From contig NZ_CP011409.1 of NCBI RefSeq assembly GCF_001267925.1, positions 1,984,001 to 2,048,000 on the forward strand: 64,000 nucleotides of DNA, written 5' to 3'. The notes under the pieces were generated by a model that had not been told where the DNA came from, searched no databases, and worked only from the letters and a program-made list of their open reading frames with translations. Below are positions 1 to 64,000 of this stretch, piece after piece. The first letter of the stretch is position 1. Each line of letters begins with the position of its first letter. This DNA comes from Herbaspirillum hiltneri N3. Its GTDB lineage: Bacteria; Pseudomonadota; Gammaproteobacteria; Burkholderiales; Burkholderiaceae_D. The position numbers were made by a program, and so were the translations under genes.

Positions 1-72
1 ATGCGGTGCATCGGGCGTCTTTGTTGCAATAAAACCTGTCAACCTATTTTAGGACTGGACAGCTGAACCGGC

Positions 73-270
73 TCAGTTCCGATCCGGCTCATCCAGTTTC
101 TTTTTCACTTCGAGCCGCGCCGACTGCCGCAAAGCGGAGGCAGTCTTGCGATGCGGACCGGCGGCGCGCTGCTTGGCGGCGACCGCCACCGGATTGCGCG
201 GCTTGGCAATCTGCGAAGGCTCGATGCGGAAGCTCAGCTTCTGCCGCGTTCCCAGCGTCTTGTTTGCCAT
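73..270 (-). CDS. Small conserved-type basic protein downstream of hslU
   Basis: A 65-residue, lysine- and arginine-rich protein with no signal peptide or membrane segment. I do not recognise a characterised family. The start at 270 is well supported, because a near-ideal ribosome binding site (AAGGAGG) lies seven bases upstream. The gene begins 29 bases after the hslU stop on the same strand, so it is probably the last cistron of the hslV-hslU operon. The basic composition could suit nucleic acid or ribosome contact, but that is a guess. Confidence 0.75.
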   Translation of the reverse strand: MANKTLGTRQKLSFRIEPSQIAKPRNPVAVAAKQRAAGPHRKTASALRQSARLEVKKKLDEPDRN

Positions 271-299
271 GCCGCCCTCCTTCCGTTCGCTAGCGCCGC

Positions 300-1652
300 T
301 TACAGCACGTAGCGCGACAGATCTTCGTTGACCGCCAGTTCGCCCAGGCGATCCCTGACATAAGCGGCATCGATTGCGATGGTCTGCGCGCCGGTTTCGC
401 CGGCTGAGAACGAAATCTCTTCCAGCAGTTTTTCCATCACCGTGTAGAGGCGGCGCGCGCCGATGTTTTCGGTCTTTTCATTGACCGAAAATGCGATCTC
501 CGCCAGTTGCTGGATGCCGCTGTCGTCGAACTCCACCTTGACGCCTTCGGTCTCGAGCAAGGCCTGGTATTGCTTGGTCAGGCAAGCGTCAGTGCCGGTC
601 AGGATGGTTTTGAAATCATCGATCGACAAGGAATCCAGCTCGACGCGGATCGGGAAGCGGCCCTGCAGTTCCGGAATCAGGTCGGACGGCTTGGCCAGGT
701 GGAACGCGCCCGACGCGATGAACAGGATGTGGTCGGTCTTGATCATGCCGTATTTGGTGTTGACGGTGGTGCCTTCGACCAGCGGCAGCAGGTCGCGCTG
801 CACGCCGGCGCGCGACACATCGGCGCTGCCTTGCGAACGCGTGGCGATCTTGTCGATTTCGTCGAGGAAGACAATGCCGTTCTGCTCGACGTTGGCGATG
901 GCCTTCTGCTTCAGTTCTTCTTCGTTGACCAGCTTGCCGGCTTCTTCTTCAATGAGGAATTTCATGGCTTCACGGATCTTGATCTTGCGCGTCTTCTTGC
1001 GGTTGTTGCCCATGCCGGAAAACATGCTCTTGATTTGCTCGGTCATTTCTTCCATGCCGGGCGGCGCCATGATTTCCATTGCCGGCGAGGAGTCGGACAG
1101 CTCGATCTCGATTTCACGGTCGTCGAGCGCGCCTTCGCGCAGGCGCTTGCGGAAAGTCTGGCGTGTGGTGCTGCCTTTTTCTTCCATGCCGTCGCCCGAT
1201 GCGCTCTTGCCGCCTTCCGGTGCGAAACCGAAATCGCGCGCCGGCGGCAGCAGGATGTCGAGCACGCGGTCTTCGGCGGCGTCTTCGGCACGCGCACGCA
1301 CCTTGCGGACTTCGCCTTCACGGGTCTGCTTGACGCCGATGTCGATCAGGTCACGAATGATGGTGTCGACGTCGCGGCCGACGTAGCCGACTTCGGTGAA
1401 CTTGGTCGCTTCGATCTTGATGAAGGGCGCGTCGGCCAGCTTGGCCAGGCGACGGGCGATTTCAGTTTTACCGACGCCGGTGGGGCCGATCATGAGGATG
1501 TTCTTGGGCGTGATCTCGTGGCGCAGCGGCTCCTCGACCTGCTGGCGGCGCCAGCGGTTGCGCAGGGCGATGGCGACGGCGCGCTTGGCGCGTCCCTGGC
1601 CGACCACGTGTTTGTCGAGTTCGGAGACGATCTCTTTGGGAGTCATGTTCAT
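300..1652 (-). CDS. hslU: ATP-dependent protease ATPase subunit HslU
   Basis: HslU is the AAA+ unfoldase ring of the cytoplasmic HslUV protease; it recognises, unfolds and threads substrates into HslV. At 450 residues it has the usual length. Visible motifs are the Walker A GPTGVGKT at residues 56-63, the pore-loop motif GYVG at 89-92, the variable I-domain in the middle, a Walker B ending in LDEID near residue 265, and the C-terminal tail ending in RYVL that docks into HslV. It follows hslV by 18 bases on the same strand, the classical order. The first Met is used; the Met at residue 3 is an equally possible start, since the ribosome binding site is weak. Confidence 0.98.
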
Positions 1653-1670
1653 GGTGATGTTCTTTGCTCT

Positions 1671-2207
1671 TTAATCGAGAGTTTCGATGATGTGGTTCAG
1701 GTTGGTGTAAATGCAGAGTTCGCCTGCGATCACCAGTGATTTCTTGACGATGTCGGCCGGGGACAGGTCGGTGTTTTCCTGCAGCGCCTTGGCCGCGGAT
1801 TGGGCGAAGGTGCCGCCCGAGCCGATCGCGCCGATGCCGTCGGTCGGCTCCAGCACGTCGCCGTTGCCGGTGATCACCAGCGTGCTGTCGCGGTCGGCGG
1901 TCAGCAGCATCGCTTCGAGACGGCGCAGCATGCGGTCGGTGCGCCATTCCTTGGCCAGTTCGACCGAGGCGCGCATGAGATTGCCCTGATGTTTTTCCAG
2001 CTTGGATTCGAACAGGTCAAGCAGCGTGAACGCATCGGCCGTGCCGCCGGCGAAACCGACCAGTACCTTGCCGTTGTAGAGCTTTCGCACCTTGCGCGCG
2101 GTGCCCTTCATGACCACGTTGCCGAGCGTCACCTGGCCGTCGCCGCCCAGCGCCACGGTGTTGCCGCGTCGGACGGAGAGGATGGTCGTGCCGTGAAATT
2201 GTTCCAT
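1671..2207 (-). CDS. hslV: ATP-dependent protease peptidase subunit HslV
   Basis: HslV is the threonine peptidase core of HslUV, related to the proteasome beta subunit. The 178-residue product starts MEQFHG followed by TT, so Thr7 is expected to become the N-terminal catalytic nucleophile after removal of the six-residue propeptide, a form common in Burkholderiales. The [10 protein letters not shown] segment and the glycine-rich [10 protein letters not shown] region are typical of the family. It is the first gene of the hslV-hslU unit. Confidence 0.98.
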
Positions 2208-2438
2208 GCTAATGCCTCAATGTAGGTGTTGCCCAGAGTCTTGCTTTGCTTGTTCTGGTGAAATGGGGACAGCCGGGCAGATTGCAAGGAGTCCGCGGAC
2301 GCGCAAGCCTGCCGGCGCAGAGGCATTATTTTACGCCGCTACGGCAGGACACAGAATGCAGGAGGAAGAAGAGCAGGACAGATGACAATCTGTCTACTTT
2401 GAGAGGCTCAAGAAAGCAAAGAGAATGGCTTACAAAAA

Positions 2439-2466
2439 CACGCCATCCCGGCGCGCACCGGGATGG
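2439..2466 (-). terminator. Palindromic hairpin and terminator downstream of putA
   Basis: An 11-base inverted repeat (CGCCATCCCGG and its complement around a 6-base loop) lies just beyond the putA stop. Read on the minus strand it is followed by TGTTTTTG, so it can act as a Rho-independent terminator. It also resembles the short dispersed CCCGG palindrome near 39,365. Confidence 0.7.
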
Positions 2467-2476
2467 CGGCAATACG

Positions 2477-5400
2477 TTAAACCGACAAGGTCATCAGGCT
2501 GGCATTGCCGCCTGCGGCCGTCGTGTTGACGCACAACGCGCGTTCGGCGACCAGACGCCACAAGGCAATCGGCGTGTCTTCGGCAGTCGGCACCAGCGGC
2601 ACCAGCGCGCCGTCGCGGGCCGCCAGCACGCCGCGCCATTGTGCGATCACCGGACCGTCGACCAGCGCCAGATGCAAGTCCGGCGCAGCGATGTCGCCGC
2701 TGAGTTCGATCGCCCGGCGCGCCTCGGCCGGCAGACCGGCCGGAATCAGCTTGCCTTGCGCAGCCGGCACCACGGCGGTGTTGCCGGTAGCCAGCACCGC
2801 AGCGACCTGGTTCAGCAGCGCCGCGACATCGGCCGCCGCGCAGAGTATCTTGCCGCGCGGCGCGAAGGACAGCGTGTTGCGCTCGCCGGTCGGTCCCGGC
2901 AAGGTCAGCGTCTTGTACAACAGGCTTTCCTGCACATAGGTCGCGCCCAGTTGCGCCAGCTTGGCGTGGCCGTGGGTCGCCGCCCAGTCCAGCAAGGACG
3001 TCAATGGTTCCGATGCCGCCGGCGTAGTGTCATTGAACAGCTTGACCTCTGCATGGCGTTGCAGGCGTTTGAGGTATAGCGGGCCGCCGGCTTTCGGGCC
3101 GGTACCTGATTTTCCTTCGCCGCCGAACGGTTGCACGCCGACCACGGCGCCGACGATGTTGCGATTGACATAGATGTTGCCGACGTGGGCGCGGTCGGCG
3201 ACGAAGGCGATGGTCTCGTCGATGCGCGAATGCACTCCCAGGGTCAGGCCGTAGCCGCTGGCATTGATGGTGTCGATCAGCTGCGGCAACTGGTCGCGGC
3301 GATAGCGCAGCACGTGCAGCACGGGACCGAACACTTCGCGCTTGAGCTGGGCGATGGAGTTGATCTCAATCACGGTCGGTGCGACGTAGGTGCCGTGCTC
3401 ATGGCGTTCGTCGAGCGGCAATTGATAGACCTTGCCGCCCTTTTTCATCTGGTCGATGTGCGCCAGCAGTTGTGTGCGCGCTTCGTCGTCGATGACCGGG
3501 CCGATGTCGGTTGCCAGGCAATCGGGACGGCCGATGCGCAGCTCCTGCATCGCCCCCTTCAGCATGGTCATGGTCTTGTCCGCGATGTCTTCCTGCAGGC
3601 ACAGCACGCGCAGCGCGGAGCAGCGCTGGCCGGCGCTATCGAAGGCCGAGCTCAGGACATCCTGCACTACTTGTTCGGGCAAGGCGCTGGAGTCGACGAT
3701 GAGCGCATTCTGCCCGCCTGTCTCGGCGATGAACGGAATATCGCCGTGCTCGTCCTTGATGCGCTGAGCCAGCGTGCGATTGATCAGTTGCGCGACTTCG
3801 GTCGAGCCGGTGAAGATCACGCCCTTGACGCGCGCGTCGCCGGTCAGCGCCGCGCCGACGGTGTCGCCGCGGCCCGGCAGGAATTGCAGCGCAGCGCGCG
3901 GCACGCCCGCTTCATGCAACAGCTGCACCGCGCGATGCGCGATCAGCGGCGTCTGTTCGGCCGGCTTGGCCAGCACCACGTTGCCAGCGGCCAGCGAGGC
4001 GCTGACTTCGCCAATGAAGATCGCCAGCGGGAAATTCCACGGGCTGATGCAGACCACCGGGCCCCACGCCAGCGCATTGCCGTCGTGACGCGATTGCGTT
4101 GCGTAGTAACGCAGGAAGTCGACCGCTTCGCGCACTTCGGCGATCGCGTTGGGCAGCGACTTGCCGGCTTCGCGCACGGCCAGCGCCATCAGTTCGGCCT
4201 GATGTGTTTCGAACAAGTCGGCGGCATGTTCCAGCGCTTGTGCGCGATCGCCGGACGAGACGGCCTGCCATTGCACGGCATACTCGGTGGCCGCGTGCAG
4301 GGCGCTCTCGACGTCGTCGCGCGAGGCTTCAATGACCTGCCCCACGAGGTCGCGGCGGTCGGCCGGATTGGTGATCGACTGCGTCTGGCCGATGGATACG
4401 GCACCGTCGTGCAGCAGCGGTGCGGCTTGCCATTGCTGCGTGCTCAGTTGGGCGAAGGCGTGCTCGAGTCCACGCAAGGTGTCTTCGTTGCTGAGGTCGA
4501 CACCGGTGGAATTCTTGCGTTCTTCGCCGTACAGGTTGCGCGGCAAGGCGATCTGCGGATGCGGTTCGCCGCCCGATTTTTGCACGGCGACGATGGGGTC
4601 GGTGATCAGCGTGTCGATGGCGACGGCTTCGTCGACGATCTGGTTGACGAAGGACGAATTGGCGCCGTTCTCCAGCAGGCGGCGCACCAAGTAAGCCAGC
4701 AGCGTCTGATGCGAACCGACCGGCGCGTAAATGCGGCAGGCCTTCCCGAGCTGGTCAGCGCCGACCACCTGGTCGTACAGGGTTTCGCCCATGCCGTGCA
4801 GGCACTGGAATTCGTAGTCGTCGATCTTGTGCTGCTGCGCCCAGGTGTAGATGGCGGAGAGCGTGTGCGCGTTGTGGGTGGCGAATTGCGGATAGATGAC
4901 GTCGGTCGCAGCCAGCAGTTTCTGTGCACAGGCCAGGTAGGACAGATCGGTATGCACCTTGCGCGTGTAGACCGGATAGCCGCTCAGGCCGTCGACCTGG
5001 GCGCGTTTGATTTCGCTGTCCCAGTAGGCGCCCTTGACCAGTCGCACCATCAGCTTGCGGCCGCTGCGGCGCGCCAGGTCGGCCAGATAGTCGATCACGA
5101 ACGGGCAGCGCTTCTGATACGCCTGCACCACGAAGCCGATGCCTTCGAAACCGTCGAGGTCGCGGTCGAACGCCAGCGCTTCCATCAGATCCAGCGACAG
5201 CTCGAGGCGGTCGGCTTCTTCGGCGTCGATGTTGAGGCCGATGTTGTAGGACTTGGCCAGCACCAGCAATTGCTTCAGGCGCGGCAGCAGTTCGCTCATC
5301 ACGCGCGCATGCTGGGCGCGCGAATAGCGTGGATGCAGCGCCGACAGCTTGACCGAGATACCGGGACCGTCCTTGATGCCGCGACCGTTGGAAGCGCGGC

Positions 5401-6148
5401 CGATGGCATGGATCGCGTCTTCGTAGGATTGGTAATAGAAGTCGGCGTCGTGCCCGGTCAGCGCCGCTTCGCCGAGCATGTCGTAGGAATAGCGATAGCC
5501 GCGCTTTTCATTGTCGCGGCTGTTGGCCAGCGCTTCGGCGATGGTCTGGCCCGTCACGAATTGGTTGCCCAGCATGCGCATGGCGAGATCGACGCCCTTG
5601 CGGATCAGCGGTTCGCCGCCCTTGTTGATCAGGCGCGTGAGCGCCGAAGCCAGGCCGCTCTCGCTGCTGGTGCCGACCAGCTTGCCGGTGATCAGCAAGC
5701 CCCAGGTAGCGGCATTGACGAACAGCGATGGCGACTCGCCCAGATGCTTGCGCCAGTCGCCCTTGCTGATCTTGTCGGCGATCAGGCGGTCGGCGGTCTG
5801 GTGATCGGGGATGCGCAGCAGGGCTTCGGCCAGGCACATCAGCGCTACGCCCTCTTCCGACGACAGCGAAAATTCGTGCATCAGCGCATCAACGCCGGAC
5901 GAGCGTGTGCGCTTGGTGCGTACCGCCTGCACCAGTTTGCGCGCCAGCTTTTGCGTCGCCTCGGTCCAGCTCGCGTTGCTTTGCACCTGTGCCAGCAGCC
6001 ATTGCACTGCGCTGCGCTCGTCACGGCGATAGACCGCCGTGATTGCCGCGCGCAATGAGGTCGGATTCTGCATGACTTCCTGCTGGAAGACGCTGAAGGC
6101 GGGGGCGAAGAGGGAAGAAACGACGGACGGATGGGAGGCGCTGTTCAT
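2477..6148 (-). CDS. putA: Bifunctional proline dehydrogenase / delta-1-pyrroline-5-carboxylate dehydrogenase PutA
   Basis: PutA oxidises proline to glutamate in two steps: FAD-dependent proline dehydrogenase passes electrons to the membrane quinone pool, then the NAD-dependent aldehyde dehydrogenase domain finishes the reaction. The 1223-residue product has an N-terminal helical region, a proline dehydrogenase barrel (for example LVKGAYWDSEIKRAQ), an aldehyde dehydrogenase domain with FIAETGGQN and the catalytic cysteine in GQRCSALR, and the C-terminal extension of long PutA forms. The N-terminal ribbon-helix-helix repressor domain of enterobacterial PutA is absent, so a separate regulator is expected. 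I chose the ATG at 6148 over an in-frame TTG at 6175. AT-rich operator-like repeats lie about 100 bases upstream. Confidence 0.96.
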   Translation of the reverse strand: MNSASHPSVVSSLFAPAFSVFQQEVMQNPTSLRAAITAVYRRDERSAVQWLLAQVQSNASWTEATQKLARKLVQAVRTKRTRSSGVDALMHEFSLSSEEGVALMCLAEALLRIPDHQTADRLIADKISKGDWRKHLGESPSLFVNAATWGLLITGKLVGTSSESGLASALTRLINKGGEPLIRKGVDLAMRMLGNQFVTGQTIAEALANSRDNEKRGYRYSYDMLGEAALTGHDADFYYQSYEDAIHAIGRASNGRGIKDGPGISVKLSALHPRYSRAQHARVMSELLPRLKQLLVLAKSYNIGLNIDAEEADRLELSLDLMEALAFDRDLDGFEGIGFVVQAYQKRCPFVIDYLADLARRSGRKLMVRLVKGAYWDSEIKRAQVDGLSGYPVYTRKVHTDLSYLACAQKLLAATDVIYPQFATHNAHTLSAIYTWAQQHKIDDYEFQCLHGMGETLYDQVVGADQLGKACRIYAPVGSHQTLLAYLVRRLLENGANSSFVNQIVDEAVAIDTLITDPIVAVQKSGGEPHPQIALPRNLYGEERKNSTGVDLSNEDTLRGLEHAFAQLSTQQWQAAPLLHDGAVSIGQTQSITNPADRRDLVGQVIEASRDDVESALHAATEYAVQWQAVSSGDRAQALEHAADLFETHQAELMALAVREAGKSLPNAIAEVREAVDFLRYYATQSRHDGNALAWGPVVCISPWNFPLAIFIGEVSASLAAGNVVLAKPAEQTPLIAHRAVQLLHEAGVPRAALQFLPGRGDTVGAALTGDARVKGVIFTGSTEVAQLINRTLAQRIKDEHGDIPFIAETGGQNALIVDSSALPEQVVQDVLSSAFDSAGQRCSALRVLCLQEDIADKTMTMLKGAMQELRIGRPDCLATDIGPVIDDEARTQLLAHIDQMKKGGKVYQLPLDERHEHGTYVAPTVIEINSIAQLKREVFGPVLHVLRYRRDQLPQLIDTINASGYGLTLGVHSRIDETIAFVADRAHVGNIYVNRNIVGAVVGVQPFGGEGKSGTGPKAGGPLYLKRLQRHAEVKLFNDTTPAASEPLTSLLDWAATHGHAKLAQLGATYVQESLLYKTLTLPGPTGERNTLSFAPRGKILCAAADVAALLNQVAAVLATGNTAVVPAAQGKLIPAGLPAEARRAIELSGDIAAPDLHLALVDGPVIAQWRGVLAARDGALVPLVPTAEDTPIALWRLVAERALCVNTTAAGGNASLMTLSV

Positions 6149-6248
6149 ATTGGTTTGTCTCGGAAAATTCAGCAAAATACGGTTTTTGCCTGCTGCGATT
6201 CTATTCGGGATTAACCAATATTAATTCTGCATTTAAGGTAGATATTAC

Positions 6249-6289
6249 GAATTTAATTTTTCTTAATTAAATTTAAGAGAATTAAATTC
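6249..6289. promoter_or_regulatory. AT-rich inverted repeat upstream of putA (possible Lrp-type site)
   Basis: The decamer GAATTTAATT at 6249-6258 is repeated as its exact complement at 6280-6289, with another palindromic AT stretch between them. The site lies about 100 bases upstream of putA. Proline-responsive Lrp-family regulators bind such AT-rich repeats, and this PutA lacks its own DNA-binding domain. The assignment to a regulator is an inference. Confidence 0.4.
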
Positions 6290-6309
6290 TCAACCATGCT
6301 GACCCAAGG

Positions 6310-6346
6310 AAAAACAAAAACGCCCGCCGGGTGAACACGGCGGGCG
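6310..6346 (-). terminator. Rho-independent terminator of the RcnB-like gene
   Basis: A GC-rich stem (CGCCCGCCG and CGGCGGGCG around a short loop, 6321-6346) lies just after the stop codon at 6364. On the minus strand it is followed by a T-rich run corresponding to the A-rich stretch at 6309-6320. Confidence 0.85.
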
Positions 6347-6363
6347 TATCGGCAAGGCTGAAT

Positions 6364-6795
6364 TTAATTACCGAGAAGCAATTGCAGGATGATGCCGGTG
6401 CCGATTGCCACCAGCACGTAATCGCCGCCGGTCTGCACCCACTGATAGCCGCGCGGCGGCGGGCTCAGGCGATGTTCGCGCCAGTTGTTGACGACGTACT
6501 GGCGGTTGCGGTATTCCGGCGGCAGGCGATCGCCGCGATGAAAGGCGTGGTTGGGACCGGCGCCGCGCTCATCGCGACGATCAGGACCGCGGTGGTCGTC
6601 GCGGCGGTTGTCGTGTCGGCCATCATGGCGATCATCGTGACGATCGTCATGGCGATCGGGCGGACCGCGGCGATCATCCTGGCCTGGCGGCGGACGGCGG
6701 TCATCGCGGCCGTATTGTTGCGCCTGGGCCAAGGGTAAGGTGCCGACGCCGAGCGTCAGGACGAGAACCGAGGAGACGATGGATTTCTTATTCAT
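6364..6795 (-). CDS. RcnB-family periplasmic protein with Arg/Asp/His-rich linker
   Basis: A 143-residue secreted protein. A Sec signal peptide (basic start, hydrophobic core, cleavage after AQA near residue 26) is followed by a low-complexity stretch rich in Asp, Arg and His with DDRHDDRH-type repeats. A compact C-terminal domain contains YVVNNWREHRL and PPRGYQWVQTGGDYVL, the hallmark of the RcnB family, and ends in a hydrophobic segment. RcnB in enteric bacteria is a periplasmic protein linked to nickel and cobalt homeostasis; the His- and Asp-rich linker is compatible with metal binding, but no metal transporter is adjacent. The start at 6795 was chosen because GGAG lies just upstream and the signal peptide then begins correctly. 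Confidence 0.8.
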   Translation of the reverse strand: MNKKSIVSSVLVLTLGVGTLPLAQAQQYGRDDRRPPPGQDDRRGPPDRHDDRHDDRHDGRHDNRRDDHRGPDRRDERGAGPNHAFHRGDRLPPEYRNRQYVVNNWREHRLSPPPRGYQWVQTGGDYVLVAIGTGIILQLLLGN

Positions 6796-6950
6796 GGAGG
6801 GCTCCTTGCGATAGGGAAAGTCTGAAGCCCGCCGCATGCAGTGTTGCTCACGATGCGGCGGGACCATACAGTGGATACCCCGGCAAGCCCCTTCGTTCCC
6901 TCAAGGATGTATCTGAATGCTACCGGACGATCTGTCCGGATCAGCCTGGT

Positions 6951-7676
6951 TTACCCTTCCCCCAAATAAGCCGCCTTCACGCGCGGATCATTGAGCATCT
7001 CGCTGGCATTGCCGCTCATGGTGATGAGTCCCGACTCCATCACATACCCGCGATGCGCCGCCTCCAGCGCCAGCTTGGCGTTCTGCTCCACCAGCAGGAT
7101 CGTGATGCCCTGTGCCGACACGTTGCGGATCACCTCGAAGATCTTCTCCACCATGATCGGTGACAGTCCCATCGACGGTTCATCCAGCAGCAGCAGTTTC
7201 GGATGGCTCATCAGCGCACGCGCCATCGCCAGCATCTGCTGTTCCCCGCCCGACAGCGTGCCGGCCATCTGGCTCGCCCGCTCCTTCAACCGCGGGAAGA
7301 CGCTGAACCAGTGCTCGATGTCGCGGGCGATCTGCTGCTTGTCGTCGCTGGTGTAGGCGCCCATGAGGAGGTTCTCGTGGATGCTCATGCGCGTAAAGAC
7401 GCCCCGGCCTTCCGGCACCATCGCCAGCTTTTGCTGCACCAGGTTGAAGGAGCTTTGCCCCTTCAGCGGCTGGCCGAGGTAGCTGATGTGGCCGCCCACT
7501 TTCGAGTCCGGCAGCGTGCCGGTGACGGCCTTGAGGGTGGTGGTCTTGCCTGCGCCATTGGCCCCGATCAGGGTCACCAGTTCGCCTTCGTTGACTTCCA
7601 GGCTCGCGCCCTTGACGGCCTTGATGCCGCCGTAGGCCACGCTCAGGTCTTCGATTTTCAGGATGTTCGTTGTCAT
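6951..7676 (-). CDS. livF: Branched-chain amino acid-type ABC transporter ATPase LivF (first system)
   Basis: One of the two cytoplasmic ATPases of a HAAT-family (LIV-type) importer. The 241-residue protein has Walker A GANGAGKTT at 38-46, the signature LSGGEQQ, and Walker B LLLLDEPSMGL. It is the last gene of livH-livM-livG-livF, separated from livG by 24 bases. No periplasmic binding protein is encoded in this operon, so the substrate cannot be fixed from context. A second complete set lies at 41-45.6 kb. Confidence 0.93.
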   Translation of the reverse strand: MTTNILKIEDLSVAYGGIKAVKGASLEVNEGELVTLIGANGAGKTTTLKAVTGTLPDSKVGGHISYLGQPLKGQSSFNLVQQKLAMVPEGRGVFTRMSIHENLLMGAYTSDDKQQIARDIEHWFSVFPRLKERASQMAGTLSGGEQQMLAMARALMSHPKLLLLDEPSMGLSPIMVEKIFEVIRNVSAQGITILLVEQNAKLALEAAHRGYVMESGLITMSGNASEMLNDPRVKAAYLGEG

Positions 7677-7700
7677 TGTGATCTTTCCGTTTTCCGTCTC

Positions 7701-8471
7701 TTAATGACTGGCGCCGAGGTAGGCTTCAATCACGGCGGGGTTCTTCTGCACGTCGGCCGGCACCCCTTCGGCAATCGGCTTGCCGTAGTCCAGCACCGTC
7801 AACCGGTTGCACAGGCCCATCATCAGTTTGACGTCGTGTTCGATCAGCAGGATCGTCTTGCCTTCGGCCTGGATCTTGACCAGCAGTTCGCGCAGGCCGA
7901 TCTTCTCGGTGGCGTTCATGCCGGCAGCCGGTTCGTCCAGTGCCAGCAGTTGCGGTTCGGTGGCCAGCGCGCGGGCGATTTCCAGTCTTCTCTGGTCGCC
8001 GTACGACAGGTGCCGTGCCGTTCTGGAGGCGAATTTGCCGATGCCGACGAAGTCGAGCAGCTTCTGCGATTTGTCCTTGATCGCCGCTTCTTCGTCGCGG
8101 GCGGCCTTGTGCCGGAACACGGCGCCGAAGACGTTCTGTTTCGTTCTGACATGGCAGCCGACCATGACGTTTTCCAGGACGGTCATGTCGCCGAAGAGGC
8201 GGATGTTCTGGAAGGTGCGGGCAATGCCGGCCTTGGCCACTTCGTGCGGGGCGCTGGGGCTGTAGGGCTTGCCGGCCAGCTCGAAACTGCCGGTGTCGGG
8301 CTGGTACAGGCCGGTGATGACGTTGAAGAAGGTGGTCTTGCCGGCGCCGTTGGGGCCGATCAGGCCGTAGATCTGGCCTTGTTCAATGGTCAGGCTTACG
8401 CCCGAGAGGGCTTGCAGGCCGCCGAAGCGTTTGCTGACGTCGGCGATTTTTAACAGGGTGCTGGTGCTCAT
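7701..8471 (-). CDS. livG: Branched-chain amino acid-type ABC transporter ATPase LivG (first system)
   Basis: Second ATPase of the LIV-type importer, 256 residues, with Walker A GPNGAGKTT at 39-47, the variant signature LSYGDQRR typical of LivG, and Walker B LLALDEPAAGMN. It is 39 bases downstream of livM and 24 upstream of livF on the same strand, in the canonical HMGF order. LivG and LivF form the heterodimeric motor that drives solute passage through LivH-LivM. Confidence 0.94.
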   Translation of the reverse strand: MSTSTLLKIADVSKRFGGLQALSGVSLTIEQGQIYGLIGPNGAGKTTFFNVITGLYQPDTGSFELAGKPYSPSAPHEVAKAGIARTFQNIRLFGDMTVLENVMVGCHVRTKQNVFGAVFRHKAARDEEAAIKDKSQKLLDFVGIGKFASRTARHLSYGDQRRLEIARALATEPQLLALDEPAAGMNATEKIGLRELLVKIQAEGKTILLIEHDVKLMMGLCNRLTVLDYGKPIAEGVPADVQKNPAVIEAYLGASH

Positions 8472-8510
8472 GGATTCGTCCTCTGCTGTCTTTTCTATGC
8501 GCGTCGATGG

Positions 8511-9728
8511 TTATGCTTTGACGACACCGACGGCATCACTGCCATGCGGGTGGTCGGCTTCGGGCCGGTCTTCGTGGCGCGGCGAGGGCCACAGGCCGGC
8601 AGGACGGTTGAGCATGATGACCACCATGGCCAGTCCGTAGAGCAGCTGGCGCAGCACTTCGGCGTCGATCCAGACTTTACCGAACAGGCTCATCTGCACC
8701 GGCTCCACCACGTGGCGCAGGACTTCCGGCAAGGCGGCCAGGATGACGCCGCCGAGCACCACGCCGGGGATGTGGCCGATGCCGCCCAGCACGACCATGG
8801 CCAGCACCGCAATCGATTCGGTCAGGGAGAAGGATTCCGGCGAGACGAATCCCTGGAAGGAGGCGAACATGGCGCCGGCCACGCCGCCGAAGGAGGCGCC
8901 CATGGCAAACGCCAGCAGTTTCACGTTGCGGGTGTTGATGCCCATGGCCTTGGCGGCGATCTCGTCTTCGCGGATGGCGACCCAGGCGCGGCCCAGGCGC
9001 GAGTCTTGCAGCCGGATCGAGAAGAAGATCACGCCGATGCACAGCAGCAGGAAGAGGAAGTAGTAGGCGTTCACCGAGGGCATTGAGAAGCCGAGAAACT
9101 TGACGATCGAGCCGGAGCCGGGTTCGCCGGCCAGCGAGACGCCGAAGACGCGGATCGGGTCGATCAGGTTGATCCCTTGCGGGCCGTTGGTGATGTTGAC
9201 CGGCGCATTGAGGTTGTTCATGAAGATGCGGATGATTTCACCGAAGCCCAGGGTCACGATGGCGAGGTAGTCGCCGCGCAGCTTCAGGGTCGGGGCGCCC
9301 AGCAAGGCGCCGAACAAGGCGGCAATCAATGCCGACAGCGGTACGATGATCCACAGCGACAGGTGGATGCCGGTCTGCACGATCTGCGGGCCGCACACCA
9401 TCACGAGGAAGTTGCCCACCGCAGGGTAGGTGTTGACGAAGGATTGCAGCACGTCGGCGAACTGCGGCGAGGCCAGCAAACCGGCGGTATACGCGCCGAT
9501 GGCGTAGAACGCGATGTAGCCCAGGTCGAGCAGGCCGGCAAAGCCCACCACCACGTTCAGGCCCAGGGCCAGCATGATGTACAGCAGGGCGATGTCCATG
9601 ATGCGTACCCAGGAATTGCCGAACTGGCTGGCAATGAAGGGGAAGATGATCATGAGGATCAACAGCGCCACCAGGCTGATATTGGCCTGGCGCGGGTTGC
9701 GTTTCTTGTCGAAGCTGAGGAAGGCCAT
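8511..9728 (-). CDS. livM: Branched-chain amino acid-type ABC transporter permease LivM (first system)
   Basis: Inner-membrane permease of 405 residues with about ten hydrophobic segments and the family motif region GDYLAIVTLGFGEI followed by the coupling-helix region around AIREDEIAAKAMGINTRN. It is longer than the LivM of the second system (296 residues) owing to an N-terminal extension, an inserted stretch between the early helices and a hydrophilic tail after GLWPSPRHED. It lies 31 bases downstream of livH. Confidence 0.93.
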   Translation of the reverse strand: MAFLSFDKKRNPRQANISLVALLILMIIFPFIASQFGNSWVRIMDIALLYIMLALGLNVVVGFAGLLDLGYIAFYAIGAYTAGLLASPQFADVLQSFVNTYPAVGNFLVMVCGPQIVQTGIHLSLWIIVPLSALIAALFGALLGAPTLKLRGDYLAIVTLGFGEIIRIFMNNLNAPVNITNGPQGINLIDPIRVFGVSLAGEPGSGSIVKFLGFSMPSVNAYYFLFLLLCIGVIFFSIRLQDSRLGRAWVAIREDEIAAKAMGINTRNVKLLAFAMGASFGGVAGAMFASFQGFVSPESFSLTESIAVLAMVVLGGIGHIPGVVLGGVILAALPEVLRHVVEPVQMSLFGKVWIDAEVLRQLLYGLAMVVIMLNRPAGLWPSPRHEDRPEADHPHGSDAVGVVKA

Positions 9729-9759
9729 GTCGGTCTCTCTTTTTTAGTATCGGTTTGAC

Positions 9760-10689
9760 TTAAGCGCGGTCGGCCACGCGTTCACCCATGATCCCGGACG
9801 GACGCAGTGTGAGCACGATGATGAGCACGATGAAGGCGAAGATGTCCTGGTAGTTGCTGCCCAGGAAGTCGCCCGTGAGGTCGCCGATGTAGCCGGCGCC
9901 GAGGCTTTCGATCAGGCCCAGCAGGATGCCGCCGAGCATGGCGCCGTAGATGTTGCCGATGCCGCCCAGCACCGCTGCCGAGAAGGCTTTCAGGCCGGGG
10001 ACGAAGCCCATGGCGAATTGCGCGGTGGAGTAATTCGCGGCCCACATGACGCCGGCGATGGCCGCCAGCGCGGCGCCGATGATGAAGGTGACGACGATGA
10101 CGCGGTTCGAATCCACACCCATCAAGCCGGCAATGCGCGGGTTCTCGGCGGTGGCGCGCATGGCGCGGCCCATCTTGGTCTTCTCGACGATGAGGACCAG
10201 GCCGATCATGGCGGCCAACGCCAGCAGCAACAGCATGATCTGGGTCGGCGAGATCAGCGCGCCGGCGATGTGCACCGGGTCCGAGGGCATGATTTGCGGG
10301 AACGGCAGCGGGCTGCGGCCCCAGATCATCATGGCCAGCGTCTGCAGCAGGATCGACACGCCGATGGCGGTGATCAGCGGCGCCAGGCGCGGGGCGTTGC
10401 GCAGCGGACGATACGCCACGCGTTCGATGATCATGCTGACGATCACGCACACCGGGATCGCACCAATGATGGCGATGATGAGCTTGACGATGCCCGGCAG
10501 GTCCGGCGCCACGTGCTGCACCAGCTTCAAAATGCTCAAGCCGGCCATCGCGCCGATCATGAGCACGTCACCGTGCGCAAAATTGATCAGGTTCAAGACC
10601 CCGTACACCATCGTGTAACCCAGGGCGATCAGGGCGTACATGCTCCCCAGAACCAGGCCGTTGATGATTTGCTGGATGAATATGTCCAT
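9760..10689 (-). CDS. livH: Branched-chain amino acid-type ABC transporter permease LivH (first system)
   Basis: Inner-membrane permease of 309 residues that pairs with LivM. The N-terminal IINGLVLGSMYALIALGYTMVYGVLNLINFAHGD is diagnostic of LivH, as is the later AVLGGIGNIYGAMLGG. It is the first permease gene of the operon, and a 350-base leader precedes it with a promoter-like sequence, a hairpin, a 34-codon ORF and a 14-base palindrome. Unlike the second system, no livK precedes it. Confidence 0.94.
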   Translation of the reverse strand: MDIFIQQIINGLVLGSMYALIALGYTMVYGVLNLINFAHGDVLMIGAMAGLSILKLVQHVAPDLPGIVKLIIAIIGAIPVCVIVSMIIERVAYRPLRNAPRLAPLITAIGVSILLQTLAMMIWGRSPLPFPQIMPSDPVHIAGALISPTQIMLLLLALAAMIGLVLIVEKTKMGRAMRATAENPRIAGLMGVDSNRVIVVTFIIGAALAAIAGVMWAANYSTAQFAMGFVPGLKAFSAAVLGGIGNIYGAMLGGILLGLIESLGAGYIGDLTGDFLGSNYQDIFAFIVLIIVLTLRPSGIMGERVADRA

Positions 10690-10800
10690 GGATGCTTCCT
10701 AACTATGCGTAACGAATAAATGAAATGCCTGCGAGGGCAAAGCCGGGCCGGCCGGGCATGCGAGCGATAGAGCAAAAAGCGTTCCCGATCGGCCGAATGG

Positions 10801-10814
10801 TGCAAGCGCTTGCA
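10801..10814. promoter_or_regulatory. Perfect 14-base palindrome matching a LacI-family operator
   Basis: TGCAAGCGCTTGCA is a perfect palindrome between the leader ORF and livH. It fits the general LacI/GalR-family operator pattern TGNAANCGNTTNCA at every fixed position. Its place downstream of the likely transcription start would suit a roadblock repressor. No LacI-family gene is in the window, so the regulator is unknown. Confidence 0.4.
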
Positions 10815-10859
10815 GGTGCCCGGAGAGGGCCGCTGGCGCCAGCTGTCGGCGGAGCAAGA

Positions 10860-10964
10860 CTATGAGGTCAGACGGGAAACAAGGGAGGAACGCGTCAAGA
10901 TGGAGCGTGCAAGGGCAAGCTGGGGCAAATTGTCGTGGGTGCTCATGCAGATGGTCATGATCAT
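10860..10964 (-). CDS. 34-residue leader ORF upstream of livH
   Basis: A short ORF with an excellent ribosome binding site (AAGGAG, six bases before the ATG at 10964). It encodes a 34-residue peptide with many Ile, Leu and Val codons (10 of 34), but not in one run. It ends about 170 bases before livH on the same strand. It could be a leader peptide that tunes livHMGF expression, or an independent small protein. The strong initiation signal is the main evidence, and I do not recognise the peptide. Confidence 0.5.
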   Translation of the reverse strand: MIMTICMSTHDNLPQLALARSILTRSSLVSRLTS

Positions 10965-11002
10965 GGGACGCTCCTTCTTTGTCGAAAGGTCTTGGGACGA
11001 TC

Positions 11003-11033
11003 AAAAAAGCGAGTACGCCTTGTGGGGACTCGC
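11003..11033 (-). terminator. Terminator-like hairpin in the livHMGF leader
   Basis: On the minus strand GCGAGT and ACTCGC pair around a 13-base loop and are followed by six T residues. The hairpin starts only about six bases after the predicted transcription start at about 11,039, so it looks like an early attenuator rather than the end of ispH, which has its own terminator at 11,187-11,215. Confidence 0.5.
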
Positions 11034-11045
11034 GGTTGGAGCGGG

Positions 11046-11072
11046 ATTATACCCAGAACTGATTTGCGTCAA
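11046..11072 (-). promoter_or_regulatory. Sigma-70-type promoter for the livHMGF leader
   Basis: On the minus strand a perfect TATAAT (-10, 11,046-11,051) is preceded by TTGACG (-35, 11,067-11,072). The 15-base spacer is shorter than the 17-base optimum. It would start a transcript about 350 bases upstream of livH. Confidence 0.5.
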
Positions 11073-11186
11073 CAGGTGTGAAATGCGTTCCACGCGCAAG
11101 GAGCGCAGGGAATACAGCGCGCGGCCGGCGCCCTTCAGGAAAGAACCCGCAGGCAGCGGCCTGCTCCTCCGCGCCATCCCGACCAT

Positions 11187-11215
11187 GAAAAAAGCGCACT
11201 GGGGTGCGCTCTTTT
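11187..11215 (-). terminator. Rho-independent terminator after ispH
   Basis: AGCGCA and TGCGCT pair around a 6-base loop at 11,193-11,210, flanked on the minus strand by a T-rich tail. It lies 40-70 bases after the ispH stop. The A/T flanks on both sides would let it work in both directions. Confidence 0.85.
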
Positions 11216-11257
11216 CTGTCCCGGCCAATACCGGAAAACCAATTGTTCAGCGATCGT

Positions 11258-12220
11258 TCAGCTATTGCCGGTCACGGCACGACTGCCGCTCAGCCCCTTG
11301 GGCATCGGGAAGGTGACATGTTCTTCGATGCCTTCGAGGATGCGCACGCTGCGCAAGGAGCCTTCCTTGATCCGGTCGATGACGGCCTGCACCAGGACTT
11401 CCGGCGCAGATGCACCGGCGGTGACGCCGACGCGGCGCTTGCCGTCCAGCCACTCCTGCCTGATCAGTTCGGCGTTGTCGACCATGTAGGCGGGCACGCC
11501 CTTCTTTTCTGCGACTTCACGCAGGCGGTTGGAATTGGAGCTGTTGGGACTGCCGACCACGATCACGACGTCGACTTGCGGCGCCATGAATTTGACCGCT
11601 TCCTGGCGGTTGGTGGTGGCGTAGCAGATATCGCCTTTTTTCGGTTCGGCGATATTCGGGAAGCGCTGCTTGAGCGCGGCGATGATGTCGGTGGTGTCGT
11701 CCACCGACAAGGTGGTTTGCGACACATAGGCGAGCAAGTCGGGATCGGCGACCTGCAGCTTGAGCACGTCGTCGACGGTTTCCACGAGGTACATGCCGGC
11801 TTCGGTCTGGCCCATGGTGCCCTCGACTTCCGGATGGCCTTCGTGGCCGATCATGATGATCTCGCGGCCGTCGCGGCGCATCTTGGCCACTTCCATGTGC
11901 ACCTTGGTCACCAGCGGACAGGTCGCGTCGAACACGGTCAGGCCGCGCTCCTGAGCCTCCGCCTGCACCGCCTTGGAGACGCCGTGCGCCGAAAAGATGA
12001 CGGTGTTCCCGGCCGGTACATCGGCCAGCTCTTCGATGAAGATGGCGCCCTTGCTGCGCAGGTCGGCGACGACATAGGCGTTGTGGACAATTTCATGGCG
12101 CACGTAAATCGGTGCGCCGAATTGCACCAGTGCGCGCTCGACGATTTCGATGGCGCGATCGACGCCTGCGCAGAAACCACGCGGCTGAGCCAATAAAATT
12201 TCAGATTCTTGCTTGTCCAT
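11258..12220 (-). CDS. ispH: 4-hydroxy-3-methylbut-2-enyl diphosphate reductase IspH
   Basis: IspH performs the last step of the non-mevalonate isoprenoid pathway, reducing HMBPP to IPP and DMAPP with an iron-sulfur cluster. The 320-residue product carries the three cluster cysteines in RGFCAGV (Cys17), DATCPLV and ICYATTNRQ, and the HGVSKAV and SNSNRL segments typical of the family. I chose the ATG at 12220, which has AAGGTG six bases upstream; an in-frame GTG lies three codons earlier. The gene follows fkpB by 10 bases, the widely conserved fkpB-ispH pairing. Confidence 0.97.
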
Positions 12221-12230
12221 ATCGAGCACC

Positions 12231-12686
12231 TTACAGAATCCCGATGATTTTTACTTCAAATTTGAGTGTTTGTCCGGCCAGCGGATGATTGAAATCGAAC
12301 AGCGCGCCTTGCGCGTCGATCTCACGCAGCACCCCGGCAAAGCGGCCGCCGCCCGGCGCCGCGAAATCGACCAGGTCGCCGACGCGATATTCTTCGTCCA
12401 TCGACGAGTTTTCTTCCAGCGTGGCGCGCGAAATGCGCTGAATCAATTCCGGGTTGCGTGGTCCAAAAGCCTGCTCCGGCGCCAGCTCGAAGGTCTGATG
12501 CACGCCTTCCGGCAAACCCAGCAGGCAAGCTTCCAGAAACGGCGCCAGCTGACCTTGGCCGAATTGCAGCGTGGCAGGCTTTTCTTCAAAGGTGCTGACG
12601 ATGTTTTCACCGGTCAGCGAAGCCAGACGGTAATGCAGGGTGAGATAAGCGGTTTCGGTGACGACCGGGACGGAGGCGTTGGACAT
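12231..12686 (-). CDS. fkpB: FKBP-type peptidyl-prolyl isomerase FkpB (SlpA type)
   Basis: A 151-residue FKBP/SlpA-type prolyl isomerase. The FKBP half-domain near the N terminus (LTLHYRLAS and [20 protein letters not shown]) is followed by an inserted flap domain ([12 protein letters not shown] through [11 protein letters not shown]) and then by the final FKBP strand region ([17 protein letters not shown]). These proteins act in the cytoplasm as folding helpers. It is directly upstream of ispH on the same strand. Confidence 0.93.
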
Positions 12687-12745
12687 GAACAGTTTTCAGT
12701 AAGCGTGGCAGCGTGACAAATAACGCGTAACAAATGACGAACAAG

Positions 12746-12774
12746 AGACAAGCAAAAGACAAGCAAAAGACAAA
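12746..12774. repeat. Tandem 11-base repeat between fkpB and radC
   Basis: The unit AGACAAGCAAA occurs twice in direct succession and is followed by a partial third copy, in the short space between the divergent fkpB and radC genes. Confidence 0.7.
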
Positions 12775-12886
12775 TCAGCGTACCGGATTGATCCGATAAA
12801 AATGAATACGGCAGCCCGCTATTGTAAGCCACGTTGCGCAGCTCCGTATAAAACCCCATGACTTCCCCGACTTTAAAAAGGACCGT

Positions 12887-13561
12887 ATGGCAATCACCGA
12901 CTGGCCGGAAGACCAGCGCCCGCGCGAACGGCTGATCCGGCAAGGCGCCCAGTCCCTGTCTGACGCCGAATTGCTGGCGGTGTTCCTGCGCGTGGGCGTG
13001 ACGGGCAAGAGCGCGGTCGACCTCGGGCGCGACATGGTCGGGCATTTCGGCTCGCTGCAGGCGCTGTTTGCCGCACGGCTGGCCGATTTCTGCGGCATCA
13101 ACGGCCTCGGCCCTGCCAAATACGCCCAGTTGCAGGCCGTGCTGGAGCTGGCCCGGCGTGCGCTGGCGGAAGAACTGACGACCGGTACAGCGCTCACCTC
13201 GCCCAAGGCGGTGGTGCATTATCTGCAGTTGCTGTTCCAGGGCAAGGCGCATGAAAGCTTCGTGGTGCTGTTTCTTGACGTCAAGAATCGCCTGATCGAG
13301 GCGGAGGAAATGTTTCGCGGCACCCTGACGCAAGCCAGCGTTTATCCGCGCGAAATCGTCAAGGCAGCGCTGGCCCGCAATGCGGCGGGCGTCATCCTGG
13401 CCCATAATCACCCCTCCGGCGAGCCCGAACCGAGCAGCGCCGACCTGCTGCTGACGCAGACCCTGAAACAGGCGCTGGGCCTGGTTGACGTGCGCGTGCT
13501 GGATCACATCGTGGTGGCCGGACGGCGCACGCATTCGTTTGCGGAGCACGGGCAGCTATAG
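12887..13561 (+). CDS. radC: RadC/MPN-type JAMM domain protein
   Basis: A 224-residue RadC family protein. An N-terminal helix-hairpin-helix-like region ([24 protein letters not shown] and [12 protein letters not shown]) precedes a JAMM metalloprotease-like domain with the metal motif [16 protein letters not shown]. The original link of radC to repair was withdrawn, and the cellular role is still unclear; the JAMM residues suggest a metal-dependent hydrolase. AAGGA sits just before the ATG. It is divergent from fkpB and stands alone. Confidence 0.94.
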
Positions 13562-13635
13562 AACAAGGGATCCGGGAGGTTTTTTAATTGTTAAACAAAA
13601 TATGAAACAATGACACAATTCTTTTTCGCAAGTCA

Positions 13636-13664
13636 TTGAATAATCAATGTTTTTTGGCTATACT
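13636..13664 (+). promoter_or_regulatory. Strong sigma-70 promoter of rpmB-rpmG
   Basis: TTGAAT (-35, 13,636-13,641), a 17-base spacer and TATACT (-10, 13,659-13,664) lie about 40 bases before the rpmB start, as expected for a highly expressed ribosomal protein operon. Confidence 0.75.
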
Positions 13665-13704
13665 CTCTTTTTTTCCAATTTCTGGAATTTTTAAGGAGCA
13701 CTAC

Positions 13705-13941
13705 ATGGCACGTGTATGCCAAGTCACCGGGAAGGGGCCGATGGTCGGCAACAACGTCTCCCATGCGAACAACAAGACCAAGCGTCGCTTTTTGCCTAAC
13801 CTGCAAAATCGCCGCATTTTCGTCGAGTCGGAAAACCGTTGGGTTTCCCTGCGCTTGTCCAACGCCGGCCTGCGTGTGATCGACAAAGTCGGCATCGATG
13901 CCGTTTTGGCCGATATGCGCGCTCGCGGCGAAAAAGTCTAA
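13705..13941 (+). CDS. rpmB: 50S ribosomal protein L28
   Basis: L28 is a small basic protein of the large ribosomal subunit. The 78-residue product starts [20 protein letters not shown] and contains the conserved [11 protein letters not shown] segment. It is the zinc-independent form, since the paired CXXC motifs are missing. The start at 13705 is fixed by AAGGAG in the leader and by family alignment. It is followed by rpmG after 24 bases. Confidence 0.98.
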
Positions 13942-13965
13942 CTAGCAGAGTAAAGGAAATCTATC

Positions 13966-14133
13966 ATGGCTAAATCCGGCCGCGACAAAATCAAGCTGGA
14001 GTCGACCGCAGGTACAGGTCACTTCTACACCACGACAAAGAACAAGCGTACGACACCTGAAAAACTGGCGATCATGAAGTTCGATCCCAAGGTTCGCAAG
14101 CACGTTGAATACAAAGAGACCAAGATCAAGTAA
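13966..14133 (+). CDS. rpmG: 50S ribosomal protein L33
   Basis: A 55-residue large-subunit protein starting [14 protein letters not shown], with the typical [21 protein letters not shown] centre. It lacks the CXXC zinc ribbons, so it is the C-minus form. It is co-transcribed with rpmB, has AAGGAA upstream, and is followed by a strong terminator. Confidence 0.98.
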
Positions 14134-14150
14134 TTGATTTTTCTCTTGTC

Positions 14151-14189
14151 GTAAAAAAGCCCCGCGATTTGCATCCGGGGCTTTTTTTA
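14151..14189 (+). terminator. Rho-independent terminator of rpmB-rpmG
   Basis: AGCCCCG and CGGGGCT pair around an 11-base loop and are followed by seven T residues, about 25 bases after the rpmG stop. Confidence 0.92.
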
Positions 14190-14257
14190 TTGCCAGGCTT
14201 ATCGCCCGGCGTTGCTGAAGGCTGTATGGCGCCAGTGCGGAAAACCGCCACCTGCCC

Positions 14258-14644
14258 TCACCAGTTTTCAATCTGCTTGCAGTCCTTGAGGATCGGCTCG
14301 GCGTCTTCGCCCAGCGTTTCATCCGCCAGAAATCCCTCTTTGCCCTTGTTCCACCAGACGTAGCGTCCGGCGACGTATTTCACGCCCGAAGCAGCGACCA
14401 CGCTGACAAATAGCTGGCGCTTGCCGGCCACCGGCAGATACGCAAAAGCGCCCGCATTGGTATTGAGATAGCGAACCGGCAGGCGCACATCGCCCGCGCA
14501 GCGATAAATCAGGCGCTGCTGGCTCTGGATCTTGACGTCGGGGAGAGTGAGGACAGGGAGCGAAGTCTTCGCCAGCGTTGCGCCGGGAAATGCCGCCAAA
14601 GCGGCGAAGGCTGCGAGCAAAATTGCAGGAATAACTTTACTCAC
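14258..14644 (-). CDS. MliC/PliC-type inhibitor of C-type lysozyme
   Basis: A 128-residue secreted protein. A Sec signal peptide ends near LAKTS. The mature part has the MliC fold signature: a cysteine in YRCAGDVRLPVRYLN, the AFAYLPVAGKRQLFVSVVAASGVKYVAGRYVWW core and a second cysteine in ILKDCKQ. Members of this family block host or competitor C-type lysozymes in the periplasm. No lipobox cysteine is present, so it should be a soluble periplasmic form. It follows the desaturase gene by 15 bases on the same strand and may be co-transcribed with it. Confidence 0.8.
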   Translation of the reverse strand: MSKVIPAILLAAFAALAAFPGATLAKTSLPVLTLPDVKIQSQQRLIYRCAGDVRLPVRYLNTNAGAFAYLPVAGKRQLFVSVVAASGVKYVAGRYVWWNKGKEGFLADETLGEDAEPILKDCKQIENW

Positions 14645-14659
14645 AGCCGACCGTACAAA

Positions 14660-15856
14660 TTAAGCGTAGCTGCGCAGACGCAATGCGAAATCGCGCAAAG
14701 CCTGGATGCCCGAGGCTTCAGCACGGGCGCACCAGTCTTGCAACTGCTGCAGCAACTGTTCGCGGGTCGAATTGGACCGGCCCCAGATTGCACCCAGCTC
14801 CACGCGCATTTCGTGCATGGTCTGCAGCGCCTTGCTGTGCGTGAACAGCTCGGACAATTGTTGCTTCTGACCGTCTTCCAGCTTGGCCGGCTCACGTTGC
14901 AGCAACTGCTTGGACGACTTCAGGAAACGCGACTCCAGCTTGGCCTTTTCCGCCAAATGCTCCAGCTCATCGGCCCAGGCGCGCTTGAGCGACTTGGCGT
15001 ACTTGGACATGACGTCATAACGGTTGGCGATCACGGATTGCAGCGTATCGAAATCGGCGACCAGTTTCTGACGATCGAACTTCGGTGCGGGAGCAACCTT
15101 CTTGACCTTGGCCAGGCCCATCATTTCCAGAATACGGATATACATCCAGCCGATATCGAACTCGTACCACTTGGACGACAGCTTGGCCGACGTGCCGAAA
15201 GTATGGTGGTTGTTATGCAGCTCTTCGCCGCCGATGATGATGCCCCATGGGAACACGTTGGTCGCAGCGTCGTTGCAGTCGTAGTTGCGGTAGCCCCAGA
15301 AGTGGCCGATGCCATTGATGATGCCGGCGGCGGTGATCGGGATCCACAGCATCTGGACAGCCCAGACGGTCAGGCCGATGACGCCGAACAGCATGACGTC
15401 GATGATCAGCATCAGGCCGACACCTTGCCAGCCAAAGCGGGTGTAGACGTTGCGTTCGACCCAGTCGTCCGGTGTGCCATGGCCATACTTTTCCATGGTT
15501 TCGGCGTTCTTGGACTCAGCGCGATACAGCTCGGCGCCTTCCAGCAGCACCTTCTTGATGCCGCGCACTTGCGGGCTGTGCGGATCTTCTTCGGTCTCGC
15601 ACTTGGCGTGGTGCTTGCGGTGAATCGCGGCCCACTCCTTGGTGACCATGCCTGTGGTAATCCATAGCCAGAAGCGGAAGAAGTGGCTCGGAATGGCGTG
15701 CAGATCCAGCGCACGGTGCGCCTGGCAGCGATGCAGGTAAATGGTGACGCCCGCAATCGTGATGTGAGTCACAATCAGGGTGTAAAAGAAAATCTGCCAA
15801 CCGGTTGCGTGCAGCAAGCCGTTCGAAAGAAAGTCCAGGATCGAATCTACTGTCAT
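14660..15856 (-). CDS. Delta-9 acyl-lipid/acyl-CoA fatty acid desaturase
   Basis: A 398-residue integral membrane desaturase that would introduce a cis double bond into saturated acyl chains and so adjust membrane fluidity. The three histidine boxes of the di-iron site are visible: HRCQAH at 42-47, HRKHH at 79-83 and HNNHH near residue 215. They sit between hydrophobic segments. A charged helical tail of roughly 130 residues after the desaturase core is longer than in minimal family members. The ATG at 15856, with GGAG five bases upstream, is preferred to an overlapping GTG at 15862. The leader contains repeats that may form RNA structure. Confidence 0.93.
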   Translation of the reverse strand: MTVDSILDFLSNGLLHATGWQIFFYTLIVTHITIAGVTIYLHRCQAHRALDLHAIPSHFFRFWLWITTGMVTKEWAAIHRKHHAKCETEEDPHSPQVRGIKKVLLEGAELYRAESKNAETMEKYGHGTPDDWVERNVYTRFGWQGVGLMLIIDVMLFGVIGLTVWAVQMLWIPITAAGIINGIGHFWGYRNYDCNDAATNVFPWGIIIGGEELHNNHHTFGTSAKLSSKWYEFDIGWMYIRILEMMGLAKVKKVAPAPKFDRQKLVADFDTLQSVIANRYDVMSKYAKSLKRAWADELEHLAEKAKLESRFLKSSKQLLQREPAKLEDGQKQQLSELFTHSKALQTMHEMRVELGAIWGRSNSTREQLLQQLQDWCARAEASGIQALRDFALRLRSYA

Positions 15857-15874
15857 TACCACTCCAAAAAGAAA

Positions 15875-15945
15875 AACTTCACGGCAAATGAGTTTGCCAA
15901 CGGGCTTGCCAATACAACTTGCTGAGCAACTTGCCGTGTGAAGTT
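15875..15945 (-). promoter_or_regulatory. Repeat-rich, potentially structured leader of the desaturase gene
   Basis: The segment at 15,875-15,887 is the complement of 15,931-15,945 apart from two inserted bases, which would form a long stem closing a 43-base loop. The loop holds two direct copies of TTGCCAA and two of GCAAGTTG. On the mRNA the 3' arm ends only about ten bases before the ribosome binding site. It could be a protein operator or a temperature-sensitive RNA; the sequence alone cannot decide. Confidence 0.45.
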
Positions 15946-15970
15946 GCCACCATCTAGCACTTATATTCTT

Positions 15971-17335
15971 TTATTTTCCGGCATTGTACGCTGATTGTGC
16001 AGACTTGTGCGCGGAAGATGCCATGCTGTCAACACTTTGTTCAAAACTGCGCGGATCCATCAGCCGAATGTCGCGTTTTGGATGCGCCACCTGAATTCCC
16101 TGGGTCTTGAAGACCCTCCAGATAGCCCTGTTAACGTCCGAGAGCACATTCAGACGACCGTTTTCGGGGTCGGTGATCCAAAAACCTATTTCCAGCTGCA
16201 AGCCGTCTTCGCCGATCTTGAGCAGCAGGGCTTGCGGCAGGATCTGGTCGGACACGCGCTCCACTGCAAATGCGGCCTTCTCGAGCATAGACAACACCGT
16301 TTCGATATCGTCCTGATACAAGATCGTAACTTGTGTTGCCAAACGTATAATTTTTCGATTCAGCGAGTAGTTCTGGACCGGCGTCGACATGAACATTTCG
16401 TTGGGCAACACCGACTCAATGCCGTCCAGCCCTTCGAGAATGGTATAGCGCGTGTTGATTTGCGTCACTTTTCCGAAATAGCGGTCCACATTCACCATAT
16501 CACCGATCGCCAGGCTGCGTTCAAGCAGGATCACGAAGCCCGATACATAGCTGCTGGCGATTTTTTGCAGGCCGAGACCCAGACCGACACCCAGTGCACC
16601 GCCGAACACCGACAGCACCGTCAGATCGATACCGACCAGCGACAGGCTGACCAGGATCGCCACCAGGATCAGGATCGCCCGCACCATCCGCGCCACCACC
16701 GTGCGCAGCGACAAGTGCATGGAGCTGAGCTTCATCATGCGGTCTTCCAGCATGGCGCCGGCCCACAGCGCGATGATCAGCGTCACCAGTACCGAGGCGG
16801 TGGCCTGCAGGATGGTCAGCAGCGAGGTCTTGTGCCGGCCCAGCGGCAGCATCGTGGTGTCGAGGTAGTCGACCAGGTCCGGCCACATGCCGGTAATGTA
16901 GAGCAGCACGCAGATCCAGACCAGCGTCGCGAAGACTTTTTCAAACAGCAGGAGGAAGGCGCCGGCGGTGGTTTCCTTGACGAAGATGCGGCGCAGGACA
17001 TAGAACACGAAACGCATCGCCACCTGCGAAATCATCAGCGGCATCATGACGTGCCACAGCGTCACCGGCAGCTTCAGGCGAATCAGCGCCAGCCGCGCCA
17101 GCGACAGCAGAATCAGGATCAGCAGCGGCGACAGCACGCGCATGAAGCTCTTGACGCCGATATGCACCACGCTCTGCTCGTCGCCGCCGGACAGTGTGAA
17201 CAGCTTGCGCAGCCAGCGCGACAAACCCCAGCCGCACGCGATGCACAGGGCGATGACCGCGAGCTGGCGCAGCAGCTCCGTCAGCGGCAGCTCGCCGAAC
17301 AGATAGTCATAGAAATCGGTCAGCAAAGTCGACAT
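15971..17335 (-). CDS. MscS-family mechanosensitive ion channel
   Basis: A 454-residue inner-membrane protein, larger than E. coli MscS (286). It has about five to six N-terminal hydrophobic segments, then the conserved pore-lining helix region (SVFGGALGVGLGLGLQKIASSYVSGFVILLER) and the beta domain with IGDMVNVDRYFGKVTQINTRYTILEGLDG. MscS channels open under membrane tension and protect against hypo-osmotic shock. The C-terminal cytoplasmic part ends with the motif region RPKRDIRL-like (HPKRDIRLMDP). It is upstream of the desaturase on the same strand but separated by the desaturase leader. Confidence 0.93.
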   Translation of the reverse strand: MSTLLTDFYDYLFGELPLTELLRQLAVIALCIACGWGLSRWLRKLFTLSGGDEQSVVHIGVKSFMRVLSPLLILILLSLARLALIRLKLPVTLWHVMMPLMISQVAMRFVFYVLRRIFVKETTAGAFLLLFEKVFATLVWICVLLYITGMWPDLVDYLDTTMLPLGRHKTSLLTILQATASVLVTLIIALWAGAMLEDRMMKLSSMHLSLRTVVARMVRAILILVAILVSLSLVGIDLTVLSVFGGALGVGLGLGLQKIASSYVSGFVILLERSLAIGDMVNVDRYFGKVTQINTRYTILEGLDGIESVLPNEMFMSTPVQNYSLNRKIIRLATQVTILYQDDIETVLSMLEKAAFAVERVSDQILPQALLLKIGEDGLQLEIGFWITDPENGRLNVLSDVNRAIWRVFKTQGIQVAHPKRDIRLMDPRSFEQSVDSMASSAHKSAQSAYNAGK

Positions 17336-17365
17336 GATCCTTCTTGGCAGTGAAAGGCCGCGGCG

Positions 17366-17989
17366 CTAGCGGTCGGCCCGGTAGGCTTCGGCTTCCTCGA
17401 AATGGCGCGTCCAGTTGGCGACGTACTTTGCCGCCAGCGGCAGATTCTTGCGCGCGATCAGGATGTTCTCGGCATTCTTGTTTTGCGCCGACCAGGTGAA
17501 ATTATAGCTACCGGTGATCACGGTGGCGTCGGCGCCGGCGGCATCGATGACGATGACCTTGTTGTGCGCACTCTTGTATCTGGTCTCTTCACGCACCGTA
17601 ACGCCGGCGGCAAGCATGGCGGCGATACGTTCGTGTCCGAGCTTGTTGAGCTGGCCGGCATCGACCAGCACACGCACGTCGACGCCGCGCTTGCGGGCGG
17701 CGATGAGCGAGCTGGTGAGCGGCTTGCTGGTCAGGATGTAGGCTTGCACCAGCACTTGCCGGCGCGCCTTGTCGACGGCATCGGTCAGCAGACCTTCGAT
17801 GTCGTCGCCCGGCGTGAAAGCGGCCTCCAGCGTTCCCTGCGCCGGCAGCGCCGGCCCGCCGGCGACGAAGGCATGCGCGGCAGGAACACCCGCGCAGGCG
17901 ATCAAGGCGAACGTGGCGAACGCGACGACATGGCTTGCATGCCGCCGCATACCGGACAGACAGGACAGCATGGTCCGCAAACCCGGCAT
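17366..17989 (-). CDS. Secreted phospholipase D-like (Nuc-type) protein
   Basis: A 207-residue protein with an N-terminal signal peptide (cleavage near AHA, residue 40) and a single phospholipase D domain. The HKD motif is present as HNKVIVID followed by TGSYNFTWSA, the pattern of the Nuc endonuclease subgroup, which works as a homodimer. It may be a periplasmic nuclease or lipase. Its ATG overlaps the stop of the upstream chimeric methyltransferase gene by one base (TAATG), indicating translational coupling, and this explains the choice of start. No second HKD motif is present, as normal for this subgroup. Confidence 0.88.
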   Translation of the reverse strand: MPGLRTMLSCLSGMRRHASHVVAFATFALIACAGVPAAHAFVAGGPALPAQGTLEAAFTPGDDIEGLLTDAVDKARRQVLVQAYILTSKPLTSSLIAARKRGVDVRVLVDAGQLNKLGHERIAAMLAAGVTVREETRYKSAHNKVIVIDAAGADATVITGSYNFTWSAQNKNAENILIARKNLPLAAKYVANWTRHFEEAEAYRADR

Positions 17990-19089
17990 TACTTCTTGCG
18001 TTCCAGTACAGCCGCGAAGAAGCCGTCGGTGTGATGCACGTGCGGCAGCATCTTGAGGTACTCGCCGGTGTCCAGATCGATCTTCTGTTCGGCCAGCACC
18101 GTGTTCATCGGCACCAGCGTGAAGTCCGGATTGGCTTGCAGAAACTCGGTGACGATGTCTTCGTTTTCTTCATTGAGGAAACTGCAGGTGCCATAGACCA
18201 GGCGACCGCCGGCTTTGACCAGGCGCGCCGCACTGGTGAGGATGCTGATCTGCTTGACGTTCATTTCGGCCACGGTCTCGACGGTCTGGCGCCATTTCAT
18301 GTCGGGATTGCGGCGCAGCGTGCCGAGGCCGCTGCAAGGCGCGTCGACCAGCACCCGATCGATCTTGCCGGCCAGGCGCTTGACCTTGGCGTCGTTCTCG
18401 TGGGCGATCATGACCGGATGCACATTGGACAGGCCGCTGCGCGCCAGACGCGGCTTGAGCTTGGCCAAACGCTTTTCCGATATGTCGAAGGCGTACAGGC
18501 GACCGGTGTTGCGCATGGCGGCGCCCAATGCCAGCGTCTTGCCGCCCGCACCGGCGCAGAAATCTACCACCATCTCGCCGCGCTTGACGCCGACGATCTG
18601 GGCCAGCAACTGGCTGCCTTCATCCTGCACTTCGATGGCGCCGTCTTTGAACAGCGGCAGGTTCTGCAGCGCCGGTTTCTTGATCACGCGCAGGCCCAGC
18701 GGCGAATACGGGGTCGCTTCGCAGAGGATGGGCGCTGCCGCCAGCGCAGCCATGACGTCTTCGCGGTTGGCCTTGATGGCGTTGACGCGCAAGTCCAGCG
18801 GCGCAGGCTGGTTCAATGCCGCGGCCAGTTCCATGGCGGCGGCTTCGCCGTCGCGGGCGATCAGCTTGTCGAGCAGCCATGGCGGCATGTTGGCGCGCAT
18901 CGCCAGCGGCAGCTTGTTGCGGTCGATCTGCGCGGTACGGGTAAGCCATTCGACTTCTTCCGGCGACAGGCCGGCGATCGACTCGATGCTGACGGTGTCG
19001 ATCAGGCCGTACACGGTGACGTTGCTTTGCGCCGCTGCCGCACCGCTCACGGCCGTCAGGATGGCTGCTGCCAGTAATTTCTTTTGCAC
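17989..19089 (-). CDS. Chimeric ORF: porin signal peptide fused to N-terminally truncated RsmB/NOP2-family RNA methyltransferase
   Basis: Residues 1-32 (MQKKLLAAAILTAVSGAAAA, then QSNVTVYGLIDT) are the signal peptide and first strand of a Gram-negative porin. From about residue 35 the sequence is an RsmB/NOP2/Sun-family methyltransferase, with SAM motif DFCAGAGGKT at 176-185 and the two family cysteines in DAPCSGLG (Cys252) and YGTCS (Cys302). Family members usually have about 100 more N-terminal residues, which are missing here. The start is a GTG with AAGGAG upstream, a porin-like leader. As encoded, the methyltransferase would be sent to the periplasm, where it could not modify RNA, unless translation restarts inside. 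Most likely a deletion or rearrangement scar. The catalytic core itself looks intact. Confidence 0.85.
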   Translation of the reverse strand: MQKKLLAAAILTAVSGAAAAQSNVTVYGLIDTVSIESIAGLSPEEVEWLTRTAQIDRNKLPLAMRANMPPWLLDKLIARDGEAAAMELAAALNQPAPLDLRVNAIKANREDVMAALAAAPILCEATPYSPLGLRVIKKPALQNLPLFKDGAIEVQDEGSQLLAQIVGVKRGEMVVDFCAGAGGKTLALGAAMRNTGRLYAFDISEKRLAKLKPRLARSGLSNVHPVMIAHENDAKVKRLAGKIDRVLVDAPCSGLGTLRRNPDMKWRQTVETVAEMNVKQISILTSAARLVKAGGRLVYGTCSFLNEENEDIVTEFLQANPDFTLVPMNTVLAEQKIDLDTGEYLKMLPHVHHTDGFFAAVLERKK

Positions 19090-19136
19090 TCTGGTTTCTC
19101 CTTGGTAAAAATCGTTTTTATGGTTGTCGCGTTGCT

Positions 19137-19283
19137 CTGAACCTGCTCACGATCTGTAGCGAGAGGCCATCAGCCGGTGGCGGCCGGAGCGCAGGAACCG
19201 GAATGTGCTTGAGCACATGAAGATTCCGAGCACCGCCCGACGCCGGGTCATGGCCTCGCAGTAAGATCATGAGCAGGTTCTCA
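19137..19283. repeat. MITE- or REP-like element with long imperfect terminal inverted repeats
   Basis: An intergenic element of about 147 bases. Its ends, GAACCTGCTCA at 19,139-19,149 and TGAGCAGGTTC at 19,270-19,280, are exact complements, and imperfect pairing extends inward for about 31 bases on each side, to GGCCAT/ATGGCC. The centre holds a near-perfect palindrome, TGTGCT-TG-AGCACA, flanked by GGAA/TTCC. There is no ORF inside. One end abuts the stop codon of the ABC ATPase gene; the other lies 48 bases before the porin-like start. It looks like a dispersed repeat, but only one copy is in the window. Confidence 0.65.
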
Positions 19284-20360
19284 GAAGGCCCACAGCGCCT
19301 GTTCCGGCAATGTGAGCCAGTACTCGCCCTGCTCCAGCTTGTGCGGCGCGTAGGCGCGCAAGCCGACTGTCGTGCTGTCCGCGCTCGTGGCTTTGAACAG
19401 GCACTCCCACCGATCTCCCAGGTACATGCACGTGGAAAGCGGCAGGCGAATGGCGTTGTCGGTCTGGTGGTCGGCGATGCGGACTTGTTCGAGGCGGATG
19501 ATGCCGATGGCCTCGTTGCCGGTATTGCCGCCGCGTGCGCTGGCGACCACGGTGCCGCCTTCGACCTGCAAGGTGACGCGCTGGCCGTCGCGCTGCAGCA
19601 CCTTGCCCTTGAGACGATTGTTGCTGCCCATGAACTCCGCCGTGAACAAGGTGTCGGGCGTCTGGTACATGCTCTGCGGCGTACCCTGCTGTTCGATCTT
19701 GCCGTTGTTGAGCAGCAGGATGCGATCCGAAATCGCCATCGCCTCGCCCTGATCGTGGGTGACCATCAACGCCGACAAACCGAGCCGCACGATCAGTTCG
19801 CGCAGGAAAGCGCGCGCTTCTTCGCGCAGCTTGGCGTCGAGATTGGACAGCGGCTCGTCAAGCAGAATGACCTGCGGGTTGTAGACCAGCGCACGCGCAA
19901 TCGCGACGCGCTGCTGCTGGCCGCCGGAGAGCTGGTGCGGGAAACGTTCGCCGAGATGGCCGAGGCCGAGTTGCGACAGCACGGTCTTGACGCGTTCTGC
20001 AATCTCCGTGCCGCCCATCCTGCGCAGCTTGAGACCGTAGGCGACGTTGTCGAACACGGTCTTGTGCGGCCACAGCGCGTACGACTGGAACACCAGTCCG
20101 AGGTTGCGTTCCTCGGCCGGCATTTCATAATTGCGCGCGCCGTCGAACACCCGGCGCTCGGCGATATCGATGGTGCCGGCCTTGGGCGACTCCAGCCCGG
20201 CGACGGCGCGCAGCAGCGTGGTCTTGCCGCTGCCCGAAGGGCCCAGCAAGGCAACCACTTCGCCGCGCTGCAATTGCATGGAGACGCCCTTGAGAATCGG
20301 ATTGGCGCCGGCGCCGCTGCCGTAGTCGAGGTGGAGGTCGTTGACGGTGAGTTCTGACAT
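19281..20360 (-). CDS. Ferric/spermidine-type ABC transporter ATPase
   Basis: A 359-residue ATPase of the FbpC/PotA type that powers an importer. Walker [10 protein letters not shown] is at 40-48, signature LSGGQQQR near 143 and Walker [15 protein letters not shown]-terminal TOBE-like regulatory domain follows [10 protein letters not shown]. The ATG at 20360 is the start expected from alignment with family members. It is the last gene of an operon reading Bug receptor, binding protein, permease, ATPase. The substrate may be iron, a phosphonate or another small anion; the family is broad. Confidence 0.9.
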
Positions 20361-20431
20361 GATGATTCCTTTGATTGCCGGCCGCGACGCTCTTGCCGCG
20401 GCCTCGTGTAGTGAATGACGGAGCCGATGAG

Positions 20432-22240
20432 TTAGTCGTGCAGCTTGATGCCGAAGCGCAGGGCGATGCCGAGGCCGATGGCCACCAGCGTGATGTTGAT
20501 GAAGGACAGCGCCGCCACCAGCTCCACCGCGCCTGCCGCCCACATCGAAACGATCATCGAACCGATCACTTCGGTGCCCGGCGACAGCAGGTAGACGCCG
20601 GTCGAGTACTCGCGCTCGAAGATCAGGAACACCATCAGCCATGCGCCCAGCAGACCGTACTTCACCAGCGGCAGCGTGACGTCGCGCGTGACCTGGCCAC
20701 GTTGCGCGCCGACCGCGCGCGCCGCCTCTTCCAGTTCAGGACCGACCTGGAGCAAGGCCGTCGTGATCAGGCGCAGGCCGTAGGCCATCCACACCACCGA
20801 ATACGCCAGCCATACCGAGAAGATGGTTGAGCGCAGCGATCGCAACTGCGGGATGAAACTGTCGACCAGCCAGCGTGCGACGTCGTTATCGAAGCCTTTG
20901 AGGAAGTTATCCAGCAACGACGGTACGAACAGGAATACCCACAGGAAGGACAGGCCGGCCAGCAAGCCCGGCACCGCACGCGGCACCAGCACGCTGTAGT
21001 CGAGGAAGCGCGTGACGCCGTCGTTCTTGCGATGCATCGCCAGCGCAATCGCGCTGTAGCACACCACTGCGAACGCGCCGCCGATGACACCGATCAACAC
21101 CGTGTTGACGATGCCGCGCACCAGCGAAGGCTGGCTCCAGACGTCGCGGAAGTTTTGCAGCGTGAGCACTTCCATCAACCTGACGCCGTCGCCCCAGTGC
21201 GACACAAAGGTGCGCAAGGCGATGCCCGACAGCGGCACGACCACGGTGAACAGCAGCCAGAAAGCGATCAGCGTGAACGCGATCCAGCGCCACTTGCCGA
21301 GCGGCAGCGCTTTCTGGCGCGCACCCTTGCCCTTGATCGAAACGTACTTGTTGGCAGACTTCAGCAGCCACCGCTGCAACATCACCAGCGGCATCGTCAC
21401 CGCCACCAGGCAGACCGCAACCGCCGCCATCAGGTGATACGAGGGCGTGCCGAGCTTGTTGGTCAGCTTGTAGAGATAGGTTGCCAGCACCAGGTGGCCT
21501 TCCGGATCGCCGAGCACCAGCACCAGGCCGAACACTTCGAACCCGAGGAAGAACACCAGTACGCCCGAATACGCCAGCGCCGGCATGATCATCGGCAGCG
21601 ACACGTTGAGCGCGACTTGCAGCGGCGATGCGCCGGCGACACGCGCGGCCTCCTCGACATCCGAACCGAGACTCTTCAGCGCCGCCGACGCGTACAGGTA
21701 AACGTGCGGCACGTGCGTCAGGCCGGCGATGACGACGATGGCCGGGAAGGAATACACATTCCACGGGTCGCCTTCAAAACCGACCACCGACAGCAGGTTG
21801 CGCACCCACACCGTATAGAACCCGACCGGCCCCATTGACACCACGTAGCCGAAGGCGATCACCATCGGCGAGACGAAGATCGGCACCAGCAGCATCGGCG
21901 CAATCCAGGCGCGTCCCGGCAGATCGGTGCGTACCATCAGGAAGGCCAGCATGCCGCCCAGCGGCACGGCGATCAGCGCCAGCCCGGAGGCGAGATAGAA
22001 GCCATTGACGAAGGCCTGGCGAAAATCCGGGTCGTCAAAGATGAAACGATACGAATCCAGCGTCAGCGTCTTGACCGGCGCGAAGAACGGCGCCGACAAG
22101 AAGCTTTGGTAAAAAATCAGCAGCAGCGGCACGAAGATGGCCAGCGACGCCAGCGCGACCACGACGCCGCGTGGCCAGTTCAGGCGGAACCGGGCGCGCC
22201 GTATCGGCAAGGCGCCGGGAGTGGAAGAAAGTGTTTGCAT
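20432..22240 (-). CDS. Fused two-domain ABC transporter permease (FbpB type)
   Basis: A 602-residue inner-membrane protein made of two homologous permease halves of about six membrane segments each. Both carry the coupling-loop EAA motif: EEAARVAGASPLQVALNVSLPM in the first half and EEAARAVGAQRGQVTRDVTLPL in the second. Such fused permeases are typical of ferric iron and related importers. The ATG at 22240 with AGG upstream was chosen; the open frame extends further upstream but is low-quality. It lies 71 bases before the ATPase gene and 182 after the binding protein gene, with hairpins in the gap. Confidence 0.92.
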   Translation of the reverse strand: MQTLSSTPGALPIRRARFRLNWPRGVVVALASLAIFVPLLLIFYQSFLSAPFFAPVKTLTLDSYRFIFDDPDFRQAFVNGFYLASGLALIAVPLGGMLAFLMVRTDLPGRAWIAPMLLVPIFVSPMVIAFGYVVSMGPVGFYTVWVRNLLSVVGFEGDPWNVYSFPAIVVIAGLTHVPHVYLYASAALKSLGSDVEEAARVAGASPLQVALNVSLPMIMPALAYSGVLVFFLGFEVFGLVLVLGDPEGHLVLATYLYKLTNKLGTPSYHLMAAVAVCLVAVTMPLVMLQRWLLKSANKYVSIKGKGARQKALPLGKWRWIAFTLIAFWLLFTVVVPLSGIALRTFVSHWGDGVRLMEVLTLQNFRDVWSQPSLVRGIVNTVLIGVIGGAFAVVCYSAIALAMHRKNDGVTRFLDYSVLVPRAVPGLLAGLSFLWVFLFVPSLLDNFLKGFDNDVARWLVDSFIPQLRSLRSTIFSVWLAYSVVWMAYGLRLITTALLQVGPELEEAARAVGAQRGQVTRDVTLPLVKYGLLGAWLMVFLIFEREYSTGVYLLSPGTEVIGSMIVSMWAAGAVELVAALSFINITLVAIGLGIALRFGIKLHD

Positions 22241-22319
22241 GGGAACCTGCCGTTTCTGGTGATGAAGCCGCCCGTGTCCCCCGGCATCTCGAAAATTCAG
22301 ACAAGCCGGGGGCCTGGGA

Positions 22320-22395
22320 GGCGCAACAGTTGCGCCGCCCATGACGGGTATTACGTGAGAAATGTTGCTGAAAGGCCGCCCGGCTGCACGCCGGG
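22320..22395 (-). repeat. Two intergenic hairpins between binding protein and permease genes
   Basis: CCCGGC-5-GCCGGG at 22,379-22,395 lies directly after the binding protein stop, and GGCGCAAC-A-GTTGCGCC at 22,320-22,336 follows it. Neither has a U-tract, so they are better seen as mRNA stabilisers that keep binding protein in excess of permease than as terminators. Confidence 0.55.
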
Positions 22396-22422
22396 TTGAT
22401 CAGGACCTGTCGCTGCCGGCGT

Positions 22423-23517
22423 TTACTTCTTGCCGGCCGCGTCCTTCCATTGCTTGAGGAAGGCCAGGCGCTTGGTCTGGTCCAGGTATTCCAGCAAGTC
22501 GGTGTTGACCGGCATCGGCTTCAGGGCGGCGCCGAGTTGTTTCGTCAGTTCAGCCGAGGTGGTCGAGCCGACGACGTCGCCGCGGATCGCGAACAGTTGT
22601 GCGTCATTGGCGATGATGGTCTGGCCGCGCTTGGACAGAATGTAGTCCAGCCACAGCTTGCCGGCGTTGATGTTCTTGGCCGACTTGTTGATGAAGATCA
22701 CGCGCGACAGCACCAGGTTGTAGTCCTTGGTGAAGGAGATGCCGATCGACGGGTCCTTCTTGGCCCGGGTCAATGCATAGGGACCCAGGATGTTGTAGCC
22801 GATCAGGTTTTCGCCCGACGAGATGCGTTCGAGCATGGTACCGGTGGAGGACTGCACGCGCACCGCCACGCCGCCGAGCGCTTTGGCGAAGTCCCAGAAT
22901 TGCGGATTGAGCTTCAGGTCATGCGTAATCAGGCTGAAACCGACGCCGGATTTTTCGATGTCGTAGGTGGTGACCTTGTTCTTGTATTTGTCGAGTTTGG
23001 TGGTCAGCAGCCTGGTGAAGTCGGCGTGCGTGGCCGGCACTTCGGCCTCCGGCACCAGACGCTTGTTGTAGACGATGGCAGTGGGCTCGAAGGTGGTGCC
23101 GTAGGCGGTGTCCTTCCAGTTGGCCCAGGCCGGGACGGCAGCGGCTTCCGGCGACTTGTAGGCCAGGCCGTAACCTTCCGACGCCAGCTTCATCTGCAGG
23201 TCCATCGACGACGACCACATCACGTCGGCGGTCGCGCCGCCGGCGGCGGCTTCGGAGATGAAGCGGTTATAGACCTCAGTGGAATTCATGTCGTTGTACT
23301 CCACCTTCACGGCCGGATACAGCGCGCTGAAATCCCGGATCAGCGCTTCGGCCGCCTTGGAATCAGTGGTGCTGTAGACCACGACCTTGCCCTCCTTCTT
23401 CGCCGCCTCGACTACCTTGGCGTAATCAGCCGAATAGCCAGACGGACTCTGCGCCAATGCGCTTAAGGACAAACCGGCCAGCGCCAGTGCGATCGTGATG
23501 CGGCGTTTTACGAACAT
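22423..23517 (-). CDS. Periplasmic binding protein of a ferric-type ABC importer
   Basis: A 364-residue secreted receptor. The signal peptide ends after SALAQS, and the mature part belongs to the type 2 periplasmic binding fold of the AfuA/FbpA/PhnS group. Visible blocks are EGKVVVYSTTDSKAAEALIRDF, AADVMWSSSMD-like (ATADVMWSSSMDLQ), YGTTFEPTAIVYNKRL and NINAGKLWLDYILSKRGQ. It captures the solute for the downstream permease and ATPase. The gene follows the Bug receptor gene by 42 bases on the same strand. Confidence 0.9.
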   Translation of the reverse strand: MFVKRRITIALALAGLSLSALAQSPSGYSADYAKVVEAAKKEGKVVVYSTTDSKAAEALIRDFSALYPAVKVEYNDMNSTEVYNRFISEAAAGGATADVMWSSSMDLQMKLASEGYGLAYKSPEAAAVPAWANWKDTAYGTTFEPTAIVYNKRLVPEAEVPATHADFTRLLTTKLDKYKNKVTTYDIEKSGVGFSLITHDLKLNPQFWDFAKALGGVAVRVQSSTGTMLERISSGENLIGYNILGPYALTRAKKDPSIGISFTKDYNLVLSRVIFINKSAKNINAGKLWLDYILSKRGQTIIANDAQLFAIRGDVVGSTTSAELTKQLGAALKPMPVNTDLLEYLDQTKRLAFLKQWKDAAGKK

Positions 23518-23559
23518 GCGAAATCTCCTCTTCAGTTATTCAGAAGCAAGACGGAGCGG

Positions 23560-24546
23560 TCATCTGACCAACCCCAGTTCCTGCGATTGCTTGCGATATT
23601 GCTCAACCACCTTGCGGACGTAGTCGGTCAGCGGCGCGCCGGTCATGGCGAATGGATAGAGTCCGGCGGTCGCGCGCTGGCGCTTGAATTCGTCGGTCGC
23701 CATGGTGCGGTCGAACACCGCCACCCAGCGCTGATAGTCGGCGTCGCTGACATGGGCGCTCATGTAGAAGCCGCGAATGATCGGCCACACCACATCGAAA
23801 CCTTGCTCGCGCGCGGTCGGTACCTCTGCCAGCACACCCGGCAGGCGTTGCTCGGACAACACCGCCAGCACGCGAAATTTCCCATCCTTGGCAGACGAAG
23901 CCGCTTCCGAAGCGTCGCCTGAAATCACCTGCACGTGATTCGCCTGCAGGGCGGTGAATGAATCGCCGCCGCCTTCCAGCGCGACGAAGCGGAAGTTGCG
24001 CGGATCGACGCCGGCGCGGCGCGCGATCATCGCCACCTTGAGCCAGTCCTGGCTGCCGACCGTACCGCTGACGCCAACAGTGATCTTGCCCGGCTCGCTG
24101 CGCATGGCGTCGATCAGCTCGCGCAGGTTCTTGTATGGTGCGTCGCTGCGCACGGCGATCATGCCGTAGTCGACGCCGACGCCGGCCAGCCAGCGCACGT
24201 CGGATACGGCGGCCTTGCCATACTTTCCTTGCGCCAGGTTGAGCAGCGAACCGCCCGAAAACGTCACCAACGTGTCGGCGCCGCCGCGGCGCTGCGACAC
24301 CACCGAACTCCATGCCACCGCACCGATGCCGCCGGGCAGGTAACTGATCTTGACCGGCGCGTCCTCTGTGGCCAGCGGCAAGGCTTTGCGGATCATCCTG
24401 CAAGCGCCGTCCATTCCGCCGCCGGGCTTGGCCGGCACGATGCATTCCACCGCACGCGCCGCCTGCGCCGCCGGCGCATGCAGTCCGGCAGCGCCGATGA
24501 ACAAGGCGCACGCCGTCAACAGATGACGCCGGATGAACGAGTTCAT
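23560..24546 (-). CDS. Bug-family (TctC-like) tripartite tricarboxylate-type solute receptor
   Basis: A 328-residue periplasmic receptor. A signal peptide (ending near PAAQAA) is followed by a Bug fold: VECIVPAKPGGGMD at the first strand, a later VGVSGTVGSQDWLKVAM and SAHVSDADYQRWVAVF near the end. Bug proteins normally serve TctAB permeases, but none is present here. Instead it heads an operon with a ferric-type ABC importer and is divergent from tctD. In other bacteria some Bug proteins act as ligand sensors for TctE-like kinases. The start at 24546 has no clear ribosome binding site; a 37-codon ORF ending 8 bases upstream may couple to it. Confidence 0.85.
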   Translation of the reverse strand: MNSFIRRHLLTACALFIGAAGLHAPAAQAARAVECIVPAKPGGGMDGACRMIRKALPLATEDAPVKISYLPGGIGAVAWSSVVSQRRGGADTLVTFSGGSLLNLAQGKYGKAAVSDVRWLAGVGVDYGMIAVRSDAPYKNLRELIDAMRSEPGKITVGVSGTVGSQDWLKVAMIARRAGVDPRNFRFVALEGGGDSFTALQANHVQVISGDASEAASSAKDGKFRVLAVLSEQRLPGVLAEVPTAREQGFDVVWPIIRGFYMSAHVSDADYQRWVAVFDRTMATDEFKRQRATAGLYPFAMTGAPLTDYVRKVVEQYRKQSQELGLVR

Positions 24547-24944
24547 GACAGCCGTCAGACGTCGTGCGAAATGGCAGCCACGCGGTGCAGCGAATACGGG
24601 AAAGTACTTTTGCCGGCAGCACGAAAACAAGTACAAAAATAAGTGCGCAAACAAGTGCGATGGCTCATGCCGTGTCTCCGATGTCTGGTTATTATTATTT
24701 TTGATTTGACTATGTGGGCGGATGCTACGCGGCCAAACTTTCATTCGGCTTTCAGTGTTGTTAAAGCTTTGCACCACCGGCTGCAAAGCCGCTATTGCAA
24801 AGGCCGCGCTTCTGTTAGCATCCGCAACTATCCGTTGCATCGCAGCGCCGGCCGGGCTGATTTTTTTCATGCGGGTCTCCTTGTTGCACTGCACTGCGAT
24901 TTCATGTGTTTCCGTCATTTCGCTTCTCATTCGGTATCTGCATC
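24547..24944. promoter_or_regulatory. Divergent intergenic region between the Bug receptor gene and tctD
   Basis: About 400 bases that must hold promoters for both directions. Besides the 37-codon ORF, there is an isolated strong start signal at 24,870 on the minus strand (AAGGAG, then ATGAAAAAAATC). It is in frame with the Bug gene and would add 108 residues without obvious function. This may be the remnant of a lost gene. I could not identify a convincing promoter or operator here. Confidence 0.4.
24555..24668 (-). CDS. Possible 37-residue leader ORF before the Bug receptor gene
   Basis: Starts at ATG 24668 with GGAG seven bases upstream and stops 8 bases before the Bug start, in a different frame. 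The peptide contains several Cys and Thr codons and near-repeats of ACTTGTTT in its DNA. Since the receptor gene itself lacks a good ribosome binding site, translational coupling is plausible. No homologous peptide is recognised. Confidence 0.3.
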   Translation of the reverse strand: MSHRTCLRTYFCTCFRAAGKSTFPYSLHRVAAISHDV

Positions 24945-25622
24945 ATGCGCATTCTATTGGTTGAAGATCATGTCGAACTTTCCCGCTGGATTTCCAAGGC
25001 GCTGCAGGATGCGCACCTGACCGTCGAATGCGCCAACAACGGCGATGACGCCGACAGCCTGCTGCTGACGCAGGAGTACGCGCTGGTCATCCTCGACCTG
25101 ACGCTGCCGAAGATGGATGGCCTCGATGTGCTGAAGCGCCTGCGCGCACGCGGCAGCCGCACGCCGGTGCTGATCCTGACCGCGCGCGGCGGGCTCAACG
25201 ACCGCGTCAACGGCCTCAATCTCGGCGCCGACGACTACCTCGCCAAACCCTTCGAGCTGGTGGAACTGGAAGCGCGTGTGAAGGCGCTGCTGCGACGCGC
25301 TCAAGGAAATGAAGCGGTCACTATCCAGTGCGGCGCATTGAGCTTCGACACGGTGTCGCGCATGTTCACCTATGGCGGCGCGATGCTGGCGCTGACACCG
25401 CGTGAACACGCCGTGCTGGAGACGCTGATCACGCGCGCCGGCCGCACCGTCGCCAAGGAGAAACTGTTCCAGGAAGTGTTCTCGCTGGACGACAACGCCA
25501 ACGTCGACGCCATCGAAATCTATATCCATCGCGTGCGCAAGAAACTCGACGCCGTCGATGAAGGCCGAGTATCCATCACCACCTTGCGCGGCCTCGGTTA
25601 CCTGCTGCAAGCGGCCGGATGA
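24945..25622 (+). CDS. tctD: TctD-type response regulator (OmpR family)
   Basis: A 225-residue transcription factor. The receiver domain starts MRILLVEDHVELSR with the phosphoacceptor Asp51 in ILDLTLPKMDG and the conserved lysine in YLAKPFE near residue 101. An OmpR-type winged helix follows (LTPREHAVLETLITRAGRTVAKEKL to RGLGYLL). In TctD-TctE systems it activates tricarboxylate or related uptake genes, here presumably the divergent Bug/ABC operon. It overlaps the following sensor gene by four bases (ATGA). That sensor is truncated, so the regulator is probably without its kinase. Confidence 0.93.
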   Translation: MRILLVEDHVELSRWISKALQDAHLTVECANNGDDADSLLLTQEYALVILDLTLPKMDGLDVLKRLRARGSRTPVLILTARGGLNDRVNGLNLGADDYLAKPFELVELEARVKALLRRAQGNEAVTIQCGALSFDTVSRMFTYGGAMLALTPREHAVLETLITRAGRTVAKEKLFQEVFSLDDNANVDAIEIYIHRVRKKLDAVDEGRVSITTLRGLGYLLQAAG

Positions 25623-26284
25623 TACGCAACGCCGCCGCGGGACCGGGTAGCCTCGGCAGCCTGCGCAGCCAGCTGATGCGCTGGCTACTGGTGCCGCTGC
25701 TGATCCTGGTCGCTCTCGACGCGGTCTCGGTGTATTACAACGCACTGGAAGTGGCCGACATCGCCTACGATCGTTCGCTGCTCGCATCGACGCGCGCGCT
25801 GGCCGAGCGCGTATCCGTCGTCAACGGCCAGGTCGTGGCCGACGTGCCCTACGTGGCGCTCGACAGTTTCGAGACCGACACGCTGGGCCGCATCTATTAC
25901 AAGGTGACCGGCGTCAAGGGCGAGTTCGTGTCCGGCTATGACGACTTGCCGCCGTTGCCGGCCAACGTCAAGCGTTCCGAAGCCTATCCGGCGCTGGTGC
26001 GTTTTTACCAGGCCGAATATCACGGCCAGCCGGTGCGCATCGCCGCGCTCTACCAGCCGGTCTACGACGATACGATGCGCGGCATCGCGCTGCATGTCTT
26101 TGCATGGGCCGCGCAGCACGATCACGCCGGCCTGGCGCGCAATGCCGCCTATCTGCTGCGGCCTGATGCCTATATCGCATGCGCCGATCCGACGGGCGGC
26201 CCTCAGGCGTTCACGGATTACTTCCTGCAGCACGGCCTGCGCATCCATACGGCAAAAGACGACAAAACGGCGGCGCTCCTCTGA
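25619..26284 (+). CDS. Truncated TctE-like sensor kinase fused to a flavoprotein-hydroxylase-like tail
   Basis: Residues 1-158 match the N-terminal part of TctE: GSLRSQLMRWLLVPLLILVALDAVSVYYNALEVADIAYDRSLL membrane segment and the periplasmic sensor region ending QPVYDDTMRGIAL. After that the expected second membrane helix, HAMP, His-box and ATPase domains are all absent. Instead 63 residues follow that contain LLRPDAYIACAD, a motif seen at the C terminus of aromatic-ring FAD hydroxylases. The fusion is in frame near base 26,090. The product cannot phosphorylate TctD. This looks like a deletion scar. Identification of the tail is from memory of the motif and less certain than the TctE part. 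Confidence 0.8.
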   Translation: MIRNAAAGPGSLGSLRSQLMRWLLVPLLILVALDAVSVYYNALEVADIAYDRSLLASTRALAERVSVVNGQVVADVPYVALDSFETDTLGRIYYKVTGVKGEFVSGYDDLPPLPANVKRSEAYPALVRFYQAEYHGQPVRIAALYQPVYDDTMRGIALHVFAWAAQHDHAGLARNAAYLLRPDAYIACADPTGGPQAFTDYFLQHGLRIHTAKDDKTAALL

Positions 26285-26386
26285 CACGCGATTGCGGCGA
26301 TAGCCGACTGCCGCGTCAAGGGTTCTTCTTTAGGATGGTCGCATGCGCCTTGCATTTGCCTGGCGCTCACAACCAAGGAGACCGTC

Positions 26387-26716
26387 ATGCATTCCAAGCT
26401 CATCGCAGTTCTCGTCGCCGCAGCTTTCAGCGGCAGCGCATTTGCACAGGCCGGTACCGGCGCTGCCGGCACCAGCACTACCAATGATTCGGCCCAGACC
26501 GTCGCCAATGACAAGGACATGTCCAAGTCGAAATCCAAAGCGGCCCGGAAAAGCGCCCGTCAGTCCAAGGATGCCGGCGACAGCCCCAAGGCGCCGGGCG
26601 GCGGCAATAGCGGCAGCGGCACGAGCGGCGGCAGCGCTGCAGGCGGTGGCGCCGGCACAGGTGGTGCAGGCAGTGCTGGTGGCGCGGGTAGCGGCGGCGC
26701 AGGTAGCGGCCGTTAA
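26387..26716 (+). CDS. Secreted Gly/Ala/Ser-rich low-complexity protein
   Basis: A 109-residue protein with a clear signal peptide (MHSKLIAVLVAAAFSGSAFA, cut before QAG). It is followed by a lysine-rich stretch (KDMSKSKSKAARKSARQSK) and a long Gly/Ser/Ala tail in irregular GGAGS-type repeats. AAGGAG precedes the ATG. I do not recognise a function. A surface or periplasmic structural role is possible. It lies shortly after the truncated sensor gene on the same strand. Confidence 0.7.
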   Translation: MHSKLIAVLVAAAFSGSAFAQAGTGAAGTSTTNDSAQTVANDKDMSKSKSKAARKSARQSKDAGDSPKAPGGGNSGSGTSGGSAAGGGAGTGGAGSAGGAGSGGAGSGR

Positions 26717-26782
26717 TCAATTCATCTGCTGGCTGCAATCAGGCTTGCCGCTATGCCCCGCCGTAGCGGCAAACTGAACGGC

Positions 26783-26881
26783 TCACGTACTCAACTCCTG
26801 CCTCGCGACAATCCAGATCACCACAACACAAAGTGCAGCGGCAACTACCGCCAATGCGTGCAAGAGCCAGTCGAAGGTCAT
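26783..26881 (-). CDS. 32-residue single-span membrane peptide
   Basis: A short ORF missed by usual length cut-offs. The ATG at 26881 has GAGAGG seven bases upstream. The peptide has a short polar start (MTFDW), one hydrophobic helix of about 20 residues (LLHALAVVAAALCVVVIWIV) and a charged end (ARQELST). This is the layout of bacterial small membrane proteins. It is not overlapped by another gene. Function unknown. Confidence 0.5.
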   Translation of the reverse strand: MTFDWLLHALAVVAAALCVVVIWIVARQELST

Positions 26882-27253
26882 GCCGTTTCCTCTCGCGTTC
26901 AATTCGCCGCAGCATCATTGCCGGGCATGCGCCAGTATAGAAACGGGCGAGGGAGAAGTTCGTTCACGTTCAGTAAAACGCTGCAAAAATTTGCAAAGAA
27001 GGAAGCAAGCTTGCGGACCTTGATAGCCGCGAAACCTTTCCAGGGACATCGACGCTCAGTGAAAACTGAACGGCGAAAAATGATCGAGATGACAAGCAAA
27101 TGTGCAGTTTCATTTGCAGGATTGCATATTAATTCCGGCGAGCTTTGACAAAGCGACAAGCCAGGGAAAATATTTCACCTTTTCTGCACAAAACATCCCG
27201 CGAAAAGCGAAAGGTTCATGCTAGGATTTTGTCATTCAAGGGAGAAAAGAAGA

Positions 27254-27439
27254 ATGCCTGACGGTCACGAATGTGTCGAACTGCCGACCATCATCAACAA
27301 CGTTGAGTATCTTTTGCAAAGCCGCACCATCGCGGCGGCGGATGGGACTCATCGGCCCGAATACCGGGTGCTGCTGAAAGGTGCGGTAATCAAATCCTGG
27401 ACAGCGGGCGATATCCGCGCTTACTTCGCCATCGGCTGA
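27254..27439 (+). CDS. Small hypothetical protein
   Basis: A 61-residue acidic-to-neutral protein without signal peptide or membrane segment, starting MPDGHECVELPTIINN and ending TAGDIRAYFAIG. The start at 27254 has GGGAG a few bases upstream; an in-frame ATG 12 codons earlier is less likely. No family is recognised. The 350 bases before it hold no other convincing gene, only a plausible TTGACA-type promoter element near 27,146. Confidence 0.6.
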   Translation: MPDGHECVELPTIINNVEYLLQSRTIAAADGTHRPEYRVLLKGAVIKSWTAGDIRAYFAIG

Positions 27440-27496
27440 CGGCGAAGCGACTATCTATCTCATGAGGACCGTCCGATCCTCATGCCTCACTCATCA

Positions 27497-27898
27497 TTAC
27501 GTCGCCATGTTGGCGCGACGATGAATGATTTTTTCGATTTTATCTTTCAGCGTTGCGGCATTGAACGGCTTGACGATATAACCGTCGGCGCCGGCTTGCG
27601 CCGCTTCGACAATATTTTCCTTCTTCGCTTCGGCGGTAATCATCAGCACCGGCAAATGCGCCAGAGATGGTGTCGCGCGGATTTTTTTCAGCAAGGCCAG
27701 ACCGTCCATTACCGGCATGTTCCAGTCGGTCAGCACAAAAGTGATGGGAGCTGCACCGCCCTCCAGCACTTTCATCGCGGCTGAACCGTCTTCGGCCTCG
27801 GCCATCTTGGTGAACTCAAGCTCTTTGAGCAAACCGGTTACGATGCGCCTCATGGTAGAAAAGTCGTCTACCACCAGGAAATATTGATCATCTGCCAT
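27497..27898 (-). CDS. cheY: Stand-alone chemotaxis response regulator CheY
   Basis: A 133-residue single receiver domain. Key residues are the acidic pair at 11-12 ([10 protein letters not shown]), phosphoacceptor Asp58 in [11 protein letters not shown], Thr88 in MITAE and Lys110 in VKPF. The FSTMRRIV and WNMPVMDG segments are those of flagellar CheY. It would bind the motor switch when phosphorylated by CheA. No other chemotaxis or flagellar gene is close, so it is either an extra CheY or a displaced one. Confidence 0.92.
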
Positions 27899-28256
27899 TT
27901 TTGGGTTAATTGATTCTTGCGAGTTAGTGAGAGCGAGGACTACTTATTTTTAGCTGGAATTCTTCTGTTGCCAGTTTAAAACATTTCCGAAAACTTCAAT
28001 ACTTTACGACACAGTTATCGTATTAATCGATAAAAATTCAAGATTCTTATTTGTTAATAAGCAATATTTTTACGAGATCGTATTGTAAAGACATTTCCCG
28101 CCAAGCCGTGTTCAATATCGGCAAAAACGTGATCTATCCGTGCACCGATCGCGGAATATTCAGGTGAAGCTTACGGGAAATACGCTGCCTCTTTCCAAAA
28201 CAGGAAACAGGCCTGGGTGATGCAGGGATGCAGGCGGATATGCTTCGCCTGCCGTC
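27899..28256. other. AT-rich non-coding gap upstream of cheY
   Basis: About 360 bases, markedly more AT-rich than the neighbours, with several TTATTA/TAATAA-like palindromic stretches around 28,010-28,080. No supported ORF or RNA gene was found. It must contain the cheY promoter. Confidence 0.5.
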
Positions 28257-28478
28257 CTACTTCTTCAACAGTTCAATGGCGTCTTCGGCGACGCTGCGCA
28301 AATTGGTGATCGTCGCGTTGAGATCGGCCAGTTCCTTTGCCGTCGGCGGCTCATCCATCCCGCCCTTGACCAATGACGCCTTGACGATCGTCGCCGCCAT
28401 ATGCCACGCGGCGCGATTGTGCGCGTTGATCAATTCCCTACGGATCCGCTCCAGTTCCGTTTTCTTGGTTTTGTCCAT
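28257..28478 (-). CDS. Small helical hypothetical protein
   Basis: A 73-residue charged protein predicted to be mostly helical (MDKTKKTELERIRRELINAHNRAAWHMAATIVKASL and LADLNATITNLRSVAEDAIELLKK). It has no signal peptide or membrane segment. Its heptad-like spacing suggests a coiled coil. The ATG at 28478 is the only good start. No characterised family is recognised. Confidence 0.65.
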   Translation of the reverse strand: MDKTKKTELERIRRELINAHNRAAWHMAATIVKASLVKGGMDEPPTAKELADLNATITNLRSVAEDAIELLKK

Positions 28479-28762
28479 CGATTTGTTTTAGCTCGCCGGT
28501 TATTCGAATCTGACGGTTGGCGTGGCAACCGATATGTTTCCACACGGAAATATATCACGCAACCCCGACACCATACTATGCATCAATTCTTTCAAGCTCG
28601 TGACTCGCATTCATTTCGGTATCTTGATTACGAACTTGGCATTGCGCAATAGACATTACACCGAATTTCTACATCAAAACAAAAATCTACTGAGCTTTTA
28701 TACCAATTTTTGCGAAGACATGATCCCGATCAATTTATTGGCTCCCACTCCGCTATCCGTAC

Positions 28763-29806
28763 TTAAACCCAACCGGCGGCGAGCTCGCGCGTCAGCTGGG
28801 CGGAAGGGATTTCCTTGCAACCGCGCGCATTCTGTCCCGACCACAGCGGTGAAAAATCACCGCTGCCCTGGGCTTCCGCCTTGCTGCGCAACGGCGCAAT
28901 CGCAGCCGTGGCGAGCGGAAACACTTGCGCGGCGCTGCTCAACGGCCCCAATTCGCGCATCAGGCGATTGACGATGCCGCGCGCCGGGCCGCCGGTGAAC
29001 AAGGTCGTCAGGGCGGTGTGGTCGGCGGCGGGACCCTTGAGTGCGGCGCGATGCGGTGCGCTGGTGAACGCTTCCGGAGTCAGCATGTAGGACGTGCCGA
29101 TCTGCACGCCGGCCGCGCCCAGCACCTTGGCTGCGGCCACGCCGGCAGCGTCGGCAATGCCGCCCGCGGCGATTACCGGCACCTTCACGGCGCGCACGAT
29201 TTGCGGCAACAGGGCGAAGGTGCCGAGCTGCGTCGACAAATCGTGGCTAAGGAAGAAGCCACGATGACCGCCGGCTTCGATGCCTTGCGCGATGATGGCG
29301 TCGACGCCCTGCTCTTCCAGCCAGCGGGCTTCCGCGACGGTAGTTGCCGAACACAGCACTTTGGCGCCCCAGCTGCGTACGCGGTCCAGCAAGACCTGAT
29401 CCGGCAATCCGAAATGAAAACTCACGACGGCCGGCTTGAATTCGCTCAGCAGTTCGGCCGCCTCGGCGGAAAACGGCGCGCGGCCGGCGCCTGCCGGGAT
29501 GGTGTCGGGATCGATGCCGAACTCGCGATAGTACGGCGCCAGCGCGCTGCGCCAGGCGGCTTCGCGCGCGGCGTCCGGTGTCGGCGGCGTGTGGGCGAAG
29601 AAGTTGACGTTGTAGGGTTTGGAGGTACCCGCGCGGATCAGTTCAAGTTCTTTCCGCAAGGCGTCGGGCGTCAGCATCGCACAAGGAAGCGAGCCCAGCC
29701 CGCCGGCGTTCGATACCGCGATCGCCATGGCGTGCCCCTGAATCCCGGCCAGCGGCGCCTGAATCAACGGCAGTTCGATACCGAGCAATTTCTGCAGTGT
29801 GTCCAT
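28763..29806 (-). CDS. Nitronate monooxygenase (2-nitropropane dioxygenase family)
   Basis: A 347-residue FMN-dependent TIM-barrel enzyme that oxidises alkyl nitronates and nitropropionate, a detoxification role. Family blocks are visible: PLIQAPLAGIQG at the first strand, GIEAGGHRG with the catalytic histidine region, VIAAGGIADAAGVAAAKVLGAAGVQIGTSYMLTPEA for FMN phosphate binding, and the C-terminal GPLSSAAQVFPLA region. It stands alone. About 300 bases of AT-rich sequence separate it from the divergent DUF2242 gene. Confidence 0.92.
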   Translation of the reverse strand: MDTLQKLLGIELPLIQAPLAGIQGHAMAIAVSNAGGLGSLPCAMLTPDALRKELELIRAGTSKPYNVNFFAHTPPTPDAAREAAWRSALAPYYREFGIDPDTIPAGAGRAPFSAEAAELLSEFKPAVVSFHFGLPDQVLLDRVRSWGAKVLCSATTVAEARWLEEQGVDAIIAQGIEAGGHRGFFLSHDLSTQLGTFALLPQIVRAVKVPVIAAGGIADAAGVAAAKVLGAAGVQIGTSYMLTPEAFTSAPHRAALKGPAADHTALTTLFTGGPARGIVNRLMRELGPLSSAAQVFPLATAAIAPLRSKAEAQGSGDFSPLWSGQNARGCKEIPSAQLTRELAAGWV

Positions 29807-30115
29807 GACTGTTCCTGTCCCTCGATTCTTTTCTGCGCTTCATGATGCCGTCAAACCGCTGCCTCGCCGATGGCGCGGCAACTGAAATTTTTACGTCATT
29901 AATGGCGAGAAACTTTCATCAAAATTTAAACAAAAATCTTATCTAAATCAAAATACATGTGTTCTGCCCAAGTATAGCGGGCTGCGCCATTTCGCGTCGG
30001 CGACTGGCGAGTGGCGACTACTGCACTGTTACCACTCCTTACCTTCTGCTTCGACTTGCGGGCTTGCCGATAATTTACAATCGGGGTATCGAATTACCTT
30101 CAGGAGATTCCAGGC
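29807..30115. other. Intergenic region between nitronate monooxygenase and DUF2242 genes
   Basis: Roughly 310 bases with an AT-rich core (29,885-29,960). It must hold divergent promoters. No ORF or RNA structure is supported. Confidence 0.5.
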
Positions 30116-30730
30116 ATGCGCCGTTCGCTTCCTTTGCCCTTCGCTTCCACCGTGTTGCCGCTCGTGACCGTCGCTTTGCTGGCCGGCTGTTCCACGTCGA
30201 AGCCATCGTTTTACCATCAGGAAGATTTCAGCGAAACCGACACTTATTCGCGCAGCTTCGGCGGCAGCGATGCCGCGGTCTGCGAAGCCGCACGCCGCGC
30301 CCTGCTGGGCCAGGGCTACATCATCAGCAAGGCGCAGGCCAATATCGTCGACGGCACCAAGAGTTTCCAGCCGGAAGCCGACCAGCATGTCGAGATCGCG
30401 TTCCACATTGTTTGCGCCGGCAACGGCAAGGCCGACCAGAATGCCTCGGTATTCGTCAGCGCCACCCAGGACCGCTATGCGCTCAAGAAGACCAACAACT
30501 CGGCCAGTCTGGGCGTCGGCGTGCTCGGCTCGGTCTCGATGCCGTTCGGCTCGAGCGACGACTCGCTGGTGCGGGTAGCCAGCGAAACCATTCGCTCGGC
30601 ACATTTCTATGACCGCTTCTTCGGCGCAGTGGAACGCTACCTGGCGCCGGGCGAGGATGACGCCGCCAAAGCCAGCAAGACCGAACTTGACGGTCCTTTG
30701 CTGCAGCCACAAAAAAAGGAGTCCAAATAG
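30116..30730 (+). CDS. DUF2242 family outer-membrane lipoprotein
   Basis: A 204-residue lipoprotein. The signal peptide ends in the lipobox LLAGC, making Cys23-24 the lipidated residue. The mature domain (FSETDTYSRSFGGSDAAVCEAARRALLGQGYIISKAQANIVDGTKSFQPEADQHVEIAFHIVCA) matches the DUF2242 family found in Burkholderiales. The function is not established. A hairpin terminator overlaps the stop codon. Confidence 0.85.
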   Translation: MRRSLPLPFASTVLPLVTVALLAGCSTSKPSFYHQEDFSETDTYSRSFGGSDAAVCEAARRALLGQGYIISKAQANIVDGTKSFQPEADQHVEIAFHIVCAGNGKADQNASVFVSATQDRYALKKTNNSASLGVGVLGSVSMPFGSSDDSLVRVASETIRSAHFYDRFFGAVERYLAPGEDDAAKASKTELDGPLLQPQKKESK

Positions 30731-30758
30731 GACTCCCTGCGCGTTTTTTGAGCATTTG
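30717..30758 (+). terminator. Rho-independent terminator overlapping the DUF2242 stop codon
   Basis: GGAGTCC and GGACTCC pair around the stop codon region at 30,718-30,736 and are followed, after CTGCGCG, by TTTTTT. Translation termination and transcription termination are therefore very close. Confidence 0.75.
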
Positions 30759-30832
30759 CCTGATTTTGAGGCGAGCTAGAACATTTCAATAAAATCAACG
30801 ACTTGCCGACTTTGTACAAACTTGCTCACATG

Positions 30833-30857
30833 GTTACCCACAGTTTCTGTGGGTAAC
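30833..30857. repeat. Perfect 11-base inverted repeat GTTACCCACAG with 3-base loop
   Basis: GTTACCCACAG at 30,833-30,843 is followed by TTT and its exact complement at 30,847-30,857. It sits between two converging genes without a U-tract. Each arm differs by one base from a DnaA box (TTATCCACA). A third copy of the 11-mer is at 33,751. Confidence 0.6.
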
Positions 30858-30880
30858 TGCGAGTAATTCGGCGAGCCGGT

Positions 30881-31213
30881 TTAGCGGCGGTAGCCGTGGC
30901 GATCATAATAGCCGTGACCGTAATAGCGTGGACCATGGCGGTAGTAACCGGGACCGTAGCGGTAGTACCCGCCGCGCTCAACATAAATCGGCGCAGGCGC
31001 GTAGTAGACCGGTGCGGGGCGGACATAAACCGGTGGCGGCGGCACATATACCGGTGCGGGCGCGTAGTAGACCGGCGGTGGGGGCGGTGCATAGACCGGC
31101 ACGCCGATGTTGATGCCCACGCCGACATGGGTAGCCATCGCCGGCGTCGCGAACAGGCTCGCGGCGAGCACGCCGACAGAAATGACTGTCACGGAAAGAA
31201 GAGATTTTTTCAC
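30881..31213 (-). CDS. Secreted Pro/Tyr-rich protein
   Basis: A 110-residue secreted protein. The signal peptide ends at AMA near residue 27. The mature part has repeated blocks of YAPAPVYVPPPPVYVRPAP type and a tail rich in Tyr, Gly, His and Arg. Such proteins are common in betaproteobacteria but have no assigned role; they may be cell-envelope or extracellular components. It begins just after a ribosome binding site AAGGAG. Confidence 0.7.
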   Translation of the reverse strand: MKKSLLSVTVISVGVLAASLFATPAMATHVGVGINIGVPVYAPPPPPVYYAPAPVYVPPPPVYVRPAPVYYAPAPIYVERGGYYRYGPGYYRHGPRYYGHGYYDRHGYRR

Positions 31214-31377
31214 GATGGCTCCTTGGAAGTGCCTAAAGGTACTAATACTTTGCTGAGAAATAAGACGTTGAATCCTTAGCTGTATTTAAATCCAATTCGA
31301 GACCGGATACCAGTCAGTTGACGGTAAGCCTTGTAACAAGATGCAACAAATTCCTGACGTGGTTTGACACCTGCAAT

Positions 31378-31416
31378 AAAAAAGCGGGCCTCGCTTCAAC
31401 GAGGCCCGCTTTGTTT
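31378..31416 (-). terminator. Rho-independent terminator of ribH
   Basis: AAAGCGGGCCTCG pairs with CGAGGCCCGCTTT around a 5-base loop, just after the ribH stop. On the minus strand it ends in a T-run. Confidence 0.9.
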
Positions 31417-31428
31417 TCACCCCCTGCC

Positions 31429-31938
31429 TCAGGCGGCGTTCAATACGGCCACGCTACCCTGCCCTGCTTCGATGCGGGCAAGTTTGGTCACGGTATCGGC
31501 GCAGGCCCGCGCCACTTCCTGGCCCTTGACCACGAAATGCTCATGGAAGAACTGCTGATGCTCGCCGTGCGAATGGAAATGATGCGGCGTCAGCACTGCC
31601 GAGAACACCGGCACTTCGGTGTCGAGCTGCACGTTCATCAGCGACGTGATCACCGCTTGCGCGACGAAGTCGTGACGATAGATGCCGCCGTCAACCACCA
31701 GGCCGGCGGCGACGATGCCGACGTATTTGCCGGTCTTGGCCAGCAGCTTGGCGTGCAACGGGATCTCAAAGGCGCCGGGCAATTCGAAGAAGTCGATGCC
31801 GGATTCGGCGAAACCGAGTTTGGCGATCTCTGCAGTGAAGGAGATGCGGCACTGGTCGACGATCTCCTTGTGCCAGCTGGCCTGGATGAAGGCGATGCGT
31901 TTTTTGGCTGGCGAGGTATTGCTGGATGGATGTTGCAT
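31429..31938 (-). CDS. ribH: 6,7-dimethyl-8-ribityllumazine synthase, type II
   Basis: RibH condenses 5-amino-6-ribitylaminouracil with 3,4-dihydroxy-2-butanone 4-phosphate in the penultimate step of riboflavin synthesis. The 169-residue protein has FIQASWHKEIVDQC, FELPGAFEIPL and VVDGGIYRHDFVAQAV, the latter replacing the usual GGTPHFEYV block, as in type II (RibH2) enzymes. The HHFHSHGEHQQFFHEHF segment also fits that type. The ATG at 31938 has AGGAG upstream inside a small palindrome. An FMN riboswitch precedes it, so it is controlled by flavin level. It stands apart from any other rib gene in the window. Confidence 0.94.
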   Translation of the reverse strand: MQHPSSNTSPAKKRIAFIQASWHKEIVDQCRISFTAEIAKLGFAESGIDFFELPGAFEIPLHAKLLAKTGKYVGIVAAGLVVDGGIYRHDFVAQAVITSLMNVQLDTEVPVFSAVLTPHHFHSHGEHQQFFHEHFVVKGQEVARACADTVTKLARIEAGQGSVAVLNAA

Positions 31939-32025
31939 TTGTTCAGGACTCCTGTTTGTCAAATAAAAACAGGGCGCATGAAAACCGGCGAGCGCATACG
32001 AAATGCATGCGCGCGACAGGTTTTC
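31939..32025 (-). promoter_or_regulatory. Expression platform between FMN riboswitch and ribH
   Basis: It contains a hairpin (GCGCATGC and GTATGCGC around ATTTC) and, at the ribosome binding site, the palindrome CAGGAGTCCTG, which can hide AGGAG. No hairpin with an immediate U-tract was found, so control at translation initiation is more likely than termination, though a T-run follows at 31,965-31,970. Confidence 0.5.
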
Positions 32026-32191
32026 GTTCTCTTTCATCCGGACTATGACCGTCGGCCCCGGGATCACACCGGGTCTGCTGACCTTGACGGACGGGCGTCC
32101 GCCAAGCGCTCGCGGGCTCGCTGCAATGACGCCGGAAACGACGTCGCCACAGCATTACCGCCGGTGGGGAATTCCACCCCGCCCCGAGAAC
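32026..32191 (-). ncRNA. FMN riboswitch (RFN element) upstream of ribH
   Basis: On the minus strand the element starts with TTCTCGGGGCGGGGTGGAAT, continues with CCCCACCGGCGGTAAT and AGCCCGCGAGCG, has the paired GACCCGGTGTGATCCCGGGG-type stem and closes with GGTCATAGTCCGGATGAAAG. These are the conserved RFN blocks in order. FMN binding should lower ribH expression. Confidence 0.96.
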
Positions 32192-32286
32192 ATTGCGGTC
32201 GAAAAATGTCGCATCAGATACGATTTTTTCGCCACGCAGGAATTTATCATGGCTGAAAAAAAACTGCTGGCGGCCTCTCGGTTTCC

Positions 32287-33171
32287 TTATGCAACGGCCC
32301 GGCCTTGCAGCGAGGCGATCCGCGATTCGATCGGCGGATGGCTGGAGAACAAACCCATCCACGAACCGCGGCCGGCGATGCCGGAAGCCTGCAGGTTTTG
32401 CGGCAGGCCGTCCGCTTCCATGCCGCCGAGGCGACGCAAGGCGCCGATCATCGGCGTCGGCGAACCCATCAGCTTGGCGGCGCCGGAGTCGGCGCGGTAT
32501 TCACGCTGGCGCGAGAAGTACATGACGATGATGCTGGCGAGGATACCGAAAACGATCTCGCACACAACAACCGTGACCATGTAGCCGATGCCGGGACCCG
32601 ACGATTGTTCGTTGTTGCGGCGCAAGGCCGAATCGACGAAGTAGCCGACGATGCGCGCGAAGAACATCACGAAGGTGTTCACCACGCCCTGGATCAATGT
32701 CAGCGTGACCATGTCGCCGTTGGCGATGTGCGCGACTTCATGCGCCAGCACGGCTTCCACTTCTTCCCTAGTCATGCCTTGCAGCAGCCCGGTCGACACC
32801 GCCACCAGCGAATTGCTTTTGCTGGCGCCGGTGGCGAAGGCGTTGGGCGGACCGTCGTAGACGGCGACTTCAGGCATCGTCAGGCCGGCACGCGTGGCGA
32901 GGCGATTGACGGTGTCGACCAGCCACATTTCGGTGGAGTTTTGCGGATGTTCGATGACGCGCGCACCGGTCGACCATTTGGCGATGGTCTTGGACAGCAG
33001 CAGCGAGATGAACGAGCCGCCAAAACCCATCAGCGCACAGAACATCAGCAGCATGCCGAAGTTGAGGCCGTTGGCGGTCATGTAGCGGTTGATGCCGAGG
33101 ATGCTGGCGGTGACGCTCAGCACCAGCATCACTGCCAGGTTGGTGACGAGGAAAAGAATGACGCGTTTCAT
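32287..33171 (-). CDS. htpX: Membrane zinc metalloprotease HtpX
   Basis: HtpX is an inner-membrane M48 protease that degrades misfolded membrane proteins. The 294-residue product has two N-terminal membrane segments, the zinc motif HEVAH at 144-148, two further hydrophobic segments, the third ligand in [13 protein letters not shown], and the [13 protein letters not shown] end. It has the normal length. Often heat-shock regulated; no sigma-32 promoter was identified here. Confidence 0.96.
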
Positions 33172-33280
33172 GATGCTTCCTATGCAAAGAGGGCGCGACC
33201 GTCCCAGGACGATCGTCGCAGAAAAAACAAATTCGGATAAAAGGATGGCGCCGCGTCACGACGCAGACGCAGGCAGGAGA

Positions 33281-33658
33281 TCAGACGGCCGGAGGCGGCC
33301 GCAGCAAATCGATGAACGCGGACGTGCCGCCGCTCACGCGGGGATACAGATGGGGAAAAGGTTGCCAGTCCAGCGGCAAGGTGGCCACAGGCACCGGCAG
33401 CGTCTGGTCTTCCAGGTCGGCTTGCACCTTCCGGGGATCAGAGTCGGCGCCGGCTTCGTCATCGGCCGCCTGCGCACTTGCCGGCGTATCCGCATTGTCC
33501 GGATCGGAAGCCGGGTCAGAAGCGCTGTCCGTCGCACCAAAAACAATCACGATCGCCTGGTCCGCTGTTGCGGCGGAGTTCGCCATAGGCTCAAGCGCCC
33601 CCGCAAACAATTGCAAGGGAAACAGGAATGCCAGCAACAAAAAACAGAATCGGCGCAT
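33281..33658 (-). CDS. Small secreted hypothetical protein
   Basis: A 125-residue protein with a good signal peptide (MRRFCFLLLAFLFPLQLFAG) and a mature part rich in Ala, Asp and Ser, ending YPRVSGGTSAFIDLLRPPPAV. The open frame extends upstream, but the Met at 33658 gives the correct signal peptide. No family is recognised. It lies about 110 bases upstream of htpX on the same strand. Confidence 0.55.
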   Translation of the reverse strand: MRRFCFLLLAFLFPLQLFAGALEPMANSAATADQAIVIVFGATDSASDPASDPDNADTPASAQAADDEAGADSDPRKVQADLEDQTLPVPVATLPLDWQPFPHLYPRVSGGTSAFIDLLRPPPAV

Positions 33659-33750
33659 GGGCGAGGCAATAAGGACCACTGGGTGGCGTTGAAACACAGG
33701 GGACAACAAGGGTCGCAAGGGCCGCATTATACGCAAAAGCCGCCAGCCAA

Positions 33751-33800
33751 GTTACCCACAGAAAATGTGGCCAACCCTGTTGATAACTTGTTTATGACCG
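33751..33800. repeat. DnaA-box-like motif cluster
   Basis: GTTACCCACAG at 33,751-33,761, then AATGTGG and CTGTTGATAACTTG at about 33,778-33,791, resemble DnaA boxes in both orientations within 40 bases. It is the third copy of the 11-mer seen at 30,833. No dnaA, dnaN or other origin gene is near. Confidence 0.3.
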
Positions 33801-33849
33801 CGCGCAAGCCGCATGGGTTCAAGCTTTCGCGCGATTGAGCAGGAATTGC

Positions 33850-34794
33850 TCAGGAAGCGCTCTGTATCCGGTTGCGGCCATGCTTTTTGGCGCGGTACAA
33901 GGCGCTGTCGGCGATCCTGAGCAAGGTCTTGCCCTCGCTGCCCTGGTCCGGGGTCATGGTGCAGACGCCGACACTGATGGTCATATGCTCCTGCACCGAG
34001 GATTTCGCATGCGCGATGGCGAGGTCATTGACGCTGGTGCGCAGCCGCTCGGCAAAACGTTCCGCCTGCTCTTCGGTAAATCCCGGAATCAGCATCACGA
34101 ATTCTTCGCCGCCGTAGCGCGCACAGATATCGGTGGGCCTGCGCATCTGCGCGCGCAGGGTGTTGGCGACAAGTTGCAGTGCCTTGTCGCCTTCAACGTG
34201 GCCGTAGTGGTCGTTGTATTGCTTGAAGTAATCGATGTCGATCATGAACAGCGACAGCGGTGTGCGGTTCCTGACGGCGTTGGCCCATTCCACTTCCAGC
34301 GCCGAATCGAACATGCGGCGGTTGGCGACGTTGGTGAGGCCGTCGCGGTAGGACAGCGCTTCCAGTTCTTTCTGCAGCTCCGCCAGGCGCGCTTCGTTCT
34401 TCTTGCGCTCGGTGATGTCGAACATGAAGCCGATCAGCGCTTCCACTTCGCCGTCCGGTTTGCGCACCACGTGCACCACGTCGCGAATCCAGACATGTTC
34501 GCCGTCCCGCGTGATGGCGCGGTAGTCGGCTTCGTGGTCGACGCCGGCCTTCGACTGCGCCACGCAAAAATTCACCACGCCTTCACGATCTTCTGCATGG
34601 ATGCGCATGGCCCAGTCTTCCACCGACACCCAGCTCTCAGGGGCCCAGCCCAGCAGCGCTTCGATCTGCGGACCGACGTAGGCAAACTTCATGGTGGCCC
34701 AGTCGATTTTCCAGGGGATTGCCTTGGTCGATTCAAGGAGGGTTTTGTAGACGGCGCTGTCGGGTTCCATTTGCTTTGGTGCTTGTCTGGTCAT
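33850..34794 (-). CDS. PAS-domain diguanylate cyclase
   Basis: A 314-residue cytoplasmic signalling enzyme that makes cyclic di-GMP. A PAS domain (residues 15-130, ending FDITERKKNE) is joined by a short coiled linker to a GGDEF domain starting LSYRDGLTNVANRRMF. The active-site motif is GGEEF at 228-232, so the enzyme should be active. The product-inhibition I-site RPTD lies exactly five residues before it (219-222). No membrane segment is present. I use the ATG at 34794, although the ribosome binding site is weak. Confidence 0.92.
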   Translation of the reverse strand: MTRQAPKQMEPDSAVYKTLLESTKAIPWKIDWATMKFAYVGPQIEALLGWAPESWVSVEDWAMRIHAEDREGVVNFCVAQSKAGVDHEADYRAITRDGEHVWIRDVVHVVRKPDGEVEALIGFMFDITERKKNEARLAELQKELEALSYRDGLTNVANRRMFDSALEVEWANAVRNRTPLSLFMIDIDYFKQYNDHYGHVEGDKALQLVANTLRAQMRRPTDICARYGGEEFVMLIPGFTEEQAERFAERLRTSVNDLAIAHAKSSVQEHMTISVGVCTMTPDQGSEGKTLLRIADSALYRAKKHGRNRIQSAS

Positions 34795-35145
34795 GTGGAC
34801 GTCGGGGTGAGTTGGGCGTGACGAGCCGGGGTGTGATCCGGCCCGCCGTTGGCGGAAAGGAAATTGTCGTAAGAATAACCCGGGGTGTCGGGGGACGCAT
34901 GAAAACGCGTTGAAAAATGATCGGCAGGTTCGGTGGCCCGTGCGCCGAGGCCCGCAGGGCGCGGAGTTGAGGGCGGTTTCATGCTTGTTGAAAAGTGATA
35001 GCAATCGTCAATTGATTTAAAACATTTAATCAATTGTGCAAAAGACTTTCGTCTGATTTATCTTTCAGGACATGACTTGCAGAAAGATTCGACGTTGCCC
35101 GAGCAGCGCACTCGCCCCTCAACTCATCAAACAGGAACGCAGCAC

Positions 35146-36309
35146 ATGTCTTCGAATGCCTCCACCATCAGCTCGCCCGCCGCACCACAACAAGACTCAG
35201 CAATTTTTCGCGCACTCGCCGAGATGCTCGGCCACGGCGGTATCCGCATCAACGGCAATAATCCCTGGGATATCCAGCTGCATCGCGCCGGCGTGCCCGA
35301 ACGCGCCTTTGCGCAAGCCAACCTCGGCCTCGGTGAGGCATACATGGATGGCGACTGGGACGCCGAACAGCTGGACGAATTTTTCTCGCGGCTGTTGCGC
35401 ACGCGACTGACCGACAACATCAAGCCCCTGCGGCTGGTAGGTCACGTGCTGGCCGCGAAATTCATGAATCGCCAGAACCTCAAACGCTCGCGCATGGTCG
35501 GCGAAATGCACTATGACCTCGGCAACGATTTCTACGCGGCGATGCTCGATTCGCGCATGACCTACACCTGTGGCTACTGGAACACCGCAACCACGCTGGA
35601 AGAAGCGCAGGAAGCCAAGCTCGACCTGATTTGCCGCAAGCTGAAACTGAAGCCCGGCATGCGCGTGCTCGATATCGGCTGCGGCTGGGGCAGCTTCATG
35701 GCTTTTGCCGCCGAGCGCTACGGCATTGAAGCGGTGGGAGTGAGCATTTCCAAGGAACAGATCGCGCTGGCGAAAGAGCGTCACGGGCACCTGCCGCTCG
35801 ACTTCCGCCTGCAGGACTACCGCGAACTCAACGAACGCTTCGACGCCATCGTCAGCATCGGCATGTTCGAACATGTGGGCCGTCGCAACTACCGCACCTA
35901 CATGGAAGTCGCGCATCGCTGCCTGGCCGACGACGGCCTGTTCCTGCTGCACACCATCGGCAAGAACCAGCGCAAGTCCTCGCCCGATCCATGGATCGAC
36001 AAATACATTTTCCCCAATGGCGATCTGCCGTCCATCGGTCAGATGGGCGACGCCTTCGATCATCTGTTCGTGGTGGAGGATCTGCACAACTTCGGCGCCG
36101 ACTACGACAAGACGCTGATGGCCTGGCACAGCAATTTCGAAGCGGCGTGGCCGCGTTTCGAGGCGCAACTGGGGGCGCGTTTCCGCCGCATGTGGCGTTA
36201 TTACCTGCTGTCCTGCGCCGGGGCATTCCGCGCACGCGACATCCAGCTGTGGCAGTGGGTGTTGTCGAAGAAGGGCGTGATGGGCGGTTATCGGCGCGAG
36301 CGCATCTGA
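35146..36309 (+). CDS. cfa: Cyclopropane-fatty-acyl-phospholipid synthase
   Basis: Cfa adds a methylene group from S-adenosylmethionine across double bonds of membrane lipids, a stress adaptation that complements the desaturase at 14.7 kb. The 387-residue protein has the SAM motif VLDIGCGWGSFMAFAAERYG, MFEHVGRRNYRTYM with the catalytic glutamate/histidine region, and WIDKYIFPNGDLPS. The ATG at 35146 has AGGA nine bases upstream. It converges on the sirtuin gene with four bases between the stops. Confidence 0.95.
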   Translation: MSSNASTISSPAAPQQDSAIFRALAEMLGHGGIRINGNNPWDIQLHRAGVPERAFAQANLGLGEAYMDGDWDAEQLDEFFSRLLRTRLTDNIKPLRLVGHVLAAKFMNRQNLKRSRMVGEMHYDLGNDFYAAMLDSRMTYTCGYWNTATTLEEAQEAKLDLICRKLKLKPGMRVLDIGCGWGSFMAFAAERYGIEAVGVSISKEQIALAKERHGHLPLDFRLQDYRELNERFDAIVSIGMFEHVGRRNYRTYMEVAHRCLADDGLFLLHTIGKNQRKSSPDPWIDKYIFPNGDLPSIGQMGDAFDHLFVVEDLHNFGADYDKTLMAWHSNFEAAWPRFEAQLGARFRRMWRYYLLSCAGAFRARDIQLWQWVLSKKGVMGGYRRERI

Positions 36310-36313
36310 GGTC

Positions 36314-37162
36314 CTAAGCCTGTGCTGACCCCAGGCGATCCGCCAGCAAAGGCAGCAGCAACTCCGCTGCCTCCTCGGATTTGATCGCCAGCAAAGGATC
36401 GGCGCGCGTGACGCCGCGGTTGATGGCGGCGATCGGTTTTCCGGCTTCTGCAGCCATGCGGCAAAAACGGTATCCCGAAAACACCACCAGCGACGACCCC
36501 ACCACCAGCACCGCATCGGCCGCCGCCACCGCGCGCTCGGCCGCTTCGCTGCGCGCACGCGGCACGCCGTCGCCGAAAAACACCACGTCGGGTTGCAGCA
36601 TGCCGCCGCACACCGGGCAAGGCGGCACATGGAAGCCGGCCAGGGCGGCCGTTTCCAGATCTGCATCGCCGTCGGGCAGGGCCGCCGCATCGCTGGCGGC
36701 CAGTTCGGGATTGGCGAGTTCCAGCAAGTCCTGCACGCTGCGGCGCGTATGCGTGGCGCCGCAATCGAGGCAGACCACGCGATGGATGTTGCCGTGCAAT
36801 TCGATGACGTCGCTGCTGCCGGCCTGCTGGTGCAGGCCGTCGACGTTTTGCGTGAGGATGGTGGAGATCTTGCCTGCAATTTCCAGCGCCGCCAATGCGC
36901 GGTGGCCGGCGTTTGGCGTTGTTCCCGCCAGCTTGGGCCAGCCGATCATGCTGCGCGCCCAATAACGCCGGCGCATCGCTTCCGAACTGCGGAAGGCCGG
37001 ACCTTCCATCGGCGCCTTGCCGCGCCGCACGCCGTTGGCGTCGCGATAATCGGGAATGCCGGAGGCCGTGCTGATGCCGGCGCCGCTCAGGACCAGTACA
37101 CGGCGATGCGGCGCGATGAACGCGGCCAGCGCGTCCACGTCCGCGAAGAGATGGTCTTCCAA
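36314..37162 (-). CDS. Sir2-family NAD-dependent deacylase
   Basis: A 282-residue sirtuin. NAD-binding motifs GAGIST (27-32) and IPDYR (36-40), the TQNVDGLHQQAG block, catalytic His123 in ELHGNIHR, and four zinc cysteines (131, 134, 182, 185) are all present. PDVVFFGDGVP follows the second pair. It would remove acyl groups from lysines using NAD. The start is TTG at 37162 with a weak ribosome binding site, 13 bases after the stop of a small membrane-protein gene, so translational coupling is likely. Confidence 0.92.
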   Translation of the reverse strand: MEDHLFADVDALAAFIAPHRRVLVLSGAGISTASGIPDYRDANGVRRGKAPMEGPAFRSSEAMRRRYWARSMIGWPKLAGTTPNAGHRALAALEIAGKISTILTQNVDGLHQQAGSSDVIELHGNIHRVVCLDCGATHTRRSVQDLLELANPELAASDAAALPDGDADLETAALAGFHVPPCPVCGGMLQPDVVFFGDGVPRARSEAAERAVAAADAVLVVGSSLVVFSGYRFCRMAAEAGKPIAAINRGVTRADPLLAIKSEEAAELLLPLLADRLGSAQA

Positions 37163-37175
37163 GAAAGTCCCGGTC

Positions 37176-37331
37176 TTAAACCCGGTCCATGCCCGCGGTC
37201 ACGATGAAGGACACCAGCGCGGCCGTGATCGACCAGACGGCCAGGCGATATTGCGGGATGAACTTGGTGATGACCGGCAGCAGGAAGTAGAGGACGACGC
37301 CGATGAGGATGCAGGTGATGACTCGTTTCAT
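37176..37331 (-). CDS. 51-residue two-span membrane protein upstream of the sirtuin gene
   Basis: A short ORF with two hydrophobic helices (VITCILIGVVLYFLLPVIT and AVWSITAALVSFIVTAG) separated by a short polar loop (KFIPQYRL). The ATG is at 37331 and the TAA at 37,176-37,178, directly before the TTG of the sirtuin gene. The regular reading frame and close coupling argue for a true gene. Function unknown. Confidence 0.65.
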   Translation of the reverse strand: MKRVITCILIGVVLYFLLPVITKFIPQYRLAVWSITAALVSFIVTAGMDRV

Positions 37332-37662
37332 GACTTGATCTTGTTGATGTTGATGAAGATGCCCGCCGGTTCAGCGACGGCGACGTTGAGATCCTATCAT
37401 TGATTGACGGCAATGGCAGCCCGGGCTTCCCCAAGCGGACAAGCGCAGACAGGTGCGGGCAGGGGCATATTTAAAACTTATACCCCTATCGACAATCCGT
37501 ATTTCCTTGATCTTGTCTTAAGAGAATAGACTTCAGTCACAGCAGTTTCGGAGGACGGATTGTTGTGAAGGCCGCTACCACGGCCGCTTTGTCTGGCAGT
37601 AACGCATCGTACCCGGTGCAGTAACGGCAGGCGATATCTGAATAACCATTTTGGAGACGTAC
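37332..37662. other. Intergenic region between the sirtuin unit and the indolepyruvate oxidoreductase fragment
   Basis: About 330 bases that should hold divergent promoters. The repeat CAGTAACG occurs twice near 37,600-37,630. Nothing else could be identified. Confidence 0.4.
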
Positions 37663-38169
37663 ATGGAATACCGTTCGGCAGCCGAGCCTGTTGAATTGTC
37701 AGCCCCTGACCGGTCGGGGCGGGCAGTGCAAAAGGTAGCAACCACAGCAGAAAATTCAGCAGCAACTTCAGCATCCACTCCCGTCTCGGGGGCTGCACCG
37801 CTCGCGACGGTCAGTCTCGACGACAAATACACCGCAACTTCGGGTTCGATCTTTTTGTCCGGCATCCAGGCGCTGGTGCGCTTGCCGCTGCTGCAGTATC
37901 TGCGCGACCAGAAAGCCGGGCTCAACACCGCGGGCTTCATTTCCGGCTATCGCGGCTCGCCGCTGGGCGGACTCGACGAAGCCCTCTGGAAGGCGCAGCC
38001 GCATCTCGACGCGCACAAGATCAGGTTCCAGCCCGGCACCAATGAAGACATGGCGGCCACCGCCGTGAACGTCGGCTCCGGTTGCCGGAAGGCGCCGATG
38101 GCAAGCCGCGGAATGGCGCTCTCCAACTGTTTTTCGTCGGCGTGGCGCAGCACCCGGCGGCACATCTGA
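37663..38169 (+). pseudogene. N-terminal fragment of indolepyruvate ferredoxin oxidoreductase
   Basis: Begins at ATG 37663 with GGAG six bases upstream. Residues 52-135 (LDDKYTATSGSIFLSGIQALVRLP through GLNTAGFISGYRGSPLGG and FQPGTNEDMAATAV) are the start of the fused, roughly 1200-residue indolepyruvate oxidoreductase of betaproteobacteria, an enzyme of aromatic amino acid breakdown. After residue 135 homology ends, and the remaining 33 codons read antisense through a truncated AraC-type gene. More than 85 percent of the protein is missing, so it cannot be functional. Confidence 0.85.
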
Positions 38170-38186
38170 TCCAGTAAATCTTTCAT
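38068..38186 (-). pseudogene. N-terminal fragment of an AraC-family regulator
   Basis: Reading from ATG 38186 on the minus strand, about 40 codons (MKDLLDQMCRRVLRHADEKQ and SAIPRLAIGAFRQPEPTF) resemble the start of AraC regulators that sit divergently from short-chain dehydrogenase genes. The sequence then runs into the antisense strand of the indolepyruvate oxidoreductase fragment. The rest of the sensor domain and the helix-turn-helix domain are missing. The divergent SDR gene supports the assignment, which rests on a short stretch. Confidence 0.55.
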
Positions 38187-38339
38187 GAAACCAGTGTGGC
38201 ACGACTTGGAGGTGAGATCAATGAAATGAGCGGATCAGGCAAGAATCTGCGCAGTTTTGGCGAGCGAGCAGGGGGTCGGGAGCGTATCTTGGGCAAGACG
38301 GGCGCGGTCATTGCGCACTTAACTTCACGGGAGAAAATC

Positions 38340-39320
38340 TTGACCATCAAACATTTCGATGCGAAATCGACAACAGACGACGTATTGGGCGATATCGATC
38401 TGCGCGGCAAACGCGCCTTCATCACCGGCGTCTCGGCCGGGCTGGGCGTGGAAACGGCGCGCGCCCTCGTGGCGCGCGGCGCCGAAGTGATCGGCACGGT
38501 GCGCGATCTCGACAAAGCGCATGGCGCGACGAAAGTCGTGCGCGACGCGGCGGAGCAAAGCGGCGGCCGTTTTGAAATCATCCGGATGGACCTGGCCGAT
38601 CTGTCATCGGTGCGTGCGGTCACCGATGCGATGGCCGCCGCCGGGAAGCCCTTCGACCTGGTGGTCGCCAACGCCGGCATCATGGCGACGCCGTTTGGGC
38701 ATACCAAAGACGGCTTCGAACTTCAGTTCGGCACCAACGTGCTTGGCCACTATGTGCTGATCAATCGCCTTGCGCCATTGATGCGGCAGGGCGGACGGGT
38801 GATCGTGCTGTCTTCCAACGGCCATCGTTTTGCAGACGTCGATCTTGAGGATCCGAACTTTGCGAACACGCCCTACGATCCCTGGGTTGCCTACGGTCGC
38901 TCCAAGACCGGCGACGCCTTGCTGGCGGTTGCGTTCGATGCGCGACACCGCCATCGCGGGGTGCGCGCAGCGAGCATCCATCCCGGCGTGATTCAGACCG
39001 AGCTGATTCGCCACATGGAGCCGGAAGCCTTCCAGGCGGCGTTCACGGCGATGAATGAACAGCATCTGGCGCAAGGGCACCAGCCGTTCGAAGTGAAAAC
39101 CGTCGCACAAGGAGCGGCAACGACCTTATGGGCCGGCATCGTTGCCGATGCGGAGACGATCGGCGGCCGCTATTGCGAGGATTGCCATGTCGGTGAGATC
39201 TTGCCGGATGATGCCGTTGTCAGTGCGTTCAGCGCCGGCGTGCGTCCCTTCGCAATCGATGCCGCGCGCGCCGATGCGTTGTGGGCCAAGGCGGGAGAGC
39301 TTGTGGGAGAGAAGTTTTAA
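38340..39320 (+). CDS. Short-chain dehydrogenase/reductase (WW-domain oxidoreductase-like)
   Basis: A 326-residue NAD(P)-dependent oxidoreductase of the long SDR type. The cofactor motif is TGVSAGLGVETARAL (TGxxxGxG), followed by NAGIM, the catalytic serine in IVLSSNGHR and the YGRSKTGD motif with Tyr and Lys four apart. The substrate is unknown. The TTG at 38340 with GGGAG six bases upstream is the best start. It is divergent from the broken AraC gene, which was probably its regulator. Confidence 0.9.
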   Translation: MTIKHFDAKSTTDDVLGDIDLRGKRAFITGVSAGLGVETARALVARGAEVIGTVRDLDKAHGATKVVRDAAEQSGGRFEIIRMDLADLSSVRAVTDAMAAAGKPFDLVVANAGIMATPFGHTKDGFELQFGTNVLGHYVLINRLAPLMRQGGRVIVLSSNGHRFADVDLEDPNFANTPYDPWVAYGRSKTGDALLAVAFDARHRHRGVRAASIHPGVIQTELIRHMEPEAFQAAFTAMNEQHLAQGHQPFEVKTVAQGAATTLWAGIVADAETIGGRYCEDCHVGEILPDDAVVSAFSAGVRPFAIDAARADALWAKAGELVGEKF

Positions 39321-39364
39321 AAACGTCATCGCGCACCTACGACGGGCAGTGCATTGACGTCACT

Positions 39365-39386
39365 GGTCCCGGCGCTCGCCGGGACC
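39365..39386. repeat. REP-like palindrome between the SDR and photolyase genes
   Basis: A 9-base perfect stem (GGTCCCGGC and GCCGGGACC) with loop GCTC lies between two convergent genes. It lacks a U-tract. It resembles the CCCGG palindrome near 2,439. Confidence 0.6.
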
Positions 39387-39390
39387 GGTC

Positions 39391-40887
39391 CTACTCTTCT
39401 TCCCCCAGATCCTTCTTCACCACCGCATACCTTAACAAGGTCCTCTTGCGCGCCTCGGCGTGATCCACCATCGGCTCCGGATAGTCTTTCCCGATCTTCA
39501 CTCCCGTCGCCTTCAGCAAGTCCGCCGGACACAGCCACGGTGCATGAATATGCTTGTCCGGCAAACCGGCCAGCTGCGGCAAATAGCGCCGGATGAACTT
39601 GCCCTCCGCATCAAATTTTTCCGACTGCGTAATCGGATTGAAGATGCGGAAATAAGGCTGCGCATCGCAGCCGGAAGACGACGCCCACTGCCACCCGCCA
39701 TTGTTGGCCGACAGGTCGAAGTCATTGAGCAGGTCCGCAAAATACTTCTCGCCCCAGCGCCAGTCGATCCCCAGGTCCTTGGTCAGGAAACTGGCCGTCA
39801 CCATGCGCAGGCGATTGTGCATGTAACCGGTCTGGTTCAGCTGCAGCATGGCGGCGTCGACCAGCGGATAACCGGTGCGACCCTCGCACCACCTGGCAAA
39901 CATGTCACGCGCGTGCTTGCCGCCTTCCCACTGGATGGCGTCGTAATCCGACTTGAAGGAGCGTTCCGCCACGCGAGGATGATGGAACAGGATCATGAAG
40001 TAGAAGTCGCGCCAGACCAACTCGGACAACCACACCGGCGCACCGCGGCGTCCTTCGCCGATGCGCATGGCGTCGACCGCCGCGCGCGCCAGGGTGCGGA
40101 TCGAGATCGTGCCGAAGCGCAGGTGCACCGACAGATACGATGGTCCTTTGATCGCCGGGAAATCGCGCGTGTCGCCGTACTTGCCCAGGCGCGGCAGGAA
40201 GTCTTCCAGCAATTGCGCTGCGCCAGACATGCCTGTCGGGATGCGCAGGTCTTTCAGATTGCTCGGCAGGAAGCCGAGGTCTTCCAGCGTGGGCAAAGCC
40301 TTGTGGTATTTCTTCGAAGGCGGTGCGAGTTGCGCGAAATAAGCGTCCACCGGATAAGGTTTGAGGTAGAAGTCGCCGCCGGGACCGGACAGCTTGTTCA
40401 TCCACGCATTCTTGTACGGCGTGAAGACGGAGAAGGGACGACCGGCCAGCGACAGTACCTCGTCTTTTTCAAAGATGACCTGATCCTTGTAGGTCAGCAA
40501 TTGGCGACCATCTTTTTCCAATCGATTCTTGACCGTAGCATCGCGCTTGATCGCCTGTGGTTCGTAGTCGTGATTGGTGAAGACGGCATCAACGCCAAGT
40601 TCCGCCGCCAGCGCCGGGATGTCTTGTTGCGCCGACGCATGGCGCACGATCAGCGCGCCGCCGGCTGCACGCAAGGCAGCATCAAGCTCGGCAATGCAGG
40701 CCATGATGAAGTCAATGCGGCGATCGGCTTGCAAGCCGTCGGCAATCAGCGCATCGAGGATGTCGCGGTCATAGACGAAGACGCAATACACCTGTTTGCT
40801 TTGTTTGAGCGCGTAGTACAACGCAGCGTGGTCGCTGATGCGCAGGTCGCGGCGGAACCAGACGAGGGAAGAGTCGAAAGTCGGCAT
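39391..40887 (-). CDS. phrB: Deoxyribodipyrimidine photolyase
   Basis: A 498-residue light-driven enzyme that splits cyclobutane pyrimidine dimers. The N-terminal antenna-binding domain starts LVWFRRDLRISDHAALYYAL; the C-terminal FAD domain contains WRDFYFMILFHHPRV, CEGRTGYPLVDAAMLQLNQTGYMHNRLRMVTASFLTKDL and WASSSGCDAQPYFRIFNP. Full length for a class I CPD photolyase. It stands alone on the minus strand. Confidence 0.96.
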   Translation of the reverse strand: MPTFDSSLVWFRRDLRISDHAALYYALKQSKQVYCVFVYDRDILDALIADGLQADRRIDFIMACIAELDAALRAAGGALIVRHASAQQDIPALAAELGVDAVFTNHDYEPQAIKRDATVKNRLEKDGRQLLTYKDQVIFEKDEVLSLAGRPFSVFTPYKNAWMNKLSGPGGDFYLKPYPVDAYFAQLAPPSKKYHKALPTLEDLGFLPSNLKDLRIPTGMSGAAQLLEDFLPRLGKYGDTRDFPAIKGPSYLSVHLRFGTISIRTLARAAVDAMRIGEGRRGAPVWLSELVWRDFYFMILFHHPRVAERSFKSDYDAIQWEGGKHARDMFARWCEGRTGYPLVDAAMLQLNQTGYMHNRLRMVTASFLTKDLGIDWRWGEKYFADLLNDFDLSANNGGWQWASSSGCDAQPYFRIFNPITQSEKFDAEGKFIRRYLPQLAGLPDKHIHAPWLCPADLLKATGVKIGKDYPEPMVDHAEARKRTLLRYAVVKKDLGEEE

Positions 40888-40993
40888 GGAGGATCAGGTG
40901 GGAGCAATAACAGGATGGTAAAGCATCTCGCCGGCGCAAACAAAAACAGCGACCGCAAGGCCGCTGTTCTTGATGACCGCAAGCGCGGAGCGA

Positions 40994-41728
40994 TCAGCCG
41001 CCCAGATAGGCTTCCACCACTTTAGGGTTATGCAGCAGGTTGGCGCCGGTGTCTTCCAGCACGATCTTGCCGGTTTCGAGCACGTAGCCGCGTTGCGCGA
41101 TGCGCAAGGCCTGGCGCACGTTCTGTTCGACCAGCAGGACCGTCATGCCGGTCTTGTTGATCTCTTTCACGATGCGGAAAATTTCCTGGATGATCAGCGG
41201 CGCGAGACCCATCGACGGCTCGTCCAGCAGCAAGACCTTGGGACGGGCCATCAGCGCGCGGCCGATGGCGAGCATCTGCTGTTCGCCGCCGGAGAGGTTG
41301 CCGGCCAGGCCCTTGGCGCGTTGCTTCAGGACCGGGAAGAGCGAATAGACCCACTCCAGGTCGCCGGCCACCGCAGCCTTGTCCTTGCGCGTGTAGGCGC
41401 CCAGGGAGAGGTTTTCTTCGATGGTGAGCGTGGTCAGCGTGGCGCGCCCTTCGGCGACTTGTACGACGCCGCTGCCGACGATGCGGTGCGGCGATTGCTG
41501 CGTGAGGTCTTCACCGTTGAAGATCACCTTGCCGCGCGTCGCCTTGACGAGGCCGGAGATGGCCAGCAGCGAAGTGCTCTTGCCGGCGCCGTTGGCGCCG
41601 ACCAGCGCGGTGATTTCGCCTTCGTTCAAGGTCAGGCTGATGCCTTTGACGGCTTCGATGTGGCCGTAGGAAACCGCCAGGTCCTGGACTTGCAGAATAA
41701 CGTTGGGGGCAGTCTGGGTCGGGCTCAT
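40994..41728 (-). CDS. livF: Branched-chain amino acid ABC transporter ATPase LivF (second system)
   Basis: A 244-residue ATPase with GANGAGKST, LSGGEQQ and LLLLDEPSMGL. It overlaps livG by four bases (ATGA), which means translational coupling. Last gene of livK-livH-livM-livG-livF. Compared with the first system's LivF it has the same domain layout but many substitutions, so the two operons are not a recent duplication. Confidence 0.94.
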   Translation of the reverse strand: MSPTQTAPNVILQVQDLAVSYGHIEAVKGISLTLNEGEITALVGANGAGKSTSLLAISGLVKATRGKVIFNGEDLTQQSPHRIVGSGVVQVAEGRATLTTLTIEENLSLGAYTRKDKAAVAGDLEWVYSLFPVLKQRAKGLAGNLSGGEQQMLAIGRALMARPKVLLLDEPSMGLAPLIIQEIFRIVKEINKTGMTVLLVEQNVRQALRIAQRGYVLETGKIVLEDTGANLLHNPKVVEAYLGG

Positions 41729-42486
41729 TCTTCTTCCTTGCCGAGGTAAGCCTCGATCACTTCCTGGTTGTTCTTGATCTCATCCGGTGTGCCTTCGGCG
41801 ATGATCTTGCCGAAGTTGAGCACGGCGATGCGGTCGCACAGGCCCATCACGAAACGCATGTCGTGTTCGATCATGAAGATCGAGAAACCGCGCTGCTTGA
41901 TGTTGATGATTTCAGCCATGAGCTCGGTCTTTTCCGCCGGATTCATGCCGGCCACCGGTTCGTCCAGCAAAAGCAGCTTGGGCTTGGTCGCCAGCGCGCG
42001 GGCGAATTCCAGCTTGCGTTGCTCGCCGTAGGAGAGGCTGTCGGCCAGCATCTCGGCCTTGTGGTCCAGGCGTACCCAGGACAGCAGCTCGAGCGCGCGT
42101 TCGCGGGCTTCTTTCTCGATCTTGCGGAACGAGCCGAGGTTCAGCAGCAGGCCGCCGAAACCGTAGTCGAGGTGATCGTGCATGCCGACCACGACGTTTT
42201 CGAGCAGCGTCATTTCCTTGAACACGCGGATGTTCTGGAAGGTGCGGGCGATGCCGCGTTCGGTGATCTTGTGGGGGGCGACGTTGCCGATGTCCTGGCC
42301 GTCGAACACGATGTTGCCGGAGGAGGCGCGCAACAGGCCGGTGATCAGGTTGAACACGGTGGTCTTGCCGGCGCCGTTGGGGCCGATCAGACCGAAGATG
42401 CCGCCTTCCGGCACGTGGAACTGGACGCCTTGCAGGACCTGCAAGCCGCCGAAGTTTTTACTGATCTGGTTGAATTGTAAAAGCAT
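41725..42486 (-). CDS. livG: Branched-chain amino acid ABC transporter ATPase LivG (second system)
   Basis: A 253-residue ATPase with GPNGAGKTT, the LivG-type signature LSYGEQRK and LLLLDEPVAGMN. It overlaps the livM stop by one base and the livF start by four, so the three genes are tightly coupled. Forms the motor with LivF. Confidence 0.95.
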   Translation of the reverse strand: MLLQFNQISKNFGGLQVLQGVQFHVPEGGIFGLIGPNGAGKTTVFNLITGLLRASSGNIVFDGQDIGNVAPHKITERGIARTFQNIRVFKEMTLLENVVVGMHDHLDYGFGGLLLNLGSFRKIEKEARERALELLSWVRLDHKAEMLADSLSYGEQRKLEFARALATKPKLLLLDEPVAGMNPAEKTELMAEIINIKQRGFSIFMIEHDMRFVMGLCDRIAVLNFGKIIAEGTPDEIKNNQEVIEAYLGKEEE

Positions 42487-43376
42487 CAGTTCACCTTCTT
42501 GCTTGCAGAATTGTTACCGTTACGGCGTTGCATAAATGCGCGGATGCGGCGCGGATCCCAGATGCCCTTCGGCAGATACAGCACGACGAGGATCAGGATC
42601 AGGCCGTTGGCGGCCAGGCGGAAGTCCTTGAAATGGCGCAGCACTTCCGGCAGCAGCGACAGGATGGTCGAGCCGATCATCGGGCCGATCAGGTTGCTGG
42701 TGCCGCCGAACACGGCCATGGTCAGGATGTCCACGGCGTTTTCGAAACCGTAGTTGTTGGGGCCGATCGTGAAGGTGTAGTGTGCATTCAACGCGCCGGC
42801 GATACCGGCGATTGCTGCACCGATGACGAAGGCCAGCAGCTTGTAGCCGGCCACGTTGACGCCCATCAGGCGGGCCGCGACTTCGTCTTCCTTGATCGCT
42901 TCAAATGCGCGGCCGATCTTGGAGCGGCGTACGCGGGCGAGGAAATACACGGTCACGCCCAGCAGCAGCACGATGTGCCACCACTCGGTGACCGGCGGAA
43001 CGCCGTTCAGACCCATCGGGCCGCCGGTGATTTCCATGTTCAGCACCACCACGCGCACCACTTCGCCGAAGCCCAGCGTCGCCATCGCGAGGTAGACGCC
43101 GGACAGGCGCAGCGTCGGGATGCCGATCACCAGCGCCACCAGCGCCGGCAGGATGCCGCCGGCCGCGAGCGCGACCGGGAAGGGCAGGCCTGCCTGCATG
43201 GTAATCAGGGAGGCGACGTAAGCGCCGATCCCCATGAACGCTGCGTTGGCCAGCGACAGCAGGCCGCACGACAGCGTGACGTAGATTGACAGGGCCAGCA
43301 TGGCGTTGACGCCGACGCTGAAGATGACGGTGTTGTACGTCGCCCAGAATCCATCCCACCATTCCATCATAGTCAT
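42486..43376 (-). CDS. livM: Branched-chain amino acid ABC transporter permease LivM (second system)
   Basis: A 296-residue inner-membrane permease with the LivM blocks GVYLAMATLGFGEVVRVVVLNMEITGGPMGLNG and AIKEDEVAARLMGVN. About nine to ten membrane segments. It starts four bases after the livH stop. It lacks the N-terminal extension and inserted stretch found in the first system's LivM. Confidence 0.95.
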   Translation of the reverse strand: MTMMEWWDGFWATYNTVIFSVGVNAMLALSIYVTLSCGLLSLANAAFMGIGAYVASLITMQAGLPFPVALAAGGILPALVALVIGIPTLRLSGVYLAMATLGFGEVVRVVVLNMEITGGPMGLNGVPPVTEWWHIVLLLGVTVYFLARVRRSKIGRAFEAIKEDEVAARLMGVNVAGYKLLAFVIGAAIAGIAGALNAHYTFTIGPNNYGFENAVDILTMAVFGGTSNLIGPMIGSTILSLLPEVLRHFKDFRLAANGLILILVVLYLPKGIWDPRRIRAFMQRRNGNNSASKKVN

Positions 43377-43380
43377 GGGA

Positions 43381-44262
43381 TTAAGCCTTTCTTTCCAGCA
43401 CTTTGCCGAACATGCCTGAAGGCTTGACCAACAAAATCAAAAACAGCAGACCGAACGCCACCGCATCGCGGAAGTCGCTCGAGATATATGCCACCGTGAG
43501 CACCTCGGCAAAGCCGAGGAAGAGGCCGCCGATCATGGCGCCGCGGATGTCTCCCATGCCGCCCAGGATAATGACGGCGATGCCCTTGTGCAGCATCGGC
43601 TGGCCCATGAACGGCGAGATCGCGTTGAACGACAGGCCGACCAGCACGCCGGCAGCGCCGCCGAGGGCCGCGGCTGCGAACGACGTCAGGTAGAACAGGC
43701 CTTCGACATTGATGCCCAGCAGGTAAGCCGCTTTCGGCGACTCGGCAATGGCGCGCAGCGCGCGGCCCAGTTGCGTGCGGCGCATCACGGCCAGCAGCAC
43801 GATCATCAGCACGAAGGCGATGACGACGATGCCGACCTGCACGGCAGTGACGTGCAGGTTGCCGATGGTGACGCTGTCCTCAGGAATGGTGCCGACCGGG
43901 AAGCGCTTGTTCTCGGCGCCGAACAGGCCTTGCGCCAGATTGGTCAGCATGATCGCCACGCCGATGGTGGCGATCATGGGAATCAGGTGGGGGGCATTGC
44001 GTTTGCGCAGCGGTTTCAATACCAGCACGTCGACGATCAGGCCGATCAGTCCGGTGGCGACCATCGCGGCGAGCATGGCCAGCCACAGCGGCAGCGCCAT
44101 TTTCTCGACCAGCAGGAGGGCGGCATAGCTGCCCAGCATGAAGATCGCGCCATGCGACAGGTTGATGACGCCGAGCACGCCGAACACCAGCGTGAAGCCC
44201 AGCGCAAAGAGCGCATAGACGCTGCCCAGCGAAAGGGCGTTGATAAGTTGTTGTTCTAACAT
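43381..44262 (-). CDS. livH: Branched-chain amino acid ABC transporter permease LivH (second system)
   Basis: A 293-residue permease starting QLINALSLGSVYALFALGFTLVFGVLGVINLSHG, the diagnostic LivH opening, with AVIILGGMGDIRGAMIGG later. It lies 217 bases after livK, separated by a terminator-like hairpin, so livK probably exceeds the permease in expression. Confidence 0.95.
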   Translation of the reverse strand: MLEQQLINALSLGSVYALFALGFTLVFGVLGVINLSHGAIFMLGSYAALLLVEKMALPLWLAMLAAMVATGLIGLIVDVLVLKPLRKRNAPHLIPMIATIGVAIMLTNLAQGLFGAENKRFPVGTIPEDSVTIGNLHVTAVQVGIVVIAFVLMIVLLAVMRRTQLGRALRAIAESPKAAYLLGINVEGLFYLTSFAAAALGGAAGVLVGLSFNAISPFMGQPMLHKGIAVIILGGMGDIRGAMIGGLFLGFAEVLTVAYISSDFRDAVAFGLLFLILLVKPSGMFGKVLERKA

Positions 44263-44426
44263 AGGGCCTGCAAGTCGAGAAAAGAGTGATGAGGTCGCCG
44301 CGTCTCATCTGCCGTTTGAGTGAACGTGCAGGTTGGCGATGTACCCTCGTTACATCAGAAAAGCGGCTTTTGATGAGCCTGTTCTTTTTCGCGATCAGTG
44401 AGCTGGGGCAAGCGATGCAACAAAAA

Positions 44427-44460
44427 GACTCCGGTAAGAAATACCGGAGTCTTTGTGAGC
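44427..44460 (-). terminator. Terminator hairpin between livK and livH
   Basis: AAGACTCCGGTA and TACCGGAGTCTT form a 12-base stem with a short loop, followed on the minus strand by TTTTTG. It lies 20 bases after the livK stop. Partial read-through would give high receptor and low permease levels. Confidence 0.85.
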
Positions 44461-44479
44461 GTCGCGGTTCGACCGAAGA

Positions 44480-45646
44480 TTACTTCAGCAGAACGAACTT
44501 GCCGCCTTTGGCGATATTGACGATCGCTTCCTGCTGCGCGTCGAAACCGACTTGCTTGCCGGCTACCGGCGGAGCCGGGCGGAAGGCGAACTTGCCGGTC
44601 GCGCCGTCGATCTTCACTGCAGGCAGGGCTGCGCGCAGGGCGTCGCGGTCCTTGTCCAGAGCGCCGGACAGCTTGACGTTCTTGAGCGCTTCGACCACGA
44701 CATACAGCGCGTCGTAGGCTTGTGCTGCGAACTGGTCAGGGTCGGTGCCGAACTTGGCCTTGTACGCGGCGATGAACGCCTTGTTGGCCGGAGTCAGGTT
44801 TTCCGCCGACCATGGGCTGCCCATCAGCGTGTTGTCGCCGGCGTCCTTGGCGATTTCAAACAGCTTCGGCGAGTTCAGGCCATTGCCGCCGATGAACGGT
44901 TGCTTCATGCCCAGCGTGCGGGTTTGCAGGATGATGTTGGCCGCTTCTTCAGCCAGGCAGGAGCAGACGATGGCGTCGGGATTGCCGGCCTTGATCTTGG
45001 TCAGCTGCGCCTTGAAGTCGACGTCGCCCTTGGCGTACGCTTCAGTCGTGGTGACCGGGATCTTTTGCTGTTCCAGCGTGGCCTTGAAAACGTCGTAGCC
45101 GGACTTGGTGAATGCGTCGTCGTTACCGTAAATCACGGCAACCTTCTTGATGCCGAAATGCTTGACGGCAGCCTTGACGGTCACTGGCAGCACGTCGGCT
45201 TCCATGACGGAGTTGCGGAAGGTGAACGGGCCCATGGCAGTGATGCCGTCGGCGGTGTTGCTGGTGCCGAAGGCGACGACCTTGGAGGCGTTGGCGATCG
45301 GGTCAGCAGCGAATGCCGAGTTGGACAAGGTCGGGCCGAAGACCATCAGCACCTTGTCCTGGAAAATCAGTTTTTTGAAGACGTTGATGGCTTCTTCTTT
45401 CTTGCCTTGCTCGTCTTCCGGGATCAGAACCAGTTTGTTGCCGTTGACGCCGCCCTTGGCGTTGACTTCATCAGTGGCCAGGGTGAAGCCGTTCTTGATG
45501 GCGACGCCGTACTTGGCGGCAGGGCCGGTCAGCGCAGCGGCGAGACCGAGCTTGACGTCGGCGGCCAGTGCGGCATTTGCCATGGTCACGCCGATCATCA
45601 GCGCAGGCAAGGTCTTTAAAGCAGTTTTAAGCATGTTGAATCGCAT
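44480..45646 (-). CDS. livK: Branched-chain amino acid-type periplasmic binding protein
   Basis: A 388-residue type 1 periplasmic binding protein. The signal peptide ends near ALA at residue 28, and the mature protein starts ADVKLGLAAALTGPAAKYG, followed by NGNKLVLIPEDEQGKKEEA and VFGPTLSNSAFAADPIANASKV. AAGGAG lies eight bases before the ATG. As the first gene of the second liv operon it sets substrate choice, probably branched-chain or related amino acids, but the family also covers amides and aromatics. Confidence 0.92.
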   Translation of the reverse strand: MRFNMLKTALKTLPALMIGVTMANAALAADVKLGLAAALTGPAAKYGVAIKNGFTLATDEVNAKGGVNGNKLVLIPEDEQGKKEEAINVFKKLIFQDKVLMVFGPTLSNSAFAADPIANASKVVAFGTSNTADGITAMGPFTFRNSVMEADVLPVTVKAAVKHFGIKKVAVIYGNDDAFTKSGYDVFKATLEQQKIPVTTTEAYAKGDVDFKAQLTKIKAGNPDAIVCSCLAEEAANIILQTRTLGMKQPFIGGNGLNSPKLFEIAKDAGDNTLMGSPWSAENLTPANKAFIAAYKAKFGTDPDQFAAQAYDALYVVVEALKNVKLSGALDKDRDALRAALPAVKIDGATGKFAFRPAPPVAGKQVGFDAQQEAIVNIAKGGKFVLLK

Positions 45647-46050
45647 CGAGTTCTCTCCTTAGTTAGATATTCTTATAGAGGATGACGCGAAATATGAGCC
45701 GGGGGTACCGGCGCAGGAAGTCTTTGGTGGGACCTCCCTATTTGCTCCATCCTCTTTAGACCGTCGTGCGGTCTTTGGGATACAACCGGTCAAGAATACC
45801 GTAAACCGGTTTAAACACACTGCTGCACTGCAACCTGATAAGCCGCCTTGCAACCGTCTGCTGACTCCGCCGAAGCGGAGGTGACACTGATGACAGATTT
45901 GATGCGGCTCCATCCGAAGACGGAGCGGTCCTGCTGATTACCTCGCACTGCTACTTTTGGTACAGACTCAGTACAGCGGCATCCGGGGCGCGTTGGCAGT
46001 TCGGATGCCGCTGGTATTTCTTTATTGCTTTATTTCTTGCGTTGCATTCT
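45647..46050. promoter_or_regulatory. Long upstream region of livK with small hairpins and ACCGGT repeats
   Basis: About 400 bases. It contains AACCGGT twice near 45,785-45,815, a GACCG/CGGTC hairpin near 45,766, and two CTCC-CGAAG-GGAG hairpins near 45,866 and 45,910. It is likely the livK promoter and leader, but I could not define a promoter or a known riboswitch. Confidence 0.35.
45974..46013 (-). terminator. Hairpin downstream of argH
   Basis: A perfect 12-base stem (CAGCGGCATCCG and complement) with a 16-base loop lies 38 bases after the argH stop. It has no T-run on the minus strand, so it is a weak terminator or an mRNA end-protecting structure. Confidence 0.5.
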
Positions 46051-47442
46051 TTACAGCGATTTGCGCAGCTCCGCAATCGCCTGGCGCACCTGATTCGGGG
46101 CGGTGCCGCCGATGTGGTCGCGGGCGGCAACGGAGCCTTCCAGCGTCAGGACGGCGAAGATGTCGTTCTCGATCAATGGCGAATATGCACGCAGTTCGTC
46201 CAGCGTCAGGTCCGACAGGTCGCAGTTGCGGTCGACGCAGGTGCGCACCGCGTGGGCGACGGCTTCGTGGGCGTCGCGGAACGGCAGGCCCTTCTTGACC
46301 AGATAGTCGGCCAGGTCGGTGGCGGTGGCGTAACCCTGCAGCGCTGCGGCGCGCATGGCGTCCGGCTTGACGGTGATGCCGCGCGCCATGTCTGCGAAAA
46401 TGCGCAGCGTATCGGTCAGCGTGTCGACGGTGTCGAACAGCGGTTCCTTGTCTTCCTGGTTGTCCTTGTTGTAGGCCAGCGGCTGGCCTTTCATCAGGGT
46501 CAGCAGCGCGATCAGGTGACCGTTGACGCGACCGGTCTTGCCGCGCGCCAGTTCAGGGACGTCGGGGTTTTTCTTTTGCGGCATGATCGACGAACCGGTG
46601 CAGAAGCGGTCGGCGATATCGATGAAGCCGACGCGCGGGCTCATCCAGATCACCAGCTCTTCGGACATGCGCGAGATGTGGGTCATGACCATGGCGGCGG
46701 CGGCGCAGAATTCGATGGCGAAGTCGCGATCGGAAACGGCGTCCAGCGAATTGCGGCAGACGTCGTCGAAGCCCAGCGTCTTGGCCACGCGCAGGCGGTC
46801 GATCGGGAAGGTCGTGCCGGCCAGTGCGGCAGCGCCCAGCGGCAGGCGGTTGACGCGCTTGCGGGCGTCGGCCATGCGCTCGGCGTCGCGGCCGAACATT
46901 TCGACGTAGGCAAGCACGTGATGGCCGAAGGTGATCGGCTGCGCCACTTGCATGTGGGTGAAGCCGGGCAGGATGGTGTCGGCATGCTGTTCGGCCAGAT
47001 CCACCAGCGCGGCGCGCAGGTCGCGCAGCAGGCCGCTGATGTCGTCGATGGCGGCGCGCATGTACAGGCGGATGTCGGTGGCGACCTGGTCGTTGCGCGA
47101 GCGGCCGGTATGCAGGCGTTTGCCGGCGTCGCCGACCAGTTCGGTCAGGCGTTTTTCGATGTTCAGGTGGACGTCTTCGAGGTCGAGCAGCCATTCAAAC
47201 TGGCCGCCGTCGATTTCACCCTTGATTTGCGCCATGCCGCGCTGGATGTCGGCGTAGTCTTGCGCGCTGATGATTTGCTGGTGCGCCAGCATTTCGGCAT
47301 GGGCAAGCGAGCCCTGGATGTCGAATTGCGCCAGGCGATTGTCGAAAAAGACAGAGGCGGTGTATCGTTTCACCAGATCGGAAACGGGTTCGGAAAAGCG
47401 AGCCGACCAGGCTTCGCCTTTTTTCGATAATTGTGCTGTCAT
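46051..47442 (-). CDS. argH: Argininosuccinate lyase
   Basis: ArgH cleaves argininosuccinate to arginine and fumarate, the last step of arginine synthesis. The 463-residue protein has the family signature [12 protein letters not shown] with the catalytic serine loop, [13 protein letters not shown] and [16 protein letters not shown]. The ATG at 47442 gives the usual N terminus ([19 protein letters not shown]); the frame is open further upstream, but that part does not match the family. Divergent from the HDOD gene. Confidence 0.97.
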
Positions 47443-47679
47443 AGTGGGGGTCCCGAAGAATACGCGATTATAGCAAGTCGATGACATTTGAGCCACGCCG
47501 CAGCCGTTTTCGGGCGGAGTCAATAGGGAATTTTCTGCGTGGTATGGATGCCGATTGCGGAGGAGGATGGCACAAAAACCATTGCACACTTGCCAAATCT
47601 TTAAGATACTCAAAACGCTGTTTTGTAAATCCAAACTATTCGAATTTGCCGTATTTGGACTCGTCCGGGGAGAGGTCTC

Positions 47680-48507
47680 ATGAATCTTGAAGCACTGTTT
47701 CAGCAGCAAGCGGCGTTACCCAGCATTCCCAAAGTGGTGCAGGAAGTCATCGAGAGCTTTAATAACGACAACGTCTCGATCGAGGACATCGCCAAAAAAC
47801 TCAGCGCCGACCAGGTGCTGAGCGCCAAGCTGCTGCGCCTGGCAAATTCGTCCTACTATCACGTCTCGCGCAGCATCGGCACCGTCGATGACGCCGTACT
47901 GATGCTGGGGTTCATGACCGTGCGCACGCTGGTCGTCAGCACCGGCCTCACGGGCAGCTTCAAGTCCATGTCCGGCGTGGATCTCAAGTTGTTCTGGCGC
48001 TACAGTTTGCACACCGCAATCGTCGCCAAATGGCTGGCGAAGAAGCAGGGTCTCAATTCGGACCTCGCGTTCACGGTCGGCCTGATGCACGCCATCGGCC
48101 AGCTCGTCATGCATGCCGCCATGCCCGAGCAGACCCGCCAGGTCGACAAGATCGCCAGCACCATTGACGCACGCCGCCTGGATGTCGAGCACACCTCGTT
48201 CGGTTACGACTTCGCCGACGTCGGTGCGGAACTGGCCAAGCGCTGGCGCTTCCCGGAAGAATTCTCGGCGACCATCGCTGCGTTCCCGAATCCGCTGGAA
48301 GCCGAACCGTTCAACAAGATCGCCGCCGTGATCCATATCGCCGCCTGGCGTGCTCGCGCGGAAGAGAACGAATATTCCCGCGAGGAAATGGAATCGACCT
48401 TCCCCGACGATGTGGCTGCCAAGCTCGGTGTGAAGTCGGGTGTGCTGCTCGACGATCTGCCGCCGCTGGCCGAGTTGGGGGCGGGGATGGAGGAATTGAT
48501 TTCCTGA
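47680..48507 (+). CDS. HDOD-domain signalling protein
   Basis: A 275-residue cytoplasmic protein made almost entirely of an HDOD domain. The conserved opening [48 protein letters not shown] is clear, as are [13 protein letters not shown] and the later [22 protein letters not shown] domains are related to HD hydrolases and appear in signalling and motility control, usually without proven enzyme activity. The ATG overlaps a strong GGAGAGG. Stands alone. Confidence 0.92.
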
Positions 48508-48623
48508 GAACTTCCGGGGAAACGACCGGAACGCATCTCACGCCTGCTGATGATGAAATGAGTTCGTGGGATTACGGCCGGCATTGCCGGCCGTAATTTT
48601 TGCGCGATCCGTATCTCGTGCTT

Positions 48624-49103
48624 CTACAATTCCCTGACCATCGTGATTTCGCTGGCGGCGAATCCGGCTTTTCGATAGAGCGCCTGCGCTGCGGTGTTGT
48701 GCGCGAATACATTCAGGCTCACGCTGCCGAGACCGCGCAGCCGGGCTTCTTCCAGCAGCAACTCCAATGCCGCGCCGGCAAAACCGCGCCGGCGATATGC
48801 CGCATCGATCGTCAGGTCATAAAGAAAGGCCGAGGTCAGGCCGTCTTCCGTCACTTCTCCAAACCAGATCTCACCCACGCTGGCGCCGCTGTCTTCCTCT
48901 TGCAGCAGCATCAGGTAGTGTCCCGGGGTGGCCAGTCCCAGCGGCAACAATGCCTGCACATTGCCGCGCGCCTGCAGCTGGCTGGTCGCCAGCGACGGCA
49001 GGCCGCTCAGGCGGCATTGCTCGACATAGTCGGCTGACGAGGTGTCGACAAAGTGTTCAAAATCGCTGCTTGTCATGGGAATCATCTTGAGTCGGTGCGG
49101 CAT
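48624..49103 (-). CDS. GNAT-family N-acetyltransferase
   Basis: A 159-residue single-domain acetyltransferase. The acetyl-CoA loop is visible as LTIDAAYRRRGFAGAALELLLEEA (R/QxxGxG/A), followed by VSLNVFAHNTAAQALYRKAGF, the usual end of the fold. The substrate is unknown. AAGGA seven bases before the ATG at 49103 fixes the start. Confidence 0.9.
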   Translation of the reverse strand: MPHRLKMIPMTSSDFEHFVDTSSADYVEQCRLSGLPSLATSQLQARGNVQALLPLGLATPGHYLMLLQEEDSGASVGEIWFGEVTEDGLTSAFLYDLTIDAAYRRRGFAGAALELLLEEARLRGLGSVSLNVFAHNTAAQALYRKAGFAASEITMVREL

Positions 49104-49179
49104 AGACGTCCTTCCGGGAGTGCTGGCTTATCTTCTGGATAATCTCGTCAATAATAGTTGTTCTTGTTGTTCGTGACGA

Positions 49180-49203
49180 CATTGACACCATTGACACCAT
49201 TGG
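49180..49203. repeat. Short tandem repeat CATTGACAC
   Basis: The 9-base unit occurs twice and is followed by CATTGG. It sits in the non-coding region upstream of the GNAT gene, in place of an obvious promoter. Confidence 0.6.
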
Positions 49204-49246
49204 CCGCAGCGAATTCCGGGCAGATTGATCATCCGTCATGGGACGA

Positions 49247-49284
49247 AAAAAAGCGGATGAAGCCTAGGCTTCATCCGCTTTTTT
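49247..49284 (-). terminator. Perfect 38-base palindromic terminator
   Basis: Two exact 19-base arms with no spacer: A6, GCGGATGAAGCCT and its complement. It can fold as a hairpin with a CTAG loop and a terminal U-run. It lies just after the hydrolase stop and would work in both directions. Confidence 0.9.
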
Positions 49285-49301
49285 CATGGCTGGCGCAGCG
49301 T

Positions 49302-50225
49302 TCAGTCCAGCTTGTCCTTCAGGAATTTCAGCATCTCGCGATAGGCCTCGGCGCGCGCATCGGCGTTGCCGCCGCTGGTGACGCCGGCGCCCGGTTTGCC
49401 GACGCCGGGGATGTCCATGCGCACGTGCATCGGCATGCCTGGCGCGTCGAAGTCATGGTAGGTATCGGGATAGAGACGCAGCGTGATCGGCGTGTCACTG
49501 TCCTGCATTTTCTTTTCCAGCGATTCGCAGGCTTCCGGTGGCGTCCAGTCGTCGTTTTCACCCATCAGGATCAGCATCGGTGCGGCCGGCTTGTAAGGCG
49601 TGCGGTTTTTCGAAAAGGCCGTACAGGTCGGATAAAACGCCACGGCGGCCTTGGGCTGCACCTTGCGTACGGCGACATCGGTTTGCGCCAGGTTCAGCGC
49701 CGACAGGATGGTGGTGGCGCCATGCGACCAGCCGACCATGCCGACGCGGGCATAGTCGACATCGTCCTGCGTGGCCAGCCAGCGCAGTGCGACCTGCACG
49801 TCAAGACGGCGGTTGGCGCTGCTGGCCTCACGCTGCTGCAGGCTTTCCTGGCAGATCGAGCGGCGGCCGCGCGGTGTGAAACTGTCGGGGAACAAGACGT
49901 TATAACCGGCATCGGTCAGCGCGCGCGCCATGGCGATATGGCGTGGCGTGAATTCGATCTTTTCCTTGTTGACGCTGCTGTAGAGACCGCCGCAACCGTG
50001 CAGGGCGATGATGGTGGCTTTCTTTTCGGACTTGCCTTTGCCCTTGAACCAGAAGCCGAACAATGCAGTCGCCTTGCCGCCCGGCGTATCGACGCTGGTC
50101 AGCGTGACGCGTTCGGTGCGCAATGGCGGCAGCTGCTTGACCGTTTCCTTCGGCGCGGCGGCAACAACGTGTCCGCACAGCCCTGCGAGGCAGAGCGACG
50201 CGATGGTTTTACCCCAGGTACCCAT
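49302..50225 (-). CDS. Secreted dienelactone hydrolase-like alpha/beta hydrolase
   Basis: A 307-residue exported hydrolase. The signal peptide ends near VVAA. The oxyanion region is IIALHGCGGLYSS; the nucleophile serine is in VGWSHGATT; the aspartate is in LILMGENDDWTP; and the histidine is in YPDTYHDFDAP. This is the dienelactone hydrolase layout, with Ser replacing Cys. The substrate is unknown. The ATG at 50225 has AGGGGA upstream. It follows the DMT exporter gene, whose end it overlaps slightly upstream. Confidence 0.85.
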   Translation of the reverse strand: MGTWGKTIASLCLAGLCGHVVAAAPKETVKQLPPLRTERVTLTSVDTPGGKATALFGFWFKGKGKSEKKATIIALHGCGGLYSSVNKEKIEFTPRHIAMARALTDAGYNVLFPDSFTPRGRRSICQESLQQREASSANRRLDVQVALRWLATQDDVDYARVGMVGWSHGATTILSALNLAQTDVAVRKVQPKAAVAFYPTCTAFSKNRTPYKPAAPMLILMGENDDWTPPEACESLEKKMQDSDTPITLRLYPDTYHDFDAPGMPMHVRMDIPGVGKPGAGVTSGGNADARAEAYREMLKFLKDKLD

Positions 50226-50274
50226 GAACTTCCCCTTGTTGTGTTGGCAACCCCTGGCGCCGACCTGCATGAGA

Positions 50275-51207
50275 TCAGCTTGCCGGGGATTTGCCGTCAA
50301 TCTTTTGTTTTGAGCCTGCTTGCGCGGGCATCAACACCAGCAGCAGCGCCATCCCGATCAGTGCGCCGCCGGCGGCATACGCCCACGATAATTGTTCCTG
50401 CAAGAACAGCCACCCCCACAAGACCCCGAACAACGGGATCAGGAACGTGACGGTCAATGACTTAACAGGACCTATATCGGCAATTAATCGGAAAAATAAA
50501 ATGTAAGCCAGCGCAGAGCATACAAATCCCAAAATCAATAAAGCAAACCACGTACCAATGCCGGCACGCAGCGGAGCGGCCGGGCCGTCCTCCAGGATTG
50601 TCATGACGGCAAAAAATGGCAGCAGCAGCGCGACGGCACCCAACTGGCTGCCAAATGCCACCAGTTTGCTGTCCAGGCCGCCGCGATCCGTGATCCAGCG
50701 CTTGGTCAGGAAACCGGCCAGGCCGTAACAGCTGGTCGCCAGCAGGCACGCCAGCGCACCTGAAACAGTCGCCGGGTCAAAAGCCACCGGTCCGGTCCTT
50801 GTCAGGACTGCAACGCCGGCCAGGCCTAGCATCACGCCGCCCACCTTGCGCGGTGTCAGCCTATCGCCGAAAAATAATGCCCCGATGACCACGCCCATCA
50901 AGGGAGTCGTCGCATTGAGGATGGCCGAGTAACCGGCCGGCAATACCTTGGCGGCCACGCTGAAGAGCACGAACGGCAAGCCCGAATTGATGGCACCGAG
51001 CAACATTGTGGCGCGTAGCTTGCCCTGAAAGCGCCATTTTACGCCCAAGACGGCCAGCAACAGCAGCAAACCGGCCGCACCGAACAGCACCCGAAAGAAA
51101 GCGGTATTGAGCGCACCCATTTCCGGCACAGCGAGGCGCATGAACAGGAAACTGGCGCCCCAGATGGCGGCCAGTGCTAGCAGGCGGAGCAGATCGGCTG
51201 GTTTCAT
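50275..51207 (-). CDS. EamA/DMT-family transporter
   Basis: A 310-residue inner-membrane protein with about ten hydrophobic helices arranged as two EamA repeats: first AAIWGASFLFMRLAVPEMGALNTAFFRVLFG and second LACLLATSCYGLAGFLTKRWI. These proteins export metabolites such as amino acids or purines. The ATG at 51207 has AGGA upstream. It is 49 bases before the hydrolase gene and may be co-transcribed with it. Confidence 0.92.
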   Translation of the reverse strand: MKPADLLRLLALAAIWGASFLFMRLAVPEMGALNTAFFRVLFGAAGLLLLLAVLGVKWRFQGKLRATMLLGAINSGLPFVLFSVAAKVLPAGYSAILNATTPLMGVVIGALFFGDRLTPRKVGGVMLGLAGVAVLTRTGPVAFDPATVSGALACLLATSCYGLAGFLTKRWITDRGGLDSKLVAFGSQLGAVALLLPFFAVMTILEDGPAAPLRAGIGTWFALLILGFVCSALAYILFFRLIADIGPVKSLTVTFLIPLFGVLWGWLFLQEQLSWAYAAGGALIGMALLLVLMPAQAGSKQKIDGKSPAS

Positions 51208-51369
51208 GACACTTCCTGACGCAATGCGGAGCGCTCATCTTGACCAGCCGATGATGCCGCCGCACTCCAAAACTTGCTATCGTGATTTTCCTGATGCCGG
51301 CCACCGCTCCCCACTCCCCGCACCCGTATCGGGCGTCAGGGAGCGGGCGGAGCAGGCAGAGCAGGGCTG

Positions 51370-54282
<2,913 letters not shown>

Positions 54283-54446
54283 GATCAACAATTGCTACGG
54301 TTTTCAGAGGAGAAAGTCGGGCGTGCTGGTCGAACTGTCAGTGATGCTGCGTGCTAGAATCTGCTCACTTGTTTGCCTCACTTTTTTTATATTTTTATGC
54401 GCCGGGCATCTTCACAGATGACTCGGCGACTACCGGAAGAGCCGTC

Positions 54447-55406
54447 TTGAAAGAATTTCCTCCCTCCAGTCTGGTCATCGCTTCGCGCGAAAGCCGTCTC
54501 GCCATGTGGCAAGCCGAGCATGTGCGCGACCGGTTGGCTGCATTATATCCGCAGTGCAGCATAAGTATCCTCGGAATGACCACGCGCGGCGACCAGATCC
54601 TCGATCGCACCTTGTCCAAGGTGGGTGGCAAGGGGCTGTTCGTGAAGGAGCTGGAAGTCGCCATGGCCGAGGGGCGCGCCGATTTCGCGGTGCATTCGCT
54701 CAAGGACGTGCCGATGGAGCTGCCGGAAGGATTTGTGCTGGGCGCCATTCTGGAGCGGGAAGATCCGCGCGATGCGTTTGTCTCCAACGATTACGCGGGA
54801 CTCGACGAGTTGCCTGCGGGCGCAGTGGTCGGCACCAGCAGCCTGCGCCGCCAGGCCCTGATCGCGGCGCGCTATCCGCACCTGGTCATCAAGCCTTTGC
54901 GCGGCAATCTCGATACGCGCCTGGGCAAGCTGGACCGCGGCGATTATGCCGCCATCATTCTTGCCGTCGCCGGCCTGAAACGCCTTGGTCTGGAGTCGCG
55001 CATCCGTTCCGCCATCGCACCGGAACAAAGCTTGCCGGCTCCAGGGCAGGGTGCCATGGCCATCGAAATCCTGGCCGAACGCACCGACTTGCAACGCGTG
55101 CTGGCGCCGATCAACCATCTCGCAACGGATCGCGCAGTGACGGCGGAGCGTACGCTGTCGCGCACCTTCGGCGGCAGTTGCCAGATTCCGCTGGCGGCCT
55201 TCGCCACCATCGAAGGCGATCGCATGCACATGCGCGCCCTAGTGGCGACGCCGGACGGCAAGCAAGTCGCCGCAGCCGAAGCCGACGGTCCGGCCGAAGC
55301 CCCGGCCGCGCTCGGAAAACAGATTGCCGACTTGCTGCAGGCGCAGGGCGCTGCAGCGATCCTGGCGGCATGCAAGGCTGACGCTGACGGTGATGCGGCT
55401 GAATGA
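54447..55406 (+). CDS. hemC: Hydroxymethylbilane synthase (porphobilinogen deaminase)
   Basis: HemC joins four porphobilinogen units into hydroxymethylbilane, the first committed tetrapyrrole step after PBG. The 319-residue protein has [36 protein letters not shown] and the cofactor-anchoring cysteine in [13 protein letters not shown]. The start is a TTG at 54447, with a GGAAGAG sequence upstream; no ATG in this frame fits the family. It leads the hemC-hemD-hemX-hemY operon and is divergent from ppc. Confidence 0.96.
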
Positions 55407-55470
55407 TTCAGCATCGATTGTTTCAGCGTCAATCATCCATCCGTCTTCACTCTGAACTGAAGGGGACGCC

Positions 55471-56253
55471 GTGAAGGAACGCGCTTCCAGGCCGGTAGTC
55501 ATCACGCGCCCCTTGGCGCAAGCCGGTGCGTTCGCCACGCAAGTCACGGCGATCGGTCGCCTGCCGGTGATTTTCCCCTTGCTGGAAATTGCACCCGTGG
55601 CCGACAGCACCGAACTGCAACGCGTGCTGTCCATGCTGGAGCACTATGCGCTGGTGGTGTTTGTCAGCCCCAACGCCATCGATGCCGCGTTCCAGTTCAT
55701 TCCGTCATGGCCGCAAGCCGTGGCCATCGGCATTGTGGGCGAAGGCAGCCGGCTGGCTCTGCAGCGCCACGGCGTCGACGCGTCACATGCCTCCATCTAC
55801 GCGCCGCGCAACAGCGAGCGCATGGATTCCGAAGAATTGTTCAAATCGCTCGACCTCGATGCGCTGCGCGGCAAACGTGTGCTGATCGTGCGCGGTCAGG
55901 CCGGGAGGGATTTCTTGACCGACATGCTGCGCGCCGGGCAGGTCGAGGTTGATCACGTGACCGCCTATCAGCGGCGGCTGCCGCAAATCGACGCTGAAAA
56001 GGCCGCGCATCTGCGCAGCCTGATCGACGCCGGCAGCGAATGGGTGGTTACCAGTTCCGAGGTCTTGCGCAACCTACGGCAAATCACGGCCGACATGCTG
56101 GGACAGGACTGTGTGGTAAAACTACAACGCAACGAAATCATCGTTTCGCACCAGCGGATCGCTGAAACAGCGCAATCGCTGGGTTTCTCCCTTGTGACCA
56201 TGACCGGATCAGGGGACGAACGCCTGATTGCCGCGTTACAATCCCCAGCATGA
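55471..56253 (+). CDS. hemD: Uroporphyrinogen-III synthase
   Basis: HemD closes and inverts ring D of hydroxymethylbilane to give uroporphyrinogen III. The 260-residue protein is weakly conserved as a family, but VVITRPLAQAGAFATQV, VVFVSPNAIDAAF and WVVTSSEVLRNL are typical. Start GTG at 55471 with AAGGGGA upstream. It is 64 bases after hemC and overlaps hemX by four bases (ATGA), so it is coupled to it. Confidence 0.93.
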   Translation: MKERASRPVVITRPLAQAGAFATQVTAIGRLPVIFPLLEIAPVADSTELQRVLSMLEHYALVVFVSPNAIDAAFQFIPSWPQAVAIGIVGEGSRLALQRHGVDASHASIYAPRNSERMDSEELFKSLDLDALRGKRVLIVRGQAGRDFLTDMLRAGQVEVDHVTAYQRRLPQIDAEKAAHLRSLIDAGSEWVVTSSEVLRNLRQITADMLGQDCVVKLQRNEIIVSHQRIAETAQSLGFSLVTMTGSGDERLIAALQSPA

Positions 56254-57419
56254 ACGAACTGCAATCCTCCCCCGACCAGAACCAGCCGGACGCGAAAGCG
56301 GATCCCGGACTGCAGGCGAGCATGGTGCTCCCTTCCTTTACACCTTCGGACAATGGCGTGCTGAAAAAGCGCCTGCGGCTGCTGACCCTGCTGGTGGCGA
56401 TCCTCGCCATCGTGCTGGTCGTGCAGTGGTGGATGTCGCATAGCGAAATCCGCGGCCTGCGCGAAGAAGTCGCACGCCGCCTGCAAACCGGCGACGTCGC
56501 CAATACCGAAGTCAAGGGCGTGCTCAAGACCGTCCAGGAAAGCACCAAGGAATTGCAAGCCAAGGTCAGCGTGCTCGACAGCAAGCAGGCCGAGTCGCAA
56601 AGCCAGCAACTGGCGCTTGAGCAGCTCTACCAGGATCTTTCCAAGAACCGCGACGACTGGGCCCTGTCGGAAATCGAAGAGGTCCTCTCGACGGCCAGCC
56701 AGCAGCTGGAACTGGCGGGCAACGTGCAGGGTGCGCTGATCGCCTTGCAGAACGCCGACAAGAGCCTGTCGCGCTCCGACAAGCCGCAGTTCATCGCCAT
56801 CCGCCGCGCCATCGCGCGCGACCAGGATCGCCTGAAAGCCTTGCCGACGGTCGACGTCCCCGGCATCGCCGTGCGCCTCGACAGCATCATCGGCCAGATT
56901 GACGGCATGCCTTTGCTGTCGGACGAGAAGCCGGTGGTGTCGGTGACCGAACCGAAGAAGCAAGCGGCGCGCGCCGCTCCCAAAGCCGCCGCCAAGGTGA
57001 ACGGCAAGGAACAGCCCGCTGCGGCGCCTGCGAGCGACTGGCTGGCCGATGCGCAAGAAAAGTGGCAAAGCTTCAGCGCCGAGATGTGGACCGAACTGAA
57101 GCAGCTGGTGCGCATCCGCAGCGTCGATACGCCGGACGCCTTGCTGCTGTCGCCGACCCAGGCTTACTATGCCCGTGAAAACCTCAAGCTGCGTCTGCTC
57201 AATGCACGCCTGGCGCTGCTGTCGCGCAACGAGTTTGCGTTCCGCAACGATCTCAGCGCGGCACAAGACACCATCGCCAAGTACTTCGATACCCGCGCCA
57301 AGCAAGTGCAAACCACGCAGGCGCTGTTGAAGCAAGTCCAGGGCAGCAACCTGTCGATCCAGATGCCGACGCTCAGCGAAAGCATCAACGCGGTGCGCAA
57401 TTACAAAGGCCGTCGCTGA
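56250..57419 (+). CDS. hemX: HemX family protein (putative uroporphyrinogen III C-methyltransferase-like membrane protein)
   Basis: A 389-residue protein anchored by one membrane helix (LLTLLVAILAIVLVVQWW, residues 45-63), with a long coiled-coil stretch in the periplasm and the conserved HemX domain (NRDDWALSEIEEVLSTASQQLELAGN and ENLKLRLLNARLALLSRNEFAFRNDL). It is often named a methyltransferase but has no SAM motif, so that name is unsafe. The conserved link with hemCD and hemY points to a scaffold or regulatory role in haem synthesis. Confidence 0.9.
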   Translation: MNELQSSPDQNQPDAKADPGLQASMVLPSFTPSDNGVLKKRLRLLTLLVAILAIVLVVQWWMSHSEIRGLREEVARRLQTGDVANTEVKGVLKTVQESTKELQAKVSVLDSKQAESQSQQLALEQLYQDLSKNRDDWALSEIEEVLSTASQQLELAGNVQGALIALQNADKSLSRSDKPQFIAIRRAIARDQDRLKALPTVDVPGIAVRLDSIIGQIDGMPLLSDEKPVVSVTEPKKQAARAAPKAAAKVNGKEQPAAAPASDWLADAQEKWQSFSAEMWTELKQLVRIRSVDTPDALLLSPTQAYYARENLKLRLLNARLALLSRNEFAFRNDLSAAQDTIAKYFDTRAKQVQTTQALLKQVQGSNLSIQMPTLSESINAVRNYKGRR

Positions 57420-57463
57420 AGCCGTTGCATTAAACGACAACGACGACAACGACAGAACTTTAT

Positions 57464-58663
57464 ATGCGAATTCTCCTCTGGCTCCTGACCCTGTTTGCTT
57501 CCGCCATCGGCCTGGCGGTACTGGCGCGCTTCAATCCCGGCAACGTCGTGCTGTTCTATCCGCCGTACCGCGTCGATTTGTCGCTCAACTTTTTCCTGGC
57601 TGCGGTGGTGGTGCTGTTCATCGCACTGTATGTGCTGATCCGTGCGGTGCGCCTGACCCAGAAGCTGCCCGGCCGCGTGATCGCCTATCGCCGTCAAAAG
57701 CGTGAAAACGACGGCAACAAGGCCTTGCGCGACTCGCTCAAGGCGTTCTTCGAAGGCCGTTTCGGCCACGCTGAAAAAGCCGCCACGCGCGCCGCCGAAC
57801 TGCCCGACAACGCGGGCATCGCTGCGCTGGTCGGCGCGCGTGCGGCACATCGCATGCGCCAGACCGACCGCCGCGACATTTGGCTGGCCAGCACCGACGG
57901 CGATAACAGCCTCAAGGCCGCACGCCTGATGACGACGCTGGAATTGCTGGTCGACGACCACCAGTTCAAGGCCGCGCTCGACACCGTCGACGAGCTCAAC
58001 GCCAACGGCACGCGCCACATCCAGGCGCTGCAATGGGCGCTCAAGGCCAATCAGCAAGCCAAGAACTGGCCGGAAGTGCTGCGTCTGGTGCAAACGCTGG
58101 ACAAGCGCAATGCGCTGCATCCGGCCTTGTCCAATCGCCTGCGCGAAATGGCTTACGACGCTTTGCTGTCGGACCGTGCGCATGACGCCGAATCGATCCG
58201 CCGCCTGTGGGCCGAGGTGCCCAACGCTGATCGCCTGAAGCCCTATATCGCTGCGCGCGCCGCCCAGGCCTTCAGCAGCCGTGGCCTGCACGACGAAGCG
58301 CGCACCTTGCTGGAACGCGCCTTGGCCGCCGACTGGGATGATCGCTTGATCCGCGCCTACCGCGATTCGACGGCGGAAGCCGGTTCGCCTGCGCTGCTGG
58401 CACAGATCGAACGCTGCGAGGCCTGGCTGGCGAAACGTCCGACCGATGCCGAACTGGCGCTGACGCTGGGTATGTTCTGCCTGCGCCAGAAGCTGTGGGG
58501 CAAGGCCCAGCGCCATCTGGAGCAAGCCTTGTCCGATGCGATCGAGCCGCGCACCGTGCGCGAATCGCATCTGAGCCTTGGCCAGCTGCATGATGCGCTC
58601 GACCAGCACGAACAGGCCGCGGCGCATTACAAGCAATGCGCGCTGGCGACGGCGATTCGTTAG
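57464..58663 (+). CDS. hemY: HemY, haem-biosynthesis-associated TPR membrane protein
   Basis: A 399-residue protein with two N-terminal membrane helices (residues 1-20 and 40-62), followed by an alpha-helical region of TPR-like repeats (AGIAALVGARAAHRMRQ, LNANGTRHIQALQWALKANQQAKNW, LALTLGMFCLRQKLWGKAQRHLEQAL). It is the gamma/beta-proteobacterial HemY, unrelated to the protoporphyrinogen oxidase of the same name. Its role in haem synthesis is inferred from the conserved operon. A strong terminator follows. Confidence 0.93.
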   Translation: MRILLWLLTLFASAIGLAVLARFNPGNVVLFYPPYRVDLSLNFFLAAVVVLFIALYVLIRAVRLTQKLPGRVIAYRRQKRENDGNKALRDSLKAFFEGRFGHAEKAATRAAELPDNAGIAALVGARAAHRMRQTDRRDIWLASTDGDNSLKAARLMTTLELLVDDHQFKAALDTVDELNANGTRHIQALQWALKANQQAKNWPEVLRLVQTLDKRNALHPALSNRLREMAYDALLSDRAHDAESIRRLWAEVPNADRLKPYIAARAAQAFSSRGLHDEARTLLERALAADWDDRLIRAYRDSTAEAGSPALLAQIERCEAWLAKRPTDAELALTLGMFCLRQKLWGKAQRHLEQALSDAIEPRTVRESHLSLGQLHDALDQHEQAAAHYKQCALATAIR

Positions 58664-58678
58664 TTTTTGCAGGTTCGA

Positions 58679-58722
58679 AAATAGCCGCCGGGTCGCTGCA
58701 AGGCCCCGGCGGCTTTTTTATT
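58679..58722 (+). terminator. Rho-independent terminator of hemCDXY
   Basis: GCCGCCGGG and CCCCGGCGGC pair around about 12 bases at 58,684-58,714 and are followed by TTTTTTA, some 20 bases after the hemY stop. Confidence 0.92.
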
Positions 58723-58828
58723 GCCTGTTTTCAAGAGCATGCGGATTCGGCGCAGATTGAGGTTGACGGCCTGAATGCCGTTATAATTCCGGGTTTCCCA
58801 TCCCATCATTTCTTTACGAGAAAGCACC

Positions 58829-59368
58829 ATGAGCCTGAATAACGTCCCGTCCGGCCGCGACCTGCCCAACGACTTCAATGTGATCATCGAGATCCCGATG
58901 AACGCCGATCCGATCAAGTATGAAGTGGACAAGGATAGCGGCGCCATTTTCGTCGACCGTTTCATGGGTACCGCGATGCACTATCCGTGCAACTACGGCT
59001 ACATCCCGCAAACTCTCTCGGAAGACGGCGATCCGGTCGACGTGCTGGTGATCACGCCGTTCCCGCTGTTCCCAGGCGTGGTGGTGCGTTGCCGTCCCAT
59101 CGGCGTGCTCAAGATGACCGATGAGTCGGGCGTTGACGCCAAGCTGCTGGCCGTGCCGGTCGACAAGGTCCTGCCAATCTACACGCACTGGCAAAAGCCG
59201 GAAGACATGAACGAACTGCGCCTGAAGCAGATCCAGCATTTCTTCGAGCACTACAAGGACCTGGAAAAGGGCAAATGGGTCAAGATCGACGGCTGGGAAG
59301 GTCCTGAATCGGCCAAGGCGGAAATCCTGGCCGGCGTCGAAGCCTACCAGAAGCAGCAAGCCAAATAA
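58829..59368 (+). CDS. ppa: Inorganic pyrophosphatase
   Basis: A 179-residue soluble family I pyrophosphatase that pulls biosynthetic reactions by hydrolysing pyrophosphate. The metal-binding signature is [10 protein letters not shown] with Asp66, Asp68 and Asp71. [30 protein letters not shown] matches the active-site strands. Full length for the hexameric bacterial enzyme. Flanked by terminators on both sides, so monocistronic. Confidence 0.97.
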
Positions 59369-59387
59369 TCAGGCAATCCTTGCATTG

Positions 59388-59423
59388 CAGAAAAAAGCGC
59401 ACCTGCGGGTGCGCTTTTTTTGT
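59388..59423. terminator. Bidirectional terminator between ppa and the convergent gene
   Basis: AAAAAAGCGCACC and GGTGCGCTTTTTTT pair around a short loop. It serves ppa on the plus strand and the GNAT-like gene on the minus strand. Confidence 0.92.
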
Positions 59424-59434
59424 CCCTGCCGGAA

Positions 59435-60583
59435 TTAACCCGCGCGGAACGGGTTGCGCTCGTTGAGTTCGCTCAGGTAATCGTCGATGCCGCCGCCTTC
59501 CCGTTCAAGGAAACGCTCCACCGCATCGGCAAACGAAGGATGCGCGAGCCAGTGCGCCGACCAGGTTTTTTGCGGCAGGAAACCGCGCGCCATCTTGTGC
59601 TCGCCCTGGGCGCCGCCTTCAAACCAGGCGATCCGGTTGTCGATGCAGAATTCCAGCGGCTGGTAGTAAGCCGTTTCAAAATGCAGGCAAGGCACCTCTT
59701 CCAGGGCTCCCCAGTAACGGCCGTACAGCGCGTCGTCGTCGTACACCACCAGCGACGAAGCGATGGCTTTGCCGTCGCGACGGGCGATCGTCAGCAGCAG
59801 GTGTTGCGGCATCTCGGCGGCAATGCGCAGGAAAAAGTCGAGGTTCAGGTAAGGCGTCGAATGATGCGCCGCGTAAGTGTGGCGATAGCAGCGGTGGAAG
59901 AAACGCCAGTCGCCTTCGCCGGCTTCATGGCCGCGCAGATGGCGGAACGTCACGCCCGCTTCGCCCACCTTGCGGCGCTCGGCCAGGATGTTCTTGCGCT
60001 TCTTGCGTTCCAGCGTCGCCAGGAACTCGGCGAAGTCGCGGTAGCCTTCGTTGTGCCAATGGAACTGTACGCCGCTGCGTAGCATGAAGCCAGCCTCGGC
60101 CAGCGTCTGCGCTTGCGCCGCGGGAGGGTAGAGCACGTGGGTGGACGAGGTCTGCGCAGCTTCCTGGAGTTCCTGCAAGGCTTGCACCAGCGCCTGGCGC
60201 GCGGCGCCGTCAACCGCGAGAAGACGGCCGCCGCTGACCGGCGTGAACGGAATCGCCGACAGCAGCTTGGGGTAATAGGGCAAGCCGTGACGCTCGTAGG
60301 CTTCGGCCCAGGCCCAGTCGAAGACGTATTCGCCGTAGGAGTGATATTTCAGGTAGAGCGGCAGGGCCGCCTTCAAGGTATCGCCTTGCCACAGCGTCAG
60401 GTATTGCGGCTCCCAGCCGGTGTCCCTGGCGGCGGAGCCGCTTTCGTGCAGCGCATGCAGGAAAGCGTAGGACAAAAAAGGCGTCGCGTCGGCCTGGGCG
60501 GCAAGCAGCGCATCCCATGCCGGCCGGCCAACTTCTGCCAGAGAAGAAATGATTCGCGTGCGATAATGAGCCTCTGCGTTCAC
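59435..60583 (-). CDS. GNAT/FemAB-like N-acetyltransferase (peptidogalycan-type, DUF482)
   Basis: A 382-residue cytoplasmic protein of the family annotated as peptidogalycan biosynthesis or DUF482, related to FemAB-type double GNAT folds. Typical blocks are ATPFLSYAFLHALHESGS, KYHSYGEYVFDWAWAEAYERHGLPYYPKLL, WHNEGYRDFAEFLATLERKKRKNI and YYQPLEFCIDNRIAWFEGGAQGEHKMARGFLP. The biochemical role has not been shown. It is divergent from nadE and closed by a shared terminator. Confidence 0.88.
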   Translation of the reverse strand: MNAEAHYRTRIISSLAEVGRPAWDALLAAQADATPFLSYAFLHALHESGSAARDTGWEPQYLTLWQGDTLKAALPLYLKYHSYGEYVFDWAWAEAYERHGLPYYPKLLSAIPFTPVSGGRLLAVDGAARQALVQALQELQEAAQTSSTHVLYPPAAQAQTLAEAGFMLRSGVQFHWHNEGYRDFAEFLATLERKKRKNILAERRKVGEAGVTFRHLRGHEAGEGDWRFFHRCYRHTYAAHHSTPYLNLDFFLRIAAEMPQHLLLTIARRDGKAIASSLVVYDDDALYGRYWGALEEVPCLHFETAYYQPLEFCIDNRIAWFEGGAQGEHKMARGFLPQKTWSAHWLAHPSFADAVERFLEREGGGIDDYLSELNERNPFRAG

Positions 60584-60662
60584 TGCGTGCAGCTCCCTGG
60601 CACAGGTGTTCCGTCCTTACTCTTCGTCATTTTCTTACCGTTATTTCTTACTTGTGGCCATC

Positions 60663-62276
60663 ATGTCAGTCAAAGTCGCCATCGCCCAGATCAACAGCAC
60701 CGTTGGGGATATCTCGGGCAATCGCAACAAAATCGTCGAATTCGCTCGCCGTGCCGCAGCGCAGGGTGCGGATATCGTCCTCACTCCGGAGTTGTCGCTG
60801 GTCGGCTATCCGCCTGAAGACCTGTTGCTGCGTCAGGCATTCTACGCAAAAACCGAAGAAGCGTTGCAAGCGCTGACGGCCGAGCTGGCGACACTGAAAG
60901 ACGTACACGTGGTCGTCGGTCATCCGGTGCTCAAGGATGGTGCGCGCTTCAACGCGGCATCGGTCCTGCTGAACGGCCGGATCACCGGCAGCTACCACAA
61001 GCTGGAACTGCCCAACGACAGCGTGTTCGACGAAAAACGCTACTTCACGCCTGACGGGACGCCGCTGGTGTTCGACGTCAAGGGCACGAAATTCGGCATC
61101 AACATCTGTGAAGACACCTGGTTCCCGCGCGCTCCTGCGCGCGCCAGGGATGCCGGTGCACAAGTCCTGCTGATCCTGAACGGTTCGCCGTATCACATGA
61201 ACAAGCAGTTGCTGCGCCTCGACGTGATGCGCGACAACGTCACCAAACAAGGCATGCCGCTGGTGTTCGCCAACCTGGTGGGCGGGCAGGACGAATTGAT
61301 TTTTGACGGCAATTCCTTCGCCATGGATATCGCCGGCGAGCTGGTCGCCAGCCTCGCCCACGCGCAGGAAGATTTGCAGGTCATCGAATTCGACGGCGTG
61401 CAGATCCGCAATCCGCAGATGGCGCCTGCGCTGTCGATCGAAGCGCAGGTATACCAGGCGCTGGTGCTGGGTGTGCGTGACTACGTCGGCAAGAACGGTT
61501 TCCCTAGTGTGCTGATCGGCCTGTCCGGCGGCGTCGATTCGGCGCTGACGCTGGCCATCGCCGTCGATGCGCTGGGCGCCGACAAGGTGCGCGCGATCAT
61601 GATGCCGTCGCCTTACACTGCCGACATTTCCTGGATCGACTCGCGCGACATGGTCGAGCGCATCAAGGTGCGTTACGACGAGATCCCGATCAACGACTGC
61701 TTCTCGGCCTTCCGCAGCACCCTGTCCGAGGAGTTCAAGGGACTCAAGGAAGACACCACCGAAGAAAATATCCAGGCGCGCATTCGCGGCACGCTGCTCA
61801 TGGCGCTGTCCAACAAGTACGGTTCCATCGTCCTGACCACCGGCAACAAGAGCGAAATGGCGGTCGGCTACTGCACCTTGTACGGTGACATGGCCGGCGG
61901 CTTCGCGGTGATCAAGGACATCGCCAAGACACTGGTCTATCGCCTGTGTGCTTACCGCAACAGTATTTCCGAAGTCATTCCGGAACGCATTCTCACGCGT
62001 GCGCCGTCGGCCGAGTTGCGGCCCGACCAGAAAGACCAGGATTCGCTGCCGCCGTATGAAGTGCTCGACGCCATCATGCAGATGTACATGGAAGAGAACC
62101 TCAGCATCGGCGAGATCGAGCGGGCCGGTTACCAGAAGGACGATATCGAGCGCATCACGCGCCTGATCAAGATCAACGAATACAAGCGGCGCCAGGCTCC
62201 GGTCGGTATCCGGGTCACGCACAGAGCGTTCGGCCGTGATTGGCGATATCCGATTACATCAAGATTCCGCGAATAA
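60663..62276 (+). CDS. nadE: Glutamine-dependent NAD(+) synthetase
   Basis: NadE amidates nicotinate adenine dinucleotide to NAD in the final step of NAD synthesis. The 537-residue protein has an N-terminal nitrilase-like glutaminase domain with triad Glu43, Lys113 and Cys149 (NICEDTW) and a C-terminal synthetase with the ATP pyrophosphatase loop SGGVDS at 288-293. It can therefore use glutamine as nitrogen donor, fitting the neighbouring glnB. The ATG at 60663 matches family N termini (MSVKVAIAQINSTVGD); upstream frame is ignored. Confidence 0.97.
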   Translation: MSVKVAIAQINSTVGDISGNRNKIVEFARRAAAQGADIVLTPELSLVGYPPEDLLLRQAFYAKTEEALQALTAELATLKDVHVVVGHPVLKDGARFNAASVLLNGRITGSYHKLELPNDSVFDEKRYFTPDGTPLVFDVKGTKFGINICEDTWFPRAPARARDAGAQVLLILNGSPYHMNKQLLRLDVMRDNVTKQGMPLVFANLVGGQDELIFDGNSFAMDIAGELVASLAHAQEDLQVIEFDGVQIRNPQMAPALSIEAQVYQALVLGVRDYVGKNGFPSVLIGLSGGVDSALTLAIAVDALGADKVRAIMMPSPYTADISWIDSRDMVERIKVRYDEIPINDCFSAFRSTLSEEFKGLKEDTTEENIQARIRGTLLMALSNKYGSIVLTTGNKSEMAVGYCTLYGDMAGGFAVIKDIAKTLVYRLCAYRNSISEVIPERILTRAPSAELRPDQKDQDSLPPYEVLDAIMQMYMEENLSIGEIERAGYQKDDIERITRLIKINEYKRRQAPVGIRVTHRAFGRDWRYPITSRFRE

Positions 62277-62304
62277 TATTACGTCGTGCCGCGCTCATAA
62301 TTAA

Positions 62305-62712
<408 letters not shown>

Positions 62713-62732
62713 CACCGTGAAGGGGGGATCGC

Positions 62733-63881
62733 ATGTCGGAGCAGCTTCGGTGGTTGTTTCGAATTCTTCCGATCTTGCTGTTCATGTGTTTGTTCTCCCC
62801 CGCACATGCCGGCGCCGGCGTCTCCGATACCCGCATCCTGCTCGGGCAATCGGCCGGCATGTCCGGCCCCACGGCGCAATACGCGCGCCAGGCGCTGAAC
62901 GGCGCCAAAATCTATTTCGACAAAATCAACCAGCAAGGCGGCGTCCACGGCAGGCGTATTGAGCTGCTCACCCGCGACGACCAGTACACGGCGTCTCTCG
63001 CCGCCTACAACACGCGACAACTGATAGAGCGGGACGGGGTGTTCGCCCTGTTCGGATTCGTCGGCTGGCCGGCCAGCCAGGCGGGGCTGCAGATCGCTTC
63101 GCGGGCACGTGTTCCTTTCTTCGCGCCTTTCACCGGCGGCGCGCTCCAGCCATCTTTCAACCGCCATCTGTTTTCGATTCGCGCCAGTTATGCGGACGAA
63201 TATGCCCGTTTCCTGCGCAACATGAACTGGCTCGGCACGCGCAAGCTGGTGCTGCTGTATCAGCAAGACCAGTATGGCGTGTCGCTCAAGCAGGACCTGG
63301 AAAACCACGCACGGCGCGAAGCCATCGAGCTGACCAGCATCGGCATCAGCCACGGCGGGATCAATCTGGCGCCGCTGATCGAGAAGACGCTGGCCGTGCA
63401 TGCCGACGTCGTCATGCTGGTGAGTGCCGACTACCAGGTCAACGCGCGCCTCGTGCGCGGCTTGCGCGACGATGGATTCCTCGGCCAATTCTTCGCCGTG
63501 TCTTTCGTCGGCAACAAGCAATTGGCCGGCGAACTGGGCGAACTGGCGCACGGCCTCCTGGTTACGCAAGTGGTGCCGTTGCCGTGGCGGATGTCGATGC
63601 CGCTGGTCGCCGAGTATCGCAAGCGCGTGGCTGAAGCCGGCCGCGAAGAACTCTCCGTCACCGGCCTGGAAGGCTATATTGCCGCGCGCGTGCTGGTGGA
63701 AGGGCTGAAACGGGCAGGGCGCAATCTCACGCGCGAGCGCCTGATCCGTGCGCTCGAAAGCATCAACGCGCGCAACTATGACGGCGGCGGCTATGCCGTC
63801 AATTTCTCCTCCACCCGGCATCAAGGGTCGATGTACGTGGATATCGCGACTATGACCAAGGACGCCCGTTTCATGAACTGA
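62733..63881 (+). CDS. Orphan type 1 periplasmic binding protein (LivK-like)
   Basis: A 382-residue secreted receptor. Signal peptide ends at AHA near residue 26, and the mature protein begins with DTRILLGQSAGMSGPTAQYARQALNGAKIYFDKINQQGG, the type 1 periplasmic binding fold of LIV systems. FGFVGWPASQAGL and FSIRASYADEYARFLRNM follow. No permease or ATPase is adjacent, so it must use another transporter or act as a sensor. It is 20 bases after glnB on the same strand, suggesting co-transcription and a nitrogen-related role. Confidence 0.9.
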   Translation: MSEQLRWLFRILPILLFMCLFSPAHAGAGVSDTRILLGQSAGMSGPTAQYARQALNGAKIYFDKINQQGGVHGRRIELLTRDDQYTASLAAYNTRQLIERDGVFALFGFVGWPASQAGLQIASRARVPFFAPFTGGALQPSFNRHLFSIRASYADEYARFLRNMNWLGTRKLVLLYQQDQYGVSLKQDLENHARREAIELTSIGISHGGINLAPLIEKTLAVHADVVMLVSADYQVNARLVRGLRDDGFLGQFFAVSFVGNKQLAGELGELAHGLLVTQVVPLPWRMSMPLVAEYRKRVAEAGREELSVTGLEGYIAARVLVEGLKRAGRNLTRERLIRALESINARNYDGGGYAVNFSSTRHQGSMYVDIATMTKDARFMN

Positions 63882-63892
63882 GGCCGTCAATT

Positions 63893-63911
63893 CAGGGAAA
63901 TCCCTGTTTTC
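63893..63911 (+). terminator. Short terminator after the orphan binding protein gene
   Basis: CAGGGA and TCCCTG form a compact hairpin followed by TTTT, 12 bases after the stop codon. Confidence 0.7.
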
Positions 63912-63936
63912 ACGATTGCCATCGCATTTGGTTTAA

Positions 63937-63960
63937 AATACTGTATATATGTACAGTATT
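63937..63960 (+). promoter_or_regulatory. LexA (SOS) box
   Basis: CTGTATATATGTACAG at 63,941-63,956 matches the CTGT-N8-ACAG LexA consensus of beta- and gammaproteobacteria. The symmetry extends to AATA/TATT on both flanks. It overlaps a likely -10 region 28 bases before the ATG at 63984; a TTGCCA 17 bases upstream could be the -35. Confidence 0.85.
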
Positions 63961-63983
63961 CAAATGCGGAGGCAATGACCCCA

Positions 63984-64000
63984 TGAGCAAGTCCGGTTAC
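63984..64000 (+). CDS. Start of an SOS-controlled gene, cut by the window end
   Basis: ATG at 63984 with GGAGG ten bases upstream begins a frame reading MSKSG before the window ends. Only five complete codons are visible, so the product cannot be named. The LexA box directly upstream shows that it belongs to the DNA-damage response. Confidence 0.6.

Follow-up and report, generated by a model that had tools for sequence, protein, structure and literature searches.

Copied blocks and chimeric genes in the deposited Herbaspirillum hiltneri N3 genome very probably stem from genome finishing

The window analysed here is a stretch of 64,000 nucleotides from Herbaspirillum hiltneri N3, corresponding to C1:1,984,001-2,048,000 of the single 4,965,474-bp contig (C1) of the genome (G000, CP011409). 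The nearest relatives of this genome are Herbaspirillum species, and its scores (99.99% complete, 1.53% contamination) raise no flag. Two relatives served for comparison, one with a complete genome of the same genus (G005) and one with a fragmented genome (G006). In the part of the window considered below, two blocks, B and D, lie between three segments, A, C and E; positions are those of the window unless a contig or relative is named. Block B (18,993-26,092; 7,100 bp) holds the 5' end of a porin gene, genes for an ABC ATPase, a permease, two binding proteins and a response regulator, and the 5' part of a kinase gene. When compared base by base with C1:634,620-627,521, it showed 0 differences. 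Block D (34,252-38,066; 3,815 bp), an exact copy of C1:2,731,604-2,735,418, holds part of a PAS-GGDEF gene, a CMAS-type methyltransferase gene, a SIR2-family gene and the first part of an indolepyruvate oxidoreductase gene. A preliminary description of the locus, made from the sequence of the window, had missed that 18,993-26,092 and 34,252-38,066 are second copies of DNA present elsewhere in the same assembly.

The edges of the two blocks create chimeric genes. At junction 1 (A|B, 18,993-19,009), the start of the porin gene is fused to RsmB from about profile position 129 onward, and the resulting ORF stays open (17989-19089, strand -). At junction 2 (B|C, 26,078-26,092), the N-terminal domain of a sensor kinase (2CSK_N) is fused to sequence collinear with G006 contig C260, again within an open ORF (25619-26284, strand +). 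At junction 4 (D|E, 38,052-38,066), the first part of an indolepyruvate ferredoxin oxidoreductase (profile positions 9-102) is fused to unrelated sequence, and the ORF runs for about 34 residues beyond the border to a stop at 38,169. These are the three places, given as near 18,995, 26,090 and 38,068, at which the preliminary description had seen unrelated genes joined within codons with two of the three frames open. Both points agree with our results, the exact borders (18,993, 26,092 and 38,066) lying within about 2 bp of those positions. Its "aromatic hydroxylase" at the second junction is not confirmed, since a Pfam search of the 63 residues beyond the border matched no family.

A fourth border, at 34,252, had gone unnoticed. 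It lies inside ORF 33850-35004, where two PAS-GGDEF (diguanylate cyclase) genes are joined in frame to give a GGDEF-GGDEF chimera. At this junction 3 (C|D, 34,093-34,257), exact identity with the source of block D starts at 34,252, and similarity to that source continues at lower identity to 34,093; the crossover therefore sits within paralogous GGDEF sequence. Family searches of the eight longer ORFs in blocks B and D detected no transposase or integrase, in keeping with the earlier remark that no insertion sequence lies at the junctions. These eight ORFs encode the ABC ATPase, the permease, the two binding proteins, the response regulator, the PAS-GGDEF protein, the CMAS-type methyltransferase and the SIR2-family protein.

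We then asked which of the two copies of each block is the native one. Seventeen probes, drawn from the blocks and from their surroundings, were placed in G005 and G006 in one query, and each B and D probe was placed once in G005, at high score. The source of block B and both its outer neighbours are collinear in G005 (587,841-595,320), and so are the source of block D and both of its outer neighbours (2,370,696-2,378,557). The source copies are thus in native order, whereas the window copies of both blocks have foreign flanks on both sides. At the source of B, the ORFs that cross the borders are long (505 aa with kinase matches and 372 aa with a porin match), and at the source of D the indolepyruvate ferredoxin oxidoreductase has 1,232 aa and scores 1,721 bits, the family cut-off being 952. 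According to these comparisons, the source loci appear to be the native copies of B and D, with apparently intact long genes. The porin and aromatic amino-acid oxidation genes, which the preliminary description took to have been removed, are both present at these loci, and that claim was wrong.

The segments between the blocks tell a complementary story. Segment A (11,276-19,009) is collinear with G005 4,067,125-4,074,885 and ends within rsmB. Segment C (26,078-34,257), which includes an M48 peptidase gene that we take to be htpX, is collinear with G006 contig C260 over 26,078-28,862 and with G005 3,678,915-3,686,363 over 27,081-34,257, and ends within a GGDEF gene; its left end has no match in G005 and is placed by G006 alone. 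Segment E, compared with the relatives as far as 48,522 (38,052-48,522), is collinear with G006 contig C250 and, to 46,838, with G005 3,764,081-3,755,001 in reverse. In G005, A, C and E thus lie at 4.07, 3.68 and 3.76 Mb, E being on the other strand, so that segments about 380 kb apart in the relative are placed together in N3.

Beyond the end of segment A, the order in G005 is rsmB followed by the PurN, barstar, ribonuclease and patatin genes, then by genes for a short-chain dehydrogenase and an H+-pyrophosphatase. The N3 assembly yielded no match to the 3,335 bases that start after G005 4,075,000 (best 40 of 185 candidates scored); at junction 1, the assembly therefore lacks 3.3 kb present in G005, including purN. 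The G005 sequence that follows these 3.3 kb matches C1:1,787,500-1,776,066, on the other strand and 215 kb away, and this segment itself meets another copied block, of 7.1 kb, at C1:1,787,471. Of the 19 genomes searched, 18 have a PurN above the cut-off, N3 being the sole exception with three weaker matches only, and all 11 same-genus relatives in that search (11/11) have purN no more than about 1 kb from rsmB. The relatives of the RsmB fusion protein (P0001) were collected by scoring the 7,999 best candidates. Among the best 120 of 7,998 matches, P0001 itself is recorded on one contig, of 4,965,474 bases, and of the 22 proteins that come next, at 93-96% identity, 20 have 418 aa; the two others, of 390 and 404 aa, are on contigs of less than 2 kb.

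The rest of the window was searched against its own genome in four pieces (1-18,992, 26,000-38,200, 38,067-54,000 and 47,000-64,000). As in the other genome searches, the best 40 candidates were scored, a depth at which weak copies could escape. Besides blocks B and D, two near-exact matches were obtained, both outside the block count. One concerns 61 bases at the window start (1-61), which are the last bases of a 1,331-bp repeat (C1:1,982,731-1,984,061) with a second copy at C1:3,668,186-3,666,856; judging from its translated ORFs, we take it to be an IS3-type element. The other is an ABC-transporter gene cluster (6,952-10,702, with ABC_tran in its left part), presumably of the branched-chain amino-acid type, which forms the pair 1,990,952-1,994,689 / 4,730,450-4,734,187 on the contig and is present in two copies in G005 too. 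Compared with G005, the flanks of this repeat are exchanged between the copies, which may reflect either a repeat mis-join or recombination. The exchange resembles the mis-joins that repeats cause in short-read assemblies. Blocks B and D differ from such cases in that they are not known repeats, each probe having a single place in G005.

The search for further junctions of this kind, which the preliminary description had proposed as a check on its reading, left that reading standing: five more long copied pairs came to light in the stretches examined. They were found through paralogue matches occurring as equal-scoring twins, and thus do not form an unbiased sample, so that no genome-wide density is claimed. 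Self-comparison of the chosen stretches of C1 gave 12 rows, of which 7 were kept, 2 of them being blocks B and D, and 5 were dropped, namely the IS3-type and transporter pairs described above and three short repeats of 148-604 bp at 95.9-98.6% identity (1,023,801-1,023,948 / 1,111,702, 1,111,699 / 3,418,858 and 1,153,216 / 1,967,161). In the pair 1,023,801 / 3,418,855, one of the copies carries a shortened OppD-type gene at one border, and the other border lies within a short repeat. In the pair 1,147,483 / 1,830,655, the copy at 1,147 kb has a shortened LysR-type gene at one border and the end of a pyruvate kinase gene starting at the other, the partner ORFs being longer. For 1,787,471 / 4,353,688, the GGDEF domain and the transporter gene are both whole in the partner; the copy at 1,787 kb has a partial transporter gene and no GGDEF match. 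The pair 1,969,203 / 4,343,247 was judged at one border, by ORF length alone, and no NCBIfam family was found there. The last pair, 40,948 / 1,066,087 (6,244 bp, identical), looks different: each copy is truncated at a single side, as if overlapping contig ends had been set at two separate places, which points to more than one mechanism of mis-joining in this assembly. When nine copied pairs were compared base by base, two were without differences, and in the others the differences fell near one or both ends, at most a few hundred bases away; the 1,787-kb pair, for example, has one single-base indel 350 bases from its end.

The way in which this genome was finished offers an explanation. N3 was sequenced with SOLiD and MiSeq, and the data were assembled with a combination of several assemblers and Phrap; after alignment of the contigs to H. 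seropedicae and H. lusitanum, FGAP served to close the gaps (PMC4626616). The use of a finishing tool of the FGAP type is documented both in this announcement and in the GFinisher paper (PMC5056350), where the contig order is described as guided by the product of mapping more than 800 H. lusitanum contigs onto H. seropedicae. FGAP uses BLAST to match the ends of contigs to alternative contigs and fills the gap with the sequence in between (PMC4091766). A later study (PMC6733440) judges the default settings of FGAP, with a raw score of 25, 70% identity and 300-bp ends, to be seemingly too lenient and notes that one sequence may serve at several gaps; that criticism is based on a large mammal draft and long reads. 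When tested on E. coli, 94 of the 97 sequences inserted by FGAP agreed with the reference (PMC4091766), so the tool is not generally so error-prone. The N3 announcement gives no FGAP settings (PMC4626616), and those considered here are our assumption. In the literature searched, whose reach leaves out most subscription journals, we found no report of errors in the N3 genome.

We therefore propose the following scenario. Ordering of the contigs on the genomes of other species would have set A, C and E side by side, with gaps between them, although they are not neighbours in the complete relative. The gap closer would then have sought, in an alternative assembly, a contig matching both contig ends, and would have accepted chance matches of about 15-17 bp or, in one case, the paralogous GGDEF match. 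The 7.1 kb and 3.8 kb lying between the accepted matches would have been pasted into the gaps, so that each pasted stretch would duplicate a native locus exactly and break off within a gene at either end, and the edges of the pasted blocks would give rise to the chimeric ORFs. The false closures described for FGAP under lenient defaults (PMC6733440) are alike in that sequence is inserted between contig ends on weak BLAST matches and may be reused at several places. They differ in that they concern a mammal draft and long reads, whereas in N3 a bacterial genome that is presented as complete would have been filled from alternative contigs of short reads.

The joints bear on the acceptance of such short matches. 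The native ends of N3 at these places are absent from the assembly, and the end overlaps were judged through the relatives, with 11-14 matches out of 15-17. The native sequence of the relatives aligns about 17, 15 and 15 bases beyond the borders A|B, B|C and D|E, respectively, which suggests that each of these three joints sits on a short stretch shared by unrelated loci. At A|B, the porin copy and native rsmB would share up to 17 bp (G005 identical at 14/17); the overlap would be about 15 bp at B|C (contig C260 of G006 identical at 11/15) and about 15 bp at D|E (12/15 in G005 and 11/15 in G006). For the inspection for microhomology that the preliminary description had recommended, the relatives point to overlaps of 15-17 bp at three joints and to GGDEF paralogy at the fourth.

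How often would chance alone supply such matches? We simulated 6,000 random pairs of 300-bp ends against 321,495 bases of the N3 genome, natural repeats included, counting exact matches only and defining a bridge as matches of at least 15 bp that lie within 8 kb of each other in the correct order and strand. With the threshold at 13, 14, 15 and 16 bp, respectively, 4,950, 1,590, 239 and 31 of the 6,000 pairs were bridged, so that the rate varies steeply with the threshold. Linear scaling to the whole genome gives about 0.6 bridges per pair with the 15-bp threshold and 0.08 with 16 bp. At such a rate, a closer content with matches of about 15 bp would put unrelated kilobases into many gaps, in agreement with the picture in N3. 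The joints A|B, B|C and D|E probably lie on stretches shared by chance.

Altogether, these sequence comparisons indicate that the fusions are very probably a finishing artefact in the deposited N3 genome and not deletions. As for the tool, we infer that FGAP is the likely author of the joins. Part of the probability given to an artefact goes to an error made before gap closure, by a short-read assembler or on merging of the outputs, a variant that we consider possible and clearly the lesser one. The combination of several assemblers with Phrap (PMC4626616) would leave room for it, and both the 40.9-kb / 1,066-kb pair and the exchanged transporter flanks resemble contig-overlap or repeat errors. 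However, in B and D a single stretch taken from another locus spans the two foreign ends, as a contig-bridging closer would have it, and the copies at 1,147 kb and 1,787 kb, judged by ORF and family matches, likewise bridge two foreign ends.

Of the two alternatives that the preliminary description had left side by side, a mis-joined assembly and a lineage shedding DNA, the first is the one sustained, by the exact copies, the adjoining of distant segments, the missing purN and the lenient gap closing. A biological origin of the copies themselves was also considered, namely real dispersed duplications in which broken ends were healed by copying 4-7 kb from elsewhere (microhomology-primed templated insertion), with loss of the DNA between and creation of the fusions. 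The short overlaps that the joints appear to carry and the in-frame state of some fusions speak for it, and microhomology-mediated end joining with templated insertion likewise leaves short overlaps and copied DNA at its joints. The N3 inserts differ from that process by their 4-7 kb without divergence, their several unrelated sources and their ends of chance length. Against real duplications also stand the lack of a PurN match above the cut-off in N3, the bringing together of segments about 380 kb apart in G005, and the fact that chance alone would hand such overlaps to a lenient gap closer; we regard them as very improbable. More improbable still is the general statement that N3 mends chromosome breaks with 4-7 kb copied from loci unrelated to the break, matches of 15-17 bp acting as primers, and thereby acquires exact duplications and in-frame fusions at several sites.

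Shedding of accessory genes by illegitimate recombination in a decaying lineage hardly seems credible: truncated genes do exist, and purN and part of rsmB are without a match in the assembly, but each site holds an inserted second copy and no bare deletion joint, the porin, kinase and indolepyruvate oxidoreductase genes survive at the source loci, and the missing material includes purN. Two further events are rejected, transposon insertion by the lack of a transposase among the eight ORFs searched in B and D, and deletion by illegitimate recombination by the copied block that sits between the segments at both sites in place of a direct join.

If, as we propose, the fusions were made during finishing, they carry no information on the evolution of N3, and no biology can be read from them. 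The N3 sequence is presented as complete, and its RsmB chimera, P0001, already sits in a protein collection. Inferences of gene order, gene loss (purN, for example), gene fusion or duplication would be unsafe near such blocks. The signature described here, a long exact copy with a native source, foreign flanks on both sides and end overlaps of about 15 bp, may serve as a quick test for the same error in other genomes finished in a similar way.

At window positions 6952-10702 lies an ABC-transporter gene cluster, of which the complete genome of the same genus that served as gene-order reference (G005) likewise has two copies (4.063 and 5.008 Mb). At this cluster, the N3 assembly combines the left flank of one copy with the right flank of the other, an exchange that reflects either a mis-join at the repeat or recombination. 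A 604-bp part of a pyruvate kinase gene is present twice, in two stretches of the N3 assembly (L129:12716-13319 and L138:6161-6764); these copies share 95.9% identity, and one of them immediately adjoins a copied block, a long stretch with an exact or near-exact second copy elsewhere in the assembly.

In G005, barstar and ribonuclease genes (Pfam) separate purN from a patatin gene (L057:841-1679, in the stretch carrying purN), and this interval gave no match in the N3 assembly among the 40 of 185 candidates scored.

The start of the window belongs to a 1.3-kb repeat (L141:1731-3000 of the N3 assembly plus window 1-61) that stops at position 61 and occurs again at C1:3,666,856-3,668,186. It contains two ORFs, which we take to resemble those of an IS3-type element. 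Adjoining the porin gene, a repeat of about 140 bp (window 19139-19285) has more than 20 further matches listed, on both strands and at 68-97% identity, and its sequence reads like that of an intergenic palindromic repeat.
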